Assembly: GCF_020181615.1 (NCBI RefSeq)
Contig: NZ_CP084029.1
Location: forward strand, 2,448,782-2,512,781
Origin: [Mycobacterium] crassicus
GTDB lineage: Bacteria; Actinomycetota; Actinomycetes; Mycobacteriales; Mycobacteriaceae
Direction: 5' to 3'
Length of the DNA stretch: 64,000 nt
The position numbers and the translations under genes were made by a program. Of the stretch, positions 1-64,000 are shown piece by piece. How positions within the stretch are numbered: position 1 is the stretch's first letter; each line of letters opens with the position of its first letter. The notes under the pieces were generated by a model. That model did not search any database. It had not been told where the DNA came from and saw nothing but the letters and a program-made list of their open reading frames with translations.

Positions 1-612
1 CGAACCGACGATGATGAAGGCGACCTCCGAATGGCCTTCGGCGACGATCGCCGAGGCGATATCGGCGGCGACGTCGGCCTCGGTGCGGCCTGGAACCAGG
101 AACTCCGGCACCCGGGCGTGCACCCGGTCGATAGCCGCACCCGCGTTACGCAGCGCATCGATCTCGCTGGGGTCCTTGATCATTCGCAGCTCGCGCAGCA
201 CCTCGGTGGCCAGCACCGGCGTCGTCTGCAGTACCCCGGCCAACGGCAGCAGATGCAGGGCCGTCATCGAATCGGTCACCGCCACAGTCGCCGGCAGCCC
301 TCCGAGCGCATCCCCCACCAGACGGTACGGATCATCGCCGTCGACCCAGTCCCGAACGGCCACGCCAAGGTCGGCCACCGCGGATTCGCGCAGGGCGGCC
401 AGCTCCAGCCGCGGCACCACCATGGTGGGCCGCCCGGAAGCGGGCAGCACCAGCGCCGTGAGCCGCTCGAAGGTCTGGGCCCGCGACCCGATCAGGTACC
501 GCAGGTCATAGCCCGGAGTGATCACCAGTCCGGCCAGCCCGGCGTTCTCGGTGGCCGCGGCCGCGGCGGCCAGACGTTGGGCGTAGACGCTGCTGTCGAA
601 CCGGGAAGTCAC
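1..612 (-). CDS. pepE: Xaa-Pro dipeptidase PepE, N-terminal part (runs off the window)
   Basis: M24-family aminopeptidase/dipeptidase that cleaves X-Pro peptides in the cytosol. Only the first 204 residues are present; the metal-binding catalytic half lies beyond base 1. The visible part is the creatinase-like N-terminal domain and the start of the linker ([18 protein letters not shown] near residues 30-47, then [20 protein letters not shown]). It matches the M. tuberculosis Rv2089c sequence as I remember it. I chose GTG at 612 because a TAGCCT -10 hexamer lies exactly 7 nt upstream and because the first residues then align with Rv2089c; an in-frame ATG at 618 is the alternative. Divergent from the exonuclease gene, as in M. 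tuberculosis. Confidence 0.9.
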
Positions 613-619
613 GCACATC

Positions 620-625
620 AGGCTA
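620..625 (-). promoter_or_regulatory. -10 hexamer for leaderless pepE
   Basis: TAGCCT on the minus strand, followed by 7 nt and then the GTG start of pepE. This is the usual mycobacterial TANNNT spacing for a transcript starting at the first base of the start codon. Confidence 0.65.
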
Positions 626-637
626 TCCGGCGACAAA

Positions 638-643
638 TAGGGT
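638..643 (+). promoter_or_regulatory. -10 hexamer for leaderless exonuclease gene
   Basis: TAGGGT followed by 7 nt (ggcatcc) and ATG at 651. It mirrors the pepE promoter, so the two divergent start codons are only 38 bp apart, with back-to-back -10 boxes between them. Confidence 0.65.
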
Positions 644-650
644 GGCATCC

Positions 651-1613
651 ATGCCCGCTCCCGTGTTGCTGCTCGACGGTGCCAGTATGTGGTTCCGGTC
701 CTACTTCGGGGTGCCGTCCTCGATCACCGCACCCGATGGCCGGCCGGTGAACGCGGTGCGCGGCTTCTTCGACTCGGTGGCCACGCTGATCACCCGGCAA
801 CGCCCGGGCCGGCTGGCGGTCTGCCTGGATCTGGACTGGCGACCGCAGTGGCGGGTGGACCTCATCCCGTCCTACAAGGCCCATCGGGTGGCCGAATCAG
901 CGGCGGAATCGACCGAGGGCACAGACGTCGAAGAGGTGCCCGACGAGCTGAGCCCGCAGGTGGACATGATCGCCGAACTGCTCGACGCGTTCGGGATCGC
1001 CACCGCCGGAGCCCCCGACTACGAGGCCGACGACGTTCTGGGCACGCTGGCGGCGGCCGAACGACGGGATCCGGTGATCGTCGTCAGCGGCGACCGCGAC
1101 CTGCTGCAGGTGGTCACCGACCGGCCGGTCGCGGTGTCGGTGCTCTACCTGGGTCAGGGTCTGGCCAAGGCGACGCTGTTCGGCCCGGACGAGGTGGCCG
1201 AGCGCTACAGCCTGCCGCCGGAGCGGGCCGGCGCCGCCTACGCCGAGATGGCGCTGCTGCGTGGCGATCCCTCCGACGGACTGCCCGGGGTGCCCGGCAT
1301 CGGCGAGAAGACCGCATCCGGACTGCTGTCCCAATACGGTTCACTGGCCGCGGTGCTGGACGCCGCCGCCGACCCGGATTCCGCGATGGCCAAGGGCGTT
1401 CGCGGCAAACTGCGGGCGGCGCAGGACTACATCGCCGCGGCCGGCCCGGTGGTGCGAGTGGCCACCGATGCCCCGGTCACCTTGTCGACGCCGTCGGACA
1501 TCCTGCCCCGCGCGGCTGCCGACCCCGCCCGGGTCGCCGAGCTGGCCAACCAGCTCGGCGTCAGCTCCTCGATGGCACGCCTGGAGCGGGCGCTCGACGA
1601 ATTGCCGGACTAG
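651..1613 (+). CDS. 5'-3' exonuclease (Pol I N-terminal-like, FEN/PIN fold), Rv2090 type
   Basis: A free-standing relative of the 5' nuclease domain of DNA polymerase I, expected to remove flaps or RNA primers. Acidic metal ligands appear in order: [15 protein letters not shown] at the N-terminus, DYEADDVLG near residue 125, and [11 protein letters not shown] near 145. They are followed by the helix-hairpin-helix DNA-binding stretch [17 protein letters not shown] near 207-223. There is no polymerase domain. ATG 651 is preferred over GTG 642 because of the TAGGGT box 7 nt upstream. Its position between pepE and the DUF4333 gene is that of Rv2090. Confidence 0.92.
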
Positions 1614-1625
1614 CTGCAGTCCCGA

Positions 1626-2363
1626 TTACTTGGGTCGACCGACCTCGTAGGTGCCCGAGTTGTCCTGGAAGGTGACGGTCACCTGACGCTTGGTGCCGTC
1701 GATGCTGACCTCGCAGTTGAACGTGTCGCCCTGCTTGACCACCGGGCTCTGGCCGTTGTTGCACCGCACGTCCTTGACGTTCTTGGCGCCATAACCGTTG
1801 GTCTGGTCGGCGAGGATCTGCTGCACGCCTTCCTGCGCCTTGTCGACGTCGAGCTTGGTGGTCACGAAGAAGCCGGGCTTCCAGAAGCCCAGCACCAGCA
1901 GCACCAGTGCGGCGATGCCCAGGCACGCGCCGAGCACGGTGGTGACCAGTGCCGTCGGGCGCTTGCTCCCGGCAGGGGGCTGGCCGTACTGGCCCGGCTG
2001 CTGCGGGTACTGCCCGTACTGGCCTGGCTGGCCGTACTGGGTCGGCTGCCCGTACTGGCCCGGTTGGCCGTACTGCGTGGGTTGGCCGTACTGGCCGGGC
2101 TGGCCGTACTGGGTCGGCTGCCCATACTGACCGGGCTGGCCGTACTGGCCGTACTGCTCTGTCTGCGGGTAGCCGGGGTACTGCGTCGCGGCCGGGTACG
2201 GCGTCGGCTGCTGCGGGTACTGCGACGGGGTGTAGGCCGGCGGCTGCCACTGCTGTTCGGTGCCCGACGCGGGAGTCTGTCCGGTACCCGGCTGCTCCTC
2301 GGGCTGTCCGGGCTGCTGAGGCTGCCACGGCTGCGTCGGGTCGTATCCCTGCGGTCCGCTCAT
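1626..2363 (-). CDS. Gln/Pro/Tyr-rich single-pass membrane protein with C-terminal DUF4333
   Basis: A 245-residue protein in the position of Rv2091c. The cytoplasmic N-terminal half is low complexity (residues about 1-135, Gln/Pro/Tyr/Gly), with a [12 protein letters not shown] tandem repeat. One transmembrane helix follows at about 143-166 ([20 protein letters not shown]). The C-terminal domain of about 75 residues is of the DUF4333 type, with two cysteines (VRCNN and FNCEV) that could form a disulfide outside the membrane. A GAGGA ribosome site precedes ATG 2363. Function is unknown. Convergent with the exonuclease gene, 12 bp apart. Confidence 0.85.
1990..2160 (-). repeat. In-frame tandem repeat encoding [12 protein letters not shown]
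   Basis: Within the DUF4333 gene, a 36-bp unit encoding [12 protein letters not shown] is repeated about three times in a row, flanked by partial units ([13 protein letters not shown]). Such a tract is prone to slippage and could vary in length between strains. Confidence 0.85.
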
Positions 2364-2436
2364 CGTTGTTCCTCAAGTCCTCTCACGTAGCGGGTGCTGA
2401 TCACCGCCGGCTCTCCACCGTAGCGCCCGGACCAGC

Positions 2437-5214
2437 CTACCCGGCGTCAACGGCGACGACACCGCGTAAAACGGTGTCGATCGCCTGTTTTGCGGTGGCA
2501 CGCAGTTCGGGACCGGGGGCCGCGTTGCGCAGCTGATCCAGCAGGTCGAGCACCTGGCGGCACCACCGCACGAAATCACCCGCCGACAGCGGCGAGCCGC
2601 CGCCGGCGGCATCAGATGCGGCCAACGCCGCGGCCAGATCGCCGGTGCGGGACCAGCGGTACACCGCGGCGACGAACCCCTCATCGGGTTCGCGGCTGCT
2701 GGTGATGCCATGCCGGCGCTCGTCGGCGCGCAACTCGGCCGAGAGCTTGCGGGTCTGCCGTAGGGCCCGCCCCACCGGTGCGGTCGGCGGCTCCAGGGTC
2801 GGCGGGCCACCGGGGCCGTCGGCGCCGCGTGTTTCGAAGAGCACCGCGGAGACCACCGCCGCCAACTCGGCGGGCGCCAGGCCGTCCCAGGCGCCGGTGC
2901 GCAGACATTCGGCGACCAACAGGTCGCTCTCGCTGTAGATCCGGGCCAGCATTCGGCCGTCATCGGTCACCCGCGGGTCACTCTTGCCAGCACCCGAGCC
3001 GATGTCGATGAATCCGCGCTCGCCAAGCAGCCCGACGATCCGGTCGAAGGTGCGAGCCAGCGAGTTGGTGGCCGCTTGAACCTTCCGGCGCAACTGGGCG
3101 TTGTCGGATTCCACCCGCAGGTAGCGCTCGGCGACCCGGACCTGTTCCTCACGGCCCGGTGCCGAATGCGCCGGATGATCGCGCATCTTCTGACGCAGGG
3201 CCTCCAGCTCCGGATCGATCGGCGCGTCCTGCGAGCCGCCGCCACGCCGGCCGCGGCCCTCGGGCATCACCAGGCCGGCCGCCGCGGACCGCAGCGCCGA
3301 GGCCAGGTCACGGCGGACCCTCGGCTGACGGTGCTCTATGCGCTTGGGCAGGCTCATGGTGCCGATCGGCGCCGCGTTCCCCGGGTAGTCCGCGGTGGAG
3401 ATCCGGCCCGCCCAGCGATGCTCGGTGAGTACCAGCGGCCGGGGTTCATCCGAATCCCGGTCGACCTGCAGCACCACCGCCAGACCGACGCGGCGGCCAT
3501 GAGTGATGTTGATGATGTCGCCGCGGCGCAGCGACGCCAGGGCCGCACCGGCCGCTCGGCGCCGCTGCAGGCGTGAGGCGCGCGCCTGGGCGCGTTCACG
3601 TTCGGAGATCTGGGCCCGCAGACGGGCGTAGTCCAGGATCGGCGCGTCGCGGCCGCCGAGGCCGACGGCGATCTCGTCGAGGGTGCGCTCGCCGCGCTCT
3701 GCGCTGCGGACCAGGCCCACGACGGACCGGTCGGCCTGGAACTGGGCGAAGGACTGCTCCAACAGCCGGTGGGCCTGCTGCGGGCCCATCCGGTGCACCA
3801 GGTTGATGGTCATGTTGTACGACGGTGCGAACGAGCTGCGCAGCGGGAAGGTACGGGTGGACGCCAGCCCGGCGACCTGGTCGGGATCGGCGGTGCTCTC
3901 CCCCGGATGCCACAGCACCACCGCATGGCCTTCGACGTCGATACCGCGCCGTCCGGCCCGACCGGTCAGCTGGGTGTATTCACCTGGTGTCAGTGCGGCG
4001 TGCTGCTCGCCGTTGAACTTGACCAGCCGTTCCAGTACGACCGTCCGGGCCGGCATGTTGATGCCCAATGCGAGTGTCTCGGTGGCGAACACGGCTTTGA
4101 CCAGGCCCGCGGCGAACAGTTCTTCTACGGTGTGGCGGAACACCGGGAGCAGGCCGGCGTGATGGCCGGCCAGTCCGCGCAGCAACCCCTCCCGCCATTC
4201 GTAGTAGCCCAGCACATCGAGGTCGGCGTCGGCCAGATCCCCGCAGCGGTGGTCGATCACCTCGGCGATGCGGGCTCGCTCGGACTCGGTGGTCAGCCGC
4301 AGCGGTGAGCGCAGGCACTGTTTGACGGCCGCATCGCAGCCGGCACGGGAGAACACGAACGTGATCACCGGCAGCAGCCCGGCCGCCTCCAGCACCGCGA
4401 CCACGTCCGGGCGCATCGGCGGCCGGAAACCCGGGCCCCCGGGCCGGCCCTGGCCGCCGCGACCCGGCCCGCGTCGCGGGCTGTGCCAATCGGTGAGCCG
4501 GTCGGCTTCCCGGCGATGGGCGATGTGGCGCAACAGTTGCGGATCCACCCGCGCGCCGTCCCGGGTGTCCGGGCCCTCGGCGTCGGGACGGGTTTGGAAC
4601 AGGTCGAAAAGCCGCTTGCCGACCATCATGTGCTGCCACAGCGGCACCGGCCGGTGCTCGTCGACGACCACGGTGGTGTCGCCGCGCACGGTCTGAATCC
4701 AGCCGCCGAACTCTTCGGCATTGCTGACGGTGGCGGACAGGCTGACCAGGCGCACCTCGCCGGACAGGTGCAGGATGACCTCCTCCCAGACCGCACCGCG
4801 CATCCGGTCGGCCAGGAAATGCACCTCATCCATCACGACATGCGAAAGCCCTTGCAGTGCAGGAGAATCCGCATAGAGCATGTTGCGCAGCACCTCGGTG
4901 GTCATCACCACCACAGGCGCGTGGGAGTTGACCGACAGGTCCCCCGTCAGCAGCCCCACCCGCTCCTTGCCATATCGCGCGACCAGATCGGTGTACTTCT
5001 GGTTGCTCAGCGCCTTGATCGGGGTGGTGTAGAAGCACTTCGCGCCGGCCGCCAGCGCCAGGTGCACGGCGAACTCACCGACCACGGTCTTGCCGGCGCC
5101 GGTCGGGGCGCACACCAGCACACCTCGACCGTCCTCGAGTGCCTGGCAGGCCCGGCGTTGGAAATCGTCCAGACCGAAAGGCAATTCGGCGGTGAACCGG
5201 CTCAGCTCGGTCAT
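2437..5214 (-). CDS. helY: Ski2-like DEAD/DEAH-box helicase HelY
   Basis: A superfamily 2 ATP-dependent helicase of 925 residues. The motifs appear in order: Walker A CAPTGAGKTVVGEFA near residue 36, TPIKALSNQKY (Ia), DEVHFLADRMRG (motif II), LSATVSNAEEFGG (III), FVFSRAGCD (IV) and QLTGRAGRRGID (VI). A Ski2/Mtr4-type helical C-terminal region follows. A Gly/Arg-rich linker near residues 247-262 (PRRGPGRGGQGRPGGPGF) is low complexity. The role is inferred as RNA or DNA unwinding in RNA turnover or repair. It starts at ATG 5214, 12 bp after tatC on the same strand, and matches the Rv2092c context. Confidence 0.95.
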   Translation of the reverse strand: MTELSRFTAELPFGLDDFQRRACQALEDGRGVLVCAPTGAGKTVVGEFAVHLALAAGAKCFYTTPIKALSNQKYTDLVARYGKERVGLLTGDLSVNSHAPVVVMTTEVLRNMLYADSPALQGLSHVVMDEVHFLADRMRGAVWEEVILHLSGEVRLVSLSATVSNAEEFGGWIQTVRGDTTVVVDEHRPVPLWQHMMVGKRLFDLFQTRPDAEGPDTRDGARVDPQLLRHIAHRREADRLTDWHSPRRGPGRGGQGRPGGPGFRPPMRPDVVAVLEAAGLLPVITFVFSRAGCDAAVKQCLRSPLRLTTESERARIAEVIDHRCGDLADADLDVLGYYEWREGLLRGLAGHHAGLLPVFRHTVEELFAAGLVKAVFATETLALGINMPARTVVLERLVKFNGEQHAALTPGEYTQLTGRAGRRGIDVEGHAVVLWHPGESTADPDQVAGLASTRTFPLRSSFAPSYNMTINLVHRMGPQQAHRLLEQSFAQFQADRSVVGLVRSAERGERTLDEIAVGLGGRDAPILDYARLRAQISERERAQARASRLQRRRAAGAALASLRRGDIINITHGRRVGLAVVLQVDRDSDEPRPLVLTEHRWAGRISTADYPGNAAPIGTMSLPKRIEHRQPRVRRDLASALRSAAAGLVMPEGRGRRGGGSQDAPIDPELEALRQKMRDHPAHSAPGREEQVRVAERYLRVESDNAQLRRKVQAATNSLARTFDRIVGLLGERGFIDIGSGAGKSDPRVTDDGRMLARIYSESDLLVAECLRTGAWDGLAPAELAAVVSAVLFETRGADGPGGPPTLEPPTAPVGRALRQTRKLSAELRADERRHGITSSREPDEGFVAAVYRWSRTGDLAAALAASDAAGGGSPLSAGDFVRWCRQVLDLLDQLRNAAPGPELRATAKQAIDTVLRGVVAVDAG

Positions 5215-5226
5215 CTCAGCGGCAGG

Positions 5227-6138
5227 CTACTCATGTGGTGCTGCAACGGCTGTGGGCGCTTCAATGGGCGAGGCTTCATCGTCGCTGAGCCCGTCGCCGA
5301 CCTCCCGCTTGGCCTTGCGTTTGTCGTGCAGCCGGGCGATCTGGATCGCGAACTCCAACAACAGGGTCAACGCGAGCCCGAGCGCGGTCATCGAGAAAGG
5401 GTCCGAGCCCGGCGTGGCGACCGCGGCGAACGCGAACACCGCAAAGATCAGCCCGCGCCGCCAGGCCGCCAGGCGGGCGTAGCTGAGCACACCGACCTGG
5501 TTGAGCATCACGATCAGCAGCGGGAACTCGAAGCTGATCCCGAAGACCAGCAGCAGGTTGATCAAGAACCCGAAGTATCGGTCGCCGGAGAGCGCCGTCA
5601 CCTGTACGTCGCTGCCGACGGTCAGCAGGAAACCCAGCGCCTTGGAGAGCACCACGTAGGCCAGTACCGCCCCGGTGACGAACAGTGCGGCCGCCGATAC
5701 GACGAACACCACCGCGAAGCGGCGCTCCTTGCGGTACAGGCCCGGGGTGATGAAGGCCCACAGTTGGTAGAACCAGATCGGGCAGGCCAGCACCACGCCG
5801 GCGGCCAGCCCCACCTTGAGCCGCAGCATGAACTGATCGAACGGCCCGGTGGCCAGCAGCCGGCATTGCCCGTCCGCGGCGATCTGGGCCCGTGCCGAGT
5901 CGGGCAGCGCGCAATACGGATGGCGGAGCCACTCGCCGAGGCTTTCCATCCCGAAGAAGCCGTGCGAGTACCAGATGAACCCGAAGGCGGTGGTCAGGGC
6001 GATCCCGGCCAGCGACAGCAGCAACCGGGTACGCAGTTCCCGGATGTGGTCGACGAGCGACATCGTCCCGTCGGGATTGGTGCGGCCGCGCCGTTGGCGT
6101 GGGTCAAGCCGCTTGACGAAGCTGGTGGCACGCACCAT
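5227..6138 (-). CDS. tatC: Sec-independent (Tat) translocase subunit TatC
   Basis: A polytopic inner-membrane protein that binds twin-arginine signal peptides of folded exported proteins and works with TatA. Its features are the N-terminal TatC signature [14 protein letters not shown] (near residue 26), six hydrophobic segments ending near residue 250, and the conserved [14 protein letters not shown] stretch. The C-terminal tail is charged and cytoplasmic ([19 protein letters not shown]). Start choice is uncertain: GTG 6141, ATG 6138 and GTG 6135 all fit; I give the ATG. It follows tatA by about 30 bp, so the two are probably cotranscribed. Confidence 0.96.
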
Positions 6139-6168
6139 CACGAGGCGCTCGGGCGCTGCGGTGATGGG

Positions 6169-6390
6169 CTAGGCCGACCGCGGGTCAGCCGGCGGCTCGA
6201 CGCGTTCGGACTGCACTGAGGTGGCCGACGAGTCCGGGTTGATGTCGTTCTGCAGCTCGCGGACCTCGGATTTGAAGATTCGTAGCGACTTACCGAGCGA
6301 ACGCGCCGCGTCGGGAAGCCGTTTGGCGCCGAACAGCACAACCATCACGACCAACAGGATTGCCCAGTGCCAGGGACTGAGACTGCCCAC
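6169..6390 (-). CDS. tatA: Sec-independent translocase subunit TatA
   Basis: A 73-residue pore-forming Tat subunit. It has a short N-terminal transmembrane helix ([20 protein letters not shown]), the conserved FG hinge, an amphipathic helix ([18 protein letters not shown]) and an acidic/Ser-rich tail. The GTG start at 6390 is supported by a GGAGG ribosome site 8 nt upstream. It precedes tatC in the same orientation. Confidence 0.96.
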
Positions 6391-6463
6391 TTCGGATACC
6401 TCCAGACGTCGCCTTGATGCTACCGCAGCTCAGGATCCCGGCGGCGCAGCTACTCCTGCCCCG

Positions 6464-7420
6464 CTAGTGAGCCTGGTACGCCGCCACTGCGGCCGCCGCG
6501 GCGTCGCGTACCTGGGTGGCCAGTGATGCGGGCGCCAGGACGCGAACCGCTGAGCCGAAGCCCAGCACCAGCCTCGTCATCCACTCGTCGGAGGCGTAGG
6601 TGATGGATGCCTCCCGGGAACCGTCCGCACGTTCGGCGAGCAGCTTCATCGGGTGGTAGTCGAACATCCAGAACGCCGACGGCTCGAGCAGCAGTGTCGC
6701 CGACGGCAGCGACGGGTCGGCGTCGAACAGCGAGGTGTCGGTGGCCGCGCGCAGGGCCGGGTCGGGCGGTGCCGCCGGTTCGTCGAGCACCGCCGCGGAA
6801 TCCACGCGATCGAACCGGAACAGCCGGACGCTTTCCGCGGTCCGGCACCAGGCCTCCAAGTAACTCGTGGATGCGATGACCACGACCCGGATCGGGTCGA
6901 CCACCCGGTGGCTGGTGGCGTCCCGCGACGCTGAGTAGTAGTCGATGGCCAGCGCCCGATGTTGCTGGACCGCTGTGCGGATCGCGGCGACCGCCGGGGT
7001 TTCAGCCGACTCCGGCTCGGGAGGGGTCGGGGCTGCCGAACCCGCCTCGGCGTTGACGGCCTCGATCTTGACCATGGCGCTGCGTGCGGCCGCCGGGTCG
7101 ACCAGCCCAGGCAGCTCGGCCAGGGCCTGGAGCGCCACCAGCACCGCGGCCGCTTCCGACGAGGTCAACCGGAGCGGCCGGTCCATCCCGGCGGTGAAGT
7201 GCACCGAGAGCGCATCCTCCGAGATCGCCAGGTCGATCAGGTCGCCGCCGGCGTGGCCGGGCAGACCGCAGTCGAAAAAGAGACTGTCCAGATCCGCCAG
7301 TAGCTGCTTCTTGGTCAGCCCGAGGTCGGCTGCGGCCTTGTCGGGACTGACACCGGGGTGGGCGCGCAGGTACGGCACCATGTTCAGCAGCCGGACCATA
7401 CGTTCGGACAGTTTGCTCAC
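6464..7420 (-). CDS. pafC: WYL-domain transcriptional regulator PafC
   Basis: The second subunit of the PafBC transcriptional activator, which in mycobacteria controls most of the RecA-independent DNA damage response. It has an N-terminal winged helix (about residues 1-65, with PDKAAADLGLTKKQLLADL) and a central WYL-type domain. In the WYL domain the usual signature is SYLEAWCRTAESVRLFRFDRV rather than a true WYL. A C-terminal WCX extension follows. The GTG start at 7420 overlaps the pafB stop as GTGA, indicating translational coupling. Confidence 0.94.
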   Translation of the reverse strand: MSKLSERMVRLLNMVPYLRAHPGVSPDKAAADLGLTKKQLLADLDSLFFDCGLPGHAGGDLIDLAISEDALSVHFTAGMDRPLRLTSSEAAAVLVALQALAELPGLVDPAAARSAMVKIEAVNAEAGSAAPTPPEPESAETPAVAAIRTAVQQHRALAIDYYSASRDATSHRVVDPIRVVVIASTSYLEAWCRTAESVRLFRFDRVDSAAVLDEPAAPPDPALRAATDTSLFDADPSLPSATLLLEPSAFWMFDYHPMKLLAERADGSREASITYASDEWMTRLVLGFGSAVRVLAPASLATQVRDAAAAAVAAYQAH

Positions 7421-8415
7421 GATGCAACTCCTGCCGCCTGGTCCCGCAGTCGGGCCAACACGTCCTCACGCAGCGACAGCGGTTCCAGTACCACCGCGTC
7501 GGCGCCGTACCCGGCGATCTCACGGACCAGCCGGTCGGTCGACGACAGATCGATCGCCAGTACGTCACCCGTCCGGCCGTCCAGCTCGAGCTGCTCGGCC
7601 ACGATGCCGGCGCGACGCAGCGCGACGCAGCGGCCGTCGGCGACCCAGACCCGGGCGGTGACGCCGGTCGGGGTTTCCTTGATCGCATCGGCGACGATCT
7701 GGCGCAGGTCGACATCGGCGGGTTTGCGGACCGAGCCGGGCGAATCGAGCGCTACCACGTCGGCTCCGATGCGGGACAACCGGAACATGCGGACCGCGTC
7801 CCGGTCCCGGTCGTGGCCGACCAGGTACCACCGGCCGTGGTCGGTGACCACTCCCCACGGCTCAACCGTGCGGGTGGTGTAGGGGTCGGCGCTCGACGAG
7901 CGGTGCGGAAATTGCACGGCCTGCCCGGCATTGATCGCCGCTATCAGTGCGACGAGGGCTTCCTGTGATCCGTGAATACCCGGCACTGCCGCCGGCGCTG
8001 CGAACAACACGCTGTCGTCGGTAGCGGGGTCGACTTCCACACCGGCGGCCCGCAGTTTCACCACCGCGGCCTGGATGGCGGTGGCCAGCTCGGGTGACTG
8101 CCACAGTCCCATGGCGACCGCCACCGCGGCGGCCTCGTCGGCGGTGAGCTCAATGTCGGGCAGTTCGTAGGCATCCCGCTTGATGCGGTAACCGTCGACC
8201 GTGTCGAATATGGACGCCGAGCCGGTCTCGAGCGGGATGCCGAGGTCGCGCAGCTCAGCCTTGTCGCGCTCGAACATCCGTGAGAACGCCTCAGCTGTGG
8301 GGCAGTCGGCGTATCCGGCGACCACGCGCCGGATCTTTTCAGCGGGGACGAAGTTGTACGCAGACAGCAAGCAGATGACCAGATTGACCAGTCGCTCTTC
8401 TTTGGTGGACGCCAC
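7417..8415 (-). CDS. pafB: WYL-domain transcriptional regulator PafB
   Basis: Partner of PafC. It has an N-terminal helix-turn-helix (about residues 1-70), a WYL domain with an intact GRWYLVGHDRDRDAVRMFRL motif, and a WCX-like C-terminus. It starts at GTG 8415, 21 bp after the pafA stop. A TAGGCT hexamer lies 8 nt before the GTG, so an internal promoter inside the paf cluster is possible. The gene is linked to pafA by position, but PafBC acts in the DNA damage response rather than in Pup ligation. Confidence 0.94.
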   Translation of the reverse strand: MASTKEERLVNLVICLLSAYNFVPAEKIRRVVAGYADCPTAEAFSRMFERDKAELRDLGIPLETGSASIFDTVDGYRIKRDAYELPDIELTADEAAAVAVAMGLWQSPELATAIQAAVVKLRAAGVEVDPATDDSVLFAAPAAVPGIHGSQEALVALIAAINAGQAVQFPHRSSSADPYTTRTVEPWGVVTDHGRWYLVGHDRDRDAVRMFRLSRIGADVVALDSPGSVRKPADVDLRQIVADAIKETPTGVTARVWVADGRCVALRRAGIVAEQLELDGRTGDVLAIDLSSTDRLVREIAGYGADAVVLEPLSLREDVLARLRDQAAGVAS

Positions 8416-8436
8416 GAGTAAGCAGCCTAAGTCAAC

Positions 8437-9798
8437 CTACATACTGGCGATGAGTCGCTTGACCCGCTCGTCGACCGACCGGAACGGGTCCTTGCACAGC
8501 ACTGTGCGCTGAGCCTGGTCGTTGAGCTTGAGGTGCACCCAGTCGACGGTGAAGTCGCGGCCGGCCGCCTGTGCGGCACTGATGAATTCACCGCGCAGCT
8601 TGGCCCGGGTGGTCTGCGGCGGGGTGTCGACGGCGGCGTCGACCTCCTCGTCGGTGGTGACGCGGGCGGCCAGGCCTTTGCGCTGCAGCAGGTCGAACAC
8701 CCCGCGGCCCCGCTTGATGTCGTGGTAGGCCAGATCCAGCTGGGCGATCTTCGGGTCCGACAGCTCCATGTTGTAGCGGTCCTGGTAGCGCTGGAACAGC
8801 TTTCGCTTGATCACCCAGTCGATCTCGGTGTCCACCTTGGCGAAGTCCTGGGACTCCACGGCGTCGAGTTGGCGGCCCCACAGGTCGATGACCTGCTCCA
8901 ACTGCGGATTGCTGGCAGCGCGGGTCCGCACATAGTCCACGGCCCGCCCGTAGTACTCGCGCTGGATGTCCAGGGCACCGGCCTGGCGTCCGCCGGCCAG
9001 TCGCACCGGGCGCCGGCCGGTGACATCATGGCTGACTTCGCGGATCGCTCGGATCGGGTTGTCCAGGGAGAAGTCGCGGAACGACACCCCCGCCTCGATC
9101 ATCTCCAGTACCAGCGAAGCGCTGCCCACCTTGAGCAGGGTCGTGGTCTCGGACATGTTGGAGTCGCCGACGATGACGTGCAGCCGCCGGTACTTCTCGG
9201 CGTCGGCGTGTGGTTCGTCGCGGGTGTTGATGATCGGACGGGACCGCGTCGTCGCGCTGGACACGCCTTCCCAGATGTGTTCGGCGCGCTGGGACAGGCA
9301 GAAGGTGGCGGCCTTGGGGGTCTGCAGGATCTTTCCGGCGCCGCAGATCAGCTGGCGGGTCACCAGAAACGGCAGCAGGACATCGGAGATCCGGGAGAAC
9401 TCCCCGGCCCGGACGATCAGGTAGTTCTCGTGGCAGCCGTAGGAGTTGCCGGCCGAGTCGGTGTTGTTTTTGAACAGGTAGATGTCGCCGCCGATGCCCT
9501 CGTCGGCCAGCCGCTGCTCGGCGTCGATCAGCAGGTCTTCGAGCACCCGTTCGCCGGCCCGGTCATGGGTGACCAGCTGGAACAGGTTGTCGCACTCCGC
9601 GGTGGCGTACTCGGGATGGCTGCCGACGTCGAGGTACAACCGAGCGCCGTTGCGCAGGAACACATTCGAGCTACGCCCCCACGACACCACCCGGCGGAAC
9701 AGGTAGCGGGCCACCTCATCGGGGGAAAGCCGCCGATGTCCGTGGAACGTGCAGGTGACACCGAACTCGGTCTCGATGCCCATGATTCTGCGCTGCAC
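8437..9798 (-). CDS. pafA: Pup-protein ligase PafA
   Basis: Attaches the prokaryotic ubiquitin-like protein Pup to substrate lysines for proteasomal degradation. It belongs to the glutamine-synthetase-like carboxylate-amine ligase family. The ORF is almost collinear with Rv2097c: [12 protein letters not shown] at the N-terminus (nucleotide/metal-binding glutamates), then [32 protein letters not shown] and the C-terminal [20 protein letters not shown] chose GTG 9798 (453 residues; the mycobacterial enzyme is about 452). TAGGCT lies exactly 7 nt upstream, and the protein then begins [11 protein letters not shown] as in M. tuberculosis. TTG 9804 and ATG 9783 are alternatives. Confidence 0.97.
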
Positions 9799-9805
9799 GT
9801 TCAAG

Positions 9806-9811
9806 AGCCTA
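9806..9811 (-). promoter_or_regulatory. -10 hexamer for leaderless pafA
   Basis: TAGGCT on the minus strand, 7 nt before GTG 9798. This spacing supports a leaderless pafA transcript and fixes the start codon. Confidence 0.6.
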
Positions 9812-9870
9812 CTTGTTGAACGGCCGCAACGGTGGCCAGACGCGCCTTGCCGTGATCGCCTGCAAGGCCG

Positions 9871-10506
9871 TCAGGTCGACGGTTTCTCGGCGGTGTCGAG
9901 GGTTTCCAGCACAACCTCGGCGACCCGACGCATGGTGGTCCGCTGGTCCATCGCCGCCCGCTGGATCCACTTGAACGCCTCCGGCTCGCTCAGGCCCTGC
10001 TTGGCCTGCAGCAGCCCCTTGGCCCGCTCGATGAGTTTGCGGGTCTCGAGTTGCTCCGAGAGGTTGCTGACTTCGCGTTCGAGCGCGGTGATCTCCTCCG
10101 ACCGGCTCAGAGCCAGCTCGATGGCCGGGACCAGATCACTGGCCGAGAACGGTTTGACCAGGTAGGCCATCGCCCCGGCGTCGCGGGCCCGCTCGACCAG
10201 TTCACGCTGGCTGAACGCGGTCAGCATGACGATCGGTGCGATGCGCTTGGCGGCGATCTCGGAGGCGGCGTCGATTCCGTCGCGCCGCGGCATCTTCACG
10301 TCGATGATCACCAGGTCCGGGCGCAACCGCTCGGCCAGCTCGACGGCTTCCTGGCCGTCGGCGGCCTCCCCCACAACGTCGTAGCCCTCTTCCCGCAGCA
10401 TCTCCGCCAGATCCAGTCGGATCAGGGACTCATCCTCGGCGATCACGACCCGCCGCGCCGGACGCGGTGCGGTGTCGGACTCGGGAGCGTGGTTTGACGC
10501 AGTCAT
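9871..10506 (-). CDS. pdtaR: ANTAR-domain response regulator PdtaR
   Basis: An RNA-binding response regulator (Rv1626 type), phosphorylated by the histidine kinase PdtaS and acting by antitermination. The receiver domain covers about residues 20-135: acidic pocket AEDESLIRLD, phospho-acceptor Asp in LVIIDVKMPRRDG, switch Thr in MLTAFS, and conserved Lys in YLVKPF. A coiled linker and the ANTAR three-helix domain follow (ERAKGLLQAKQGLSEPEAF and on). ATG 10506 gives 211 residues; the frame is open further upstream, but that part would overlap the tRNA gene. Divergent from tRNA-Leu. pafA is its neighbour here, unlike in M. tuberculosis. Confidence 0.96.
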   Translation of the reverse strand: MTASNHAPESDTAPRPARRVVIAEDESLIRLDLAEMLREEGYDVVGEAADGQEAVELAERLRPDLVIIDVKMPRRDGIDAASEIAAKRIAPIVMLTAFSQRELVERARDAGAMAYLVKPFSASDLVPAIELALSRSEEITALEREVSNLSEQLETRKLIERAKGLLQAKQGLSEPEAFKWIQRAAMDQRTTMRRVAEVVLETLDTAEKPST

Positions 10507-10557
10507 CGCCCTATTCTCTCGCGGCTGCCGGTGGCGGCAACCCCTCGGGGCATCGTC

Positions 10558-10563
10558 TAGGGT
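10558..10563 (+). promoter_or_regulatory. -10 hexamer of the tRNA-Leu gene
   Basis: TAGGGT ends 23 nt before the first base of the tRNA, leaving room for a transcription start near 10570 and a short 5' leader. Confidence 0.45.
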
Positions 10564-10586
10564 GGGAGACCGCGCGCAAGCGCCGG

Positions 10587-10663
10587 GCCCTCGTATCCCA
10601 ACTGGCAGAGGAAACGGATTCAAAACCCGTACAGTGTGAGTTCGAATCTCACCGAGGGCACCA
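10587..10663 (+). tRNA. tRNA-Leu (anticodon CAA), short variable loop, CCA encoded
   Basis: A full cloverleaf can be drawn. The acceptor stem GCCCTCG (10587-10593) pairs with CGAGGGC (10653-10659). The D arm has a TCC/GGA stem. The anticodon loop TTCAAAA gives CAA at 10621-10623; its stem has an A-C mismatch at the loop end. The T arm is GTGAG-TTCGAAT-CTCAC (10636-10652), the discriminator is A10660, and CCA is encoded. The variable region is only ACAGT (5 nt), whereas tRNA-Leu normally has a long class II arm. As I recall, a 74-nt tRNA-Leu is annotated beside Rv1626 in M. tuberculosis too. Its 3' half is the attachment site of the adjacent island. Confidence 0.93.
10619..10663 (+). repeat. 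attL: 45-bp direct repeat in the 3' half of tRNA-Leu
   Basis: The last 45 bases of the tRNA, from the anticodon loop through CCA, recur without mismatch at 13743-13787. The identity ends sharply on both sides (10618 A versus T; 10664 C versus G). This is the classic footprint of integrase-mediated insertion at a tRNA 3' end. Confidence 0.92.
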
Positions 10664-10711
10664 CAGCTAGATCAAAAGTCTTGCAGGTCAAGACACTTTT
10701 TCAGTAGTTCG

Positions 10712-10981
10712 CTAAATCGTTTGCCCACGCCGTGCCCACAATTTGCCCACATACTCGTCTAGACGGTCGGCCACGACGGATGGGTCGGAGTCGAACAGGT
10801 CGGCGTACACGTCCAATGTCATGGCCGCGCTGGCGTACCCGAGCATCCGATGAACGACCAGCACGTTTGCACCCGCGCTGATCGCCAACGACGTGGCGCT
10901 ATGGCGTAGCGCGAGCGCCGTGATTACTGCGTCGTGGGGTCCGCAGGCCAGCTTGGTTCTGGACGGCGCGCTGGAGCCGCA
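10712..10981 (-). pseudogene. Tyrosine recombinase (phage integrase), C-terminal remnant
   Basis: An 89-residue open stretch bounded upstream by an in-frame stop at 10982-10984. It contains the C-terminal catalytic region of a mycobacteriophage-type integrase: ALRHSATSLAISAGANV with the RxxH-like box, HRMLGYASAAMTLDVYADL with the nucleophilic Tyr, then a normal-looking end. The position usually filled by His or Trp (LGH) is Tyr here, and HDLRH is interrupted (HDAVITALALRH). The N-terminal two thirds are missing, so the element cannot excise with this gene. Its 3' end points at attL, the usual place for the integrase of a tRNA-targeting element. Confidence 0.82.
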
Positions 10982-11174
10982 CTACGGAAACGGTCGCTTG
11001 AGCCACTACGAAATGGTTGCCAAAGCGATCTAGCGCCGAAAGGCCGTATCTAACTTGGAATCCCACGAGGTCAAACCCTCAAATTCATGTTCTGTCCGCG
11101 CAGGGCCAGGAACCGCCAGGACCGCCACATTCCCTATCTAGGCGCGAGCCGGTTACCTGCCTCGCGGGATTCCA

Positions 11175-11630
11175 TCACCCTGTCGAGTGGCATCCGGTGG
11201 TTGCGCTACTGCCTTCGGGGTACAAAGTATATTTCACATTAAGGCCGGTATCGTTCGCTTTGAGGCCCAAACGTGTGACAGCCACGAGCGCTGACGCTTT
11301 GCCTGGCTCGGGGAACCCCCACCACCAACTAGTACCGACTTCGCCAGTTGTTACCTCGCAAAACGGAATACCGTTGAACGGCTCCCCGACCGGAAAATTA
11401 CTCTCAACCCAATTAGACATTTCTGTTTTCGCGGCGGATGCCACGTATCTATACAGCAAGGAAAACGGTGGGTAATCGCCGTCTTGTATTTGAACCCCGC
11501 TTGGCGGCGTAGGCCACATCCGCAATTCCGCCATGGCAGGGCTGTCCGCGTCTGGCTCCCCGACCGCCGGGGCCGGGACCGCCAACCCGGCTGCCAAGAC
11601 CGCCGCCACGACGACCACGGGTGCTCTCAT
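11175..11630 (-). CDS. Small secreted protein of unknown function (island)
   Basis: 151 residues. A Sec signal peptide is clear: RAP at the start, hydrophobic core VVVVAAVLAAGLAVPA, and a likely AxA cleavage near residue 23-25. The mature part has two cysteines (PFCEV and TGCHS) near residues 109 and 147 that could form a disulfide, and an aromatic WWWGFPEPG stretch. I recognise no family. Third-position GC is lower than in the flanking core genes, in line with recent acquisition. The region 10982-11174 downstream of it holds no gene I can support. Confidence 0.6.
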   Translation of the reverse strand: MRAPVVVVAAVLAAGLAVPAPAVGEPDADSPAMAELRMWPTPPSGVQIQDGDYPPFSLLYRYVASAAKTEMSNWVESNFPVGEPFNGIPFCEVTTGEVGTSWWWGFPEPGKASALVAVTRLGLKANDTGLNVKYTLYPEGSSATTGCHSTG

Positions 11631-11772
11631 GGGCCGATGCTACGGGAGCCGACCACCGTGCCCACCCCGCTCCTACAAACTACCCATAAAAGCCGTGATT
11701 TCCCTTGATCTGACTTGAAGTGTTTTCGCAACTAAAACGGTATTTTTTGCTTTGACCAGCACCGCGAAAAGC

Positions 11773-11798
11773 AGCTCGAATCCCACCGAGGGCACCAC
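11773..11798 (+). repeat. Third att-like copy (tRNA-Leu 3' end, 24/26 identical)
   Basis: It matches tRNA positions 10639-10664 with two mismatches (T to C at two sites) and includes the T loop, the 3' acceptor strand, the CCA and the next base. It lies inside the island and does not belong to an intact tRNA. The surrounding 11631-11843 has no gene. Confidence 0.8.
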
Positions 11799-11843
11799 GA
11801 ACTAGCAGTTCAGAAGAGACTTCACCAGCGCGGAGCGGCTGTT

Positions 11844-12431
11844 TTAGGTCGATACGGTCTTCCGCTTGAGCTTCTGGCCGCAGTGGTCACAGACAAGAGA
11901 CTGCTGCGCGACGGGAACGGCCTGCGAGTGTTGGCATTTGAAACATTTCACCCGCACTACGTTGTCATCCTCCGAAGTCAACGCAGGCACCGATGCTCGG
12001 CTTTGCTCTGGCGTCTTCGGTGCGGTGGCGCGGTCGACCCGTGTCTCATCGCGCCGGAACAGGTATATGCCGATCACTTCGCCGGTCACAACCACATGTT
12101 GACCGGACGCCAGGAATTTGTCGCGGCTGTTCTGACCGGTCTGGATGTAGACCCAGTCGGCATGCAGCAGGTGCCAGCCAGTCTCTTCGATCTGACCCAG
12201 CAGGTCCGTTCGGGTCAGTTTCCGGCGAATCGTTCCTTTGGTGGCGGAGTTGAATGCCGCATTGGTGAAGCCCGTGATCGACGAGTGAGGTATCTCGATC
12301 TGGAAGAACTCATCGCCTCGCGCAAAAGCTTGTGCGGCCTTGCCTTGTGGTGATGCCCAGTATGCGGCTTCGGCCCTTCTCGCTGCGTCGGCTGCGCGTT
12401 CTTCGTCGGTCTTCGTGCTAAACAGCGCCAT
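11844..12431 (-). CDS. Hypothetical protein with C-terminal zinc ribbon (island)
   Basis: 195 residues. The N-terminal 40 are Ala/Arg-rich and probably helical (DEERAADAARRAEAAYWAS). A central domain of about 100 residues has no family I can name (FFQIEIPHSSITGF, LLHADWVYIQTGQ). The last 35 residues contain CFKCQH and CDHCGQ, a four-cysteine zinc ribbon resembling those of nucleic-acid-binding or chaperone proteins. No signal peptide, so presumably cytoplasmic. It lies between the third att copy and the PASTA lipoprotein gene. Confidence 0.65.
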   Translation of the reverse strand: MALFSTKTDEERAADAARRAEAAYWASPQGKAAQAFARGDEFFQIEIPHSSITGFTNAAFNSATKGTIRRKLTRTDLLGQIEETGWHLLHADWVYIQTGQNSRDKFLASGQHVVVTGEVIGIYLFRRDETRVDRATAPKTPEQSRASVPALTSEDDNVVRVKCFKCQHSQAVPVAQQSLVCDHCGQKLKRKTVST

Positions 12432-12592
12432 TGTCCGATCCCTTCAGTCGAATCAAGCTGGTTTCTCCCGCGGGCGAATACCCCCACGCGGCAGGATGCC
12501 GGGCTGTTCAGCACCGCCATTCGAGAAACTTTGAACGCTAGTTCTGCAGCGCCTACGCATAACAGCCGTTGGATGCGGTCGGGCCGTTGTGA

Positions 12593-13000
12593 TCAGTCCT
12601 TGTAGACTTTCATTATTACTGGGGCATTAGCGTCGACAACGCTCCCGGGCGGAGGCTCGATGCTCACAACCGTCCAGTTCGCCGCATTGAACACATTCTG
12701 GTATTTGGGATTCGCCGACGAGAGCGACACGTCGGTAAGGCCGAGTTGTTCGAGAGTCTTACGAGCAATCCGGGCATTCTGGCCTTGGACCTCAGGAATC
12801 GTGATCTCTCTTGCGACGGATTCTGGCGTACTGCTCGCAGGCCCGGTTTCGGACCACCTGGACGCAACGGAGGGCTGGGTGACGGTCACGTTTTGGGTGA
12901 CTGTCGCGGGCAGGGTCGACCTTTCCGGTTGGCCACCGCAGCCAGTGAGGAGAGCTGCCGCGACCGCTGCTGCTGCAGCGCCATAGCTAGTCGTTTTCAC
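12593..13000 (-). CDS. Lipoprotein with one PASTA domain (island)
   Basis: 135 residues from GTG 13000. A short signal peptide (KTTSYGAAAAAVAAALLTGC) ends in a lipobox, with Cys near residue 21 as the lipid anchor. A Thr/Ser-rich linker follows (LPATVTQNVTVTQPS), then a single PASTA domain of about 65 residues from EITIPEVQGQNARIA to the end (PPPGSVVDANAPVIMKVY). In Ser/Thr kinases and penicillin-binding proteins PASTA domains bind muropeptides or the cell wall; here one is lipid-anchored alone. ATG 13033 is an alternative start, but it would overlap the upstream gene and give a poor signal peptide. Confidence 0.75.
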   Translation of the reverse strand: MKTTSYGAAAAAVAAALLTGCGGQPERSTLPATVTQNVTVTQPSVASRWSETGPASSTPESVAREITIPEVQGQNARIARKTLEQLGLTDVSLSSANPKYQNVFNAANWTVVSIEPPPGSVVDANAPVIMKVYKD

Positions 13001-13025
13001 GGCCCCGGAGTCCGTGGCTGATGCT

Positions 13026-13340
13026 CTAGACACCAGCGGGCGACAGCGCGGCGTAGTGGACGTTGACCATTCTCGCGTAGTCCGGAATCGGTATCATCGT
13101 TCGACCGTCGACCGAGTAGTTCTCGATCATTCCGCCACTGACATCGCAGGTGTAGTCGGAGCAAACCTCGACGTAGCCTCCCGTCGAGTCCGTTGGGTTT
13201 GCCCAGTAGTAACCGGGCGTGATGTCGTCCGGAACCAGAAGTGCACCGGTCGACGGATAGGCGTTGGAAGGCGCGGCAAGCAGTATCGCCATTACCGTGC
13301 TGCCTACGGCGATAGTACTCATTACAGTGCGAGCGAACAC
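13026..13340 (-). CDS. Small secreted protein (island)
   Basis: 104 residues. The signal peptide runs over residues 1-27 (FARTVMSTIAVGSTVMAILL, cleavage after SNA). The mature part is about 77 residues with a Cys pair (VCSDYTCDV), typical of the small disulfide-containing mycobacterial exported proteins, but I cannot assign a family. It lies 25 bp upstream of the lipoprotein gene on the same strand; the two may form an operon. Confidence 0.65.
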   Translation of the reverse strand: MFARTVMSTIAVGSTVMAILLAAPSNAYPSTGALLVPDDITPGYYWANPTDSTGGYVEVCSDYTCDVSGGMIENYSVDGRTMIPIPDYARMVNVHYAALSPAGV

Positions 13341-13742
13341 GCCACCTCCCAGTAGTTCCGATAGTTACAAACAAAGACACTTGTCGCGGAGAAACCATAC
13401 CCGATACGGGAGCATTGTTTACATACATAGGCAGATGTTCGCGAGCGAGGCAATCCCTGCGGGCTCGGGGAGCCGCGGCGGCGGTGCGTGCGGTCCCGCG
13501 CTAGAGGCTGTCAGTACGTGACCCGTACCAGCTCATGACAGCCTATGCCGTCCTACGATTTCGTCGTTCAAGCGCCGATGCCAGCCCGCAGGCAGTCCGG
13601 ACGTTATCACTCAGTCATCACAGCGCCCCACTGGTGGCAGATGGGTACAACGCGATTTGACCTGGCGTTGCGCTCGGTTGTTCACCGGCCGTCACCATTG
13701 ACCGCAAATACCCACAACCTGCGGGTTTCGTGCTGGGACCAT
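13341..13742. other. Gene-free end of the island
   Basis: About 400 bp between the last island gene and attR. The short ORFs across it run into the att repeat and show no domain, ribosome site or codon bias typical of a gene. I see no RNA gene or strong terminator here. Confidence 0.5.
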
Positions 13743-13787
13743 TTCAAAACCCGTACAGTGTGAGTTCGAATCTCACCGAGGGCACCA
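13743..13787 (+). repeat. attR: second copy of the 45-bp tRNA-Leu 3' repeat
   Basis: Identical to 10619-10663. There is no acceptor 5' strand or D arm upstream of it, so it is not a tRNA gene. It marks the right end of the island; core genes resume at 13827. Confidence 0.92.
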
Positions 13788-13826
13788 GAAGCGCCGGCTG
13801 ACGATCTACCGTTCAGCGCCGTCGTA

Positions 13827-14237
13827 TCAATCGATCTGCGGGACCAGCTCCGCGAGCCGGGGCAGCACTCCGTCGCGCCAGCCCGGACCCATCCGTTCGC
13901 ACGCGTCCCGGTCGCGCTTGTCATCGAGATCGAAGCCGGAATGCTCCAGCAGCAGCCGGGTGCCGCGCCCCTCGGGGACCAGTCGCCAGGTCAGTGTCCA
14001 GGCGTCGTTGAAGGTGTAGACGAACCGTTCGTGCGGCACGGACTCCACCACTCGGCACGGGATGGATCCGAAGCCGGGCATCTGAAGGTGGAATTCGTGT
14101 CCGACGGTCTCGGCGATGTCGCCTGGTGCCCACCACTTCTCGTGCAGCCCCGGTTCTGTCAGGGCGCGCCAGACTTTCGCGGGCGGGGCGTCGATGAATT
14201 GATCGACGGAGATGGCGCCGGTGCGGGCGTATGTCAT
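13827..14237 (-). CDS. SRPBCC/AHSA1-family protein
   Basis: 136 residues of the START-like SRPBCC fold (activator of Hsp90 ATPase homologue 1 type): SVDQFIDAPPAKVWRALTEP at the start, then HEKWWAPGD, CRVVESVPHERFVYTF and TRLLLEHSGFDLDDKRD. These proteins bind hydrophobic ligands. Start is at ATG 14237, overlapping the ArsR stop as ATGA; the longer open frame to 14318 overlaps the regulator and is rejected. The ArsR plus AHSA1 pairing is a very common two-gene operon in actinobacteria. Confidence 0.87.
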   Translation of the reverse strand: MTYARTGAISVDQFIDAPPAKVWRALTEPGLHEKWWAPGDIAETVGHEFHLQMPGFGSIPCRVVESVPHERFVYTFNDAWTLTWRLVPEGRGTRLLLEHSGFDLDDKRDRDACERMGPGWRDGVLPRLAELVPQID

Positions 14238-14551
14238 TGAGGCTCCTCCTCGTTCTCCAAGAGTTCGGCCATGCTGCGCAGCCGCTCGCGCCAGAAGCTC
14301 TCGAACGGATGCAGCCACGCGCTGACCTGCTCTAACGGTGCGGGTTCGATGTGATAGATCCGCTGGCGGCCGACCGCTTCGTCTCGAACGAGCGCCGCGC
14401 GACGCAGGACCTGCAGGTGTTCGGCGACAGCGGGACGGCTCAGATCGAATTGCGCGGCCAGGTCGCCGGCGGTCCTCGGTCCGTCTGCCAACAGCTCAAG
14501 CAGGCGTCGCCGGGCCGGGCTGGCCATAGCCATGAAGACGTCTTCGGGCAT
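14234..14551 (-). CDS. ArsR-family winged-helix repressor
   Basis: 105 residues. A winged helix-turn-helix is visible: ASPARRRLLELLADGPRTAG, then DLAAQFDLSRPAVAEHLQVL as the recognition region, and the wing VGRQRIYHIEP. No metal-binding CxC motif is present, so it belongs to the non-metal ArsR group usually found with SRPBCC partners. It is the first gene of the pair and probably represses its own operon. The AT-rich stretch 14552-14603, with TCGGAGTTTTCCGACATG, contains a short inverted repeat (TCGGA/TCCGA) that could be its operator. Confidence 0.88.
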   Translation of the reverse strand: MPEDVFMAMASPARRRLLELLADGPRTAGDLAAQFDLSRPAVAEHLQVLRRAALVRDEAVGRQRIYHIEPAPLEQVSAWLHPFESFWRERLRSMAELLENEEEPQ

Positions 14552-14603
14552 GCCGAAACTTTATGTCGGAGTTTTCCGACATGTCAACAATATCCGACGT
14601 ATC

Positions 14604-14930
14604 TCAGCGCGGCGAATACATGATCACACCCACCCCGATCAGGCAGATCAGGGCGCCCAGGACATCGGCGCGGTCCGGCCGGAATCCGTCGAATGCCATG
14701 CCCCACGCCAGCGAGCCGGCGACGAACACCCCGCCGTAGGCGGCCAGAATCCGGCCGAACTGGGCATCAGGCTGCAAAGTGGCGACGAAGCCGTACAGAC
14801 CCAGTGCGATCACCCCTGCCCCGGCCCACAGCAGACCGCGGTGTTCGCGCACGCCCTGCCATACCAGCCAGGCACCGCCGATCTCCGCGATGGCGGCCAG
14901 GACGAACAGCGCAACGGAACGAAGGACCAT
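14604..14930 (-). CDS. YnfA/UPF0060-family membrane protein
   Basis: 108 residues, four transmembrane helices. The family pattern is visible: [57 protein letters not shown], and [20 protein letters not shown]. It resembles Rv2639c and small multidrug resistance-like proteins; the transported substrate is not established. ATG 14930. Divergent from the adenylate cyclase gene, with 75 bp between. Confidence 0.9.
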
Positions 14931-14993
14931 GGCCCCCGACCATAACCGACCCCAGCCACTTCGCTAACCCACCGAACCCGCAGCTCACCGGAC

Positions 14994-14999
14994 TAAGCT
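14994..14999 (+). promoter_or_regulatory. -10 hexamer for cya
   Basis: TAAGCT, 6 nt before GTG 15006. Compatible with leaderless transcription, one base shorter than the commonest spacing. Confidence 0.45.
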
Positions 15000-15005
15000 G
15001 GCGAC

Positions 15006-16316
15006 GTGACGACCAAGCGGTTCCACCTGGCGCCTCTTGAGGGCCAGACGCCCTACCTGCGGTCGCACTGCGTTCCCGCCCGCACCCGGCACTACGCGGC
15101 ACGCCTGTCGTCACGACTGCGGATCCTCAAAGTCTGTGCCGGCCTCGCCGCTTTCATCAGTGCGACGTTCGGTCTGCTCGAGATCTGGGCCGACCCGGTC
15201 TATTGGTGGATCGGCGCCCTGAACCTGATCGCCGCCGCCGCCCTCGCGCTGACCCCGTTGCTCTACCGCTACGGCGAACTCATCGCTCCCCTGGCGTTCG
15301 TCGGCATCGCCTATCTGACGACGTTCACGGTGTGTTGGGTCGTCGGAACCAATTCGGGAATCCAGTTCTATCTCTTGGCCTCGGCAGCGATCAGTGTGCT
15401 GATTCTCGGTATCGACCGGATCGCCCTGGCCTCCTTCGTGGCCGGGATCGGTGCCGCGCTGGCGATCATCCTCGAGTTCACCGTTCCGGGTGACAACCTG
15501 GATCAGCCGGAGTGGCTGAGCGACCTGGCGTTCGTGCTGGTGGTGGTCTCGGCGTGCTTCATGCTGGTCGCCACCGTCTGGTACACCCTGCGCGAGACCT
15601 CCGACGCCGAGCAGGCCATGGAGGCCGAGTACGAACGGTCCGAGGCGCTGCTGGCCAACATCCTGCCCGCCACGGTCGCCGACCGGCTGAAGAATCCCGC
15701 CGTCGACGTGATCGCCGACAGCTATCCGGACGCCTCGGTGCTGTTCGCCGACATCGCCGACTTCACCCGGCGGGCCAGCCAGAGCGAGCCCGGCGAGTTG
15801 GTCGGGTTCCTCAACGACCTCTACACCGGCCTGGACCGCCTCGTCGATCAGCACGGGCTGGAGAAGATCAAGACCAGCGGCGACTCCTACATGGTGGTCA
15901 GCGGGGTGCCCGATCCGAATCCGGATCACCTGCACGCGTTGGCCCGACTCGCGCTCGACATCGTCGACACCATCGCGGCGCTGCGCGATCCGCAGGGCCA
16001 GCCGGTGACGTTGCGGATCGGCCTGGCCTCGGGCCCGGTGGTGGCCGGCGTGGTCGGCAACCTGCGCTTCTTCTACGACGTCTGGGGTGACGCGGTGAAC
16101 CTGGCCTCCCGGATGGAGTCGACCGGCGTCCCGAACCGCATTCAGGTGCCGCAGGACGTCTATGAGCGGCTGCGGAGCGATTTCGTCTTCGAGGAACGCG
16201 GCGACGTCGACGTCAAGGGCAAAGGTGTCATGCGCACCTGGTTCCTGACCGGTGCGCTGCCGGGAGCCTCGCGTGGTCGAGGACTGCTTTCGCTGTCGGT
16301 CACCCAGACGCCGTGA
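15006..16316 (+). CDS. cya: Membrane class III adenylate cyclase (Rv1625c type)
   Basis: 436 residues that convert ATP to cAMP. Six transmembrane helices (about residues 40-195) are followed by a cyclase transducer helix and a catalytic domain (about 230-415). Catalytic residues: metal Asp pair in VLFADIADFTRRA and KTSGDSYMVVSG, substrate Lys in LEKIKTSGD, and transition-state Asn/Arg in DVWGDAVNLASRMES. The single catalytic domain must homodimerise, as for the mycobacterial enzyme resembling half of a mammalian cyclase. The C-terminal tail after GALPGASRG is short and unstructured. In M. tuberculosis cydABDC separates it from tesB; here it does not. Confidence 0.95.
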   Translation: MTTKRFHLAPLEGQTPYLRSHCVPARTRHYAARLSSRLRILKVCAGLAAFISATFGLLEIWADPVYWWIGALNLIAAAALALTPLLYRYGELIAPLAFVGIAYLTTFTVCWVVGTNSGIQFYLLASAAISVLILGIDRIALASFVAGIGAALAIILEFTVPGDNLDQPEWLSDLAFVLVVVSACFMLVATVWYTLRETSDAEQAMEAEYERSEALLANILPATVADRLKNPAVDVIADSYPDASVLFADIADFTRRASQSEPGELVGFLNDLYTGLDRLVDQHGLEKIKTSGDSYMVVSGVPDPNPDHLHALARLALDIVDTIAALRDPQGQPVTLRIGLASGPVVAGVVGNLRFFYDVWGDAVNLASRMESTGVPNRIQVPQDVYERLRSDFVFEERGDVDVKGKGVMRTWFLTGALPGASRGRGLLSLSVTQTP

Positions 16317-16379
16317 CCGACGGTCCGGGGCTGCCGTAGGGTGCCGAGTCAGGCTGCCCCCAACGACGAGGATTTTTTG

Positions 16380-17633
16380 ATGACGAGGCTTTTGACCGTG
16401 CTCGGATCGCTGGTCGGACTCGCCAACACCGTCAACGGCTATCGGCCGCTGACCAAACACGGTTATCCGTCGATCTACGCGTTCGCCTTCGGGGTGTTCG
16501 CCTCGGAGCTTCCGCTGCAACTCATCGCCGGGCAGTCTGCGACGTTGGCCGCGGTGTCGCGGTGGTTGCCCCGGCGCGCGCGGCGCATCGGCTGGTTGGT
16601 GTCGTTGGCATCCTGGTTGGGCCTGCTCGGTCTGCACCACTTCGGGCGCAACGCGAACCAGCCGCTGAGCGCGGCGCTGGACGCCGAACTCGGTGCGGAC
16701 CGGCGCGCCGACGGGCGTGACATCTGGAAGCGCCCGGATCCGGGCGGCGAAGACGTCGCCAGAGCGCCTGGGGTGGTGCGCATGATGCGGATCTACCGCG
16801 ACTACGCCACCGACGCCGACATCCCCTACGGCGAATACGGCAGCCGCAACACCCTCGACGTGTGGCGCCGCCAAGACCTGCCCCGAGACGGCCGCGCGCC
16901 GGTGCTGCTTCAGGTGCCCGGCGGCGCCTGGATGGTGGGAAGCAAACGCGGCCAAGCGCATCCGCTGATGAGCCACCTGGTCGAGCGCGGCTGGGTGTGC
17001 GTGTCGATCAACTATCGGCTCAGCCCTCGCTCCACCTGGCCCGATCACATCGTCGACGTCAAGCGGGCACTGGCCTGGACCAAGGCGCACATCGCCGACT
17101 ACGGCGGCGACCCGGACTGGGTTGCGATCACCGGCGGCTCGGCCGGCGGACACCTGTGTGCGCTGACCGCGCTGACGGCCGGCGACCCGCGCTTTCAACC
17201 GGGCTTCGCCGATGCCGACACCAGTGTGCGGGCGGCAGTCCCGTTCTACGGCATCTACGACTTCACCGGCGACACCGAACTGCACCCGTTGCTCACACCG
17301 GCGTTGAGCGCCTATGTGTTCAAGCAGAGCCGGCACAGCTTCCCGGACACCTATCGCAACGCGTCGCCGATGACCTACGTCTCGCCCGGCGCACCACCCT
17401 TTTTCGTTCTGCACGGCGTCAACGACTCGCTGGTGCCGGTCGAACAGGCCCGCGCGTTCACCGCCCGGCTGCGGGAAGTCAGCACCAATCCTGTCGTCTA
17501 CGCCGAGATGCCGTTCGCTCAGCACGCCTTCGACATCTTCGGCTCCGCCCGGGCAGCGCACACCGCGAAAGCCGTCGAGCAGTTTCTCGCCGAGATCTAC
17601 GCCCCGCAGGCGATTCGCCGCCCGGGGACATAG
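16380..17633 (+). CDS. Alpha/beta-hydrolase, hormone-sensitive-lipase-like esterase
   Basis: 417 residues. The N-terminal 90 residues are hydrophobic (GLANTVNGYRPL, then helices around 30-50 and 75-95), suggesting membrane association as in the mycobacterial LipC/LipM/LipO group. The catalytic domain has an oxyanion-hole motif (VPGGAWMVG), nucleophile ITGGSAGGHL, Asp in HGVNDSLVP and His in FAQHAFD. ATG 16380 is supported by a GAGGA ribosome site; an upstream in-frame GTG 16341 overlaps a TAGGGT promoter-like box and is less likely. Substrate unknown. Same strand as cya, 63 bp downstream. Confidence 0.86.
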   Translation: MTRLLTVLGSLVGLANTVNGYRPLTKHGYPSIYAFAFGVFASELPLQLIAGQSATLAAVSRWLPRRARRIGWLVSLASWLGLLGLHHFGRNANQPLSAALDAELGADRRADGRDIWKRPDPGGEDVARAPGVVRMMRIYRDYATDADIPYGEYGSRNTLDVWRRQDLPRDGRAPVLLQVPGGAWMVGSKRGQAHPLMSHLVERGWVCVSINYRLSPRSTWPDHIVDVKRALAWTKAHIADYGGDPDWVAITGGSAGGHLCALTALTAGDPRFQPGFADADTSVRAAVPFYGIYDFTGDTELHPLLTPALSAYVFKQSRHSFPDTYRNASPMTYVSPGAPPFFVLHGVNDSLVPVEQARAFTARLREVSTNPVVYAEMPFAQHAFDIFGSARAAHTAKAVEQFLAEIYAPQAIRRPGT

Positions 17634-17683
17634 CCCGGGTCGATATCGAGTCCCGCAGTGGCGATTTGTGCCAGACTTCGACC

Positions 17684-18274
17684 ATGGAAACAACCGCTTC
17701 GAGACTGCTGCCGCATCTGTGGAAATCGACACTGGTATCGGGTGTCCTGGCCCTGATCTTGGGTGTGCTGATCCTGGTGTGGCCGGGTGAATCCATCCTT
17801 GCCGCCGCCATACTGTTCGGCGTCTATCTGCTGGTCACCGGGATCGCACAGGGGATCTTCGCGTTCAGCCTTCCGGTCGTGTCCGCGGGCGGGCGGGTGC
17901 TGTTGTTCCTCAGTGGTACCGCGTCGGTGATCCTGGCCGTGCTGTGTTTCCGGCATTTCCACTCCGACGAGGAAGCCCTGGCGGTGCTGCTGCTGGCAAT
18001 CTGGATTGCCGTCGGCTTCATCTTCCGCGGTGTGGCCACCACAGTCGCCGCGATCAGCGACCCGGCGCTGCCGGGCCGGGGCTGGCAGATCTTCATGGGC
18101 GTGATGAGCCTGCTGGCCGGGCTGGTCACGCTGGCGTCGCCGTTTGCTTCGCTGTGGATTCTGGCGGTGGTCGTCGCCAGCTGGCTGATCGTCATCGGCG
18201 TCATCGAGATCGTCACGGCTTTCAAGATCCGCAGCGGGTCCCGCAAGCTCGACACGATCCTGTCGGGCGGCTGA
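17684..18274 (+). CDS. HdeD/DUF308-family membrane protein
   Basis: 196 residues with six transmembrane helices arranged as three repeats of a two-helix unit (LALILGVLILVWPGESILAA; then GRVLLFLSGTASVILAVLCF; then WQIFMGVMSLLAGLVTLASP). This is the pattern of HdeD-like acid-stress proteins, whose biochemical role is not established. The last ten residues are polar. ATG 17684 lies 50 bp after the esterase stop. Confidence 0.85.
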   Translation: METTASRLLPHLWKSTLVSGVLALILGVLILVWPGESILAAAILFGVYLLVTGIAQGIFAFSLPVVSAGGRVLLFLSGTASVILAVLCFRHFHSDEEALAVLLLAIWIAVGFIFRGVATTVAAISDPALPGRGWQIFMGVMSLLAGLVTLASPFASLWILAVVVASWLIVIGVIEIVTAFKIRSGSRKLDTILSGG

Positions 18275-18291
18275 TCGGGACCGACAGCGCG

Positions 18292-18321
18292 GGGTACCCG
18301 CCGGTGCCAACGCGGGTACCC
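18292..18321. repeat. Inverted repeat GGGTACCCG-N12-CGGGTACCC
   Basis: Two perfect 9-bp arms; each arm also contains the 8-bp palindrome GGGTACCC. It lies 18-47 bp after the HdeD stop and 54 bp before the DUF4190 start. It can form a 9-bp hairpin with no T tract, so it is either a factor-independent terminator of actinobacterial type or a two-site operator. Confidence 0.6.
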
Positions 18322-18375
18322 TGAGGGCTGACCCTATCGACACCTCCTCTGATGCTCTGATGTGGAGTCCGCGCA

Positions 18376-18912
18376 ATGCCCGAGTCTCAACCGTCCTGGC
18401 CGCCGGCCGGCGGTGGCTATCCCCCGCCGGCCTATCCATACCCATATCCCCCGGCGCCCGGTCAATACCCGGGCTACGCGCCGCCAGGTGTGGCTAATGC
18501 CCCCAAGAACGGCATGGGTATCGCGGCTCTGATTGTTGCTGTCGCGGGCATCGTGACGGCGCTGTCGGTGGTCGGCGGTGTGGTGCTGGGCATCGTCGCG
18601 GTGGTGCTCGGTTTCATCGGCCAAGGCCGTGCCAAGCGCGGTGAAGCGAACAACGGTGGCGTCGCGATCGCCGGCATCGTGCTCGGTGTGCTGGCCGTGA
18701 TCGCCGGAATCGGTTGCATCTTCGTCTACGTCGGTATCTGGCGCACCGCAGGCGGCGGCGACTACGTCGACTGCATGACGAAGGCGGGTTCGGACACCGC
18801 CGCCCAACAGCAGTGCACCGACCGGTTCCGGGAACACTTCGAGAACAAGTTCGGCAGCGCCGAAGCTCCCCGGGTTCAGGAGTCGGACTCCTCGTCGCTG
18901 ATGCCCGCTTGA
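18376..18912 (+). CDS. DUF4190 membrane protein with Pro/Tyr-rich N-terminus
   Basis: 178 residues. Residues 1-42 are Pro/Tyr/Gly-rich (YPPPAYPYPYPPAPGQYPGY) and cytoplasmic. Two or three transmembrane helices follow (about 47-80 and 97-122), with the DUF4190 pattern AKRGEANNGGVAIAGIVLGV between them. The C-terminal tail is charged with two Cys (DCMTKAG, QQCTDRF). A GGAG ribosome site precedes ATG 18376. Function unknown. Convergent with tesB, only 3 bp apart. Confidence 0.82.
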   Translation: MPESQPSWPPAGGGYPPPAYPYPYPPAPGQYPGYAPPGVANAPKNGMGIAALIVAVAGIVTALSVVGGVVLGIVAVVLGFIGQGRAKRGEANNGGVAIAGIVLGVLAVIAGIGCIFVYVGIWRTAGGGDYVDCMTKAGSDTAAQQQCTDRFREHFENKFGSAEAPRVQESDSSSLMPA

Positions 18913-18915
18913 TTC

Positions 18916-19794
18916 CTAGCGTTTGGAGCTGGGGAAGTACTTCAGCACGCCCTCCTGGGTGACCGTGGCGACGAGCTGCCCGGATCGGCCGAAGAAGTGG
19001 CCGGTACCCAGCCCGCGGGAGTCCGCGGCCACCGGTGACGACGTGGCGTACAGCATCCAGTCGTCGAAGCGCACCGGTTGGTGAAACCACACCGAGTGGT
19101 TGGCGCTGGCCGCGAAAATCCGGTCATAGCCCCACGACAGGCCGTGGTTGGTGATGATCGAGTCCAGCACGGTGGTGTCCGACGAGTAGACCATCAACGC
19201 GGTGTGCAGTACCGGGTCGTCGGGCAGTGCCCCGTCGGCTTTCATCCAGACCCGATTGTGGTCGAGCCGCTGGCCCTTGTCCCGCATCACCCAGGCCGGG
19301 TCGTTGGTATAACGCCATTCGATCGGGTGCGGTGCCTTGACGAAGCCCGGAACGATGTCCTCGTAGCCGCGCAGCAACTCCCGCAGCGGGGGCACGGTGT
19401 CCGGATCGGCGACGGCTGGCGCCGGCACGCTGTGCTCGATCCCCGATCCCCCGGACAAGTAGGCCACCAGGGCGGTCGAGACCAGGGTGTCGCCCTGCCA
19501 TGCGTCGACGCGGCGGTTGGCGAATCGGCGTTCGTCACGCAGCCGGTGCACCCGGAACTCGATGTCGCGGGCCGGGTCGCCGCCGTTGATGAACTGCACC
19601 GACAACGCACTCGGCGGCAGATCGTAGGTGAGCGTGCGAGTCGCGGCGACAAAGGATTGCGCCATCAGTTGGCCGCCGAACGTGCGCAGCGGAGTCTTGC
19701 TGGGATGTCCTCCGGCGAACACGTCGTCGTCGGTCTCCGTCAGGTCCAGTGCCGCCAGGAGTTCTTCGAGATCCTTGTTCGCTTCACCCGGCAC
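18916..19794 (-). CDS. tesB: Acyl-CoA thioesterase II TesB
   Basis: 292 residues of the double hot-dog thioesterase family, hydrolysing fatty acyl-CoA. Signatures: FGGQLMAQSFVAATRTL in the first hot-dog and, in the second, LDSIITNHGLSW, ANHSVWFHQPVRFDDWMLY with the catalytic Asp region, and GRSGQLVATVTQEG with the catalytic Gln. Matches Rv1618. The GTG start at 19794 shares one base with the pykA stop (TAGTG), so translation is coupled to pykA. Confidence 0.94.
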   Translation of the reverse strand: MPGEANKDLEELLAALDLTETDDDVFAGGHPSKTPLRTFGGQLMAQSFVAATRTLTYDLPPSALSVQFINGGDPARDIEFRVHRLRDERRFANRRVDAWQGDTLVSTALVAYLSGGSGIEHSVPAPAVADPDTVPPLRELLRGYEDIVPGFVKAPHPIEWRYTNDPAWVMRDKGQRLDHNRVWMKADGALPDDPVLHTALMVYSSDTTVLDSIITNHGLSWGYDRIFAASANHSVWFHQPVRFDDWMLYATSSPVAADSRGLGTGHFFGRSGQLVATVTQEGVLKYFPSSKR

Positions 19795-21212
19795 TAGACG
19801 TCGTCCTCCCCGATCCGGTGCACGTGGATCAGGTTGGTCGATCCCACGGTGCCCGGCGGGGTGCCGGCGACGATGACCACCAGATCACCGCGCTGGTAGC
19901 GGCCCAGCTCCAGCAGTGCCTTGTCGACCTGACGGATCATCTCGTCGGTCGACTGCATCTGCGGAACGATGAAAGTCTCGGTGCCCCAGGTCATCGCCAA
20001 CTGACTGCGAATCTCGGGAAGCGCCGTGAAGGCCAGCAACGGCAGCGGAGTGTGCAGCCGGGCCAGCCGTCGCACGGTGTCGCCCGACTGGGTGAATGCC
20101 ACCAGCGCCTTGGCGTCGAGACGTTCGCCGATCTCGCGTGCCGCGTAGGAGATCACCCCGCGCTTGGTGCGTGGCACATGCGACAGCGGCGGTGCCTCGG
20201 TGGAATTCTCCTCCACTGCGCACACGATTCGGCTCATGGTGCGCACCGCCTCCAGGGCATGCTTGCCGACCGCGGTCTCACCGGACAGCATCACCGCGTC
20301 GGCGCCGTCGAGCACCGCGTTGGCCACGTCGGAGGCCTCCGCCCGGGTGGGCCGGAAGTTCTCGATCATCGACTCCAGCATCTGGGTCGCCACGATCACC
20401 GGCCGGGCGTTCTCCCGCGCCACCTGGATGGCGCGCTTCTGCACCAGGGGCACCTCTTCGAGGGCCAGTTCCACGCCCAGGTCACCGCGGGCAACCATCA
20501 CCGCGTCGAAGGCCAGGACCACGGCCTCGAGGTTCTCGATCGCCTCCGGTTTCTCCAGTTTGGCGATCACCGGCACCCGGCGGCCGACCCGGTCCATCAC
20601 CTCGCGGACCAGTTCCACGTCCGACGGCGAGCGCACGAACGACAGCGCCACCATGTCGACACCGAGTCCGAGGGCGAATTCGAGGTCGTCGATGTCCTTC
20701 TCCGACAGGGCCGGAACTGAGACATTCATACCGGGAAGCGAGATGCCCTTGTGGTTGCTGACGGGGCCGCCCTCGGTGACGGTGCACACCACGTCGTCGC
20801 CATCGATGTGCTCCACCACCAGGCCGACCTTGCCGTCGTCGACCAGCACACGGTCGCCGGGTTCGGCGTCGGCGGCCAGCTGCTTGTAGGTGGTGGACAC
20901 CCGGTCGTGGTCGCCGGGGCAGTCGGCGACGGTGATGCGCACCGACTCGCCGTTCGCCCAGTAGGCCGAACCCTCGGCGAAACGGCCCAACCGAATCTTG
21001 GGGCCCTGCAAGTCGGCGAGTACGCCGACTGCCCGGCCGGTGGCGTTCGAAGCCTCCCGCACCCAGTTGTAGGAAGCCTGGTGATCCGCGTGGTCACCGT
21101 GGCTGAAATTCAACCGGGCGACATCCATTCCCGCTTCGACCAACGCCCTGACCATCTCCGCAGAGTGGGTTGCAGGGCCAAGAGTGCAGACGATCTTTCC
21201 GCGCCTATTCAC
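19794..21212 (-). CDS. pykA: Pyruvate kinase
   Basis: Catalyses phosphoenolpyruvate plus ADP to pyruvate plus ATP. 472 residues, the same length as Rv1617. Motifs: RRGKIVCTLGPAT at the N-terminus, NFSHGDHADH, QGPKIRLGRF, catalytic Lys in VIAKLEKPEAIENL, metal site MVARGDLGVEL, TQMLESM, and the C-terminal GTPPGTVGSTNLIHVHRIG. I chose GTG 21212 over the longer in-frame ATG 21224: TATGCT lies 7 nt before the GTG and overlaps that ATG, and the protein then starts VNRRGKIV, close to the M. tuberculosis MTRRGKIV. Confidence 0.97.
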   Translation of the reverse strand: MNRRGKIVCTLGPATHSAEMVRALVEAGMDVARLNFSHGDHADHQASYNWVREASNATGRAVGVLADLQGPKIRLGRFAEGSAYWANGESVRITVADCPGDHDRVSTTYKQLAADAEPGDRVLVDDGKVGLVVEHIDGDDVVCTVTEGGPVSNHKGISLPGMNVSVPALSEKDIDDLEFALGLGVDMVALSFVRSPSDVELVREVMDRVGRRVPVIAKLEKPEAIENLEAVVLAFDAVMVARGDLGVELALEEVPLVQKRAIQVARENARPVIVATQMLESMIENFRPTRAEASDVANAVLDGADAVMLSGETAVGKHALEAVRTMSRIVCAVEENSTEAPPLSHVPRTKRGVISYAAREIGERLDAKALVAFTQSGDTVRRLARLHTPLPLLAFTALPEIRSQLAMTWGTETFIVPQMQSTDEMIRQVDKALLELGRYQRGDLVVIVAGTPPGTVGSTNLIHVHRIGEDDV

Positions 21213-21219
21213 GGCCGCA

Positions 21220-21225
21220 AGCATA
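21220..21225 (-). promoter_or_regulatory. -10 hexamer for leaderless pykA
   Basis: TATGCT on the minus strand followed by 7 nt (tgcggcc) and GTG 21212. Confidence 0.62.
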
Positions 21226-21315
21226 GTCGGGCAGGCTGAGCCGTCCCCCTCAGGAATGGGTTGGTACCGGCCGAAACCCAGCTGGTAGGCGGCCGGGTGA
21301 AGCGCGTCACACCGC

Positions 21316-21702
21316 CTAGCGCAGCGGCCTACCCTCCCGGTCGTGTACCCGCCCGCTCAGTATCAGGATCGCATCGACGATGCCCCAGATGATCGGAACT
21401 CCGGCACCGATCCCCCACGTCACGGCGGTGATCACAATGCCGGTCAACAACTGCGCGATCCCAAACCCGGTCTGGCCCAGGTAAATTCGGCCAAACCCCA
21501 GGAATCCGAACAGGCCGATCAATTGCAGTAGGGCCGCGGTGACCTTCGACCTGTCCGAGTACGGCTGCCCGGTCACCGGGTGGCGGCCGCGTGGCGCCCA
21601 AGGATCGGGTCGGCCCGGGTACGGAGGCGGGTAGTCCGGAGGCGGCTGGTAACGCTGCCAGTTGCCCTCCGGCCCGGCGGGTGGCCACGACGGATCGGTC
21701 AT
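21316..21702 (-). CDS. TM2-domain membrane protein
   Basis: 128 residues. A Pro-rich cytoplasmic N-terminus (PPPDYPPPYPGRPDPW) is followed by a TM2 domain: two transmembrane helices around 57-75 and 82-112, with the family motif GFGRIYLGQTGFGIAQLL between them. It sits between lgt and pykA, as the membrane proteins Rv1615/Rv1616 do in M. tuberculosis. Function unknown. Confidence 0.85.
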   Translation of the reverse strand: MTDPSWPPAGPEGNWQRYQPPPDYPPPYPGRPDPWAPRGRHPVTGQPYSDRSKVTAALLQLIGLFGFLGFGRIYLGQTGFGIAQLLTGIVITAVTWGIGAGVPIIWGIVDAILILSGRVHDREGRPLR

Positions 21703-21747
21703 GACTGCAGGATGCCAGAAAACCCCGATCCGCCGCTTGGGCCGGAA

Positions 21748-23607
21748 TCAGCCCTGTTCAGAGCCTTCGGTGGTGTCCGGTTCGGCTTCTGAATCCTCGG
21801 CGGACTCAGCGTCGGCGGTGGCGTCCGATTCGTCCTCACCCTCGCCCTCGGCGTCCTCGTCGGGGTCAGCGGCCTCGGCGATCTCCGTCTCGACATCGTC
21901 GGACTCCGGCTCGGGCTCAGCTTCGGCCTCATCAGTGTCGTCGGGCTCATCGATGTCGTCGGGTTCCTCGGCGTCATCGGACTGATCGGCCTCATCGGAC
22001 GCTTCAGCGTCTTGATCGATGTCGGAGAGTTCGTCGGTCTCCGTCTCCGTCTCCGTCTCGGGCTCGGTCTCCGTCTCGGGCTCCCCGACATCGTCGCCGG
22101 GCGCATCCGACTCGTCCGCCGCCTCTGCGACAGCGTCTTCGTCTTCGTCGCTGGCCGATTCGTCGTCGTCGGCCGAATCGTCGTCGCTGGCCTCATCGGT
22201 GACGGCGTCCTGTCCGGACTCGACATCGTCAACTACGTCGACGTCTTCGGTGGCCTCGATGCCTTCGTCATCCGCTACGGCGTCAACGACTTCGGGTGTC
22301 TCGGCGTCCGCATCGGCCACTGCCTCATCCGACTCGTCCGCCGCCTCTGCGACAGCCTCTTCGTCTTCGTCGCTGGCCGATTCGTCGTCGCCGGCCTCAT
22401 CGGTGACGACGTCCTGATCGGACTCGACATCTTCAACGACGTCGACATCGTCAACAACGTCGACGTCTTCGGTGGCCTCGATGCCTTCGTCATCCGCTAC
22501 GGCGTCAACGGCTTCGGGCGTCTCGGCGTCCGCATCGGCCACTGCCTCATCCGATTCGGCTTGGCTGGAAAATCTATCCGGTACCCGGACGACAGAACCG
22601 ACCCCGTTGGCGGCCGCGGCGACCGCCACCGGCTGCTGCTCGACCTCTACCTCGTGCTTGACCTCGGCTTCGGCCTCGGCGGCGGCCTCGTGCTCGGTGT
22701 CCGGCTCCGCCGGCGGCTGCTCCGGTTCTCCCGGCTGCCAGGTGCGGCGGATGGCCTCGGGATCCTCGCGCCCCTTGGGAGCCAGCAGGATGTACACCAC
22801 CGCACCGATGAACACGAACGTCGAGGTGAACGAGTTGACCCGGATTCCGGCGATGTGGGTGGCCGCATCATCCCGCAGCAACTCGACGCCGAAGCGTCCG
22901 ATGCAGTAGCCGGCGACGTACAGCGCGAACAGCCGGCCATGCCCCATGCGGAACCGCCGGTCGGCATAGATCAACACCGCGAACACCACAAGGTTCCAGA
23001 GCAATTCGTACAGGAACGTCGGCTGGACGATCTTGTACAGCTCGCCGGTCGACACTCCGTCGAGCAGGTGCGGGTCGCGTATTCCGGCGGCGTCCTCACG
23101 CCAGAAGATCTCCAGGCCCCACGGCAGGGTCGTCTCGCGGCCGTAGAGCTCCTGGTTGAAGTAATTGCCGATGCGCCCGATGGCCTGCGCCAGCACGATG
23201 CCGGGGGCTACCGCATCGCCGAAGGCGGGCAACGGAATCCCGCGACGACGACAGCCGATCCAGGCGCCGACCCCGCCGAGTGCCACCGCACCCCAGATCC
23301 CCAGACCGCCGTCCCAGATCCGCGGCGTCGCCTCCCAGCCGGCGCCGCCCGCGCCGAAGTAGGTTCGCCAGTCCGTCATCAGGTGGTAGAGCCGGCCGCC
23401 GATCAACCCGAACGGCACTGCCCACAAGGCGATGTCGTAGATAACTCCCGGCTCACCGCCGCGCGCTCGCCACCGCCGATCGCCGATCAGCAGGGCGGCG
23501 ACGATACCGACGATGATGCACAGCGCATATGCCCGGATCGGAATCGGGCCGAGATGCCAGACACCTCGCGCCGGACTGGGAAAGTACGTCAGCCAGTCCA
23601 GCGTCAT
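21748..23607 (-). CDS. lgt: Prolipoprotein diacylglyceryl transferase Lgt with long acidic tail
   Basis: Transfers diacylglycerol to the lipobox Cys of prolipoproteins at the membrane. Residues 1-270 are the enzyme: seven transmembrane helices with the Lgt signature GRIGNYFNQELYG and HLMTDWR. From about residue 280 to 619 there is a cytoplasmic tail made almost only of Asp, Glu, Ala, Val and Ser. The tail contains a 74-residue tandem duplication (about residues 352-499). The M. tuberculosis protein is about 468 residues, so a tail is normal in the genus, but this one is far longer. ATG 23607 overlaps the trpA stop (ATGA). Confidence 0.95.
   Translation of the reverse strand: MTLDWLTYFPSPARGVWHLGPIPIRAYALCIIVGIVAALLIGDRRWRARGGEPGVIYDIALWAVPFGLIGGRLYHLMTDWRTYFGAGGAGWEATPRIWDGGLGIWGAVALGGVGAWIGCRRRGIPLPAFGDAVAPGIVLAQAIGRIGNYFNQELYGRETTLPWGLEIFWREDAAGIRDPHLLDGVSTGELYKIVQPTFLYELLWNLVVFAVLIYADRRFRMGHGRLFALYVAGYCIGRFGVELLRDDAATHIAGIRVNSFTSTFVFIGAVVYILLAPKGREDPEAIRRTWQPGEPEQPPAEPDTEHEAAAEAEAEVKHEVEVEQQPVAVAAAANGVGSVVRVPDRFSSQAESDEAVADADAETPEAVDAVADDEGIEATEDVDVVDDVDVVEDVESDQDVVTDEAGDDESASDEDEEAVAEAADESDEAVADADAETPEVVDAVADDEGIEATEDVDVVDDVESGQDAVTDEASDDDSADDDESASDEDEDAVAEAADESDAPGDDVGEPETETEPETETETETDELSDIDQDAEASDEADQSDDAEEPDDIDEPDDTDEAEAEPEPESDDVETEIAEAADPDEDAEGEGEDESDATADAESAEDSEAEPDTTEGSEQG
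22110..22553 (-). repeat. 222-bp in-frame tandem duplication in the lgt tail
   Basis: Two adjacent copies of a 74-codon unit beginning SDEAVADADAETPE and ending EAVAEAADE or DAVAEAADE. The copies keep a 222-bp offset throughout but differ by compensating in-frame indels in the middle (DVDVVEDV in one, DDDSADDD in the other), so the duplication is not brand new. Confidence 0.88.
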
Positions 23608-24410
23608 CGCTGCGAGTCCCTGTGGCGCACCCCGGCAGCCAACTCCTCGGTCAGGCCTCGCAGTGCGGCCACGCTCTCGGTGAGAGCGCTGATCAGCGCC
23701 GAACCGACGATGACCCCGTCGGCATAGGCGGCGATCTCGGCGGCCTGCGCACCGGACCGGACGCCCAGTCCCACCCCGATGGGAATGTCGGACACCTCCC
23801 GAATCCGGCGCACCAGTTCCGGTGCCGCACTCGACACCGTGTCGCGGGCGCCGGTGACGCCCATCGTCGAGGCAGCGTAGACGAATCCGCTTGATGCATG
23901 CGCGGTCTCGGCCAGCCGTTGCGGCGTCGAGGACGGTGCCACCAGGAAGGTCCGGTCCAGTCGGTGCTGCTTCGACGCAGCAATCCAGTCGTCGGCCTCG
24001 TCGATGATCAGGTCGGGCGTGATCAGCCCGAGGCCGCCGGCCGAAGCCAGGTCACGAGCGAACGCGTCGACTCCGTAGTGCAGCACCAGATTCCAATAGG
24101 TCATCACCACCGCACGGCCGCCGGCCTTGCTGATCGCCTCGACCGCGGTCAGGGTGTCGCGAACCCGGACACCGCCTTGCAGCGCGACCTCGCCGGCCCG
24201 TGCGACCGTCGGTCCGTCCATTCCCGGGTCGGAATACGGGACACCGACTTCGACCAGGTCGCAACCGGATTCGATCAGCGCGGTCATCGCCGCGATCGAA
24301 CCCGGAACGTCGGGGAATCCGGTTGGCAGGTAGCCGATCAGCGCGGCGCGGCCCTCATCCCGGCAGGTGGCGAACATCGCGGCCAGCCGGTCACTGCTGT
24401 GTCCGCTCAC
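23604..24410 (-). CDS. trpA: Tryptophan synthase alpha chain
   Basis: Cleaves indole-3-glycerol phosphate to indole, which is channelled to TrpB. 268 residues, TIM barrel. Catalytic Glu in [15 protein letters not shown] and the phosphate-binding loops GVTGARD and [10 protein letters not shown] are visible. I use GTG 24410, which overlaps the trpB stop as GTGA and gives a protein close to the 270 residues of Rv1613; the open frame extends upstream to 24446 only within trpB. Confidence 0.96.
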
Positions 24411-25675
24411 GCCTGGCCGCCTTCGTCGTCGAGCAGACCGAACCACTTGGCCGCGGTCTCGACGTCTTTGTCGCCTCGGCCGGACACGTTCACCACGATG
24501 ACCTTGCCGGGCCCGAGCTCGGCGGCCAGTTTGAGTGCACCGGCCACCGCGTGTGCCGATTCGATCGCCGGAATGATTCCCTCTGTGCGGCAGAGGATTC
24601 CGAAGGCGTCCATCGCCTCGGTATCGGTGATCGGCCGGTACTCGGCCCGCCCGGTCTCGCGCAGCCAGGCGTGCTCAGGGCCCACGCCGGGATAGTCCAA
24701 CCCGGCCGAGATCGAATGCGATTCGATGGTCTGGCCGTCCTCGTCCTGCAGCAGGTAGGAGTACGAACCCTGGAACGCACCCGGTGTGCCGCCGGTGAAG
24801 GTCGCCGCGTGCCGGCCGGTATCCACACCGTCGCCGCCGGCTTCGTATCCGATCAACCGGACCGCCGGATCGTCGAGGAACGCGTGGAAGATCCCGATGG
24901 CGTTGGATCCACCGCCCACGCAGGCCACCACGGCGTCGGGCAGTCGGCCCGCCATCTGCTGAATCTGCACCCGCGCTTCGAGTCCGACGATCCGCTGCAA
25001 GTCGCGCACCATGGTCGGGAACGGGTGCGGCCCGGCCGCGGTGCCGAAGCAGTAGTAGGTGCGGTCGGCGTTGGTGACCCAATCCCGGAACGCCTCGTTG
25101 ATGGCGTCCTTGAGGGTCTGCGAACCCGATTCGACCGAGACCACCTCAGCGCCCAGCAACCGCATCCGGGCCACGTTCAGCGCCTGGCGGCGGGTGTCGA
25201 CGGCGCCCATGTAGATCACGCACTCCAACCCCAGTAGCGCGCAGGCGGTGGCGGTGGCCACCCCGTGCTGCCCGGCGCCGGTCTCGGCGATCACCCGGGT
25301 CTTGCCCATGTGCCGGGCCAGCAACGCCTGGCCCAGGACATTGTTGATCTTGTGCGAGCCGGTGTGGTTCAGATCCTCACGCTTGAGGAAGATCCGTGCC
25401 CCACCCACGTGCGCCGACAGCCGCTCGGCCTCATACAGCGGGGAGGGCCGGCCGGTGTAGTGCGTCTGCAGGTCATCGAGGGTGTCGAGGAACTCGCGGT
25501 CATTGCGCACCTTGTCGTAGGCGGCGGTGACCTCCTCGATGACGGCCATCAAGGCCTCAGCGACGTAGCGGCCGCCGAAGACGCCGAAGTGCCCGCGCGA
25601 ATCCGGGTCGTGTGGGGTCGGTTCAGCCACTCCGGCGCTGGCGCGCGGAAGTCTGGGCTGCGCGGTATCCGACAT
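24407..25675 (-). CDS. trpB: Tryptophan synthase beta chain
   Basis: PLP enzyme condensing indole with serine. 422 residues. PLP Lys in HTGSHKINN, ammonia/indole tunnel region [15 protein letters not shown], phosphate-binding GGGSNAIG, and a C-terminal [12 protein letters not shown] 25675 directly follows the trpC stop codon, with no spacer. Confidence 0.97.
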
Positions 25676-26494
25676 CTAGCGAGCCGACTTCGGGCAGGAC
25701 GGATGCTTACCCGCACTGACCAAATCGGCAACGGCTGCCCGCGGGTCGCCACTGGTGACAAGTCCCTCGCCGACCAGGACGGCGTCCGCGCCGGCGCCGG
25801 CGTACGCCAGCAGGTCCGCGGTGCCGCGCACTCCGGACTCCGCGATCTTGACCACCTCGGTGGGCAGGCCCGGGGCGATCCGTGCGAAGCAGTCGCGGTC
25901 GACGTTCAGTGTGGTCAGGTCCCGGGCGTTCACCCCGATCACCTTGGCGCCGGCGGTCAGGGCCCGATCGGCCTCTTCCTCGGTGTGCACCTCGACCAGA
26001 GCAGTCATCCCGAGCGACTCGGTGCGATCCAACATCGACACCAGCGCCTGCTGCTCCAGGGCCGCCACGATCAGCAGCAGCATGTCCGCGCCATGGGCGC
26101 GTGCCTCGTGAATCTGGTAGGGCCGCACGATGAAGTCCTTGCGCAGCACCGGGACGGATACCGCGGCTCGAACCGCATCCAAGTCGGCGAGCGAGCCGTT
26201 GAACCGGCGCTGCTCGGTCAGCACGCTGATCGCGCGGGCGCCGCCGTCGGCGTAGGAGCGAGCCAGGTCGGCGGGGTCCGCGATGGCGGCCAGTTGCCCC
26301 TTCGACGGGCTGGCCCGCTTCACCTCAGCGATCACCGCGATGCCGGGTTCGCGCAGCGCCGCCATCACATCCAGGGGTGCGGGCATGGCTTCGGCCGCCG
26401 CTTTGACCTCCGCCAGGCCGACAATGGCCTCCCGGGCGGCAACGTCGGCACAGACTCCCTCGATGATGGAGTCGAGCACGGATGCCGAACTCAT
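25676..26494 (-). CDS. trpC: Indole-3-glycerol-phosphate synthase
   Basis: 272 residues, identical in length to Rv1611. TIM barrel with catalytic Lys in [42 protein letters not shown] and [11 protein letters not shown] 26494 has an AGAGGAA ribosome site; the open frame upstream to 26653 has none and would lie in the intergenic region and the next gene. Confidence 0.96.
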
Positions 26495-26576
26495 GTCTGC
26501 CGGTTCCTCTCGCGCGTTCCGTCGACGTTCGTCGAAGACCTTCATCGAAGGGTAACCACCGTCACTGGCCTCGATG

Positions 26577-27236
26577 TCACCGGCCCTCGGGCTCTGCTCC
26601 GGGTGCGCCGTCGGGCGGATCGCCAGTCGGGTCATAGCCCTCGTCAAGGGCATCCCACATCAGTCGTTCCGACATCTCCGGGACGACGGTGCCGTCGTCG
26701 AGGCCACGTGCGGCCGCCCGACGTGCGGCCGGCGCCGCATATTTCGTGTCGCCGCTGGTGTCGCGGGCGGCGGCTCGCATCAACAGAGCGGCAGCCGCCA
26801 TCACGCACAGCGCTGCGACCAGGGTCAGAACCGCGCCGGTGAGGCGGCGTTCCGTGCCCTGCAGCGAGGTGACCGGAATCTCGGCGATGTCGAGCGCCCG
26901 GACCGCGATGTCGCGCACCACCCACATGCTGATCGCGAGATATCCGCCGGCCAGACTCACCGCAGCCATCAGCACGGCCAGCACCCGCAGCTTCCAGCCG
27001 CGTACGGCCACCGCTGCGACAGCCGCGGCCAGGCACAGCAGCCCCAGCGGCACCAGGGCCGTCGACCACGACGCACCCGACACCGTGACCAGTCTGGGCT
27101 GGCCCAACCCGTCGAAGGAGCGGATCAGCACCCACGGCAGCCGCGACGCACCCCACAGCCCGCCGGCGGCCAGCACCAGCAGTACCTGCGCGCTCCGCAA
27201 TGCCGCGACGCCGCGGCGGACCGGATCGTCAGCCAT
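26577..27236 (-). CDS. Trp-operon-associated membrane protein (Rv1610 type)
   Basis: 219 residues with four transmembrane helices (around 17-33, 60-80, 86-108 and 134-155), an [20 protein letters not shown] start and a charged C-terminal half. It belongs to the actinobacterial family found almost only between trpE and trpC; its function is unproven, perhaps transport or membrane anchoring of the pathway. ATG 27236 overlaps the trpE stop by 8 nt. The longer open frame to 27377 lies inside trpE. Confidence 0.87.
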
Positions 27237-28770
27237 CGGTCCCGGGCCCGGACAGTGTTTCGGCGGCGGCGATCGCGGCCAGCACGGCCCGGGCCTTGTT
27301 CGACGCCTCGGTGTACTCGTAGGGGCCGTTGGAGTCCGCCACCACCCCACCGCCGGCCTGCACGTAGGCAGTGCCATTGGCCAGCAGGGCGGTGCGGATC
27401 GCGATCGCGAAGTCGGCGTTGCCGGCGAAGTCCAGGTAGCCCACCACGCCGCCGTACAGCCCGCGACGGGTCTTCTCGACCTCTTCGATCAACTCCATCG
27501 CACGCACCTTGGGCGCCCCGGACAGGGTGCCGGCCGGGAAACAGGCGGTTACCGCGTCCAGTGCGGTCTGGTCCTCGGCGAGCAATCCGGTGACCGTGGA
27601 CACCAGGTGCATGACGTGGCTGTAGCGCTCGATGTGGCTGTAGTCGCCGACCCGCACCGTGCCCGGAACGCATACCCGACCCAGATCGTTGCGCCCCAGG
27701 TCGACCAGCATCAGGTGCTCGGCGCGCTCCTTGTCGTCGGCCAACAACTCCTTGGCCAGCAACTGGTCTTCCTCCTCGGTGGCACCGCGCCACCGGGTCC
27801 CGGCGATCGGGTGGGTCGTCGCGCGCCCGTCCTGCACCGTCACCAAGGCTTCAGGGCTGGAACCCACGATCGAAAATGCCAGTCCCCCAGCATCATCGGG
27901 CACCTGAAGCAGGTACATGTACGGGCTGGGGTTGGAGACCCGCAGCATCCGGTAGACATCTATCGCGTCGACGTCGGTGTCCATCTCGAACCGCTGCGAG
28001 GGAACCACCTGAAACGCCTCGCCGGCCTCGATCTCGCCGACCAGGCGCTCGACGATCGCCCCGTACTCCTCGGGGGTGCACTGCCCGCGGTAGACCGGAT
28101 CGGGCCGGTCGAAGGTGGCGACGCTGGACTCCAGCGGCTGGCTCAGTGCCGCGGTCATCACGTCGAGGCGGGCGATCGCGTCGTCGTAGGCCTCGTCGAC
28201 CCGCTCGTCGGTGCCGTTCCAGTTGACCGCGTTGGCGATCAGGGTGATGGTGCCCTCGTGATGGTCGACGGCGGCCATGTCGGTGGCCAGCAGCAGCAGC
28301 ATGTCGGGCAGCCGCAGGTCGTCGACGGCCAGCTCAGGTAAGCGCTCCAGGCGGCGCACCATGTCGTAGGCGAAAAAGCCGACCAGCCCGCTCGACAACG
28401 GCGGCAACCCGGGCAGGTGGGCCGTTTCCAGCAGCGCCAGCGTCTCGCGCAGAGCCTGCAGCGGATCCCCGCCGGTGGGAGCATCCTGCGGTGCCGCCCC
28501 GAGCCACACCGCGTCGCCGTCCCGCACGGTCAAGGCCGAGGACGTCCCGGCGCCGATGAACGACCACCGCGACCAGGAGCGGCCGTTCTCCGCGGACTCC
28601 AGCAGGAAGGTGCCGGGCCGGTTGGCGGCCAGCTTGCGGTAGGCCGACAACGGCGTCTCGGCGTCGGCCAGCACCTTGCGGGTTACCGGGACCACCCGGT
28701 GCTCGGCGGCGAGCGCCCGGAATTCCGCCCGCGACGCGGTGCCGGCAGGAGAAGAGCTAGCGGTTTGCAC
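27229..28770 (-). CDS. trpE: Anthranilate synthase component I
   Basis: Converts chorismate to anthranilate. 513 residues. It has the N-terminal Trp-binding region with the [18 protein letters not shown] motif, then [51 protein letters not shown] and the C-terminal [15 protein letters not shown] 28770 has a GGGAAG ribosome site 9 nt upstream. The open frame runs on to 29241 only as a shadow antisense to bcpB. It is the first gene of the trp cluster and divergent from bcpB, 51 bp apart. I saw no leader peptide or attenuator in that gap. Confidence 0.96.
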
Positions 28771-28808
28771 GCCGACAATCTTCCCAGACCCGCTCGTGGG
28801 GTCAGGAG

Positions 28809-28814
28809 TAGCCT
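28809..28814 (+). promoter_or_regulatory. -10 hexamer for leaderless bcpB
   Basis: TAGCCT followed by 7 nt (ggcggcc) and ATG 28822. Confidence 0.62.
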
Positions 28815-28821
28815 GGCGGCC

Positions 28822-29286
28822 ATGAAAGCTGGCGACACCGTGGCCGATTTCGAGCTCCCCGACCAGACCGGAGCTCCGCGCAAACTCAGCGCACTGCTCG
28901 CCGACGGGCCGGTGGTGCTGTTCTTCTATCCGGCGGCGATGACCCCCGGCTGCACCAAGGAGGCCTGCCACTTCCGTGATCTGGCCGCCGAGTTCGCCGC
29001 CGTCGGGGCGCAACGGGTCGGAATCAGCACCGATGCGGTGGCCAAGCAGGCCAAGTTCGCCGACCAGCAGGGCTTCGATTACCCGCTGTTGTCCGACGCC
29101 GACGGCAGGGTCGCCGCACAGTTCGGAGTCAAGCGCGGCCTGCTCGGCAAGTTGATGCCCGTCAAACGGACCACGTTCGTCATCGACGCGGACCGCACCG
29201 TGCTCGACGTGATCGCCAGCGAATTCTCCATGGACGTCCACGCCGACAAGGCACTGGAGCTGCTGCGGGCGCGCTCCTCGGCGTAG
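28822..29286 (+). CDS. bcpB: Thiol peroxidase of the BCP/PrxQ family
   Basis: 154 residues. Reduces hydroperoxides using thioredoxin or another thiol. Thioredoxin fold; [20 protein letters not shown] carries the peroxidatic Cys (PGC) and, five residues later, a second Cys typical of the atypical two-Cys PrxQ class. The C-terminal [12 protein letters not shown] is also typical. Rv1608c homologue. The ATG is fixed by the -10 box 7 nt upstream. Convergent with the methyltransferase gene, 6 bp apart. Confidence 0.94.
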
Positions 29287-29292
29287 CTACGG

Positions 29293-30126
29293 TCAGGCGG
29301 GTTTGTGGAACGTGTAAACCCGGTACTGAAGAAGACCCAGCTTGGACAGCCACGTCATCCAGCGGGTCCCCACGATCATGGTCTTCCGGGTGTCCGCCGA
29401 ATCTTGCGCACGGAAGAATTTGAGCAGGAACGGGTACGTCGGCAAGGTGTGCTTCCGGATGTTGCGATTGGCTTCGAGCCGCAGTCCCGCACGTGAGCCC
29501 ATGGCCCGGTAGGACCGCAGCGGGACCTTCCCGAGCGTTCCGTAGGACTTCGCGACTCGGGTACGGATCGCCATCCAGATCGGGGTCCTACCGAAGAACA
29601 TCATGACCGGTACGAAGTCCGATACCGCCAGGTAGCCGCCCGGTTTGAGCACCCGCGCAGCCTCCGCGAGGAACCGCTCACGGGACGGGAAGTGGAAGAT
29701 GCATTCGACGGCCAGGACGCGGTCGAAGGAGTTGTCCTCGAACGGCAACGCACAGGCGTCGGCTTCGACCCAGGAGATCTCGTTGCCGACGGCCGGCCTG
29801 CTCTCAGCCTCGGCGATCGCGAGCTGGCGCGGGTCGATGTTCAGGCCGGTGAGATTCATGTCGGAGTGCCTGGCATCGATCTGGCGGATGGTTCCGCCGA
29901 ATCCGCAGCCGACATCGAGCAGCGTCTGCCCGTCAGCAACCTTGCCTGCCTCGAACAGCACGCAGTTCATCCGCTCCATGGCGGCGATGTAGTCGGCCAG
30001 AGTGCCATCGGCGACCTCAGGGTTCTCCCAATAACCCCAGTGCACCTGGTCTTCCCACAGTTGTCCGAACTCGCCGCGGTTGGGGCGATCGGCCATCAAG
30101 AGGTCAAAGTACGGGAGGTCGGGCAC
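29293..30126 (-). CDS. Class I SAM-dependent methyltransferase
   Basis: 277 residues. Rossmann methyltransferase: motif I TLLDVGCGFGGTIRQIDARH near residue 69, an acidic SAM contact in LTGLNIDPRQL, motif DRVLAVECIFHFPSRERFL, then AARVLKPGGYLAVSDFVPV. An EFGQLWEDQVHWGYW lead-in and an aromatic, positively charged C-terminus resemble small-molecule (sterol or polyketide-type) methyltransferases, but the substrate cannot be told. Same strand as the coiled-coil genes that follow upstream. Confidence 0.82.
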   Translation of the reverse strand: MPDLPYFDLLMADRPNRGEFGQLWEDQVHWGYWENPEVADGTLADYIAAMERMNCVLFEAGKVADGQTLLDVGCGFGGTIRQIDARHSDMNLTGLNIDPRQLAIAEAESRPAVGNEISWVEADACALPFEDNSFDRVLAVECIFHFPSRERFLAEAARVLKPGGYLAVSDFVPVMMFFGRTPIWMAIRTRVAKSYGTLGKVPLRSYRAMGSRAGLRLEANRNIRKHTLPTYPFLLKFFRAQDSADTRKTMIVGTRWMTWLSKLGLLQYRVYTFHKPA

Positions 30127-30164
30127 CCGCGGACGCTATCACAGCAAACGCTGCGCAGCCGCCT

Positions 30165-31205
30165 CTAGTCGGCGTCGGCCTGCTCTTCGGTCGCTTCTTC
30201 GGCCGCCGGCTCGGCCGCCGGATCGACAACAGCCCTGCGGTTGTCCCCGACCGCGGTGTCGATCCAGTTCTTGATCTCGTTGAGGTGGGTGACGATCCCG
30301 GTGCGCTCCCGTACCAGCATTTCCACTTCGGCCTGAGTGCGCTCGGTGAGCGTCTTGGCCTCGCGTTTGGTGGTTGAGATCAGTGTGGACGCCTCCAGTC
30401 GGGCTTCCTTGTCGAGCTTGGCGATGCTCTCCTCGGCGTGTTCCCACGCCGTCTTCATCTGCTGGTCCAGTCGGCGTTGCGCCTCCCGGCGGTTGCGCTC
30501 GTCTTCCTCCCAGGCCAGTTTGATCTGCTCGTCCAGGGCCTCCTGGGCGGCCCGGCGGTTGCGCTCGTCCTCCTCGGCGAGCTTCTGGTAGACCTCGCGG
30601 CGGTTGCGCTCGGCGTCCTCGATCTCCTGGGCGATGCGGCTGCGCTCCTCGTGCGCGATCCGCAGGATCTCCTCGGCTTCCACCGTGGCGGCGTCGAGGA
30701 TCTTCGCCCGACGGACGTTGGTGGAGGCCTGGAACTCGGCCAGGGCATCGCTGGCGGCGGCCCGGTCGTGGCGGGCCGCCTCCAACTGCTCGCGCAGCTC
30801 GCCGGTCAGCGACTCAGCGTCCTGGCGGGCCAGCTCCTTGGTGCGGCGGGCCTCTTCCGAGGCGATCCGCATCATCCGGGCGATGCGATCCGACATGCCC
30901 TCGACGGAGTCCACCGGACCGGTGACCTGCTCGAACTGAGACCGCAGTTGATCCAGTTCGGTGGTGAGCCGCTGGCGCTCGGCTTCGGCGTCGGCGGTCA
31001 TCCGCACGATGTCGTTCTGCAGCCTCGTGACCTCGGCGGTGAGCTGCTCGCGGTCGAATCGCGTCTGGGCCTTGACCGCGTCAAGAGATTTCGCCCGATC
31101 CTGCAGAATCTCGATTTCGTGGTGGAGGCGCGCGATGTAGTCCGAAACTTCATTTCGATCGAAACCGCGCATCTGCGTTTCGAACTCAGGAATTTCTAGC
31201 GCCAC
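30165..31205 (-). CDS. DivIVA-like coiled-coil protein
   Basis: 346 residues. The N-terminus has a DivIVA-type membrane-curvature motif (TQMRGFDRNEVSDYIARLHH). An almost uninterrupted coiled coil of about 270 residues follows, very rich in Arg, Glu and Ala (repeats such as EEDERNRRAAQEALDEQ and EEDERNRREAQRRLDQQ), then an acidic tail (AEPAAEEATEEQ). It resembles the mycobacterial DivIVA-domain and cellulose-binding-type coiled-coil proteins linked to polar growth or division. GTG 31205 has a perfect GAGGAG site 7 nt upstream. I do not recognise a direct M. tuberculosis counterpart at this locus, where Rv1607 (chaA) sits. Confidence 0.78.
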   Translation of the reverse strand: MALEIPEFETQMRGFDRNEVSDYIARLHHEIEILQDRAKSLDAVKAQTRFDREQLTAEVTRLQNDIVRMTADAEAERQRLTTELDQLRSQFEQVTGPVDSVEGMSDRIARMMRIASEEARRTKELARQDAESLTGELREQLEAARHDRAAASDALAEFQASTNVRRAKILDAATVEAEEILRIAHEERSRIAQEIEDAERNRREVYQKLAEEDERNRRAAQEALDEQIKLAWEEDERNRREAQRRLDQQMKTAWEHAEESIAKLDKEARLEASTLISTTKREAKTLTERTQAEVEMLVRERTGIVTHLNEIKNWIDTAVGDNRRAVVDPAAEPAAEEATEEQADAD

Positions 31206-31381
31206 CGGTTGACTCCTCGCAGCTGACTGGATCGGTTTTCGGTTCGATGGGCAACCAGCGTTCGACCGAGTTGGCTTGTGCGCGAGACCAAGTGGGCCGG
31301 CTCCACTCAGGTCGCCGTGCGACGCAGCGTATCAGAACTCGGTTAACGTGTCATCGGCCGCATATTGGCGAGACTATGCGC
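31206..31381. other. Intergenic gap between the two coiled-coil genes
   Basis: 175 bp with no ORF or RNA I can support. It presumably holds the promoter of the DivIVA-like gene. Confidence 0.4.
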
Positions 31382-32098
31382 TCAGCGCGGACGATTTTCG
31401 CGGAACCAGGACTCTTTTGCCGGAGGAAGCGTTTCACGGTTAACTTGTGCCGTCGAACGCTGGATCTGGTCGACGATTCTCGCGCGGGCATCCATGAGTT
31501 CGGTGAGCCGCTGGTGCGCATCGGCCACGTGCGTGTTGATCGCCTCGTTCATCTCGGTCAATATCTCCGAGGCGTGGTTCTCGGCTTCCTTCATGATCTC
31601 GGCGGCGCTCATGACCGCCTGCCGCCGCAGTTGGGCGGCGTGAACCCGCAGCTGCTTGTGCTGGGTCTCCAGTTCGGCCCGCAGCTCGGCGGCCTCTCGG
31701 CGTTGCGCCTCCGCGTCTTTGAGAATCACCGCAGCCTCATTCTCTGCGGCGGCACGCAATTCGTCGGCGAACCGCTGGGCTTCACCGCGGATGTCCTCAG
31801 CCTCGGCCATGGCGCCCTTGAGGATTCCGGACAGCCGGTCACTGAGGTCCACGATGTCACCGGGAATAGCCGACGCCAGCTCGTTGAACCGCGCCGACGT
31901 CGATTCCAGGTTCGCCTGGGACTTGCTCAGCTGGTTTGTGAGCGCGACGATCCGCGAGCCGGCGCGCGGCAGGTGCGCCTCGATGTCGGTGACCGTACCG
32001 GTCGCATAGTGCGTGTCGATATGCTGCGAAACCCGCTCCAGCTCGAAACCCGCAGACGTGTGGTCCAGCGGGTAGTCGTCCTGTTCGTCGGAGTTCAC
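31382..32098 (-). CDS. Coiled-coil protein of unknown function
   Basis: 238 residues, largely coiled coil from about residue 55 (LTNQLSKSQANLESTSARFN; then EAEDIRGEAQRFADELRAAA and HAAQLRRQAVMSAAEIMKEA). The Ala/Glu/Arg periodicity resembles its DivIVA-like neighbour, but the N-terminal DivIVA motif is absent, so the two may form a pair. GTG 32098; TATGCT lies 8 nt upstream. It lies 36 bp upstream of hisI's neighbourhood, outside the his overlap chain. Confidence 0.72.
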   Translation of the reverse strand: MNSDEQDDYPLDHTSAGFELERVSQHIDTHYATGTVTDIEAHLPRAGSRIVALTNQLSKSQANLESTSARFNELASAIPGDIVDLSDRLSGILKGAMAEAEDIRGEAQRFADELRAAAENEAAVILKDAEAQRREAAELRAELETQHKQLRVHAAQLRRQAVMSAAEIMKEAENHASEILTEMNEAINTHVADAHQRLTELMDARARIVDQIQRSTAQVNRETLPPAKESWFRENRPR

Positions 32099-32134
32099 AG
32101 TCGGCCAGCATACCGCTCGACTGCCGGTGGCGAC

Positions 32135-32491
32135 TCAATCCGCGGGTTCGAACAGCAGGTCCGCGTCGAAGCAGCTGTGATCGCCGGTATGACACGCTCC
32201 GCCGGTCTGATCCACCTCGAGCAGCACCGTGTCGCCGTCGCAGTCCAACCGCACCGAGTGCACGTACTGGGTGTGACCCGATGTCGCACCCTTGACCCAC
32301 TGCTCCCCCCGGGAACGCGAAAAATAGGTCGCCTCACGGGTTGCCAGGGTGCGCGCCAACGCGTCGTCGTCCATCCAGGCGACCATCAGCACGTCGCCGC
32401 TGCCCCGCTCCTGCGCCACCGCGGCGATCAGCCCGTCGGCATTGCGCTTGAGCCGGGCGGCAATCGCCGGATCGAGGCTGAACGCACTCAT
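32135..32491 (-). CDS. hisI: Phosphoribosyl-AMP cyclohydrolase
   Basis: Third step of histidine synthesis. 118 residues, single-domain form. Conserved stretch [20 protein letters not shown], Ser/Arg-rich [13 protein letters not shown], the metal ligands in [20 protein letters not shown] and a HTGDHSCF end. ATG 32491 overlaps the hisF stop as ATGA. Last gene of the his operon. Confidence 0.96.
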
Positions 32492-33282
32492 CTGACGGTG
32501 ATCCCCTCGGCCGCCATCGCCGCCTTCACCTGGCTGATGGTCAATTCCCGGAAGTGAAACACGCTGGCCGCCAGTACCGCATCGGCCCCGGCGGCGACGG
32601 CCGGGGCGAAATGCTCGACCGCCCCGGCTCCCCCGCTGGCGATCACCGGGACGCTCACCGCCGCGCGCACCGCCCGCAGCATCGGCAGGTCGAAGCCGGC
32701 CTTGGTGCCGTCAGCGTCCATCGAGTTCAGCAGGATCTCCCCGACGCCCAGTTCGACACCGCGGACCGCCCATTCGACCGCGTCGATGCCGGTGCCCTTC
32801 CGGCCGCCGTGGGTGGTGACCTCCCACCCGGACGGTGTGGGCTTGGGCCCATTGGGCCCAATAGGCACGGTGCGGGCATCGACCGACAGCACGATGCACT
32901 GCGAGCCGAAGTGGCGAGCCAACTCCTCCAGCAGCTCCGGCCGGGTGATCGCGGCGGTGTTCACCGACACCTTGTCGGCGCCGGCCCGCAGCAGCACGTC
33001 GACGTCGGCGACGGTGCGCACCCCACCGCCGACGGTCAGCGGGATGAACACCTGATCGGCGGTGCGGGCGACCACCTCCAACATGGTGGCCCGGCCCGAA
33101 GACGACGCCGTGACGTCGAGAAACGTCAGTTCGTCGGCGCCCTCGGCGTCGTAGGCGGCGGCGAGCTCGACCGGGTCACCGGCGTCGCGCAGGTTCGCGA
33201 AGTTGACCCCCTTGACGACCCGACCGCCGTCGACGTCCAGGCACGGGATGACCCGCACCGCCACATCGCTGCCTTGGCCCAT
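32488..33282 (-). CDS. hisF: Imidazole glycerol phosphate synthase, cyclase subunit
   Basis: 264 residues, TIM barrel. Pairs with HisH to form imidazole glycerol phosphate and AICAR. Catalytic Asp residues in [14 protein letters not shown] and [14 protein letters not shown]; phosphate loops GGGVRT and [14 protein letters not shown] 33282 begins 1 nt after the impA stop; the longer open frame to 33483 overlaps impA. Confidence 0.97.
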
Positions 33283-33283
33283 C

Positions 33284-34099
33284 TCAGTAGTCCTCCGGTG
33301 CGCCGACCGCGGCCAGGATGTCGAGGATCTCGGCGTGCGCGCCCGGCGCGGCGGCCAACGCCGAATGCGACTGTGGGGTCCACGGCTCCCCCGCCAGGTC
33401 GGTGACGATCCCGCCGGCCGCGCGCACCAGCGCGACACCGGCGGCGTGGTCCCAGACGTGGTCGCCGAAACTGATCGCCCCACCGAGGGCTCCGTCGGCG
33501 ACGTGGGCCAGATCGATTCCGGTGGCGCCGTACATGCGTGTTCGCGAGGTCACCCGGCTCAGACCCGCCAGCACCGCCAGCCGGTATCGCCCGGGGAAAC
33601 GCCCGCGCCAGTCCACGTTGAACGTGCCGAGGCCGACCAGTGAGTCGGACAGCGCGGTGTGGCTCAGCCCCGGCTGCGCCACACCGTTGCGGATCAGTGG
33701 GCCGTTCGCCACGGCGCTGTAGCGCTGGTCGGTAAACGGCAGCCAGGTCAGACCGGCTACCGGCTCACCGTCACGCAGCAGGCCCAGCAGGATCGCGGCC
33801 AACGGTGATCCGGCCGCGTAGTTGAACGTCCCGTCAATAGGGTCAAGCACCCACACCAGCGGGGAGTCGATCGGCGGACCGCCGAATTCTTCGCCGTGCA
33901 CTCCGATTCCGGTGGCCGACACCAGCGCCTCGGTGATCTGGCGTTCGAGTGCCAGGTCGACTTCGGTGGCGAAATCGTTGCCGCCCTTGCGGACTGCTGA
34001 CCGCGCTCGGTGGCCGTCGACGAAAGGCTTTGCCGCGACATCAAGGATCTTGGTCGCCTCGGCGACCAGAGCGTTCAGATCCGCGGTGTCCAGCGCCAC
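33284..34099 (-). CDS. impA: Inositol-monophosphatase-family enzyme embedded in the his operon
   Basis: 271 residues. Lithium-sensitive phosphatase fold with the metal sites GEEFGG and [17 protein letters not shown], and the C-terminal [20 protein letters not shown]. The Rv1604 homologue sits at this same place. As the actinobacterial his operon needs a histidinol-phosphate phosphatase, a role in that step has been considered for such enzymes; inositol phosphatase activity is the alternative. GTG 34099 lies 7 nt after hisA. Confidence 0.92.
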
Positions 34100-34106
34100 G
34101 TCGGGC

Positions 34107-34859
34107 CTACCCCTGCACCGCGGCGAGGGCCTGCGGCAGGGTGAACCGTCCCGCGTAGAGCGCCTTGCCGACGATCGCACCTTCGACCCCGCGGCCCACC
34201 AGCGTGGCGATGGCCCGCAGATCGTCGAGGCTGGACACCCCGCCGGAGGCGATCACCGGAATCTCGGTGCGGTCGGCGACCTCGCCGAGCAGTTCCAGAT
34301 TGGGCCCGCCCAGGGTGCCGTCCTTGGTCACGTCGGTGACGACGAAACGCGAACATCCTTCGCGGTCAAGGCGTTCCAGTACCGGCCACAGCTCGCCGCC
34401 GTCGGTCTCCCAGCCCCGCCCGCGCAGCCGATAGTTGCCGTCGACGATCTGTACGTCCAAGCCGACCGCGACCTGTTCACCGTGTTCGGCGATCGCGCGC
34501 GCGCACCATTGCGGGTTCTCCAGTGCTGCGGTGCCCAGGTTGACCCGGGCGCAGCCGGTGGCCAGGGCCGCCGCCAGCGACTCGTCGTCGCGGATACCGC
34601 CGGACAGTTCGACTTTGACGTCCAGGCGCCCGACCACATCGGCGAGCAGTTCGCGGTTCGAACCGCGACCGAAGGCGGCATCGAGATCGACGAGGTGAAT
34701 CCACTCCGCACCGTCACGCTGCCAGCCCAGCGCGGCATCCAGCGCCGAGCCGTATTCGGTCTCGCTGCCGGCCTTGCCCTGGACCAGACGGACCGCGCGC
34801 CCGTCGACCACGTCGACAGCGGGCAACAGAATCAATGCGTTGTCGGCAGATGTGCTCAC
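34107..34859 (-). CDS. hisA: ProFAR isomerase HisA (PriA-type)
   Basis: 250 residues. TIM-barrel isomerase; in mycobacteria the same protein (PriA) also serves tryptophan synthesis as phosphoribosylanthranilate isomerase. This fits with no trpF in the trp cluster here. Catalytic Asp in [14 protein letters not shown] and [14 protein letters not shown]; the PriA-type Arg region [10 protein letters not shown] is present. GTG 34859 overlaps the hisH stop as GTGA. Confidence 0.96.
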
Positions 34860-35481
34860 AGTGCTTCCACCCAATTCCTCAAAAGTGTCGCCCCGGCATC
34901 CCCGCTTTTCTCGGGGTGAAACTGGGTGGCGGCCAACGGTCCGTCCTCGACAGCCGCCAGGAACGGTACCTGATGGGTCGCCCGGGTCACCAAAGCCTCA
35001 GCGCGGCCTTCCCAGCGCTGCGCTGCGTAGGAGTGCACGAAGTAGAACCTGGTATCGGCGTCGAATCCACGAAACAAGATGCTGCCCGGAGCCGCGTCGA
35101 CGACGTTCCACCCCATGTGCGGGATCACCGGGGCGTCCAGGCGGGTGACCGCACCCGGCCACTGGCCGCAGCCGGCGGTGTCCACCCCGAACTCGACGCC
35201 GTGCGCGAACAGGATCTGCATCCCGACGCACACGCCCAGCACCGGACGGCCGGCCTGCACCCGCTCGGCGATGATCTTGTCCCCCTGCACCTTGCGCAGT
35301 CCGGCCATGCACGCGGCGAACGCCCCGACGCCCGGCACCACCAGGCCGTCGGCCGCTGCGGCGGCATCGGCGTCGGCGGTCACCTCGACCGCCGCACCGA
35401 CCCGCTGCAGGGCACGTTGAGCCGAACGCAGGTTCCCGGACCCGTAGTCCAGGATCACCACCTCGGGTTTAGCCGACCCCG

Positions 35482-35485
<4 letters not shown>
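34856..35485 (-). CDS. hisH: Imidazole glycerol phosphate synthase, glutaminase subunit
   Basis: 209 residues, class I glutamine amidotransferase. Nucleophilic Cys in [12 protein letters not shown], catalytic His/Glu in [12 protein letters not shown], oxyanion region PGVGAF. GTG 35485 overlaps the hisB stop as GTGA. Confidence 0.97.
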
Positions 35486-38563
<3,078 letters not shown>

Positions 38564-38725
38564 GTCGACCATTCTCCCAGAGCCACTCAAGTGGTTATCG
38601 CCACGCTCGGCAGAACTCTCGGTAGAGCTGAAGGTCCAGCGTGCGTCCGCGCCGATGCCGACCGGCGTACGGCGACCGGACCGCTAGGCTGGTTCGCGTC
38701 GGCGACTGCGGGAAACGGAGACGGC

Positions 38726-39130
38726 ATGGCCACCAAGGACCACCCCAAGAGCGTTCCCGGAGTGCCCTACATTTTCCCCGACTGGCTGGATTACCTGCAG
38801 CGCAAGATCGAAAGCCCCTTGGTCAAACGATTCCACCTTCCCGGCTTCGCGGTGATCGACCATCGGGGCCGCAAGTCCGGCAACCCGTACCGGACCGTCG
38901 TACGAGCGTTCCGCAAGGGCCCGCGACTGGCTGTCATGCTCGGTCACGGCAAAGCCGACTGGGTCAGGAACGTGCTCGCCGCCGGTGAGGCCGACGTACG
39001 CCTGTTCCGGCGCGACGTTCACGTCACCAACCCGCGGATCGTGCCGATCGGCGGCGACACCAGCGGCCTGCCGTGGATCGCCCGGGTGGGCGCCCGATGG
39101 GTCGGGATACTGGTCGCGGACATCACCTGA
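38726..39130 (+). CDS. Deazaflavin (F420)-dependent nitroreductase-family protein, copy 1
   Basis: 134 residues of the Ddn/DUF385 split-barrel family: FAVIDHRGRKSGNPYRT, LGHGKADWVRNVLAAGEADV and the C-terminal LVADIT. Most family members bind coenzyme F420 and reduce quinones or nitro compounds, but activity cannot be read from the sequence. ATG 38726 has GGAG 8 nt upstream. It forms a tandem pair with the next gene; divergent from hisD. Confidence 0.85.
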   Translation: MATKDHPKSVPGVPYIFPDWLDYLQRKIESPLVKRFHLPGFAVIDHRGRKSGNPYRTVVRAFRKGPRLAVMLGHGKADWVRNVLAAGEADVRLFRRDVHVTNPRIVPIGGDTSGLPWIARVGARWVGILVADIT

Positions 39131-39154
39131 ACAACCACGAGGAACGGAGTTCGT

Positions 39155-39565
39155 ATGGCTGTCGACAAGAGTGCCGGCGATGGGTCCAAGCTGCCGGTGG
39201 TGTTCCCGCCGTGGCTGGATCGGCTGCAGATCAAATACATGAACCCGGTGGTCAAGCCGCTGTCGCGGTTCCTTCCCGGCACCTCGGTGATCAGGCATCG
39301 CGGGCGCAAGTCCGGCAAGCCCTACGAGACCGTGGTGACGACCTACCGCAAGGGTGACGTGCTGGCGGTGGCGCTGGGCCACGGCATGGCCGACTGGGTC
39401 AAGAACGTGCTGGCCGCCGGGGAGGCCGACGTGCGGCTGTTCCGCACCGAACTGCACCTGATCAACCCGCGGATCCTGCCGGCCGGGACCGTCGACGCGT
39501 CCCTGCCGTGGGCGGTGCGGCTGCAGAACCGCAAGGTGGCGGTGCTGGTCACCGACATCGCCTGA
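39155..39565 (+). CDS. Deazaflavin (F420)-dependent nitroreductase-family protein, copy 2
   Basis: 136 residues, a paralogue of the preceding gene and the likely Rv1598c equivalent (same length and place). Shared segments are SVIRHRGRKSGKPYETVV and LGHGMADWVKNVLAAGEADV. A GAGGAACGGAG ribosome site precedes ATG 39155. It lies 24 bp after copy 1, hence cotranscribed; convergent with nadC. Confidence 0.87.
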   Translation: MAVDKSAGDGSKLPVVFPPWLDRLQIKYMNPVVKPLSRFLPGTSVIRHRGRKSGKPYETVVTTYRKGDVLAVALGHGMADWVKNVLAAGEADVRLFRTELHLINPRILPAGTVDASLPWAVRLQNRKVAVLVTDIA

Positions 39566-39574
39566 CCGACGTCC

Positions 39575-40444
39575 CTACATATCGAGGCCGATGTCGAGCA
39601 CCCGCACCGAGTGGGTGAGGGCGCCCACCGCCAGATAGTCGACACCGGTGGCGGCGTAGGCGGCCGCTGTGTCCAGGGTCAGTCCGCCGGAGGACTCCAG
39701 CAACACTCCGGGTGCGCGCGAGTCGCGCCGCTGCACCGCCGTCTGGGTCTGCCAGACCGGGAAGTTGTCCAGCAGCACCAATTCCGGCGCCTCGGCGAGC
39801 ACCTCGTCGAACTGCTCGAGGGAATCCACTTCGACCTCGCAGGGCACCTCGGGCGCCGCCGCCCGTACCGCCCGTAGCGCCGCGGCCACCGAGCCGGCCG
39901 CGGCGACGTGGTTGTCCTTGATCAGCGCTGCATCGCCCAGGCCCATTCGGTGGTTGGTTCCGCCGCCGACCCGCACCGCGTACTTCTGCAGTACCCGCAG
40001 GCCCGGCAGGGTCTTGCGGGTGTCACGAATCCGCGCCGAGGTGCCCTCGACGGCATCGACCCAGGCCGCGGTCGCGGTGGCGATGCCGGACAGGTGGCAG
40101 ACCAGGTTGAGCATGGTGCGTTCGGCGGTCAGCAGGCCGCGGGTGTCGGCCTGCAGGCGCAGCACCGGTGCGCCGGCCCGCAGACGTTGTCCGTCGGCCA
40201 CCCGGTCCAGCACGGTGTATGCCCCGTGCCCAAGTACTTCATCCAACACCAACAAGGCGATGTCGACCCCGGCGATCACGCCCGCCTCCCGGGTCACCAT
40301 CGCCGCTTCGGCCGTCAGCTCGGCCGGCACCGTCGCCGTGGTGGTGACGTCGGGTCCGTAGCGCAGATCCTCGTCGAGGGCGCGCTCGATGATCTGGCGG
40401 ACTTCGGCGAGTTCGGCCTCCGAGAGCAGCTGCGACAGGGTCAC
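39575..40444 (-). CDS. nadC: Nicotinate-nucleotide pyrophosphorylase (quinolinate phosphoribosyltransferase)
   Basis: 289 residues. Third step of de novo NAD synthesis. Substrate-binding RDTRKTLPGLRVLQKYAV, VGGGTNHRMGLGDA, LIKDNHVAAAGS, and ESSGGLTLDTAAAYAATGVD. ATG/GTG start near 40444 overlaps the nadB stop by 4 bp. Confidence 0.97.
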   Translation of the reverse strand: MTLSQLLSEAELAEVRQIIERALDEDLRYGPDVTTTATVPAELTAEAAMVTREAGVIAGVDIALLVLDEVLGHGAYTVLDRVADGQRLRAGAPVLRLQADTRGLLTAERTMLNLVCHLSGIATATAAWVDAVEGTSARIRDTRKTLPGLRVLQKYAVRVGGGTNHRMGLGDAALIKDNHVAAAGSVAAALRAVRAAAPEVPCEVEVDSLEQFDEVLAEAPELVLLDNFPVWQTQTAVQRRDSRAPGVLLESSGGLTLDTAAAYAATGVDYLAVGALTHSVRVLDIGLDM

Positions 40445-42018
40445 GAGGCCACCGCCGCCGGCGCCTCGACCACGACCGCACCGGCGAGCAGTCGCACGGT
40501 GGTACTGCGGGCCTGATCGGGCTCGGCGCCCGAGTGCTCGGCCCGGTGGTGGCAGCCGCGACTCTCGGTGCGCGCCAACGCGGTCCCGGCGACCACCAGG
40601 GCCGCCAGGGTCAACGCCGCATCCTCGGCGCCGCCGCGGTCCGCGGGGCGGCGCTCGTCGGCGGTCGAGAGCAGCTCGATCAACTGGCGCAGCCCAGCGG
40701 CATCGCGCACCACCGAGGCACCGCGCGACATGGCCTGCTGAACGGTGTTGCGGTCCAGTCCGACATGCTCGACCTGCTCGGGGGCCCTGGCCCGCACCCG
40801 CCCGGACGATGCCGCGTGGTCCGCGGCCGCCGTCCCGGCCCGGGTGCCCACCACCAAGCCCTCCAGCAGGCTGTTGGAGGCCAGCCGATTGGCACCGTGC
40901 ATGCCGGTGCGGCCGACCTCGCCCGCGGCGAACAGACCGGGCAGTTCGGTGCGGCCGGTGACGTCGGTGACCACGCCGCCACAGCTGTAGTGCGCCCCGG
41001 GGACCACCGGGATGGGTTCGTTGACCGGATCGATACCGGCGGACCGGCAGGCGGCGGTGACCGTCGGGAATCGGCCCTCGAAGCCTTCGATTTCACGGGC
41101 ATCGAGGTAGACGCAGTGGTCACCGGTCTCTCGCAGCCTGGTGTCGATGGCCGCTGCCACCACGTCGCGAGGCGCCAGGTCCCCCATCGGATGCACTCCC
41201 TCGGTGACGGAGTCGCCCCGCGAATCGATCAGCTTGGCGCCTTCGCCGCGGACCGCCTCGGTGACCAGCGGCCGTCGGCGGCCGGCATTGGCGCTGTAGA
41301 GCATCGTCGGATGGAACTGGATGAACTCCAGGTCGCTGACCGCGACCCCGGCCCGCAGGGCCAATGCCACCCCGTCGCCGGTGGCGCCCCCGGGGTTGGT
41401 GGTCGCCCGATACAGCTGGCCCAGACCGCCGGTGGCCAGCACCACCGACGGAGCGTGGATCACACCGATGCCGTCGGCGTTGGCCACCAGCACCCCGGTG
41501 ACCGCGGCTCCGGCGTCGTGCAGGATCTGCAGCACCACCTGGCCGTGCCGGATGTCGAGCCCGGCGGCCGCACCGTCCAGCGCGCGCTGCACCTCGGCTC
41601 CGGTCGCGTCGCCGCCGGCGTGGATGATGCGCCGCCGGGAGTGCCCGCCCTCGCGGGTCAGCGCCCAGTTTCCGTCCGGGCCCTGATCGAATTGCGCTCC
41701 GGCGCCGGACAATTCGGTTACCGCCCGATAGCCGTCGGCCACAATCGAGGTCACCGCGTCGCGGTCGCACAGGCCACCGCCGGCGGCCAGGGTATCGGCG
41801 ACGTGGGCCTCCACCGAGTCGTCGGTGCCCGGCAGCACCACCGCGATCCCGCCCTGGGCGTAATGCGTTGCGGTCACCCCGTGACCGGTAACGGCCTTGC
41901 TGAGCACCACCACGTTGCTGCCGGCGCGGTGCGCGGCCCGGGCCGCGGCCAGCCCGCCGACCCCGGTGCCGATGACCACGACATCGGCCCGCTGCTGCCA
42001 GGCGGGGGCTGCGGTCAC
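40441..42018 (-). CDS. nadB: L-aspartate oxidase
   Basis: 525 residues, FAD enzyme oxidising aspartate to iminosuccinate. Dinucleotide motif [23 protein letters not shown] region [14 protein letters not shown], active-site GARYSCGG-like stretch read as [12 protein letters not shown], and [22 protein letters not shown] split across FAD contacts. The C-terminal helical domain is Ala/Arg-rich. Overlaps nadA by 4 bp, so the nadA-B-C operon is translationally coupled. Confidence 0.96.
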
Positions 42019-43067
42019 TTGCTGACCGGGGCGGAGTGTCCGATCGAGACCATTCGCTGCACGCTGCGCGCCGCCAGCCGTGCCGTCTCGGGATCCACGT
42101 GGATCTCGTCGGCGCCTTCGGTCAGGCTGCGCAGCAGGGCCGCCGGGGTGATCATCTTCATGTACTTGCAGGCCGCCTTGGAGTTGACCGCCTCGAAGTC
42201 GACCTGCGGTGCGGCCTTCTGCAGCTGGTAGATCATGCCGACCTCGGTGGCGACCAGAACCTTGCGCGCCTGGGTCCGCCGAGCCTCTTCGAGCATGCCG
42301 CCGGTGGACAGGATCTTGACCCGCTCCTCCGGGAAGTGGCCCTCACCGACCAGATACAGCGCCGAGGTCGCGCAACCGCACTCCGGGTGCACGAACAGCT
42401 CGGCGTCCGGGTTCGTGCGCGCTTTCTCCTCGAGCTCGTCGCCGTTGATCGCCGCGTGCACGTGGCACTCGCCCGCCCAGATGTGCATGTTCTTGCGCCC
42501 GGTGACCCGCTGGACGTGCTGGCCCAGGAACTGGTCGGGCAGGAACAGCACGTCGCGGTCCGGGTCGATCGCGTTGACCACGTCGACGGCGTTCGACGAC
42601 GTGCAGCAGTAGTCGGTGAGCGCCTTGACCGCCGCGGTGGTGTTGACGTAGGAGACCACCACCGAGCCCGGGTGGTCGTCGCGCCAGGCCTGCAGGTCCT
42701 CGGCGGTGATCGAGTCGGCCAGTGAGCAACCCGCACGCGCGTCCGGGATCAGTACGGTTTTGTCCGGGGACAGGATCTTGGCGGTCTCGGCCATGAAGTG
42801 CACGCCGCAGAAGACGATGGTGTCCGCCTCGGTGTCGGCGGCGATGCGGGCCAGGCCCAGTGAGTCGCCGACGTGGTCGGCGATGTCCTGAATCGGCGGC
42901 AGCTGATAGTTGTGCGCCAGGATCGTCGCGTTGCGCTCTTTTTTGAGCCGGAGGATCTCGGCCACCCACTCTTCGTCGGGCTCGATACCGCTGTAGCCGG
43001 CCGGTGAGTTGACGATCCGGTCGGCCAGGCTGCCCGCCTTCACACCGGTGTCGGTGAGGGTGGTCAT
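42015..43067 (-). CDS. nadA: Quinolinate synthase
   Basis: 350 residues. [4Fe-4S] enzyme condensing iminosuccinate with DHAP. Cluster Cys in [25 protein letters not shown] and [12 protein letters not shown]. Other stretches are [20 protein letters not shown] and VHPE. ATG 43067 has a strong GAGAGGAG site 5 nt upstream. First gene of the nad operon; its promoter region holds the NrtR-type operator. Confidence 0.97.
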
Positions 43068-43089
43068 GGCGACTCCTCTCGCGAATTAG

Positions 43090-43112
43090 GTTTTCGACTT
43101 ACAATCGAAAAC
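43090..43112. promoter_or_regulatory. NrtR operator: GTTTTCGA-N7-TCGAAAAC
   Basis: A perfect 8-bp inverted repeat in the 45-bp gap between nadA and the Nudix regulator gene. It covers the -10 box of the regulator (TACAAT, 43100-43105) and ends at the base before its GTG, so binding would shut off the regulator and, on the other strand, cover the nadA promoter region. This fits what is known of mycobacterial NrtR control of nadABC. Confidence 0.82.
43100..43105 (+). promoter_or_regulatory. -10 hexamer for leaderless nrtR
   Basis: TACAAT lies in the operator spacer; 7 nt separate it from GTG 43113. Confidence 0.6.
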
Positions 43113-43823
43113 GTGGTTCATACTATCACCGAGCACGAAGTGCTCACCGCGGTCTTGCGGGTTGGCGACCTGGACAGCGGCCGTCCCCGCCTCCATGTCC
43201 TGCTGTGGCAGCGGGCGAGAGAACCCCAGCTCGGACGGTGGTCCCTGCCCGGTGGACTGCTGCGTGGCAACGAGGACATAACCGCGTCGGCGCGTCGCCA
43301 ACTCGCCGAGAAGGTCGATTTACGTGAGATCGCCCACCTTGAGCAATTGGCCGTGTTCTCCGCCCCAGATCGAGTCCCGGACGTGCGCACCATCGCCTCG
43401 ACGTTCCTGGGTCTGGTGCCCTCCCCCGCCGACCCGGAGCTGCCGAGCGATACCCATTGGCATCCCGTCGACGACCTGCCGCCGATGGCGTTCGACCACG
43501 AAACGATGGTGGCTCACGCGCACAGTCGACTGGTCGCCAAGATGTCCTATACGAATATCGGGTTCGCTTTGGCGCCAACGGAATTCATCCTGTCCACGCT
43601 GCGCGATATCTACAGCGTGGTGCTCGGCCATCAGGTCGACGCCACCAACCTGCAGCGGGTGCTGGTTCGCCGCGGGGTGATCACGCGCACCGGCACCACT
43701 GCCCGCTCCGGGCGCAGCGGGGGCCGGCCCGCGGCCCGCTACCGGTTCACCGAGTCCCAGCTTCGGGTGACCGACGAATTCGCAGCTTTACGGCCCCCAG
43801 GGTGGGTCGGACTGGAATCTTAA
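43113..43823 (+). CDS. nrtR: NrtR-type Nudix transcriptional regulator of NAD synthesis
   Basis: 236 residues, same length as Rv1593c. The N-terminal Nudix-like domain (about 1-150) binds ADP-ribose or NAD derivatives in this family. Its Nudix box is degenerate (GGLLRGNED then [10 protein letters not shown] instead of REUXEEXGU), so hydrolysis is probably lost. The C-terminal winged helix (about 155-236) has [17 protein letters not shown] and [11 protein letters not shown] for DNA binding. Leaderless GTG start, divergent from nadABC, with the operator between them. Regulator identity rests on domain order plus context. Confidence 0.9.
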
Positions 43824-43848
43824 CGGTCCCTTAAGACAGAATGTCCGA

Positions 43849-45186
43849 ATGGACTTCGACAGCTTGGCCCGCCAAACATCTGTCGAGTGGATCGGGCAGG
43901 AGCCGCATCAGCCGCTGCAGCCGGGCATTCGCCCAGAACAGCCAGGTAAGGATCCGTTCTACGAGGCCCCGGCCGGTTTCGAGCACGCCCTGCCCGGCAC
44001 GGTGTTGCGCTCCCGCGACGTGGAACTGGCATTTCTGGGGCTGATCCCGCAGCGGATGCACGCCACGCAGCTGCTCTACCGGACCACGGACCGCAACGGC
44101 GTCGCGCAGGCGACGGTGACCACGGTGCTGGTCCCCGGGGACCGTGACCAGACCAAGCCGTGTCCGATCGTGTCGTACCAGTGCGCGATCGACGCCGTGG
44201 ACGGCCGCTGCTTCCCGTCCTACGCGCTGCGCCGGCGGGCCAAGTCATACGGTTCGTTCACTCAGCTCGAGTTCGTCCTCATCGCCGCGATCCTGGCGAG
44301 GGGCTGGGCGGTGTCGGTTCCCGACCACGAGGGCCGCGACGGCCACTGGGGGGCACCGTACGAACCGGGCTACTGCGTGCTCGACGGCGTGCGCGCCGCG
44401 CTGGCAACCGAGCGGCTGGAGCTGGCCGCCGACGCCCCGATCGGGCTGTGGGGCTATTCCGGTGGTGGCCTGGCCACCGGTTGGGCCGCTGAGGTCTGCG
44501 GCGACTACGCCCCCGAACTCAACATCGCCGGCGTTGCCCTGGGCTCACCGGTCGGCGACCTGGGCAACACCCTCAAGCGGCTGAACGGCTCATTCTGGTC
44601 CGGTCTGCCGGCCACCATGATCGCGGCCCTGGCGCGGACCTACCCCGACCTCGAAGACGTCATCGACCATCACGCCACCGTCGACGGGCGGGCTCTGCTG
44701 CGCTCGCTGGAGACCACCACCACCGCCGCCGCGGTGCTGCGCATGCACCACCGATCCCTGGACTCCTACATCGACCGGCCGCTGGAACAGCTGGTGGAGA
44801 CGCCCGCCGTGCAACACGTCTTCGCCGACACCCGGCTCGGCGGCACCATACCGACTCCCCCGATGCTGATGGTGCAGGCCATCTACGACGAGGTGATCTC
44901 GGTCAATGACATCGACAAGCTGGCCGCGACCTACGCCGCCGGCGGTGCCCGGTTGACCTACCACCGCGACCTGTTCAGCGAGCATGTGGTGCTGCACCCG
45001 CTGTCGACTCCGATGGTGTTGTCCTGGCTGGCCGACCGGTTCGCCAACCGGCCGCTGCCCGAGACACCCGTACAGAAGGAGTGGCCGACGCTGCTGAACC
45101 CCAAGACCTACCTCGGACTGGTCCGGCTGGGTCTGGTGGCGGCCAAGATGATCACCGGCGGGGCGGTGGGCCGCCTTCCGCTGTGA
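43849..45186 (+). CDS. LIP-family secretory lipase-like hydrolase (Rv1592c type)
   Basis: 445 residues, alpha/beta-hydrolase of the fungal secretory lipase (LIP) family. Nucleophile in [35 protein letters not shown] before it, and the late acid/base region [14 protein letters not shown] and [12 protein letters not shown]. There is no obvious Sec signal peptide, so export would need another route. ATG 43849 lies 25 bp after nrtR. Its last 35 bp overlap the 3' end of the opposite-strand membrane gene. Confidence 0.88.
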
Positions 45187-45859
45187 CGTCGGGGTTTATT
45201 CGGCGGTCCCAGCCTCGCCTCTCCTCCGTCGCGCCTCGCTGAACCGCCGGGCTCGGCATCAACGGCCCACGCGCGGGTTCGGGCGGATAACCGCCGAGAT
45301 CGTCGCGAGTGCTCCAGGTGGCGCACAGGGCGTACACCAGCGCCGCTGAGGCCGCGGGCAGCAACAGCGTTGCCGCGATCTGCAGCGGCGTGTGTCCGAA
45401 GAACACCGGCGGCCCTTCGGCGATGTAGTGCACCCGGTGCTCGGGCGTCACCGGCGCGGCATCCACGTCGATGGTGCCGTAGCGCCGGTGTACCAGTTGG
45501 CCGCCGACCAACACCGCCAGCGCCGCGGTCGCGCTCACGCCGACTGACAGGCCGGCGACCATGCCCGGACCCCGGTGGGCCCGCCACTGCCAGGCCAGCG
45601 CCGCCGCCACCACCGCCACCACGCTCAGCATCCCCAGCAGGAGAAACGGCGCCACGAAGAAGTGGACGGGCTCGTTGCCCAGGTAGGCCTGGATGCGCTC
45701 ACCGCTGCGGGTCAGCGCCACCACGCCGTGGATGGGAGGCGCGATCGACGCCCAGAGCGCCCCGAGCGGCAGCCCGACGGCGCCCAGTCCGGCGACGACG
45801 ATGCCGATCGCACCCAACCGCGGTATGCGCGGCGCTCCGACTTCCGGTGTGGGAGCCAC
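45152..45859 (-). CDS. DUF2567-type membrane protein after bsaP (Rv1591 type)
   Basis: 235 residues with four transmembrane helices (about 18-38, 70-92, 97-117 and 160-182). A large loop between helices 1 and 2 contains [22 protein letters not shown] 45859 shares one base with the bsaP stop (TAGTG), so it is coupled to bsaP and bioB; the longer frame to 45919 lies inside bsaP. The C-terminal about 30 residues come from a copy of the dispersed repeat (45201-45250) and beyond, and run past the end of the convergent lipase gene, suggesting that the original stop was lost. Function unknown; the context suggests a link to biotin. Confidence 0.82.
45201..45250 (+). repeat. Dispersed palindromic repeat, copy 1 (in the membrane gene)
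   Basis: 50 bp starting CGGCGGTCCCAGCCTCGCC and ending CTCGCTGAACCGCCGG. The ends are inverted (CGGCGGT and ACCGCCG). It is about 90% identical to copy 2 and contains all of copy 3. Relative to its host gene it is in the opposite orientation from copies 2 and 3. Confidence 0.85.
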
Positions 45860-46092
45860 TACCTCGCTGCCAGCTCCGCCGAATCCACCTGGCCGTGCCG
45901 GGAGCACTTCGCCCACCATCCGTTCGGCCGAACCTGTACCGCCATCTTGCGGCCGCAGGCCGCGCAGAACCGGGGCGGTCGCAGACCCAGTTGGGCGATC
46001 GACGGCAACGCGGTCTCGCCCTCGCCGATCAGCGCACCGTTGTGGACGTTGTAGACCCCTGCGCCGACCAGATCAGGCAGTTCATTAGCCAT
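45859..46092 (-). CDS. bsaP: Biotin synthase auxiliary protein BsaP
   Basis: 77 residues, Rv1590 type. Known in mycobacteria as a small iron-sulfur protein needed by BioB to turn dethiobiotin into biotin. Candidate ligands are C43 and C46 (RFCAACGRK) and C63/H66 (WWAKCSRHG). ATG 46092 lies 14 bp after the bioB stop. Confidence 0.9.
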
Positions 46093-46106
46093 CCGCTGTC
46101 TGCGCT

Positions 46107-47144
46107 CTACAGGCTGGCGCTGAGCGCCTTGATCGGCATCTTCAGCTCCTCGAGCATCTCCAGGTCGTCGTCGATCGAGCGGCCCAGCGTAGTGAGGTAG
46201 TTGCCGACGATCATCGCGTTGGCGCCGCCCTGCAGGCTGCGCTTGGCGCCCAGGTCACCCAGAGTGATCTCACGGCCACCGGCAAACCGCAGCGTGGTGC
46301 GCGGCAGCGCCAGCCGGAACGCGGCGATGATGCTCAGCGCCTCGAACGCCGACAGCGGCTCCATGTCCTCGAACGGGGTTCCGGGCTGCGGGTTGAGGAA
46401 GTTGATCGGCACGTCGTCGGGGTTCAGCGCGGCGATCTGGCTGGCGAACTCGGCGCGCTGCTCCAGGCTCTCGCCCATCCCGATGATGCCGCCGCTGCAC
46501 AGCTCCATGCCGTTCTCACGGACCAGCTCGAGGGTCGCCAAACGCTCGTCCCATTCGTGGGTGGTCACCACGCTCGGGAAGTAGGAGCGCGCGGTCTCCA
46601 GGTTGTGGTTGTACTTGTGGACGCCGATCTCCTTGAGCTTCTTCGCGGTTCGCGCGGTGAGCAGCCCGAGTGACGCGGCGATCGGGATGTCGAGGCCCTC
46701 CGCGCGGATCGCCTGGATGCCCTCGTCCACCTGCTTGAGCAGCTTGTCATCGGCACCGCGCACGGCGGCGACGATGCAGAACTCGGTGGCGCCGGTGGCG
46801 GCCGTCGCCTTGGCGGCCTCCACCAGTTCGGCCTTGTCGAGCCAGACCCCACGCACCGGCGAGTCGTCGAACACCGCGGACTGCGAACAGAAGTTGCAGT
46901 CCTCGGTGCAGCCACCGGTCTTGAGGCTGATGATGCCCTCAACCTCGACCTCGGGACCGCACCAACGCATCCGGACCTCGTGGGCGAGCTCGAGCAGATC
47001 GTCTAGGCGGTCCTCACCCAACTGGAGCACGGTGAGCACCTGCTCCTTGTTCAACCCCTCGCCGCGCTCCAGCACCTGCTCGCGGGCCACCGCCAGAATG
47101 TCGGTGTTATCGGTGTCAGTGCTGGTCATCGCCGCCTGGGTCAC
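46107..47144 (-). CDS. bioB: Biotin synthase
   Basis: 345 residues, radical SAM enzyme inserting sulfur into dethiobiotin. Cluster motif [13 protein letters not shown] (CxxxCxxC), [20 protein letters not shown] before it, [16 protein letters not shown] and the C-terminal [18 protein letters not shown] 47144 has AGGGAG 7 nt upstream, and the protein then begins VTQAAM as in Rv1589; TTG 47159 is rejected. Transcribed from a promoter whose -10 overlaps the BioQ-type operator, giving a leader of about 80 nt. Confidence 0.97.
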
Positions 47145-47220
47145 CTGCTGCTCCCTCAACTCGTCTCTGTGTTCGCCGCTGAAACCGGCGCTGGCTTGCG
47201 GGTTGCCGCAGAAGCCGACT

Positions 47221-47233
47221 TGAACGCCGTTCA
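47221..47233. promoter_or_regulatory. BioQ box 1: TGAAC-GCC-GTTCA between bioB and bioQ
   Basis: A perfect 13-bp palindrome with a 3-bp centre. On the minus strand its first T is the last base of the bioB -10 box (TAACCT, 47233-47238). On the plus strand it ends 3 nt before the bioQ -10 box (TATGGT, 47237-47242). It matches the TGAAC-N3-GTTxx form described for mycobacterial BioQ. Confidence 0.85.
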
Positions 47234-47236
47234 GGT

Positions 47237-47242
47237 TATGGT
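47237..47242 (+). promoter_or_regulatory. -10 hexamer for bioQ
   Basis: TATGGT, 6 nt before GTG 47249; leaderless transcription is likely. It overlaps the opposite-strand -10 of bioB. Confidence 0.5.
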
Positions 47243-47248
47243 ATCGGC

Positions 47249-47824
47249 GTGCAGCTGCACAAACCTGACGTGGTCGCCGCGGCGGCCACCATCCTGGACA
47301 ACTACGGCATCGCCGACCTGTCGATGCGGCGGTTGGCGCGCGAGCTGAACGTCAGCCCCAGCGCGCTGTACTGGCATTTCGCCAACAAGCAACAACTGTT
47401 GGGCGCCGTCGCCGACCTAGTGCTGGCCGCGGCCTGCGCGGATCCGGGCGCCGGCAGCTGGCAGTGGCGGATCCAGTCGGTGTGCGAACGGCTGCGCGAC
47501 GCACTGCTGTCGCACACCGACGGCGCCGAGCTGGTGTCGGCCAGCCTGGCCGCGGGTCAGTCCCGCGCGGCCGCGGACATCGTGGCACGCCTGGCGGAGT
47601 CGGCGGCGGCGGCCGGAATACACCCGGATCAGGCGGTGCTCGCCGCCCGCACCGTCGTGCACTACGTGCTGGGTTTCACCGCCGACGAACAGTCCCGGCT
47701 GCAGTGGGACGCCGCCGGGGCGGCCGGGATCGCACCCGACACCGATCCGGGCGGCGCGTTCGAATTCGGTTTGACGCTGCTGATCGACGGTTTGGCGGTC
47801 CAGGCGCGGGTGGCCGTCAATTAA
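47249..47824 (+). CDS. bioQ: TetR-family repressor of biotin genes, BioQ
   Basis: 191 residues. N-terminal helix-turn-helix (about 20-45: [20 protein letters not shown], then HFANKQQLL) and an all-helical ligand domain. Identity as BioQ rests on its place divergent from bioB, on the TGAAC-N3-GTTCA box between them and on a second box at bioF. Start at GTG 47249. Its 3' end overlaps the opposite-strand 2H phosphoesterase by 4 bp. Confidence 0.88.
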
Positions 47825-48330
47825 CCGCTGATCTGCTGTTCGGTGCGGGACTTGCCGTTCCAGTGGCGCAGCCCGACGAACCGGCCGGCGATTTCGGAGC
47901 GGCCCGCAATGCGCTGGGACCGAGCCAGCTGGCCGGGCCCGACCCGGCGGGCCAGCGTGACGTGCGGTGTCCACTGCCCGGGCAGCACGTTGGCCATCGG
48001 GGTCGGTTGCAGGTGCGGCGCACTGCGCCGGTAGACCTCGGCGTGCAGGTCCAGCAGGTCCCGGGTGGGCACCACCAGCCGGGCCAGCACCCCATGCGAC
48101 CGGCCGAAGATCAGCGACGCACCCAGCGTGCAGTCCAGCGGCAGCCGAGCCACGACCGGGGCCAGTTCCGCGTCGACCCGCGTGTCGATGCGCTGGGCGA
48201 CCGCGAGGGTGACGTGCGGGCGAGAGGCCGGGGCCTGACTGGGCACCCCGATCGCGGCCAGCTCCGCCCAGATCAGGCGGACCGCTGACTCGGTGTCTTC
48301 GTCGAAGACCAGCTCGATCGAGTGCACCAC
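47821..48330 (-). CDS. 2H phosphoesterase / 2'-5' RNA ligase-like protein (Rv1571 type)
   Basis: 169 residues with the two HxT motifs of the 2H superfamily (SRPHVTLAVAQ near residue 38 and WTPHVTLARRVG near 120). Such proteins act on cyclic phosphodiester or 2'-5' RNA ends; the substrate is unknown. GTG start near 48330, 3 bp after bioD, so it belongs to the bioA/F/D unit, as in M. tuberculosis. Confidence 0.86.
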   Translation of the reverse strand: MVHSIELVFDEDTESAVRLIWAELAAIGVPSQAPASRPHVTLAVAQRIDTRVDAELAPVVARLPLDCTLGASLIFGRSHGVLARLVVPTRDLLDLHAEVYRRSAPHLQPTPMANVLPGQWTPHVTLARRVGPGQLARSQRIAGRSEIAGRFVGLRHWNGKSRTEQQISG

Positions 48331-48333
48331 CGC

Positions 48334-49014
48334 TCAGCCCCCCAGCGTGCGCACCCAGTCGGCGTCGAACGCCTCGCCGCTCATCGCCGCGAACTCCGAG
48401 ACACCCCGCCTCCCCGAACCCGCCGGCAGCACCGCCCGCACCGGCGCCAGCTTGGCCAACGCCGCCCGATTGCTGACCGCAGCCGGACCGGGCTGCTCCG
48501 GCCAGCTTCCGATCACCACCCCGGCACACGACAGTTCTTGCCCGGCAAGGGATTCCAGGGTCAAGGCGGTGTGGTTGAGGGTACCCAGTTCGGCGTTGAC
48601 CACCACCAGCACGGCGGCGCCCAGGTCGACGGCCAGATCGCGCAGGGTTACACCATCGGCGGTCAGTTCGACCAGCAGCCCGCCGGCGCCCTCCACCAAC
48701 GTCAGGCGCCCGGGGCGGTCGGCGGCGCGGATCATGGCCAGCAGCTCAGCCCGGGTGGGCAGCGCCATCCCGGCCCGTTCGGCGGCGGCGACCGGGGCCA
48801 GCGGTTCCGGGTAGCGGCTGGCCCCGAACAGTTCGGTCACCCCCGAGAGCCGGCCGATCTCGGCGAGGTCGTCGTCGCCGTCGGCGGTGCCGGTCTGCAC
48901 CGGTTTGCACACCGCCACATCCCGGCCGTGCCGACGTGCGCAACTGGCCAGGGCCGCGGTGGCGATCGTCTTGCCGACCCCGGTGCCGGTGCCGGTGATG
49001 ACCAGCACGGTCAC
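48334..49014 (-). CDS. bioD: Dethiobiotin synthetase
   Basis: 226 residues. ATP-dependent ring closure of DAPA to dethiobiotin. P-loop [39 protein letters not shown] and [12 protein letters not shown]. Overlaps the bioF stop by 4 bp. Confidence 0.96.
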
Positions 49015-50216
49015 CTCCGCTGTACCGCCAATACGTCCGTCAGCACCCGCCGGGCCAGGGCCAGATCATCGGTGGTGAGCGAGGCCCGCGCGGTCAGGCG
49101 CAGCCGCGACGTGCCCGCCGGCACCGTGGGCGGCCGGAAACAGCCCACTCGGACACCGGCATCCAGGCAGGCCGCCGCGGCGGCCACCGCCACCTCCGGG
49201 TCGCCCAGGATCACCGAGACCACCGCCGATTCCGGCGGTTCAGCGAGGCTCGACGAAGGAGAGGCGAAGCTGGAACCGGCGCCTTGACCCCGACGTTCGG
49301 GTATGTCACAGATCTCGGCGAGGGTGCGCGCGTGCTGCAGCACGGCGGCGGCCCGGGCCGGCTCGGCAGACAGCACCTGCAGGGCGGCCGACGCCGCGCC
49401 GAGCGCCGCGGGGGCCAGCCCGGTGTCGAAGATGAAGGTCCGAGCGGTGTCGATGAGGTGATCGCGGACCGCAACCGGTCCCAGCACCGCGCCGCCCTGA
49501 CTGCCCAGCGCCTTGGACAGCGTCGTCGTCACCACCACATCCGGAGCCCCGGCGAGGCCGACCTCGTGCAGCAGGCCCCGCCCGCCGTCGCCGCGCACCC
49601 CCAGCCCATGCGCCTCGTCGACGATCAGCAGTGCTCCGTGCCGGCGGCACACCTCGTGCAGCTCACGCAGCGGGGCCAGGGCGCCGTCGGCGCTGAACAC
49701 CGACTCGGTCAGGACCACCGCGCGCTCTTCGCCGCGTCCGGCCAGGGCGGCGTCGACGGCATCGACATCACGGTGAGCGGTGATGACCACCCGCGCCTTC
49801 GACAGTCGGCAGCCGTCGACCAGCGACGCGTGGCAGTAGGCGTCGGACACCACCAGCGAGCCGGGCCCCGACAGGCTCACGACGGCACCGATGTTGGCGG
49901 TGTATCCCGAGGAGAACACCAAACCAGCCGGCGCACCCATGAATTCAGCCAGCTGCTGCTCGAACTGCTGATGCAGGCCGGTGTTGCCGGTCACCAGCCG
50001 GGACCCGCCCGCGCCGCCACCCCAGGTGCGCAGCGCTTCGATGCCGCCGGCGATGACGTCCGGGTGCGTCGACAGTCCGAGGTAGTCGTTGGAGGCCAAG
50101 TCCAGTTCGGCGGCGACCGCCGGCCGCACCCGCAGCGAGCGCCGCAGCCCGGCCTGGCGACGTTGCTGCTCCACACCGGCCAGCCAGGCCAGTGGCGACA
50201 GATCCGTGCGGGTCAC
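49011..50216 (-). CDS. bioF: 8-amino-7-oxononanoate synthase
   Basis: 401 residues, PLP enzyme condensing pimeloyl thioester with alanine. [46 protein letters not shown] Lys in [13 protein letters not shown]. About 15 residues longer than I recall for M. tuberculosis BioF1: residues about 312-329 ([15 protein letters not shown]) are encoded by copy 2 of the dispersed repeat and interrupt a conserved region. GTG 50216 has GAGGGAG upstream; the frame further up is inside bioA. Own promoter with a BioQ box. Confidence 0.95.
49232..49281 (-). repeat. Dispersed palindromic repeat, copy 2 (inside bioF)
   Basis: 50 bp, 45/50 identical to copy 1 in the same orientation sense when read on the minus strand ([13 protein letters not shown]). 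In frame with no stop, adding about 17 residues to BioF. Confidence 0.85.
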
Positions 50217-50238
50217 GCTGTGCTCCCTCGACGACGCT

Positions 50239-50251
50239 TGAACACTGTTCA
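50239..50251. promoter_or_regulatory. BioQ box 2: TGAAC-N3-GTTCA upstream of bioF
   Basis: A 13-bp palindrome 23 bp before the bioF GTG, at the end of bioA (it contains the bioA stop codon). Its first minus-strand T is the last base of a TAGCCT -10 box (50251-50256), exactly as in the bioB promoter. Confidence 0.85.
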
Positions 50252-51550
50252 GGCTAAAGCACGGACCACGCCGACCATCGCGGCACCGATCTGGGCGATC
50301 TGCTCGTCGGTGCACACGTAGGGCGGCATCGCGTACACCAGGTTGCGGAACGGCCGCAGCCATACCCCGTGGGCCAGTGCGACCGGGGTGGCTACCGCCA
50401 GGTCCACCGACTGTTCGCATTCGATGACCCCGATGGCACCGCAGACCCGCACGTCGGCGACTCCGGGCAGGTCACGGGCCGGTTCCAGGGCTGCGGTCAG
50501 CCGGGCGCCGATCGCGGCGACCGTCGAGCGCCAGTCCTGGCCGAGCAGCAGTTCGGTGCTGGCCACCGACACCGCGCAGGCCAGCGGGTTGGCCATGAAG
50601 GTGGGGCCGTGCATCAGCGCGCCTGCTTCGCCGCCGCTGATCGTGTGCGCGATGTCGGTGCTGCACAAGGTGGCGGCCAGGCTCAGGTAGCCGCCGGTCA
50701 GCGCCTTGCCGACACACATGATGTCCGGACTGACGCGGGCGTGGTCGGCGGCGAACAGTTCCCCGGTTCGACCGAATCCGGTGGCGATCTCATCGAGGAT
50801 CAGCAGTACGCCGTGGCGCGTGCAGGCGTCACGCAGGTCACGCAGGTAACGCGGATCGTGGAAACGCATTCCGCCGGCCCCCTGCACCACCGGTTCGACG
50901 ATCACGGCGGCCAACTCGTCGCGGTGCTGCCGCAGCAACGCCTCGAAGTCGGCGCTGTAGGCCGGGTCGTAATCGCGGGGCACCTGGGGGGCGAAGACCT
51001 GCGCGGCCAGCACTGAATTTTTTCCGGCCCAAAGCTCATGCATCCCGCCGTCGGGGTCGCAGACGCTCATCGGGGTGAACGTGTCCCCGTGGTAGCCGCC
51101 CCGCCACGTCATCAACCGGTGCTTGCCGGATTGTCCGCGGGCACGCCAGTACTGCAGCGCCATCTTGACCGCGACCTCGACCGACACCGACCCGGAGTCA
51201 CTGAAGAAGACGGTGTCCAGGCCGGCCGGGGTGATCTGCACCAGCAGCTGGGCCAGCCGGGCCGCGGGTTCGTGGGTCAGTCCACCGAACATGACGTGGT
51301 TCATGGTGGCCAGTTGCGTCGTCATCGCCGCGTCCAGTACCGGGTGGCCGTGGCCGTGGATGGCGGTCCACCACGAGCTCATCGCGTCGAGCACCTGGAC
51401 CGGTGCACCATCGACGATCAACGTCAGGTGCGGACCGCGGGCGGCCACCGCCACGATCGGGGCGAGGGCTTCGGCACCGATCGTGCTGTAGGGGTGCCAC
51501 AGGTGTGCGGTGTCGATGGCGCTGATCTGCTCGGGACTCAACGCGGACAT
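50249..51550 (-). CDS. bioA: DAPA aminotransferase
   Basis: 433 residues. PLP enzyme making 7,8-diaminopelargonate with SAM as amino donor. [76 protein letters not shown] Lys in [15 protein letters not shown], and [17 protein letters not shown] 51550 is preferred over longer frames, which leave the family's N-terminus. TACTGT lies 8 nt upstream and overlaps a perfect CTGTCGACAG palindrome (51553-51562), which is not a BioQ box. Confidence 0.96.
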
Positions 51551-51757
51551 GGCTGTCGACAGTAATGCAGCCCGCCCGTCCAGCAGCAATGCGAACAGGT
51601 ACCCGGCAGCTCCGCGGACCGGGTGCCGTAACCGTTCGGTCACAGGTTGCCCAATTTCTCTCCGGGCGGGGTGGTGCGGGTCTACACGCAGGTACGCTCT
51701 GTTACAGGAGTGACGAATGAGGCTGTCGTGATAACGGGGCCGGGAGAGGGGAATTCG

Positions 51758-52462
51758 ATGAAGCGCGTCTATGCCACCGCGATCGCACTGGCAGCGGCAT
51801 TGGCCCCGCTGAGCGTCGCCGCGCCCGCAGGCGCCGACCCCCAGTCCCAATCCGGTCAGAGCCAGCTCATCGACCGAGTTGTCCAGCGCGCGCTGTCCCA
51901 GCGCGGGGTGCCCTTCGTCTACGGCGGCGGTGACGTTTCCGGGCCGACCAACGGGGCCCGCGCAGCCGCGCACACCACGGGCGGTGTCCGGGGTATCGCC
52001 GGTCTACCGGGCGGCCCCGCCGCGGGCATCCCCGGCAGCCCCGTCGCCATCCCGGGTAGCCCCGCCGTCATCCCGGGCAGTCCCACCACCGGTATCCCCG
52101 GCGGTCCTCTCGTGGCTGGTAGCGCCACCCCCGGCCTCCCGGGAGCAACGATTCCCCCCACCCCGGCCCTGCCCGATCTGACCACCGTCGGGTTCGACGC
52201 ATCGGGGCTGATCCAGTACGCGTACGCCGGTGCCGGGATCAAGATGCCCCGCACTTCCGGTGAGCAGTGCAGCGTCGGCCACAAGGTCGCACCCGCGCAG
52301 GCCCGCCCCGGCGACCTGCTCTGTTACGGCCCGGGCGGCTCGCAGAGCGTCGCCATGTACCTCGGCAACAACCAGATGATCGAGGGCACCAGCCCCGTGG
52401 TCGCGGTGTCGCCGGCCCGTACCTCCAACATGGTCCCCTACCTGACCCGGGTGATCGGCTGA
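51758..52462 (+). CDS. ripD: Non-catalytic NlpC/P60 peptidoglycan-binding protein RipD
   Basis: 234 residues. Signal peptide 1-27 ([20 protein letters not shown] then AGA cleavage), so exported. The NlpC/P60 fold is present ([53 protein letters not shown]). However, the catalytic Cys of DCSGL is Ala (residue 148) and the His of the usual HVG is Ser, so it should bind rather than cut peptidoglycan, as known for M. tuberculosis RipD (Rv1566c). Residues about 60-143 are a Gly/Pro/Ala-rich insert with IPGSP repeats that splits the domain before the DASG strand. ATG 51758 has GGGAGAGGGG upstream. Confidence 0.9.
52025..52108 (+). repeat. GIPGSP-type repeat tract in ripD
   Basis: In-frame repeats encoding [20 protein letters not shown] and continuing TTGIPGGP; the unit is about 7-8 codons. 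Confidence 0.75.
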
Positions 52463-52544
52463 CCCACCCGGCGGGCTCGCCGACGACGTCACAGCTTGTG
52501 GAATGCGGTTTCTACAGGGCGATTAGGTAGATTGTCGGGCGACC

Positions 52545-54755
52545 ATGATTGCCCTGTCCCCGCCTCGACCGGCGGTAACACCTATTGCGGGACCCGCCTC
52601 CGGATCCGTTCCGACCCCACCGTCGGCGGCCCCCATGGGTACCCGCAAGGCGGGCTTCTATCGTCACGACCTCGACGGGCTGCGCGGGATCGCGATCGCC
52701 TTGGTGGCGGTGTTCCACGTCTGGTTCGGCCGGGTGTCGGGCGGGGTCGACGTGTTCCTGGCACTGTCCGGGTTCTTCTTCGGCGGCAAGTTGCTGCGGG
52801 TCGCGCTGAACCCCAAGTCATCGCTGTCGCCGATACCGGACCTGACCCGGCTGGTTCGCCGGTTGCTGCCCGCCCTGGTGGTGGTGCTGGCGGCCTGCGC
52901 GGGGCTCACCATCTGGATCCAGCCGCAGACCCGATGGGAGACCTTCGCCGACCAGAGCCTCGCCAGCCTGGGCTACTACCAGAACTGGGAGTTGGCCAAC
53001 ACCGCCTCGGACTACCTGCGCGCCGGTGAAGCGGTCAGCCCGCTTCAGCACATCTGGTCGATGTCGGTGCAGGGCCAGTTCTACCTGAGCTTCCTGCTGC
53101 TGATCTTCGGCTTCGCGTTCCTGTTCCGGCGTGTGCTGGGCGCCCACCTGCGGTCGGCCTTCGTGGTGCTGATCACGGCGCTCACCGTGGCCTCGTTCTG
53201 GTACGCGATCGTCGCGCACCAGGCCGATCAGTCGCAGGCCTACTACAACAGCTTCGCCCGCGCCTGGGAGTTGTTGCTCGGTGTGCTGGCCGGGGCGCTG
53301 GTCCCCTACATCCGGTGGCCGATGTGGTTGCGCACCGTCGTGGGCACCGTCGCCCTGGCGGCGATCCTGAGCTGCGGCGCCCTGATCGAAGGCGTCAAGG
53401 AGTTCCCCGGGCCGTGGGCGCTGGTTCCGGTGGGCGCCACCGTGGCCTTCGTGCTGGCCGGGGCCAACCGGCACTCCCATCCGAGCACCAGCGCAAAGCT
53501 GCCGTGGCCCAATCGCTGGCTGGCGGCCGGACCACTGGTCACCCTCGGTGCGATGGCCTACTCGCTGTACCTGTGGCACTGGCCGCTGCTCATCTTCTGG
53601 TTGTCCTACACCGGCCACAAACACGCCTCGGTGCTCGAAGGCGCCGCGATCCTGTTGCTGTCCGGCGTGCTGGCCTACCTGACCACCCGGCTGGTCGAGG
53701 ATCCGCTGCGCTACCGGGCCCCGGCCGGCCCCGGCCCGACTCCGGTGCTGAGCATTCCTTGGCGCAAGCCCTCGGCCGGCTGGTGGCGGCGCCCGACGCT
53801 GGCACTGGGCTCGACGGTGGTGCTGCTGGGCGTGGCGCTGACCGCGACGTCGTTCACCTGGCGTGAGCACGTCACCGTCCAGCGCGCCAGCGGCAAGGAA
53901 CTGGTCAAGCTCAGCAAAGACGACTACCCGGGTGCCCGCGCCCTGATCAAGCATCAGCGCGTACCCAAGCTCCGGATGCGGCCCACCATCCTGGAGGCCA
54001 AGAAAGACCTGCCCAAGTCGACCCGGGACGGGTGCATCAGCACCTTCACCAACCCGGCCCTGATCAACTGCACCTACGGCGATCCGGAGGCGACCCGGAC
54101 CGTCGCGCTGGCCGGCGGTTCGCACGCCGAACACTGGCTGCCCGCGCTGGACATCCTCGGCCAGCGGCACCACTTCAAGGTGGTCACCTACCTCAAGATG
54201 GGCTGCCCACTGTCCACCGAGAAGGTCCCGCTGATCATGGGCAACAACGCCCCCTACCCGCAGTGCTATGAGTGGGTGGGAAAGACGATGAACAAGCTGA
54301 TCGCCGACCACCCGGACTTCGTGTTCACCACCGCGACCCGGCCGTGGAACATCAAACCCGGCGACGTGATGCCCGGAACCTACATCGGGATCTGGAAACA
54401 GCTGTCGGACAACCACATTCCGATCCTGGGAATACGCGACACCCCGTGGCTGCTGCGTGACGGAGACCCGTTCCAACCGGCGGACTGCCTGGCCTCCGGC
54501 GGTGACGCGGATTCCTGCGGCATGAAGCGCTCCGACGCCTTCGTGGACCGCAACCCGACCCTGGATTTCGTCACCCGGTTCCCGCTGCTCAAGCCCTTGG
54601 ACCTGTCCGACGCCGTCTGCGACAAGGAGATCTGCCGAGCCGTGGAGGGGAACGTGCTGGTCTATCACGATTCCCACCATCTGTCGGCAACCTACATGCG
54701 CACCATGACCGGCGAACTGGGTCGGCAGATGGGTACCGCCACCGGTTGGTGGTGA
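52545..54755 (+). CDS. OafA/YrhL-type membrane acyltransferase with SGNH domain (Rv1565c type)
   Basis: 736 residues. The acyltransferase-3 domain spans about residues 38-420: GFYRHDLDGLRGIAIALVAV, a His/Asp motif (FHVWFGRVSGGVDVFLALSG), ten or so transmembrane helices, and YSLYLWHWPLLIFW. An extracytoplasmic SGNH domain follows (about 480-736) with ALAGGSHAEHWLPAL and the catalytic VYHDSHHLSATYM. Such proteins O-acetylate or acylate cell-envelope glycans; the acceptor is unknown. ATG 52545, with TAGATT 11 nt upstream. It sits between ripD and treX, as Rv1565c does. Confidence 0.93.
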   Translation: MIALSPPRPAVTPIAGPASGSVPTPPSAAPMGTRKAGFYRHDLDGLRGIAIALVAVFHVWFGRVSGGVDVFLALSGFFFGGKLLRVALNPKSSLSPIPDLTRLVRRLLPALVVVLAACAGLTIWIQPQTRWETFADQSLASLGYYQNWELANTASDYLRAGEAVSPLQHIWSMSVQGQFYLSFLLLIFGFAFLFRRVLGAHLRSAFVVLITALTVASFWYAIVAHQADQSQAYYNSFARAWELLLGVLAGALVPYIRWPMWLRTVVGTVALAAILSCGALIEGVKEFPGPWALVPVGATVAFVLAGANRHSHPSTSAKLPWPNRWLAAGPLVTLGAMAYSLYLWHWPLLIFWLSYTGHKHASVLEGAAILLLSGVLAYLTTRLVEDPLRYRAPAGPGPTPVLSIPWRKPSAGWWRRPTLALGSTVVLLGVALTATSFTWREHVTVQRASGKELVKLSKDDYPGARALIKHQRVPKLRMRPTILEAKKDLPKSTRDGCISTFTNPALINCTYGDPEATRTVALAGGSHAEHWLPALDILGQRHHFKVVTYLKMGCPLSTEKVPLIMGNNAPYPQCYEWVGKTMNKLIADHPDFVFTTATRPWNIKPGDVMPGTYIGIWKQLSDNHIPILGIRDTPWLLRDGDPFQPADCLASGGDADSCGMKRSDAFVDRNPTLDFVTRFPLLKPLDLSDAVCDKEICRAVEGNVLVYHDSHHLSATYMRTMTGELGRQMGTATGWW

Positions 54756-54793
54756 GCCCGGCCGCGCTCACCGGCGGCCGCCGGAGAAGCGGA

Positions 54794-54799
54794 TAAGGT
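54794..54799 (+). promoter_or_regulatory. -10 hexamer for treX
   Basis: TAAGGT, 6 nt before GTG 54806. Confidence 0.5.
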
Positions 54800-54805
54800 C
54801 GAGCG

Positions 54806-56983
54806 GTGTCGTCGGCTGAGTCGGGCACCGGACCCACGCCGGGGCCGTCCGCGCCCACGGTCTGGCCCGGGCAGAGTTATCCACTCGGCGCCGTCTACGA
54901 CGGCGCCGGAACCAACTTCGCGGTGTTCTCCGAAGTTGCCGAGCGCGTCGAACTGTGCCTGGTGGACGACCGTGACAACACCGAGACCCGAGTCAACCTC
55001 GACGAGGTCGACGGCTACGTCTGGCATGCCTATCTGCCCGGCATCGGCCCCGGCCAGCACTACGGATTCCGGGTACACGGGCCATTCGAGCCCGCCGCCG
55101 GGCAGCGCTGTGATTCGGGCAAGCTGCTGCTGGACCCGTACGGAAAGGCGTTCCATGGCGACTTCGACTTCGGGCCGGCGCTGTTCTCCTACGACCTGAC
55201 GGACCCGGACGGCGCAGACAGCGGGTACCCTCCCCCGGCGCTGGACTCGTTGGGCCACACCATGACCAGCGTGGTGATCAACCCGTTCTTCGACTGGGCC
55301 ACCGACCGATCACCCCGCACCCCCTACCACGAGACGATCATCTACGAGGCGCACGTCAAGGGCATGACCCAGACCCACCCGGAGATTCCGGACGAGCTGC
55401 GCGGCACCTATGCCGGGCTGGCCCACCCGGTGATCATCGACCACCTCACGTCGCTGAACGTGACCGCGATCGAGTTGATGCCGGTACACCAGTTCCTGCA
55501 CGACCACCGGCTGCTACAGCTGGGCCTGCGTAATTACTGGGGGTACAACACTTTCGGATTCTTCGCCCCGCACAACCAGTACGCGGCGAGTCGCCAGGCC
55601 GGCGGCGCGGTACCGGAGTTCAAGGCGATGGTGCGGTCCTTCCACCAGGCGGGCATCGAGGTGATCCTCGACGTCGTCTACAACCACACCGCCGAAGGCG
55701 ACCACCTGGGCCCGACGCTCAATTTCCGTGGCATCGACAACGCCGCCTACTACCGCCTGGCCGACGACGACAAGCGGATCTACACCGACTACACCGGAAC
55801 CGGCAACAGCCTCAATGCCCGTCATCCGCACACCCTGCAGTTGATCATGGACTCGCTGCGCTACTGGGTGACCGAGATGCACGTCGACGGGTTCCGCTTC
55901 GACCTCGCCTCCACGCTGGCCAGGGAACTGCACGACGTCGATCGGCTCTCGGCCTTCTTCGATCTGGTGCAACAGGATCCGGTGGTCAGCCAGGTCAAAC
56001 TGATCGCCGAGCCGTGGGACGTCGGCGAAGGCGGCTACCAGGTGGGCAACTTCCCCGGGCTGTGGACGGAGTGGAACGGCAAGTACCGCGACACCGTGCG
56101 CGACTATTGGCGCGGTGAGCCCGAAACCCTGGGCGAATTCGGTTCCCGGCTCACCGGCTCGTCGGATCTCTATGAGGCCACCGGCCGGCGCCCCAGCGCC
56201 AGCATCAATTTCGTCACCTGCCACGACGGCTTCACGCTGACCGACCTGGTGTCCTACAACGAGAAGCACAACGAAGCCAACGGTGAGGACAACCGCGATG
56301 GTGAGGGCTACAACCGGTCGTGGAACTGCGGTGTCGAGGGCCCGACCGACGACCCCGCCATACGTGCGTTGCGGGCCCGCCAGATCCGCAACATCATGGC
56401 GACCCTGCTGGTCAGCCAGGGCACCCCGATGATCCTGCACGGCGACGAGATGGGCCGCACCCAGCACGGTAACAACAACGCCTACTGCCAGGACTCCGAA
56501 CTGTCCTGGATGGACTGGACACTGGCCGAACGCAACGCCGACCTGCTGTCCTTCACCCGAGCGTTGACCGCGCTGCGCACCGCGCACCCGGTGTTCCGCC
56601 GGCGCCGGTTCTTCGAGGGCAGGCCGATCCGCGGCGGTGACGAGGTGCGCGACATCGCCTGGCTCACGCCGGCCGGGTACGAGATGACCCAACAGGACTG
56701 GGACAGTGAGTTCGGCCGCTGCGTGATGGTTTTCCTCAACGGTGACGCGCTGCCGGAACCCGATGCGCGCGGCCGGCGCATCGTCGACGACTCATTCCTG
56801 TTGTGCTTCAACGCCGGTGAGACACCGGTGGATTTCGTCACCCCCAACACCGAGTACGCGCAGGGCTGGGCCGCGGTGATCGACACCGCCGATGGCGCCG
56901 GCAGCACCGAGCTGTCGGTGCAGGCGGGCCGGCCCGTCACGGTGGCGGCGCGATCGCTGATCATCCTGCGAAAGAGCCGGTGA
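54806..56983 (+). CDS. treX: Glycogen debranching enzyme TreX
   Basis: 725 residues, GH13 with N-terminal CBM48 ([20 protein letters not shown]). Hydrolyses alpha-1,6 branches of glycogen to feed the TreY route. Catalytic motifs: [12 protein letters not shown], nucleophile in [15 protein letters not shown], acid/base in [26 protein letters not shown] 54806 is set by the -10 box. treY follows after 4 bp. Confidence 0.96.
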
Positions 56984-56987
56984 GCCG

Positions 56988-59264
56988 ATGCCGTTGCCGG
57001 TTTCGACCTATCGGCTGCAGCTGCGCGGGCCGGACAGTGGATTCGGGTTCACCTTCGCCGACGCCGAGAACCTCCTCGACTACCTTGGCCCACTCGGGAT
57101 TTCGCACCTATACCTGTCGCCGATCCTGACCGCGGCACACGGGTCGCCGCACGGCTACGACGTCACCGACCCCACCACGGTGTCCGCTGAACTCGGCGGC
57201 ATCGACGGCCTGCGCAGACTTTCCGATACGGCCCGGGCCCGGGGCATGGGCCTGATCGTCGACATCGTGCCGAACCACGCCGGAGTCGGGATCCCCGAAC
57301 AGAACCCGTGGTGGTGGGATGTGCTGCGGCATGGGCACGCATCGGATTTCGCCCGTTTCTTCGACATCGACTGGGAACTGGGCGCGGGCAAGATCCTGCT
57401 GCCGGTGCTCGACTCAGAGGATGACCTTGGCGGGCTGACGATCGACGGCGACCGGCTGCGGCTCGGCGCCCTGGCGGTGCCGATCAGCCCGGGCACCGAC
57501 CCCGGCAGCCCGAATCAACCCGCGGAAGTCTACCGGCGCCAGCACTACCGGTTGGTGAGCTGGCGCAGCGGCCAGTGCGGCTACCGCCGCTTCCTGGCGA
57601 TCAATTCGCTGGCCGCGCTACGTCAGGAGGACGAGCAGGTCTTTGCGGTGACGCATCGCGAGGTGGCGCGCTGGTTCGATGAGGGCCTGGTGGACGGGCT
57701 GCGCGTAGACCACCTCGACGGATTGTCCGATCCGGCCGGCTATCTGCGCCGGCTGCGCGACCTGATCGGGCCGCAGGCCTGGATCGTCGTCGAGAAGAAC
57801 CTGGCTGTAGATGAGGACCTCGAGCCCTCACTGCCGGTCGCCGGAACCACCGGCTACGACGTGCTGCGCCCGATCGGCGGAATCCTCATCGACCCCGGCG
57901 GCGAGTCCGTGCTGACCGGGCTGGCCGGCCCGGCGGCGGTCGATGCGGTGCCCGAGCTGCGGACCAAGGCCGCGACGGCACTCGACAATGACCTGCAGCG
58001 ACTGCGCCGCTGCATCACCGCCGCCACCGGGTCCGACTCACCCCGGTTGGCTGAGGCACTGGCGGCGCTGATCGGGCGCGTCGGGGTGTATCGCTGCGAT
58101 TACCCGGTGACCGAGCCTGTCCTGCGCACCGCCCTGGCCGAAACGGCGACGGCCACACCGGAGCTCGCATTCGAGTTGGCGATGATCAGCGCCGCGGTGG
58201 CCGGCGGCGGTCAGGTCGCCGTGCGGCTGCAGCAGTTGTGCGTCGCCGCGGTGGCCGGCGGAGTCGAGGGCCTGTTGTTTCACCGCGACCCCCGTCTGGT
58301 GTCGCTGAACGAGTTCGGCGGCGACCCGCATCGGTTCGGGTGCGGCGCAGCGGAGTTTCACTCCGGGCTGGCCGAACGCGCGCGACGCTGGCCGCGGGCG
58401 ATGACCACCCTGTCAACCCACGACACCCAGCGCAGCGAGGACGTCCGGGCCCGGATCGGGGTGCTCTCACAGGTGCCGGGTTTGTGGGCCGATTCGGTCG
58501 CAGGCTGGGAGTCCGCGACCCCCTGCCCCGATCGGCCGACGGGACTGTTCCTGTGGCAGAACATCTTCGGGGTGTGGCCGACAGACGGGATCGTCACCGA
58601 ATCCCTGCGCGCCCGGCTGCACGCCTACGCGCGCAAGGCGGTACGCGAAGCCGCGCGATGCAGCTCCTGGCAGCGGCCCGACACCACGTTCGAGAAGGCG
58701 CTGGCCGAGTGGCTCGACGCCGTGCTCGACGGCCCGGTCGCCGACGAGGTCACCGCGCTGGTCGACAGACTGCGGCCGCACGCGGAAAGCGATGCGCTGG
58801 CCCAGAAACTCCTGGCGCTGACCGTACCGGGAGTGCCCGACGTCTATCAGGGCACCGAGTTATTCGACGACAGCCTGACCGACCCGGACAACCGCCGTCC
58901 GGTCGACTTCGCCGCCCGCCGCGCCGAACTGACCGCCCTGCGGCACCCGAAGATGCGGATCGTGCATGCCGCCCTGCGGTTACGCCGCGAACACCCGGAG
59001 ACTTTTCCGCACGGAACCTATCGCCCACTGTCGGCGGACGGCCCGGCCGCCAACCATGTGGTGGCGTTCCGGCGCGGCGATGATGTGGTGGTCGCGGTCC
59101 GTCGTTGGACGGTGCGTCTGGGCGAAACCGGCTGGGGCAACACCGTGATCACACTCGCGGCCGGTGATTGGACTGACCGGCTGACGGGCCGGAGGTGGGC
59201 CGGGAGGGTACGCGCGGCGGAGATGTTCGGCGAGCTGCCGGGCGTGTTGCTCGAGCGCGCCTAA
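56988..59264 (+). CDS. treY: Maltooligosyltrehalose synthase TreY
   Basis: 758 residues, GH13. Turns the reducing end of maltodextrin into a trehalosyl unit. STYRLQLRGPDSGFGFTFAD, LIVDIVPNHAGVG, nucleophile in GLRVDHLDGLSDP, acid/base in IVVEKNL, STHDTQRSEDVRARI and the C-terminal GVPDVYQGTELFDDSLTDPD. Trehalose release needs TreZ, which in M. tuberculosis follows directly (Rv1562c) but is absent here. Confidence 0.96.
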   Translation: MPLPVSTYRLQLRGPDSGFGFTFADAENLLDYLGPLGISHLYLSPILTAAHGSPHGYDVTDPTTVSAELGGIDGLRRLSDTARARGMGLIVDIVPNHAGVGIPEQNPWWWDVLRHGHASDFARFFDIDWELGAGKILLPVLDSEDDLGGLTIDGDRLRLGALAVPISPGTDPGSPNQPAEVYRRQHYRLVSWRSGQCGYRRFLAINSLAALRQEDEQVFAVTHREVARWFDEGLVDGLRVDHLDGLSDPAGYLRRLRDLIGPQAWIVVEKNLAVDEDLEPSLPVAGTTGYDVLRPIGGILIDPGGESVLTGLAGPAAVDAVPELRTKAATALDNDLQRLRRCITAATGSDSPRLAEALAALIGRVGVYRCDYPVTEPVLRTALAETATATPELAFELAMISAAVAGGGQVAVRLQQLCVAAVAGGVEGLLFHRDPRLVSLNEFGGDPHRFGCGAAEFHSGLAERARRWPRAMTTLSTHDTQRSEDVRARIGVLSQVPGLWADSVAGWESATPCPDRPTGLFLWQNIFGVWPTDGIVTESLRARLHAYARKAVREAARCSSWQRPDTTFEKALAEWLDAVLDGPVADEVTALVDRLRPHAESDALAQKLLALTVPGVPDVYQGTELFDDSLTDPDNRRPVDFAARRAELTALRHPKMRIVHAALRLRREHPETFPHGTYRPLSADGPAANHVVAFRRGDDVVVAVRRWTVRLGETGWGNTVITLAAGDWTDRLTGRRWAGRVRAAEMFGELPGVLLERA

Positions 59265-59291
59265 GGCAGGGGGTAGCGGCCCGGTTCGTGC

Positions 59292-59310
59292 CGCACCGAG
59301 GGCCGGTGCG
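59292..59310. terminator. Hairpin between treY and ilvA, candidate bidirectional terminator
   Basis: CGCACCG-AGGGC-CGGTGCG, a perfect 7-bp stem with a 5-nt loop, in the 117-bp gap between the convergent genes. No T tract, as is common in high-GC actinobacteria. A weaker 6-bp hairpin lies at 59361-59376. Confidence 0.45.
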
Positions 59311-59381
59311 AGCCCGGTGGCCATCCCCAAGCCGGCCCCGGCCTCGCCTTGCAGCCCGCGGCGCCGACCTTTCGGCGGCGC

Positions 59382-60698
59382 TCAGAGCAGGTAGCGATAC
59401 GCCGGCGACCCCGGCTCCAGGGTTTCGACGTGGACGTGCGAGGAGCGCATCCGGGCCAGCAGACCGTCCAGATCGGCCGCCGACCCCAGTTGCACACCGA
59501 CCAGCGCCTCGCCGGTCTCCCGGTTGTTGCGCTTGACGTACTCGAACAAGGTGATGTCGTCGTTGGGACCGAGCACCTCGTCGAGGAATCGCCGCAGGGC
59601 ACCCGGCTCCTGGGGGAAGTCGACCAGGAAGTAGTGCTTGAGGCCCAGATGCACCAACGAACGTTCCAGCACCTCGCCGTAGCGGGACACGTCGTTGTTG
59701 CCGCCGGAGATCAGGCACACCACCGTCGAACCGGGCGTGATCTCGGCTTCCAGCAGGCCGGCCACCGACAGCGCGCCCGCCGGCTCGGCGATGATGCCCT
59801 CGTTCTGGTACAGATCGAGCATCGCGGTACAGACCGCGCCCTCGTCGACGGTGGTGACCGACACCATGTCGCCGGCGGCGGCCAGCGCCGCATACGGCAG
59901 GGCCCCGGCCCGCTTGACGGCGGCGCCGTCGACGAACTGGTCGACGTGTTCCAGGGTCACCAGCTCGCCGGCGGTCAGCGCCGCCATCATCGCGGCGGCT
60001 CCGGCCGGTTCCACACCCAGCACCGAGGTGTTGGTGGTCCGCTCGGCCAGGTAGGAGGTGATCCCGGAGATGCAGCCGCCGCCGCCGACCGGAACCACCA
60101 CCAGGTCCGGTTCGGTACCGAGTTGGTCGAGCAGCTCGACGGCGATGGTGCCCTGACCGGCCATCGTCCGCAGGTCGTCGTACGGCGGCACCAGGGTGGC
60201 GCCGGTACGGGCCACGTCCTCCAGCGCCGCCTCGGCGGCCATGTCGTAGGTCGCCCCGCCCACGATCAGCTCGATGAATTCACCCCCGTGATAGCGGATC
60301 CGGTCGCGCTTCTGCTTCGGGGTTTTGGCGGGCACATAAACCCTGCCCCGGACACCGAGCGTCCGGCAGGCGTAGGCGAAACCCTGCGCGTGATTGCCTG
60401 CCGACGAGCACACCACGCCGCTGGCCAACTCCTCATCGGTCAGCTGGACCAGCAGGTTGTACGCGCCGCGCAGCTTGTAGGACCGCACCGACACCAGGTC
60501 TTCGCGTTTGAGGAACACGTTGGCGCCGGTGATGTTCGACAGCCGGTCACTGTGCTGCAGCGGGGTGGGTGCCACCACGCCGGCAATTCGCTTGGCCGCC
60601 GCATCGACGTCGGCCGCTTTCAACGGACCCTCAGCGGGGCCGCTGCTGGGACCATTTCGGTTCTTGCTGCTTGGGTTCGAGCGGCGTTCGGCGGACAC
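59382..60698 (-). CDS. ilvA: Threonine dehydratase (biosynthetic)
   Basis: 438 residues. PLP enzyme converting threonine to 2-oxobutyrate for isoleucine. PLP Lys in SVRSYKLRGAYNLL, VCSSAGNHAQGFAYA, VVPVGGGGCISGITSYL, CLISGGNNDVSRYGEV; the C-terminal ACT-like regulatory domain (about 345-438, HYFLVDFPQEPGALRRFL) suggests feedback control. GTG 60698; the first 25 residues are Ser/Asn/Gly-rich and variable. Rv1559 homologue. Confidence 0.95.
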   Translation of the reverse strand: MSAERRSNPSSKNRNGPSSGPAEGPLKAADVDAAAKRIAGVVAPTPLQHSDRLSNITGANVFLKREDLVSVRSYKLRGAYNLLVQLTDEELASGVVCSSAGNHAQGFAYACRTLGVRGRVYVPAKTPKQKRDRIRYHGGEFIELIVGGATYDMAAEAALEDVARTGATLVPPYDDLRTMAGQGTIAVELLDQLGTEPDLVVVPVGGGGCISGITSYLAERTTNTSVLGVEPAGAAAMMAALTAGELVTLEHVDQFVDGAAVKRAGALPYAALAAAGDMVSVTTVDEGAVCTAMLDLYQNEGIIAEPAGALSVAGLLEAEITPGSTVVCLISGGNNDVSRYGEVLERSLVHLGLKHYFLVDFPQEPGALRRFLDEVLGPNDDITLFEYVKRNNRETGEALVGVQLGSAADLDGLLARMRSSHVHVETLEPGSPAYRYLL

Positions 60699-60726
60699 CG
60701 CAATATGGTGCCACCCAGCAGCGGGT

Positions 60727-61164
60727 TCAGCCGACCGGGGTCAGCACGAACACCGGGATCTGCCGGTCGGTCTTCGTCTGGTAGTCGGCGTAGTCGGGGT
60801 AGGCCGCCACGGCGCGTTCCCACCACTGCGCCTTCTCGTCGCCGAACACCTCGCGAGCGTCGTAGTCGCCGGTGACAGTGCCGTCCTGCAGTTCGACCCG
60901 CGGGTTCTTGGTCACGTTGTAGTACCAGACCGGGTGCTTGGGGGCTCCCCCGAGGGAGGCGACGATGGCGTACTGGCCGTCGTGCTCCACCCGCATCAGC
61001 GGCGTCTTGCGCAGCTTGCCGGTCTTGGCTCCGATCGAGGTCAACAGGATCACCCGCATGCCGCGCATCTCGGTGCCCTCGGTGCCGCCGGACGCCATGA
61101 TCTGCTCGGCATTCTTGCGGGCCCAATCCAATGTTCCTGGTGCGTATTCTCCGTCCAGAGGCAT
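60727..61164 (-). CDS. Ddn-like F420-dependent nitroreductase-family protein (Rv1558 type)
   Basis: 145 residues. [40 protein letters not shown] and [10 protein letters not shown] are the family signature of F420-dependent Ddn proteins, here with the complete PVWYYN motif seen in active members. ATG 61164, with TAGGCT 6 nt upstream. Third member of this superfamily in the window. Confidence 0.9.
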
Positions 61165-61170
61165 CTGGCC

Positions 61171-61176
61171 AGCCTA
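61171..61176 (-). promoter_or_regulatory. -10 hexamer for the Rv1558-type gene
   Basis: TAGGCT on the minus strand, 6 nt before ATG 61164. Confidence 0.5.
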
Positions 61177-61242
61177 GCCCGTCGGCGCGACACGGCACCT
61201 GATCCAACCAGGTTTCGGCTAGCCAAACAATTGGTTATCGAG

Positions 61243-61248
61243 TACCGT
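61243..61248 (+). promoter_or_regulatory. -10 hexamer for the small membrane protein gene
   Basis: TACCGT, then 7 nt (taacgcc) and ATG 61256. Confidence 0.58.
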
Positions 61249-61255
61249 TAACGCC

Positions 61256-61465
61256 ATGACCATCGTCCATCGCCCCCGGCAGCAGGTGCCGATCGCGGGC
61301 GTGCCGTGGCCGGCCTACAAGCTGGTCGCACTGGCGGTCGGGCTGGTCACGTTGCTGGGCGTCGGGCTCGTCACCGCGAGCGCCTCTGCCGCCGTGTTGT
61401 CCGCGGCCGCCGCCTGCACAGCGGTGTGGCTGACGCTGGGCCCGCTGCACCGGTCGCAGCGGTAG
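61256..61465 (+). CDS. Small two-helix membrane protein, unknown
   Basis: 69 residues: a short polar N-terminus (TIVHRPRQQVPIAGV), two transmembrane helices (about 20-41 and 44-61) and a basic end (HRSQR). No family recognised. Support comes from the leaderless -10 box at exactly 7 nt, the hydrophobic pattern and a gap on this strand between two minus-strand genes. Confidence 0.6.
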   Translation: MTIVHRPRQQVPIAGVPWPAYKLVALAVGLVTLLGVGLVTASASAAVLSAAAACTAVWLTLGPLHRSQR

Positions 61466-61478
61466 ACCCGCGCCGCTC

Positions 61479-61958
61479 TCAACCGTCGTACACCAGCACG
61501 TCGCCCTCCACTCGGGCTTCGGGAGTGGGCCGATGCTCCCGCAGTTTTCCGTCATGCATCAGGTGGCGTACCTCGACCGCGCGCACCAGGGTCAGGTAGT
61601 CGGCGATCAACTTGCGGTGACAGCGCCACCACACCGTCTCGGCGCACATCACCGCCGTCTGGTCGGCGGCCGCGCCCGTCAGTAGCTCATCGATCGCGGC
61701 CCGGAACTCGGCCGAACGCATGTGACTGGCATAGGCGCGGAACGACTCATTGCGCAGCCCCACATCCGGGCTGTCCTGGGCACCCCGTCGCCAACCCCCC
61801 AGGCGCGGCTCCCACCGGTAGCCGATACCGGCCTGCGGCAACCAACTCTCCATCGCGTCGCGGGCGGAGTCGGGGTTGTGCCGACTTCCCGGCGCGGTAC
61901 GTACGTCAACCAGGCCCCGCACGCCGGCGCCGGTCAACAGAGTGGTCAACTCGGCCAC
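61479..61958 (-). CDS. DUF488-family protein, start codon apparently lost
   Basis: 159 residues from GTG 61958: VRGLVDVRTAPGSRHNPD, WEPRLGGWR, VMCAETVWWRCHRKLIADYL and HLMHDGKLREH, typical of DUF488. The family's first strand (FTFGHGTAE) is encoded in frame just upstream (61959-61988), but between it and the fadD stop (62010-62012) there is no ATG, GTG or TTG. Either translation starts late at GTG 61958 and gives a truncated protein, or a base is missing near 61999 (AAT ACC where ATG ACC would be expected). Confidence 0.75.
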   Translation of the reverse strand: MAELTTLLTGAGVRGLVDVRTAPGSRHNPDSARDAMESWLPQAGIGYRWEPRLGGWRRGAQDSPDVGLRNESFRAYASHMRSAEFRAAIDELLTGAAADQTAVMCAETVWWRCHRKLIADYLTLVRAVEVRHLMHDGKLREHRPTPEARVEGDVLVYDG

Positions 61959-62009
61959 CTCCGCGGTACCGTGACCGAAGGTGAAAACCGTTGTCGCCGT
62001 GGTATTCCC

Positions 62010-63860
62010 CTATCCGGCAGCGGCCTGCGGCTGGTGGACGCGTGGCCCGGGTTCGGCGGCGTAGAGTTCCTCGATCTCATCGGCGTACTTCGCGGCGATC
62101 GGCCGGCGCTTGAGCTTCATGGTCAGGGTGACCTCGTCACCGCCCGGCTCCCACAACGTGGGCAACACCTGGAATCGCTTGATCTGTTCGACCCGGGAGA
62201 GTTTGGTATTACCCTCGGCAACCCCGGCCGCGATCCGCGCAATCACCGCCGGGTCCGCGGCCAGGGCGGCCGGCGTCGCCTCCGCCAGCCCGTGAGCGGC
62301 GGCGTACGGTGCCACCGAGTCGGCGTCGAACACCATCAGCGCGGTGTTGTACGGGCGGGCGTCGCCGATCGTGACCATCGCCCCGATCAACGGGCACGCA
62401 CCCAGGATGGCGTTCTCGATGTTGGCCGGCGACATGTTCTTTCCGCCGGCATTGATGATCAGCTCCTTCTTGCGGTCGACCACTCGCAGATAGCCGTCGG
62501 CGTCCTGCTCGAGGATGTCGCCGGTGTGCAGCCAGCCGTCCGCATCGATAGCCTCGGCGGTCTTGGCCGGCTCCTTGCGATAGCCCCGCATCACCAACGG
62601 ACCTCGCACCAGGAATTCGCCGTCATCGGCGATCCGGGACTCCAGGCCCGGCAACAGCTTTCCGACGGTTCCCAGTCTCCCCTCGCGCGGATGGCTCGAC
62701 GAGGCGGCGCAGCTGAGCTCCGACATGCCCCACACCTCGGCGATCGGGATACCGATGCCGGCGAAGAAACCCAGGGTTTCGTTCGGGATGGGCGCCGCGC
62801 CCGAGACCGCCCACCGCAGCTCATCCAACCCGATCTTCGCCCGCAGTTTGGACAGCACCAGCTCGTCGGCGCTCGCCCACTCCGCGGCGAGTTCGGCGGA
62901 CAGCTGCTGCTGGTCGATCATCGCCGCGGCTCGCTTGGCTCCGACCCCCAACGCCCACTGCAGGGCCGCGCTCCGCTGCTCGTCGGGTTCGTTGGTCACC
63001 GCGAATTCGATGGCCGCCTTGAACTTTTCCCATACCCGGGGCACCGCAGCCCAGATCGTCGGCCGCACATCGGGTAGCGCCGCGGCGATGGCGCGCGCGT
63101 CGGGAACCGTGGTGATCTGGACGCCGTAGATTTCCTGGTTGTAGAGCGCCATCGTCCGGTCGGCGATGTGTGCCGACGGCAGATACGAGGTGATCCGGTC
63201 GCCGAACCGCACGCCGAGCACGCCGTCGAGCGCCGCGGCCTCGAACAGCAGGTTGGTGTGCGTCATCTCCACCCCCTTGGGGGTCCCGGTCGTGCCGGAG
63301 GTGTAGATCAGCGTGGCGACGTCGTCGGGTCGCACCGCCCGCCAGGTGGCGTCGAAGTCGAAGTCCGGTTCGCCGGCCGCGAGCAGATCTTCGGTCGACA
63401 AGGTGCCGTCAGGCTGCCCGTCGATACACACGATGTGTTCGATCGCGGCTCCGCTGGCGCGGATGCGCTCAACGTACTGTTCTTCGCAGATCACCACTTT
63501 CGTGTCCGCATTGCCGAACAGGTGGGTCAGTTGCTCGGCGGGCAGCGTGTTGTACACCGAGAACGACGTGGCGCCGACATGCTGGGCGCCCACTTCCAGC
63601 GGGTAGAACTCGATCCTGTTGGCCATCATCAACGACACCGTGTCGCCGCGGCGGACCCCGAGGCCGGCCAGCCCGGCCGCGACTTGACGGACCTGGGCGG
63701 CGTACTGGCGCCAGGTCATCGTCTGGGCGTCACCAACGGTCCGCAGTGCGACCGCATCCGGGTCCACCGCTGCCACCCGCTGAAACGCCTCGCACAGCGT
63801 GCCCGGCGGTTCAGCGAAGCTGGGACCGCCGCATGAACCCGGCGGTTCGGATGTGCTCAC
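62010..63860 (-). CDS. fadD11: Long-chain fatty acid-CoA ligase, FadD11-like
   Basis: 616 residues, AMP-forming ligase. P-loop LIYTSGTTGTPKGVEMTH near residue 192, GMSELSCAAS, the adenylate motif DGWLHTGDI, hinge VDRKKELIINAGGKN and a C-terminal TMKLKRRPIAAKY with the catalytic Lys region. Closest to mycobacterial FadD11 by the SLMMANRIEFYPLEVGAQHV stretch; this is recognition from memory. GTG 63860 overlaps the upstream stop as GTGA. Residues about 10-20 (CGGPSFAEPPG) come from copy 3 of the dispersed repeat. Confidence 0.9.
   Translation of the reverse strand: MSTSEPPGSCGGPSFAEPPGTLCEAFQRVAAVDPDAVALRTVGDAQTMTWRQYAAQVRQVAAGLAGLGVRRGDTVSLMMANRIEFYPLEVGAQHVGATSFSVYNTLPAEQLTHLFGNADTKVVICEEQYVERIRASGAAIEHIVCIDGQPDGTLSTEDLLAAGEPDFDFDATWRAVRPDDVATLIYTSGTTGTPKGVEMTHTNLLFEAAALDGVLGVRFGDRITSYLPSAHIADRTMALYNQEIYGVQITTVPDARAIAAALPDVRPTIWAAVPRVWEKFKAAIEFAVTNEPDEQRSAALQWALGVGAKRAAAMIDQQQLSAELAAEWASADELVLSKLRAKIGLDELRWAVSGAAPIPNETLGFFAGIGIPIAEVWGMSELSCAASSSHPREGRLGTVGKLLPGLESRIADDGEFLVRGPLVMRGYRKEPAKTAEAIDADGWLHTGDILEQDADGYLRVVDRKKELIINAGGKNMSPANIENAILGACPLIGAMVTIGDARPYNTALMVFDADSVAPYAAAHGLAEATPAALAADPAVIARIAAGVAEGNTKLSRVEQIKRFQVLPTLWEPGGDEVTLTMKLKRRPIAAKYADEIEELYAAEPGPRVHQPQAAAG
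63803..63831 (-). repeat. Dispersed palindromic repeat, copy 3 (short, in fadD11)
   Basis: 29 bp identical at both ends to copies 1 and 2 but lacking a central 21 bp (7 codons). It folds as CGGCGGT/ACCGCCG with a small inner CAGC/GCTG stem. A further partial end (CCCGGCGGTTCGG) follows at 63838-63850. Confidence 0.78.
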
Positions 63861-64000
63861 TTCGGTTCTCCTCTACCTGCGCTGTGGCGGCTCAGATAAG
63901 CCGTTGCCGCCTCTCGGGACTCGGGATCGAGCAAGGCCGTGACCAAGCTGTCGGCATCGCTCCAGCAGCGAGCGGTCGCCACCATTCCCTCGGTGACGGC
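63857..64000 (-). CDS. C-terminal end of a gene coupled to fadD11
   Basis: 47 codons open from the window edge: EGMVATARCWSDADSLVTAL, LLDPESREAATAYLSRHSAG, then GRGEPK and TGA, which overlaps the fadD GTG (GTGA). The helical, Ala-rich tail could be that of a crotonase or another lipid enzyme, but it is too short to assign. Confidence 0.6.
   Translation of the reverse strand, partial: AVTEGMVATARCWSDADSLVTALLDPESREAATAYLSRHSAGRGEPK

Follow-up and report, generated by a model that had tools for sequence, protein, structure and literature searches.

The RPEs of Rickettsia are short hairpins with open frames that lie in frame within unrelated conserved genes and measure about 105–150 bp, according to the portions available of two reports (PMC10969869, PMC2229807). 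The repeat family of Mycolicibacter analysed here resembles them, as far as those portions describe them, in its way of working, being an in-frame hairpin in unrelated conserved genes, but at mostly 55–58 bp, with a long-loop form of 78–80 bp, it falls short of the RPE length. Unlike RPEs, it comprises 19 codons, occurs in an actinobacterium, forms in-frame tandem arrays and has a shorter, mostly stop-bearing subfamily at gene ends; judged by description, the actinobacterial family is separate-looking. No enzyme is known to move RPEs. In the available part of the source, the Correia/NEMIS elements of Neisseria comprise an open 107-bp class that occurs within genes and one of 155 bp that contains stops and is almost only intergenic (PMC2229807). 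Two related size classes divided by location were likewise found here; however, the same part attributes to the 155-bp class an added IHF motif and to Correia elements TA ends and a target duplication, whereas the two Mycolicibacter classes are set apart by the paired loss of one base from each arm, and no clear duplication was seen. REP sequences are small palindromes, some intragenic and some grouped (PMC3733652, in part), and the GTAG and CGTC families are to that extent alike, as small palindromes partly inside genes and in groups, but the Mycolicibacter consensus starts with neither GTAG nor CGTC. REP/RAYT mobilisation by a Y1 transposase (PF01797) was rejected, with matches in 0 of 12 genomes in a search that was positive in 5 of 14 control genomes. 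An earlier note on this DNA had called a hairpin insert that keeps the frame unusual; such inserts are unusual but not unheard of, since Rickettsia RPEs, intragenic REPs, ERIC and Correia elements provide precedents in the literature excerpts available. No earlier description of the Mycolicibacter repeat was found in the open-licence literature, among titles and abstract openings of the top matches.

The window, the whole stretch of 64,000 nucleotides that was analysed, holds three copies at the places where the earlier note had put them. The features are as follows:

45152..45919, minus strand: Rv1591-like open reading frame of 255 aa, host of copy 1 (name from the earlier note)
45192..45248, minus strand: copy 1, a complete unit of subfamily A (57 bp), lying in frame in the C-terminal tail of the Rv1591-like membrane protein
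49011..50216, minus strand: bioF (8-amino-7-oxononanoate synthase), 401 aa including the insert (by alignment to PDB 3wy7)
49234..49290, plus strand: copy 2, likewise a complete unit of subfamily A (57 bp), in antisense orientation to bioF, to which it adds 19 residues
62010..63860, minus strand: FadD11-like open reading frame (name from the earlier note), its predicted start relative to copy 3 being uncertain
63805..63840, plus strand: copy 3, a 36-bp short form at the 5' edge of fadD11, lacking 21 central bp of the subfamily A unit

An 18-base core pattern with at most 3 mismatches gave 3 matches in the window against 0.21 expected. Copies 1 and 2 (copy 1 reverse-complemented) are identical at 45 of 50 positions, as had been claimed, and copy 3, reported to be 21 bp short, matches copy 2 at 27 of 29 positions after removal of 21 bp. 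The description of a dispersed palindrome of about 50 bp was right except in its length, the unit being 57 bp because the tail (about CATGAACCC) belongs to the repeat. Similarly, the proposed insert in BioF was confirmed, but with 19 extra residues instead of about 17; BioF residues 1 to 400 align with PDB 3wy7, with a gap at the insert. The placement of copy 1 in frame in the C-terminus of a membrane protein agrees with the 57 bp being absent in the genome MYC340. The claim that copy 3 lies at the start of FadD11 stands as to its 5'-edge position, but its translation is uncertain because the flank upstream does not score as coding. Copy 3 is probably a deletion from a full copy in this lineage, since MYC340 (context drawn from 400 kb only) holds the full 57-bp form at the site where the source genome has the 36-bp form.

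The unit has the ends GGCGGTTC...GAACCC and the terminal arms GGCGGT/ACCGCC, and forms an imperfect palindrome with compensatory changes. The stem-loop of one consensus-like unit was computed at −31.1 kcal/mol (z −3.8). Over 106 distinct rows, 97.0% of the alignment cells were paired and two-sided changes were found in 9 of 17 pairs, against 1.7 in shuffles, with a small RNAalifold covariation term (−0.21 of −10.78 kcal/mol). A known RNA family was rejected as the identity of the repeat, no Rfam family being matched at gathering scores in 12 sources (40,540 bases).

The genome-wide count that the earlier note had proposed revealed further copies, with 96 in the source genome (Mycolicibacter and not M. 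tuberculosis, 4.87 Mb) at E ≤ 0.01 with a structure-aware model. A 17-base core with at most 2 mismatches gave 75 matches in the whole genome and 1 for the reversed control, and relatives lack the insert; both results speak against chance similarity or conserved protein sequence, an explanation that had nothing in its favour, retains hardly any probability and was rejected. Fifteen further genomes (14 named Mycolicibacter and one Mycobacterium sp.) carry 33–122 copies each, and 6 others 0–2 each. Among 218 sampled genomes of the genus, 16 had a match at E ≤ 1e-8, 12 of these with at least 14 matches. MIRU is also a mycobacterial repeat, dispersed, tandem and near gene boundaries, and is alike in these respects; the present family, in contrast, hardly occurs outside Mycolicibacter in the genomes searched. 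Carriage by plasmid or phage was rejected for one 63-base copy, which found no match when compared with the records of plasmids (72,556) and phages (50,697). The clusters analysed number 128, of which 61 come from the source genome; they exclude four weak source-genome model matches missed by the DNA profile (797679, 2818112, 1563430 and 1198951) and several long-loop matches in MYC017/MYC123 that it also missed.

The comparison of orthologues, likewise proposed earlier, found the bioF insert missing from 69 of 71 compared loci, with bioF longer by exactly 57 bp than 62 of the 71; the BioF alignment omits L041 and L093, in which the matched stretch translates with several stops, and L084. The copy in aftD is not present in any of 18 other genomes, the gene being longer by exactly 57 bp than in 12 of them and the insert absent in the other 6; against G016 the difference is 62, no multiple of 3, in a part where the alignment was extrapolated. 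An EF-G-like gene showed a presence/absence difference, the exact gain of 57 bp not being seen in most pairs, and another gene holds 1 versus 3 units between flanks that are 100% identical. The Rv1591-like gene is 57 bp longer than in MYC340. A copy is present at this site in M. sinensis E1572 (L092) and part of one in M. sinensis 852014 (L034); MYC340 may have lost its copy, since two other species keep a copy or remnant there. Orthologous sites differ in length by a single unit, mostly 57 bp, or by multiples of it. At the compared sites in general, we infer the direction of change.

Mid-gene positions are held by 35 of the 128 clusters, in which the palindromic unit lies in frame inside unrelated conserved genes (18 of 20 scanned host genes have a Pfam family). 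The other 93 are intergenic or sit at the ends of genes, and the earlier statement that such repeats normally stay between genes describes most copies but not those 35. In the source genome 15 of 61 clusters are mid-gene, a depletion when compared with 57.6% of 3000 positions drawn at random from a 462-kb stretch. Among the 128 clusters, none that lies mid-gene was found to occupy a stop frame or to have a length that breaks the frame. The same-strand clusters that are not mid-gene, 15 in all, were read singly, and each is intergenic or at the end of a gene; gene calls came from a codon-usage script, and the 52 clusters with one flank were not inspected singly. Four of the six frames are open in subfamily A (57 bp). 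Subfamily B (55–56 bp) has lost one base per arm and kept the hairpin, and in most cases has a TAG or TAA in the left arm, 33 of its 44 copies containing one of these stops. Simulated insertions stayed open in 68% of cases for A and 0% for a 55-bp B. Mid-gene location was found for 34 of 88 A clusters and 0 of 29 B clusters (p = 1e-5), the latter sitting between genes or at gene ends only; these Fisher tests are partly circular because an open frame defined mid-gene status. At 29 sites, with orthologues collapsed by hand, the frames were used 19/2/0/0/7/1 times (p = 3e-6 over four open frames). The mid-gene copies encode mostly linker-like peptides of two 19-residue types, and tandem arrays share the period of the unit, mainly 57.

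The surroundings of the elements suggest a tentative reading, considered less likely than not, in which intergenic copies would be retained as portable gene ends, supplying a stop codon and a hairpin terminator or mRNA-protecting stem, with mobility secondary. Elements are faced by 77 3' and 43 5' gene ends (a count with no random control); of the 3' ends, with orthologues not collapsed, 14 stop on a TAG or TAA 10–11 nt inside the element and 15 stop 0–6 nt before an element of the same orientation. Convergent pairs outnumber divergent ones at elements (15 vs 4; 55 vs 49 at random positions), and the covarying hairpin also favours such a role. However, least harm alone would place insertions near stops.

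With regard to insertion, CGG lies at or beside the junction in 9 of 11 distinct empty sites and is lacking in 2, flank logos resemble both unit ends mid-gene and elsewhere, and the unit-to-unit junction in arrays is GAACCC^GGCG; the core is weak evidence because CGG is common in such DNA. A 9-bp target-site duplication, considered from L024, where the left flank equals the tail, was unsupported overall: over 103 of the 128 clusters the within-copy match of left flank and tail was marginally better at length 9 (44 of 2000 permutations), and no within-copy excess was found at lengths 7, 8 and 10. In the source genome, the left core gave 8 stray matches beyond the model set against 1 in the control, two of them truncated in-gene copies and six with sequence diverging after the core, and the right core gave 2 against 5. 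Such data bear on two modes of movement. Derivation as a MITE, by deletion from an insertion sequence whose transposase would act in trans via terminal inverted repeats, is possible but unlikely: the repeat has terminal inverted repeats in its arms, is short, has no gene of its own and occupies polymorphic sites, but target duplication is not clear, inserts are as long as the main tandem period (57), half-element scans of the source genome recognised no larger element with the ends of the unit, and no match to a Y1 transposase was found in the 12 genomes. The other mode, whose logic may be like that of integron cassettes or IS607, would integrate a small circle or single-stranded hairpin through a site-specific recombinase at a short core, with its own junction as the best target. 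Equality of insertion length and array period, the CGG at most empty sites and the flanks that mimic both unit ends, mid-gene and outside, all fit this mode; the core is nevertheless short and common, and decayed units nearby may contribute to the flank pattern. This mode too is considered unlikely, to a similar degree.

The preferred reading, with a probability of roughly 0.8, is a small non-autonomous mobile hairpin with insertion at CGG sites, selection on reading frame and a gene-end subfamily. The unit would insert at a short core that contains CGG (often as CC^GG) and resembles the unit's own junction, a likeness that would explain the precise gain of 57 bp without clear extra target duplication, and also array growth. 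Judging from the counts, insertion would not be aimed at reading frames; many gene insertions would survive because 57 is 3 × 19 and four of six frames are without stops, whereas selection would purge copies in the two stop frames, of frame-shifting length or coding for unsuitable peptides, and subfamily B would persist between genes or at gene ends. A more specific proposal, considered doubtful, combines a self-targeting hairpin at a junction-copying core, an arm-shortened sister acting as a portable gene end and, as the putative mover, a recombinase from a class so far unconnected with elements this small. If this were true, each copy would seed further units, adding in-frame 19-residue repeats to proteins, the lengthened ones including the cell-wall enzymes AftD and EmbC-type arabinosyltransferase, and the sister lineage, with one base less per arm, would bring its own stop codon and hairpin.

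In-frame palindromic inserts were known from Rickettsia and a few other bacteria, and the new element is a family of this kind from an actinobacterial genus, its copies numbering from tens to about 120 in a genome. For a given copy there are many relatives that either have or lack it; together with inserts within conserved enzyme domains, they constitute natural before-and-after pairs, so that protein lengthening by mobile DNA is open to study. The open 57-bp form mid-gene, against the mostly stop-bearing 55–56-bp form at gene ends, presents frame selection on a repeat family. In practical terms, annotated proteins gain residues from the copies, and variable tandem loci could serve to type Mycolicibacter species.

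The three copies of a dispersed palindromic repeat that the earlier note had reported were found where it had placed them, and as units they span:

45192..45248, minus strand: copy 1, in the Rv1591-like gene
49234..49290, plus strand: copy 2, in bioF
63805..63840, plus strand: copy 3, at the 5' edge of fadD11

The likenesses claimed for them also held: 45 of 50 positions are shared by copy 1 (reverse-complemented) and copy 2, and copy 3 matches copy 2 at 27 of 29 once 21 bp are left out. An 18-base core occurred three times in the 64 kb, against 0.21 expected. The nearest named relative by BioF was Mycolicibacter sp. MYC340 (93%, best segment), which makes the window species a Mycolicibacter and not M. 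tuberculosis.

Further copies, as a dispersed repeat would have, exist in the species' own genome (a single contig of 4,871,803 bases), where a 17-base core with up to two mismatches gave 75 matches, against 1 for the reversed control. A covariance model trained on 21 copies found at least 96 copies there at E ≤ 0.01, with 150 of 6,773 first-look candidates scored. When 21 further genomes were searched with this model at E ≤ 0.001, 14 named Mycolicibacter and Mycobacterium sp. UM_WGJ carried 33–122 copies per genome, followed by Mycobacterium sp. 1274756.6 with 2 and M. asiaticum with 1; none was found at this threshold in M. tilburgii, M. houstonense, M. persicum or M. kyorinense. Across a wider genus sample, with up to 25 candidates scored per genome and stricter filters, 16 of 218 genomes had a match at E ≤ 1e-8, 12 of them carrying at least 14 copies. 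The other four (G162, G104, G220 and G248), elsewhere in the genus, have one or two copies each, with a strong match in G162 (E 1.1e-16), and may represent either horizontal transfer or remnants. Scattered lone matches to a 22-base pattern with three mismatches in other genera were taken as chance, and one 63-base copy searched in plasmid and phage collections gave no match.

The consensus unit of subfamily A (57 bp; GGCGGTTCAGCGAGGCTCGACGRAGGAGAGSCGAAGCTGGGACCGCCGCATGAACCC) has the arms GGCGGTTCAG / CTGGGACC. Those of subfamily B (55–56 bp) are mostly GGCGGTTAG / CTGGACC, each having lost one base, and the loop of subfamily C is longer by 21–22 bases. A left-arm TAG or TAA was present in 33 of 44 subfamily B copies and a tail TCA (TGA on the opposite strand) in 24 of 44; 10 of 121 subfamily A copies had a left-arm TAG. 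A consensus-like unit folded at −31.1 kcal/mol (z −3.8). Among 121 aligned copies (106 distinct), fitted to the covariance model in a way that favours pairing figures, 97.0% of pair cells were standard and 9 of 17 stem pairs showed changes on both sides, against 1.7 in shuffles; slid controls were 20–55% paired. RNAalifold alone recovered 13 pairs of the same stem-loop, five with both-side changes, although its covariation term was small (−0.21 of −10.78 kcal/mol). The stem was read as conserved at the nucleic-acid level. A long-loop subfamily with a tandem period of about 79–80 bp, poorly covered by the model, was seen in the own genome (C1:3778914-3779075) and in the relative MYC017 (C1:1889536-1889775).

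Comparison of BioF orthologues upheld the earlier view of an added segment, the insert being missing from 69 of 71 compared loci, with a shortfall of exactly 57 bp in 62. The repeat occupies the same position in M. icosiumassiliensis (+57) and M. acidiphilus (+171, 3 × 57) and is absent from it in MYC340, the closest relative; either repeated insertion or loss of copies occurred. An unrelated in-frame 24-bp insert lies at the same place in M. engbaekii and M. asiaticum, so this loop is generally tolerant of length change. The Rv1591-like gene is 57 bp longer in the window species than in MYC340, which may have lost the unit, since M. sinensis E1572 carries one at this site and M. sinensis 852014 part of one. 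At fadD11, the unit measures 57 bp in MYC340 and is shorter by 21 bp in the window species. In aftD the repeat was found in the window species and in 0 of 18 other genomes, with a difference of exactly 57 against 12 of the 18; the site is extended differently in M. longobardus and MYC017, whose cores measure 36 and 42 bp, against 18. The EF-G-like gene bears the repeat in the window species and MYC340, and 13 other loci lack it, with variable flank spacings. MYC340 has a second, partial match to this insert-bearing gene (G061 C1:5120834-5122563; 87% over residues 305-796). A truncated, in-frame copy lies in the own carboxyltransferase gene (C1:1003115-1003149), 42 bp below the full copy of MYC017 and the relative MYC123. 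In one gene, MYC017 has a single unit against three in MYC123, with identical flanks. Over 132 aligned pairs, mid-gene sites differed by 57 in 46 pairs and by 0 in 10, the remainder there being 60, 114, 42, 33, 39, 54, 48 and one 62 (aftD of a distant genome, G016, by extrapolated alignment); outside them, many differences were not multiples of three (55, 56, 58, 1, 13, 53, 80 and others).

From this presence and absence at precise sites it was concluded that the repeat is mobile; we infer its direction, target core and route. The flanks of subfamily A mimic the unit's own ends (left GA(A/G)CCC, right GGCG), alike mid-gene and outside, and CGG stood at or beside the junction in 9 of 11 distinct empty sites, with CCGG in 5 (counted by eye). 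A test of the flanks did not demonstrate true target duplication, 12 genomes yielded no Y1 transposase, and no clear case of split ends of a longer element was seen in the own genome.

Four genomes gave 128 clusters (179 copies; own 61, MYC340 6 from 400 kb only, MYC017 25, MYC123 36). By a script that scored codon usage in 180-bp flanks after training on 169 long ORFs, 35 were mid-gene (own 15, MYC017 8, MYC123 12, MYC340 0). In a 462-kb stretch of the own genome, 57.6% of 3000 randomly drawn positions were mid-gene, against 15 of 61 own clusters (p = 3e-7), so mid-gene location is depleted. The mid-gene share was 34 of 88 for subfamily A, 0 of 29 for B (A vs B, p = 1e-5) and 1 of 11 for mixed or other. 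Where repeats face gene 3' ends, the stop was a TAG or TAA 10–11 nt inside the repeat in 14 of 77 cases and lay 0–6 nt ahead of a same-orientation repeat in 15 of 77, orthologous sites being uncollapsed in both.

Among 40 mid-gene copies, length deviated from the model by 0 in 39 and by +21 in one, the single mid-gene copy of subfamily C, four others of which, outside, had +22; 54 of 139 copies outside deviated by other than multiples of three. Because the mid-gene class itself required an open frame, the classes into which broken genes would escape were examined. Of simulated in-gene A insertions, 68% stayed open and 32% fell into the class 'other'; those of a 55-bp B unit were never open, nearly all falling into two same-strand classes. 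All 15 real clusters of those classes were inspected, and each proved to be intergenic or at the end of a gene, so no mid-broken gene was found among them. The one-coding-flank class (52 real clusters, individually uninspected) takes 0.3% or less of simulated insertions. Frames (same-strand 0/1/2, then antisense 0/1/2) were 23/4/0/0/7/1 for the 35 clusters and 19/2/0/0/7/1 at 29 distinct sites collapsed by hand (p = 3e-6 against a uniform spread over the four open frames). The favoured peptides, of the GGSARLDGGEAKLGPPHEP type and a second 19-residue type, may from their make-up serve as flexible linkers.

In-frame insertion in genes has been described for the RPEs of Rickettsia (PMC10969869; PMC2229807), with activity shown for one RPE-bearing enzyme, the gmk product; Correia elements have an open class inside genes and a stop-bearing intergenic class (PMC2229807), and REPs are also found inside genes (PMC3733652). 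The kind of element is thus already known. No description of the Mycolicibacter family, its clade or its A/B split was found among the listed titles and abstract openings of open-licence papers, and the parts examined of PMC1590033, whose genomes include two mycobacteria, are silent on it.

Pfam families were found in 18 of 20 scanned host proteins, including AftD, an EmbC-type arabinosyltransferase, a carboxyltransferase, an EF-G-like GTPase, KshA, enoyl-CoA hydratases, a GNAT enzyme, WS/DGAT, an AMP-binding enzyme with ACAS_N, an LCP protein and YjeF, among others. The insert lies within the domain in eight hosts, splits or borders it in two more, falls between domains in the WS/DGAT, SLBB-HHH and cyclase-AAA hosts and is outside domains in the others. 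The alignment of insert-bearing BioF to 3wy7 spans residues 1-400 and is gapped at the insert. Judging by their conservation, the insert-bearing host proteins are probably functional.
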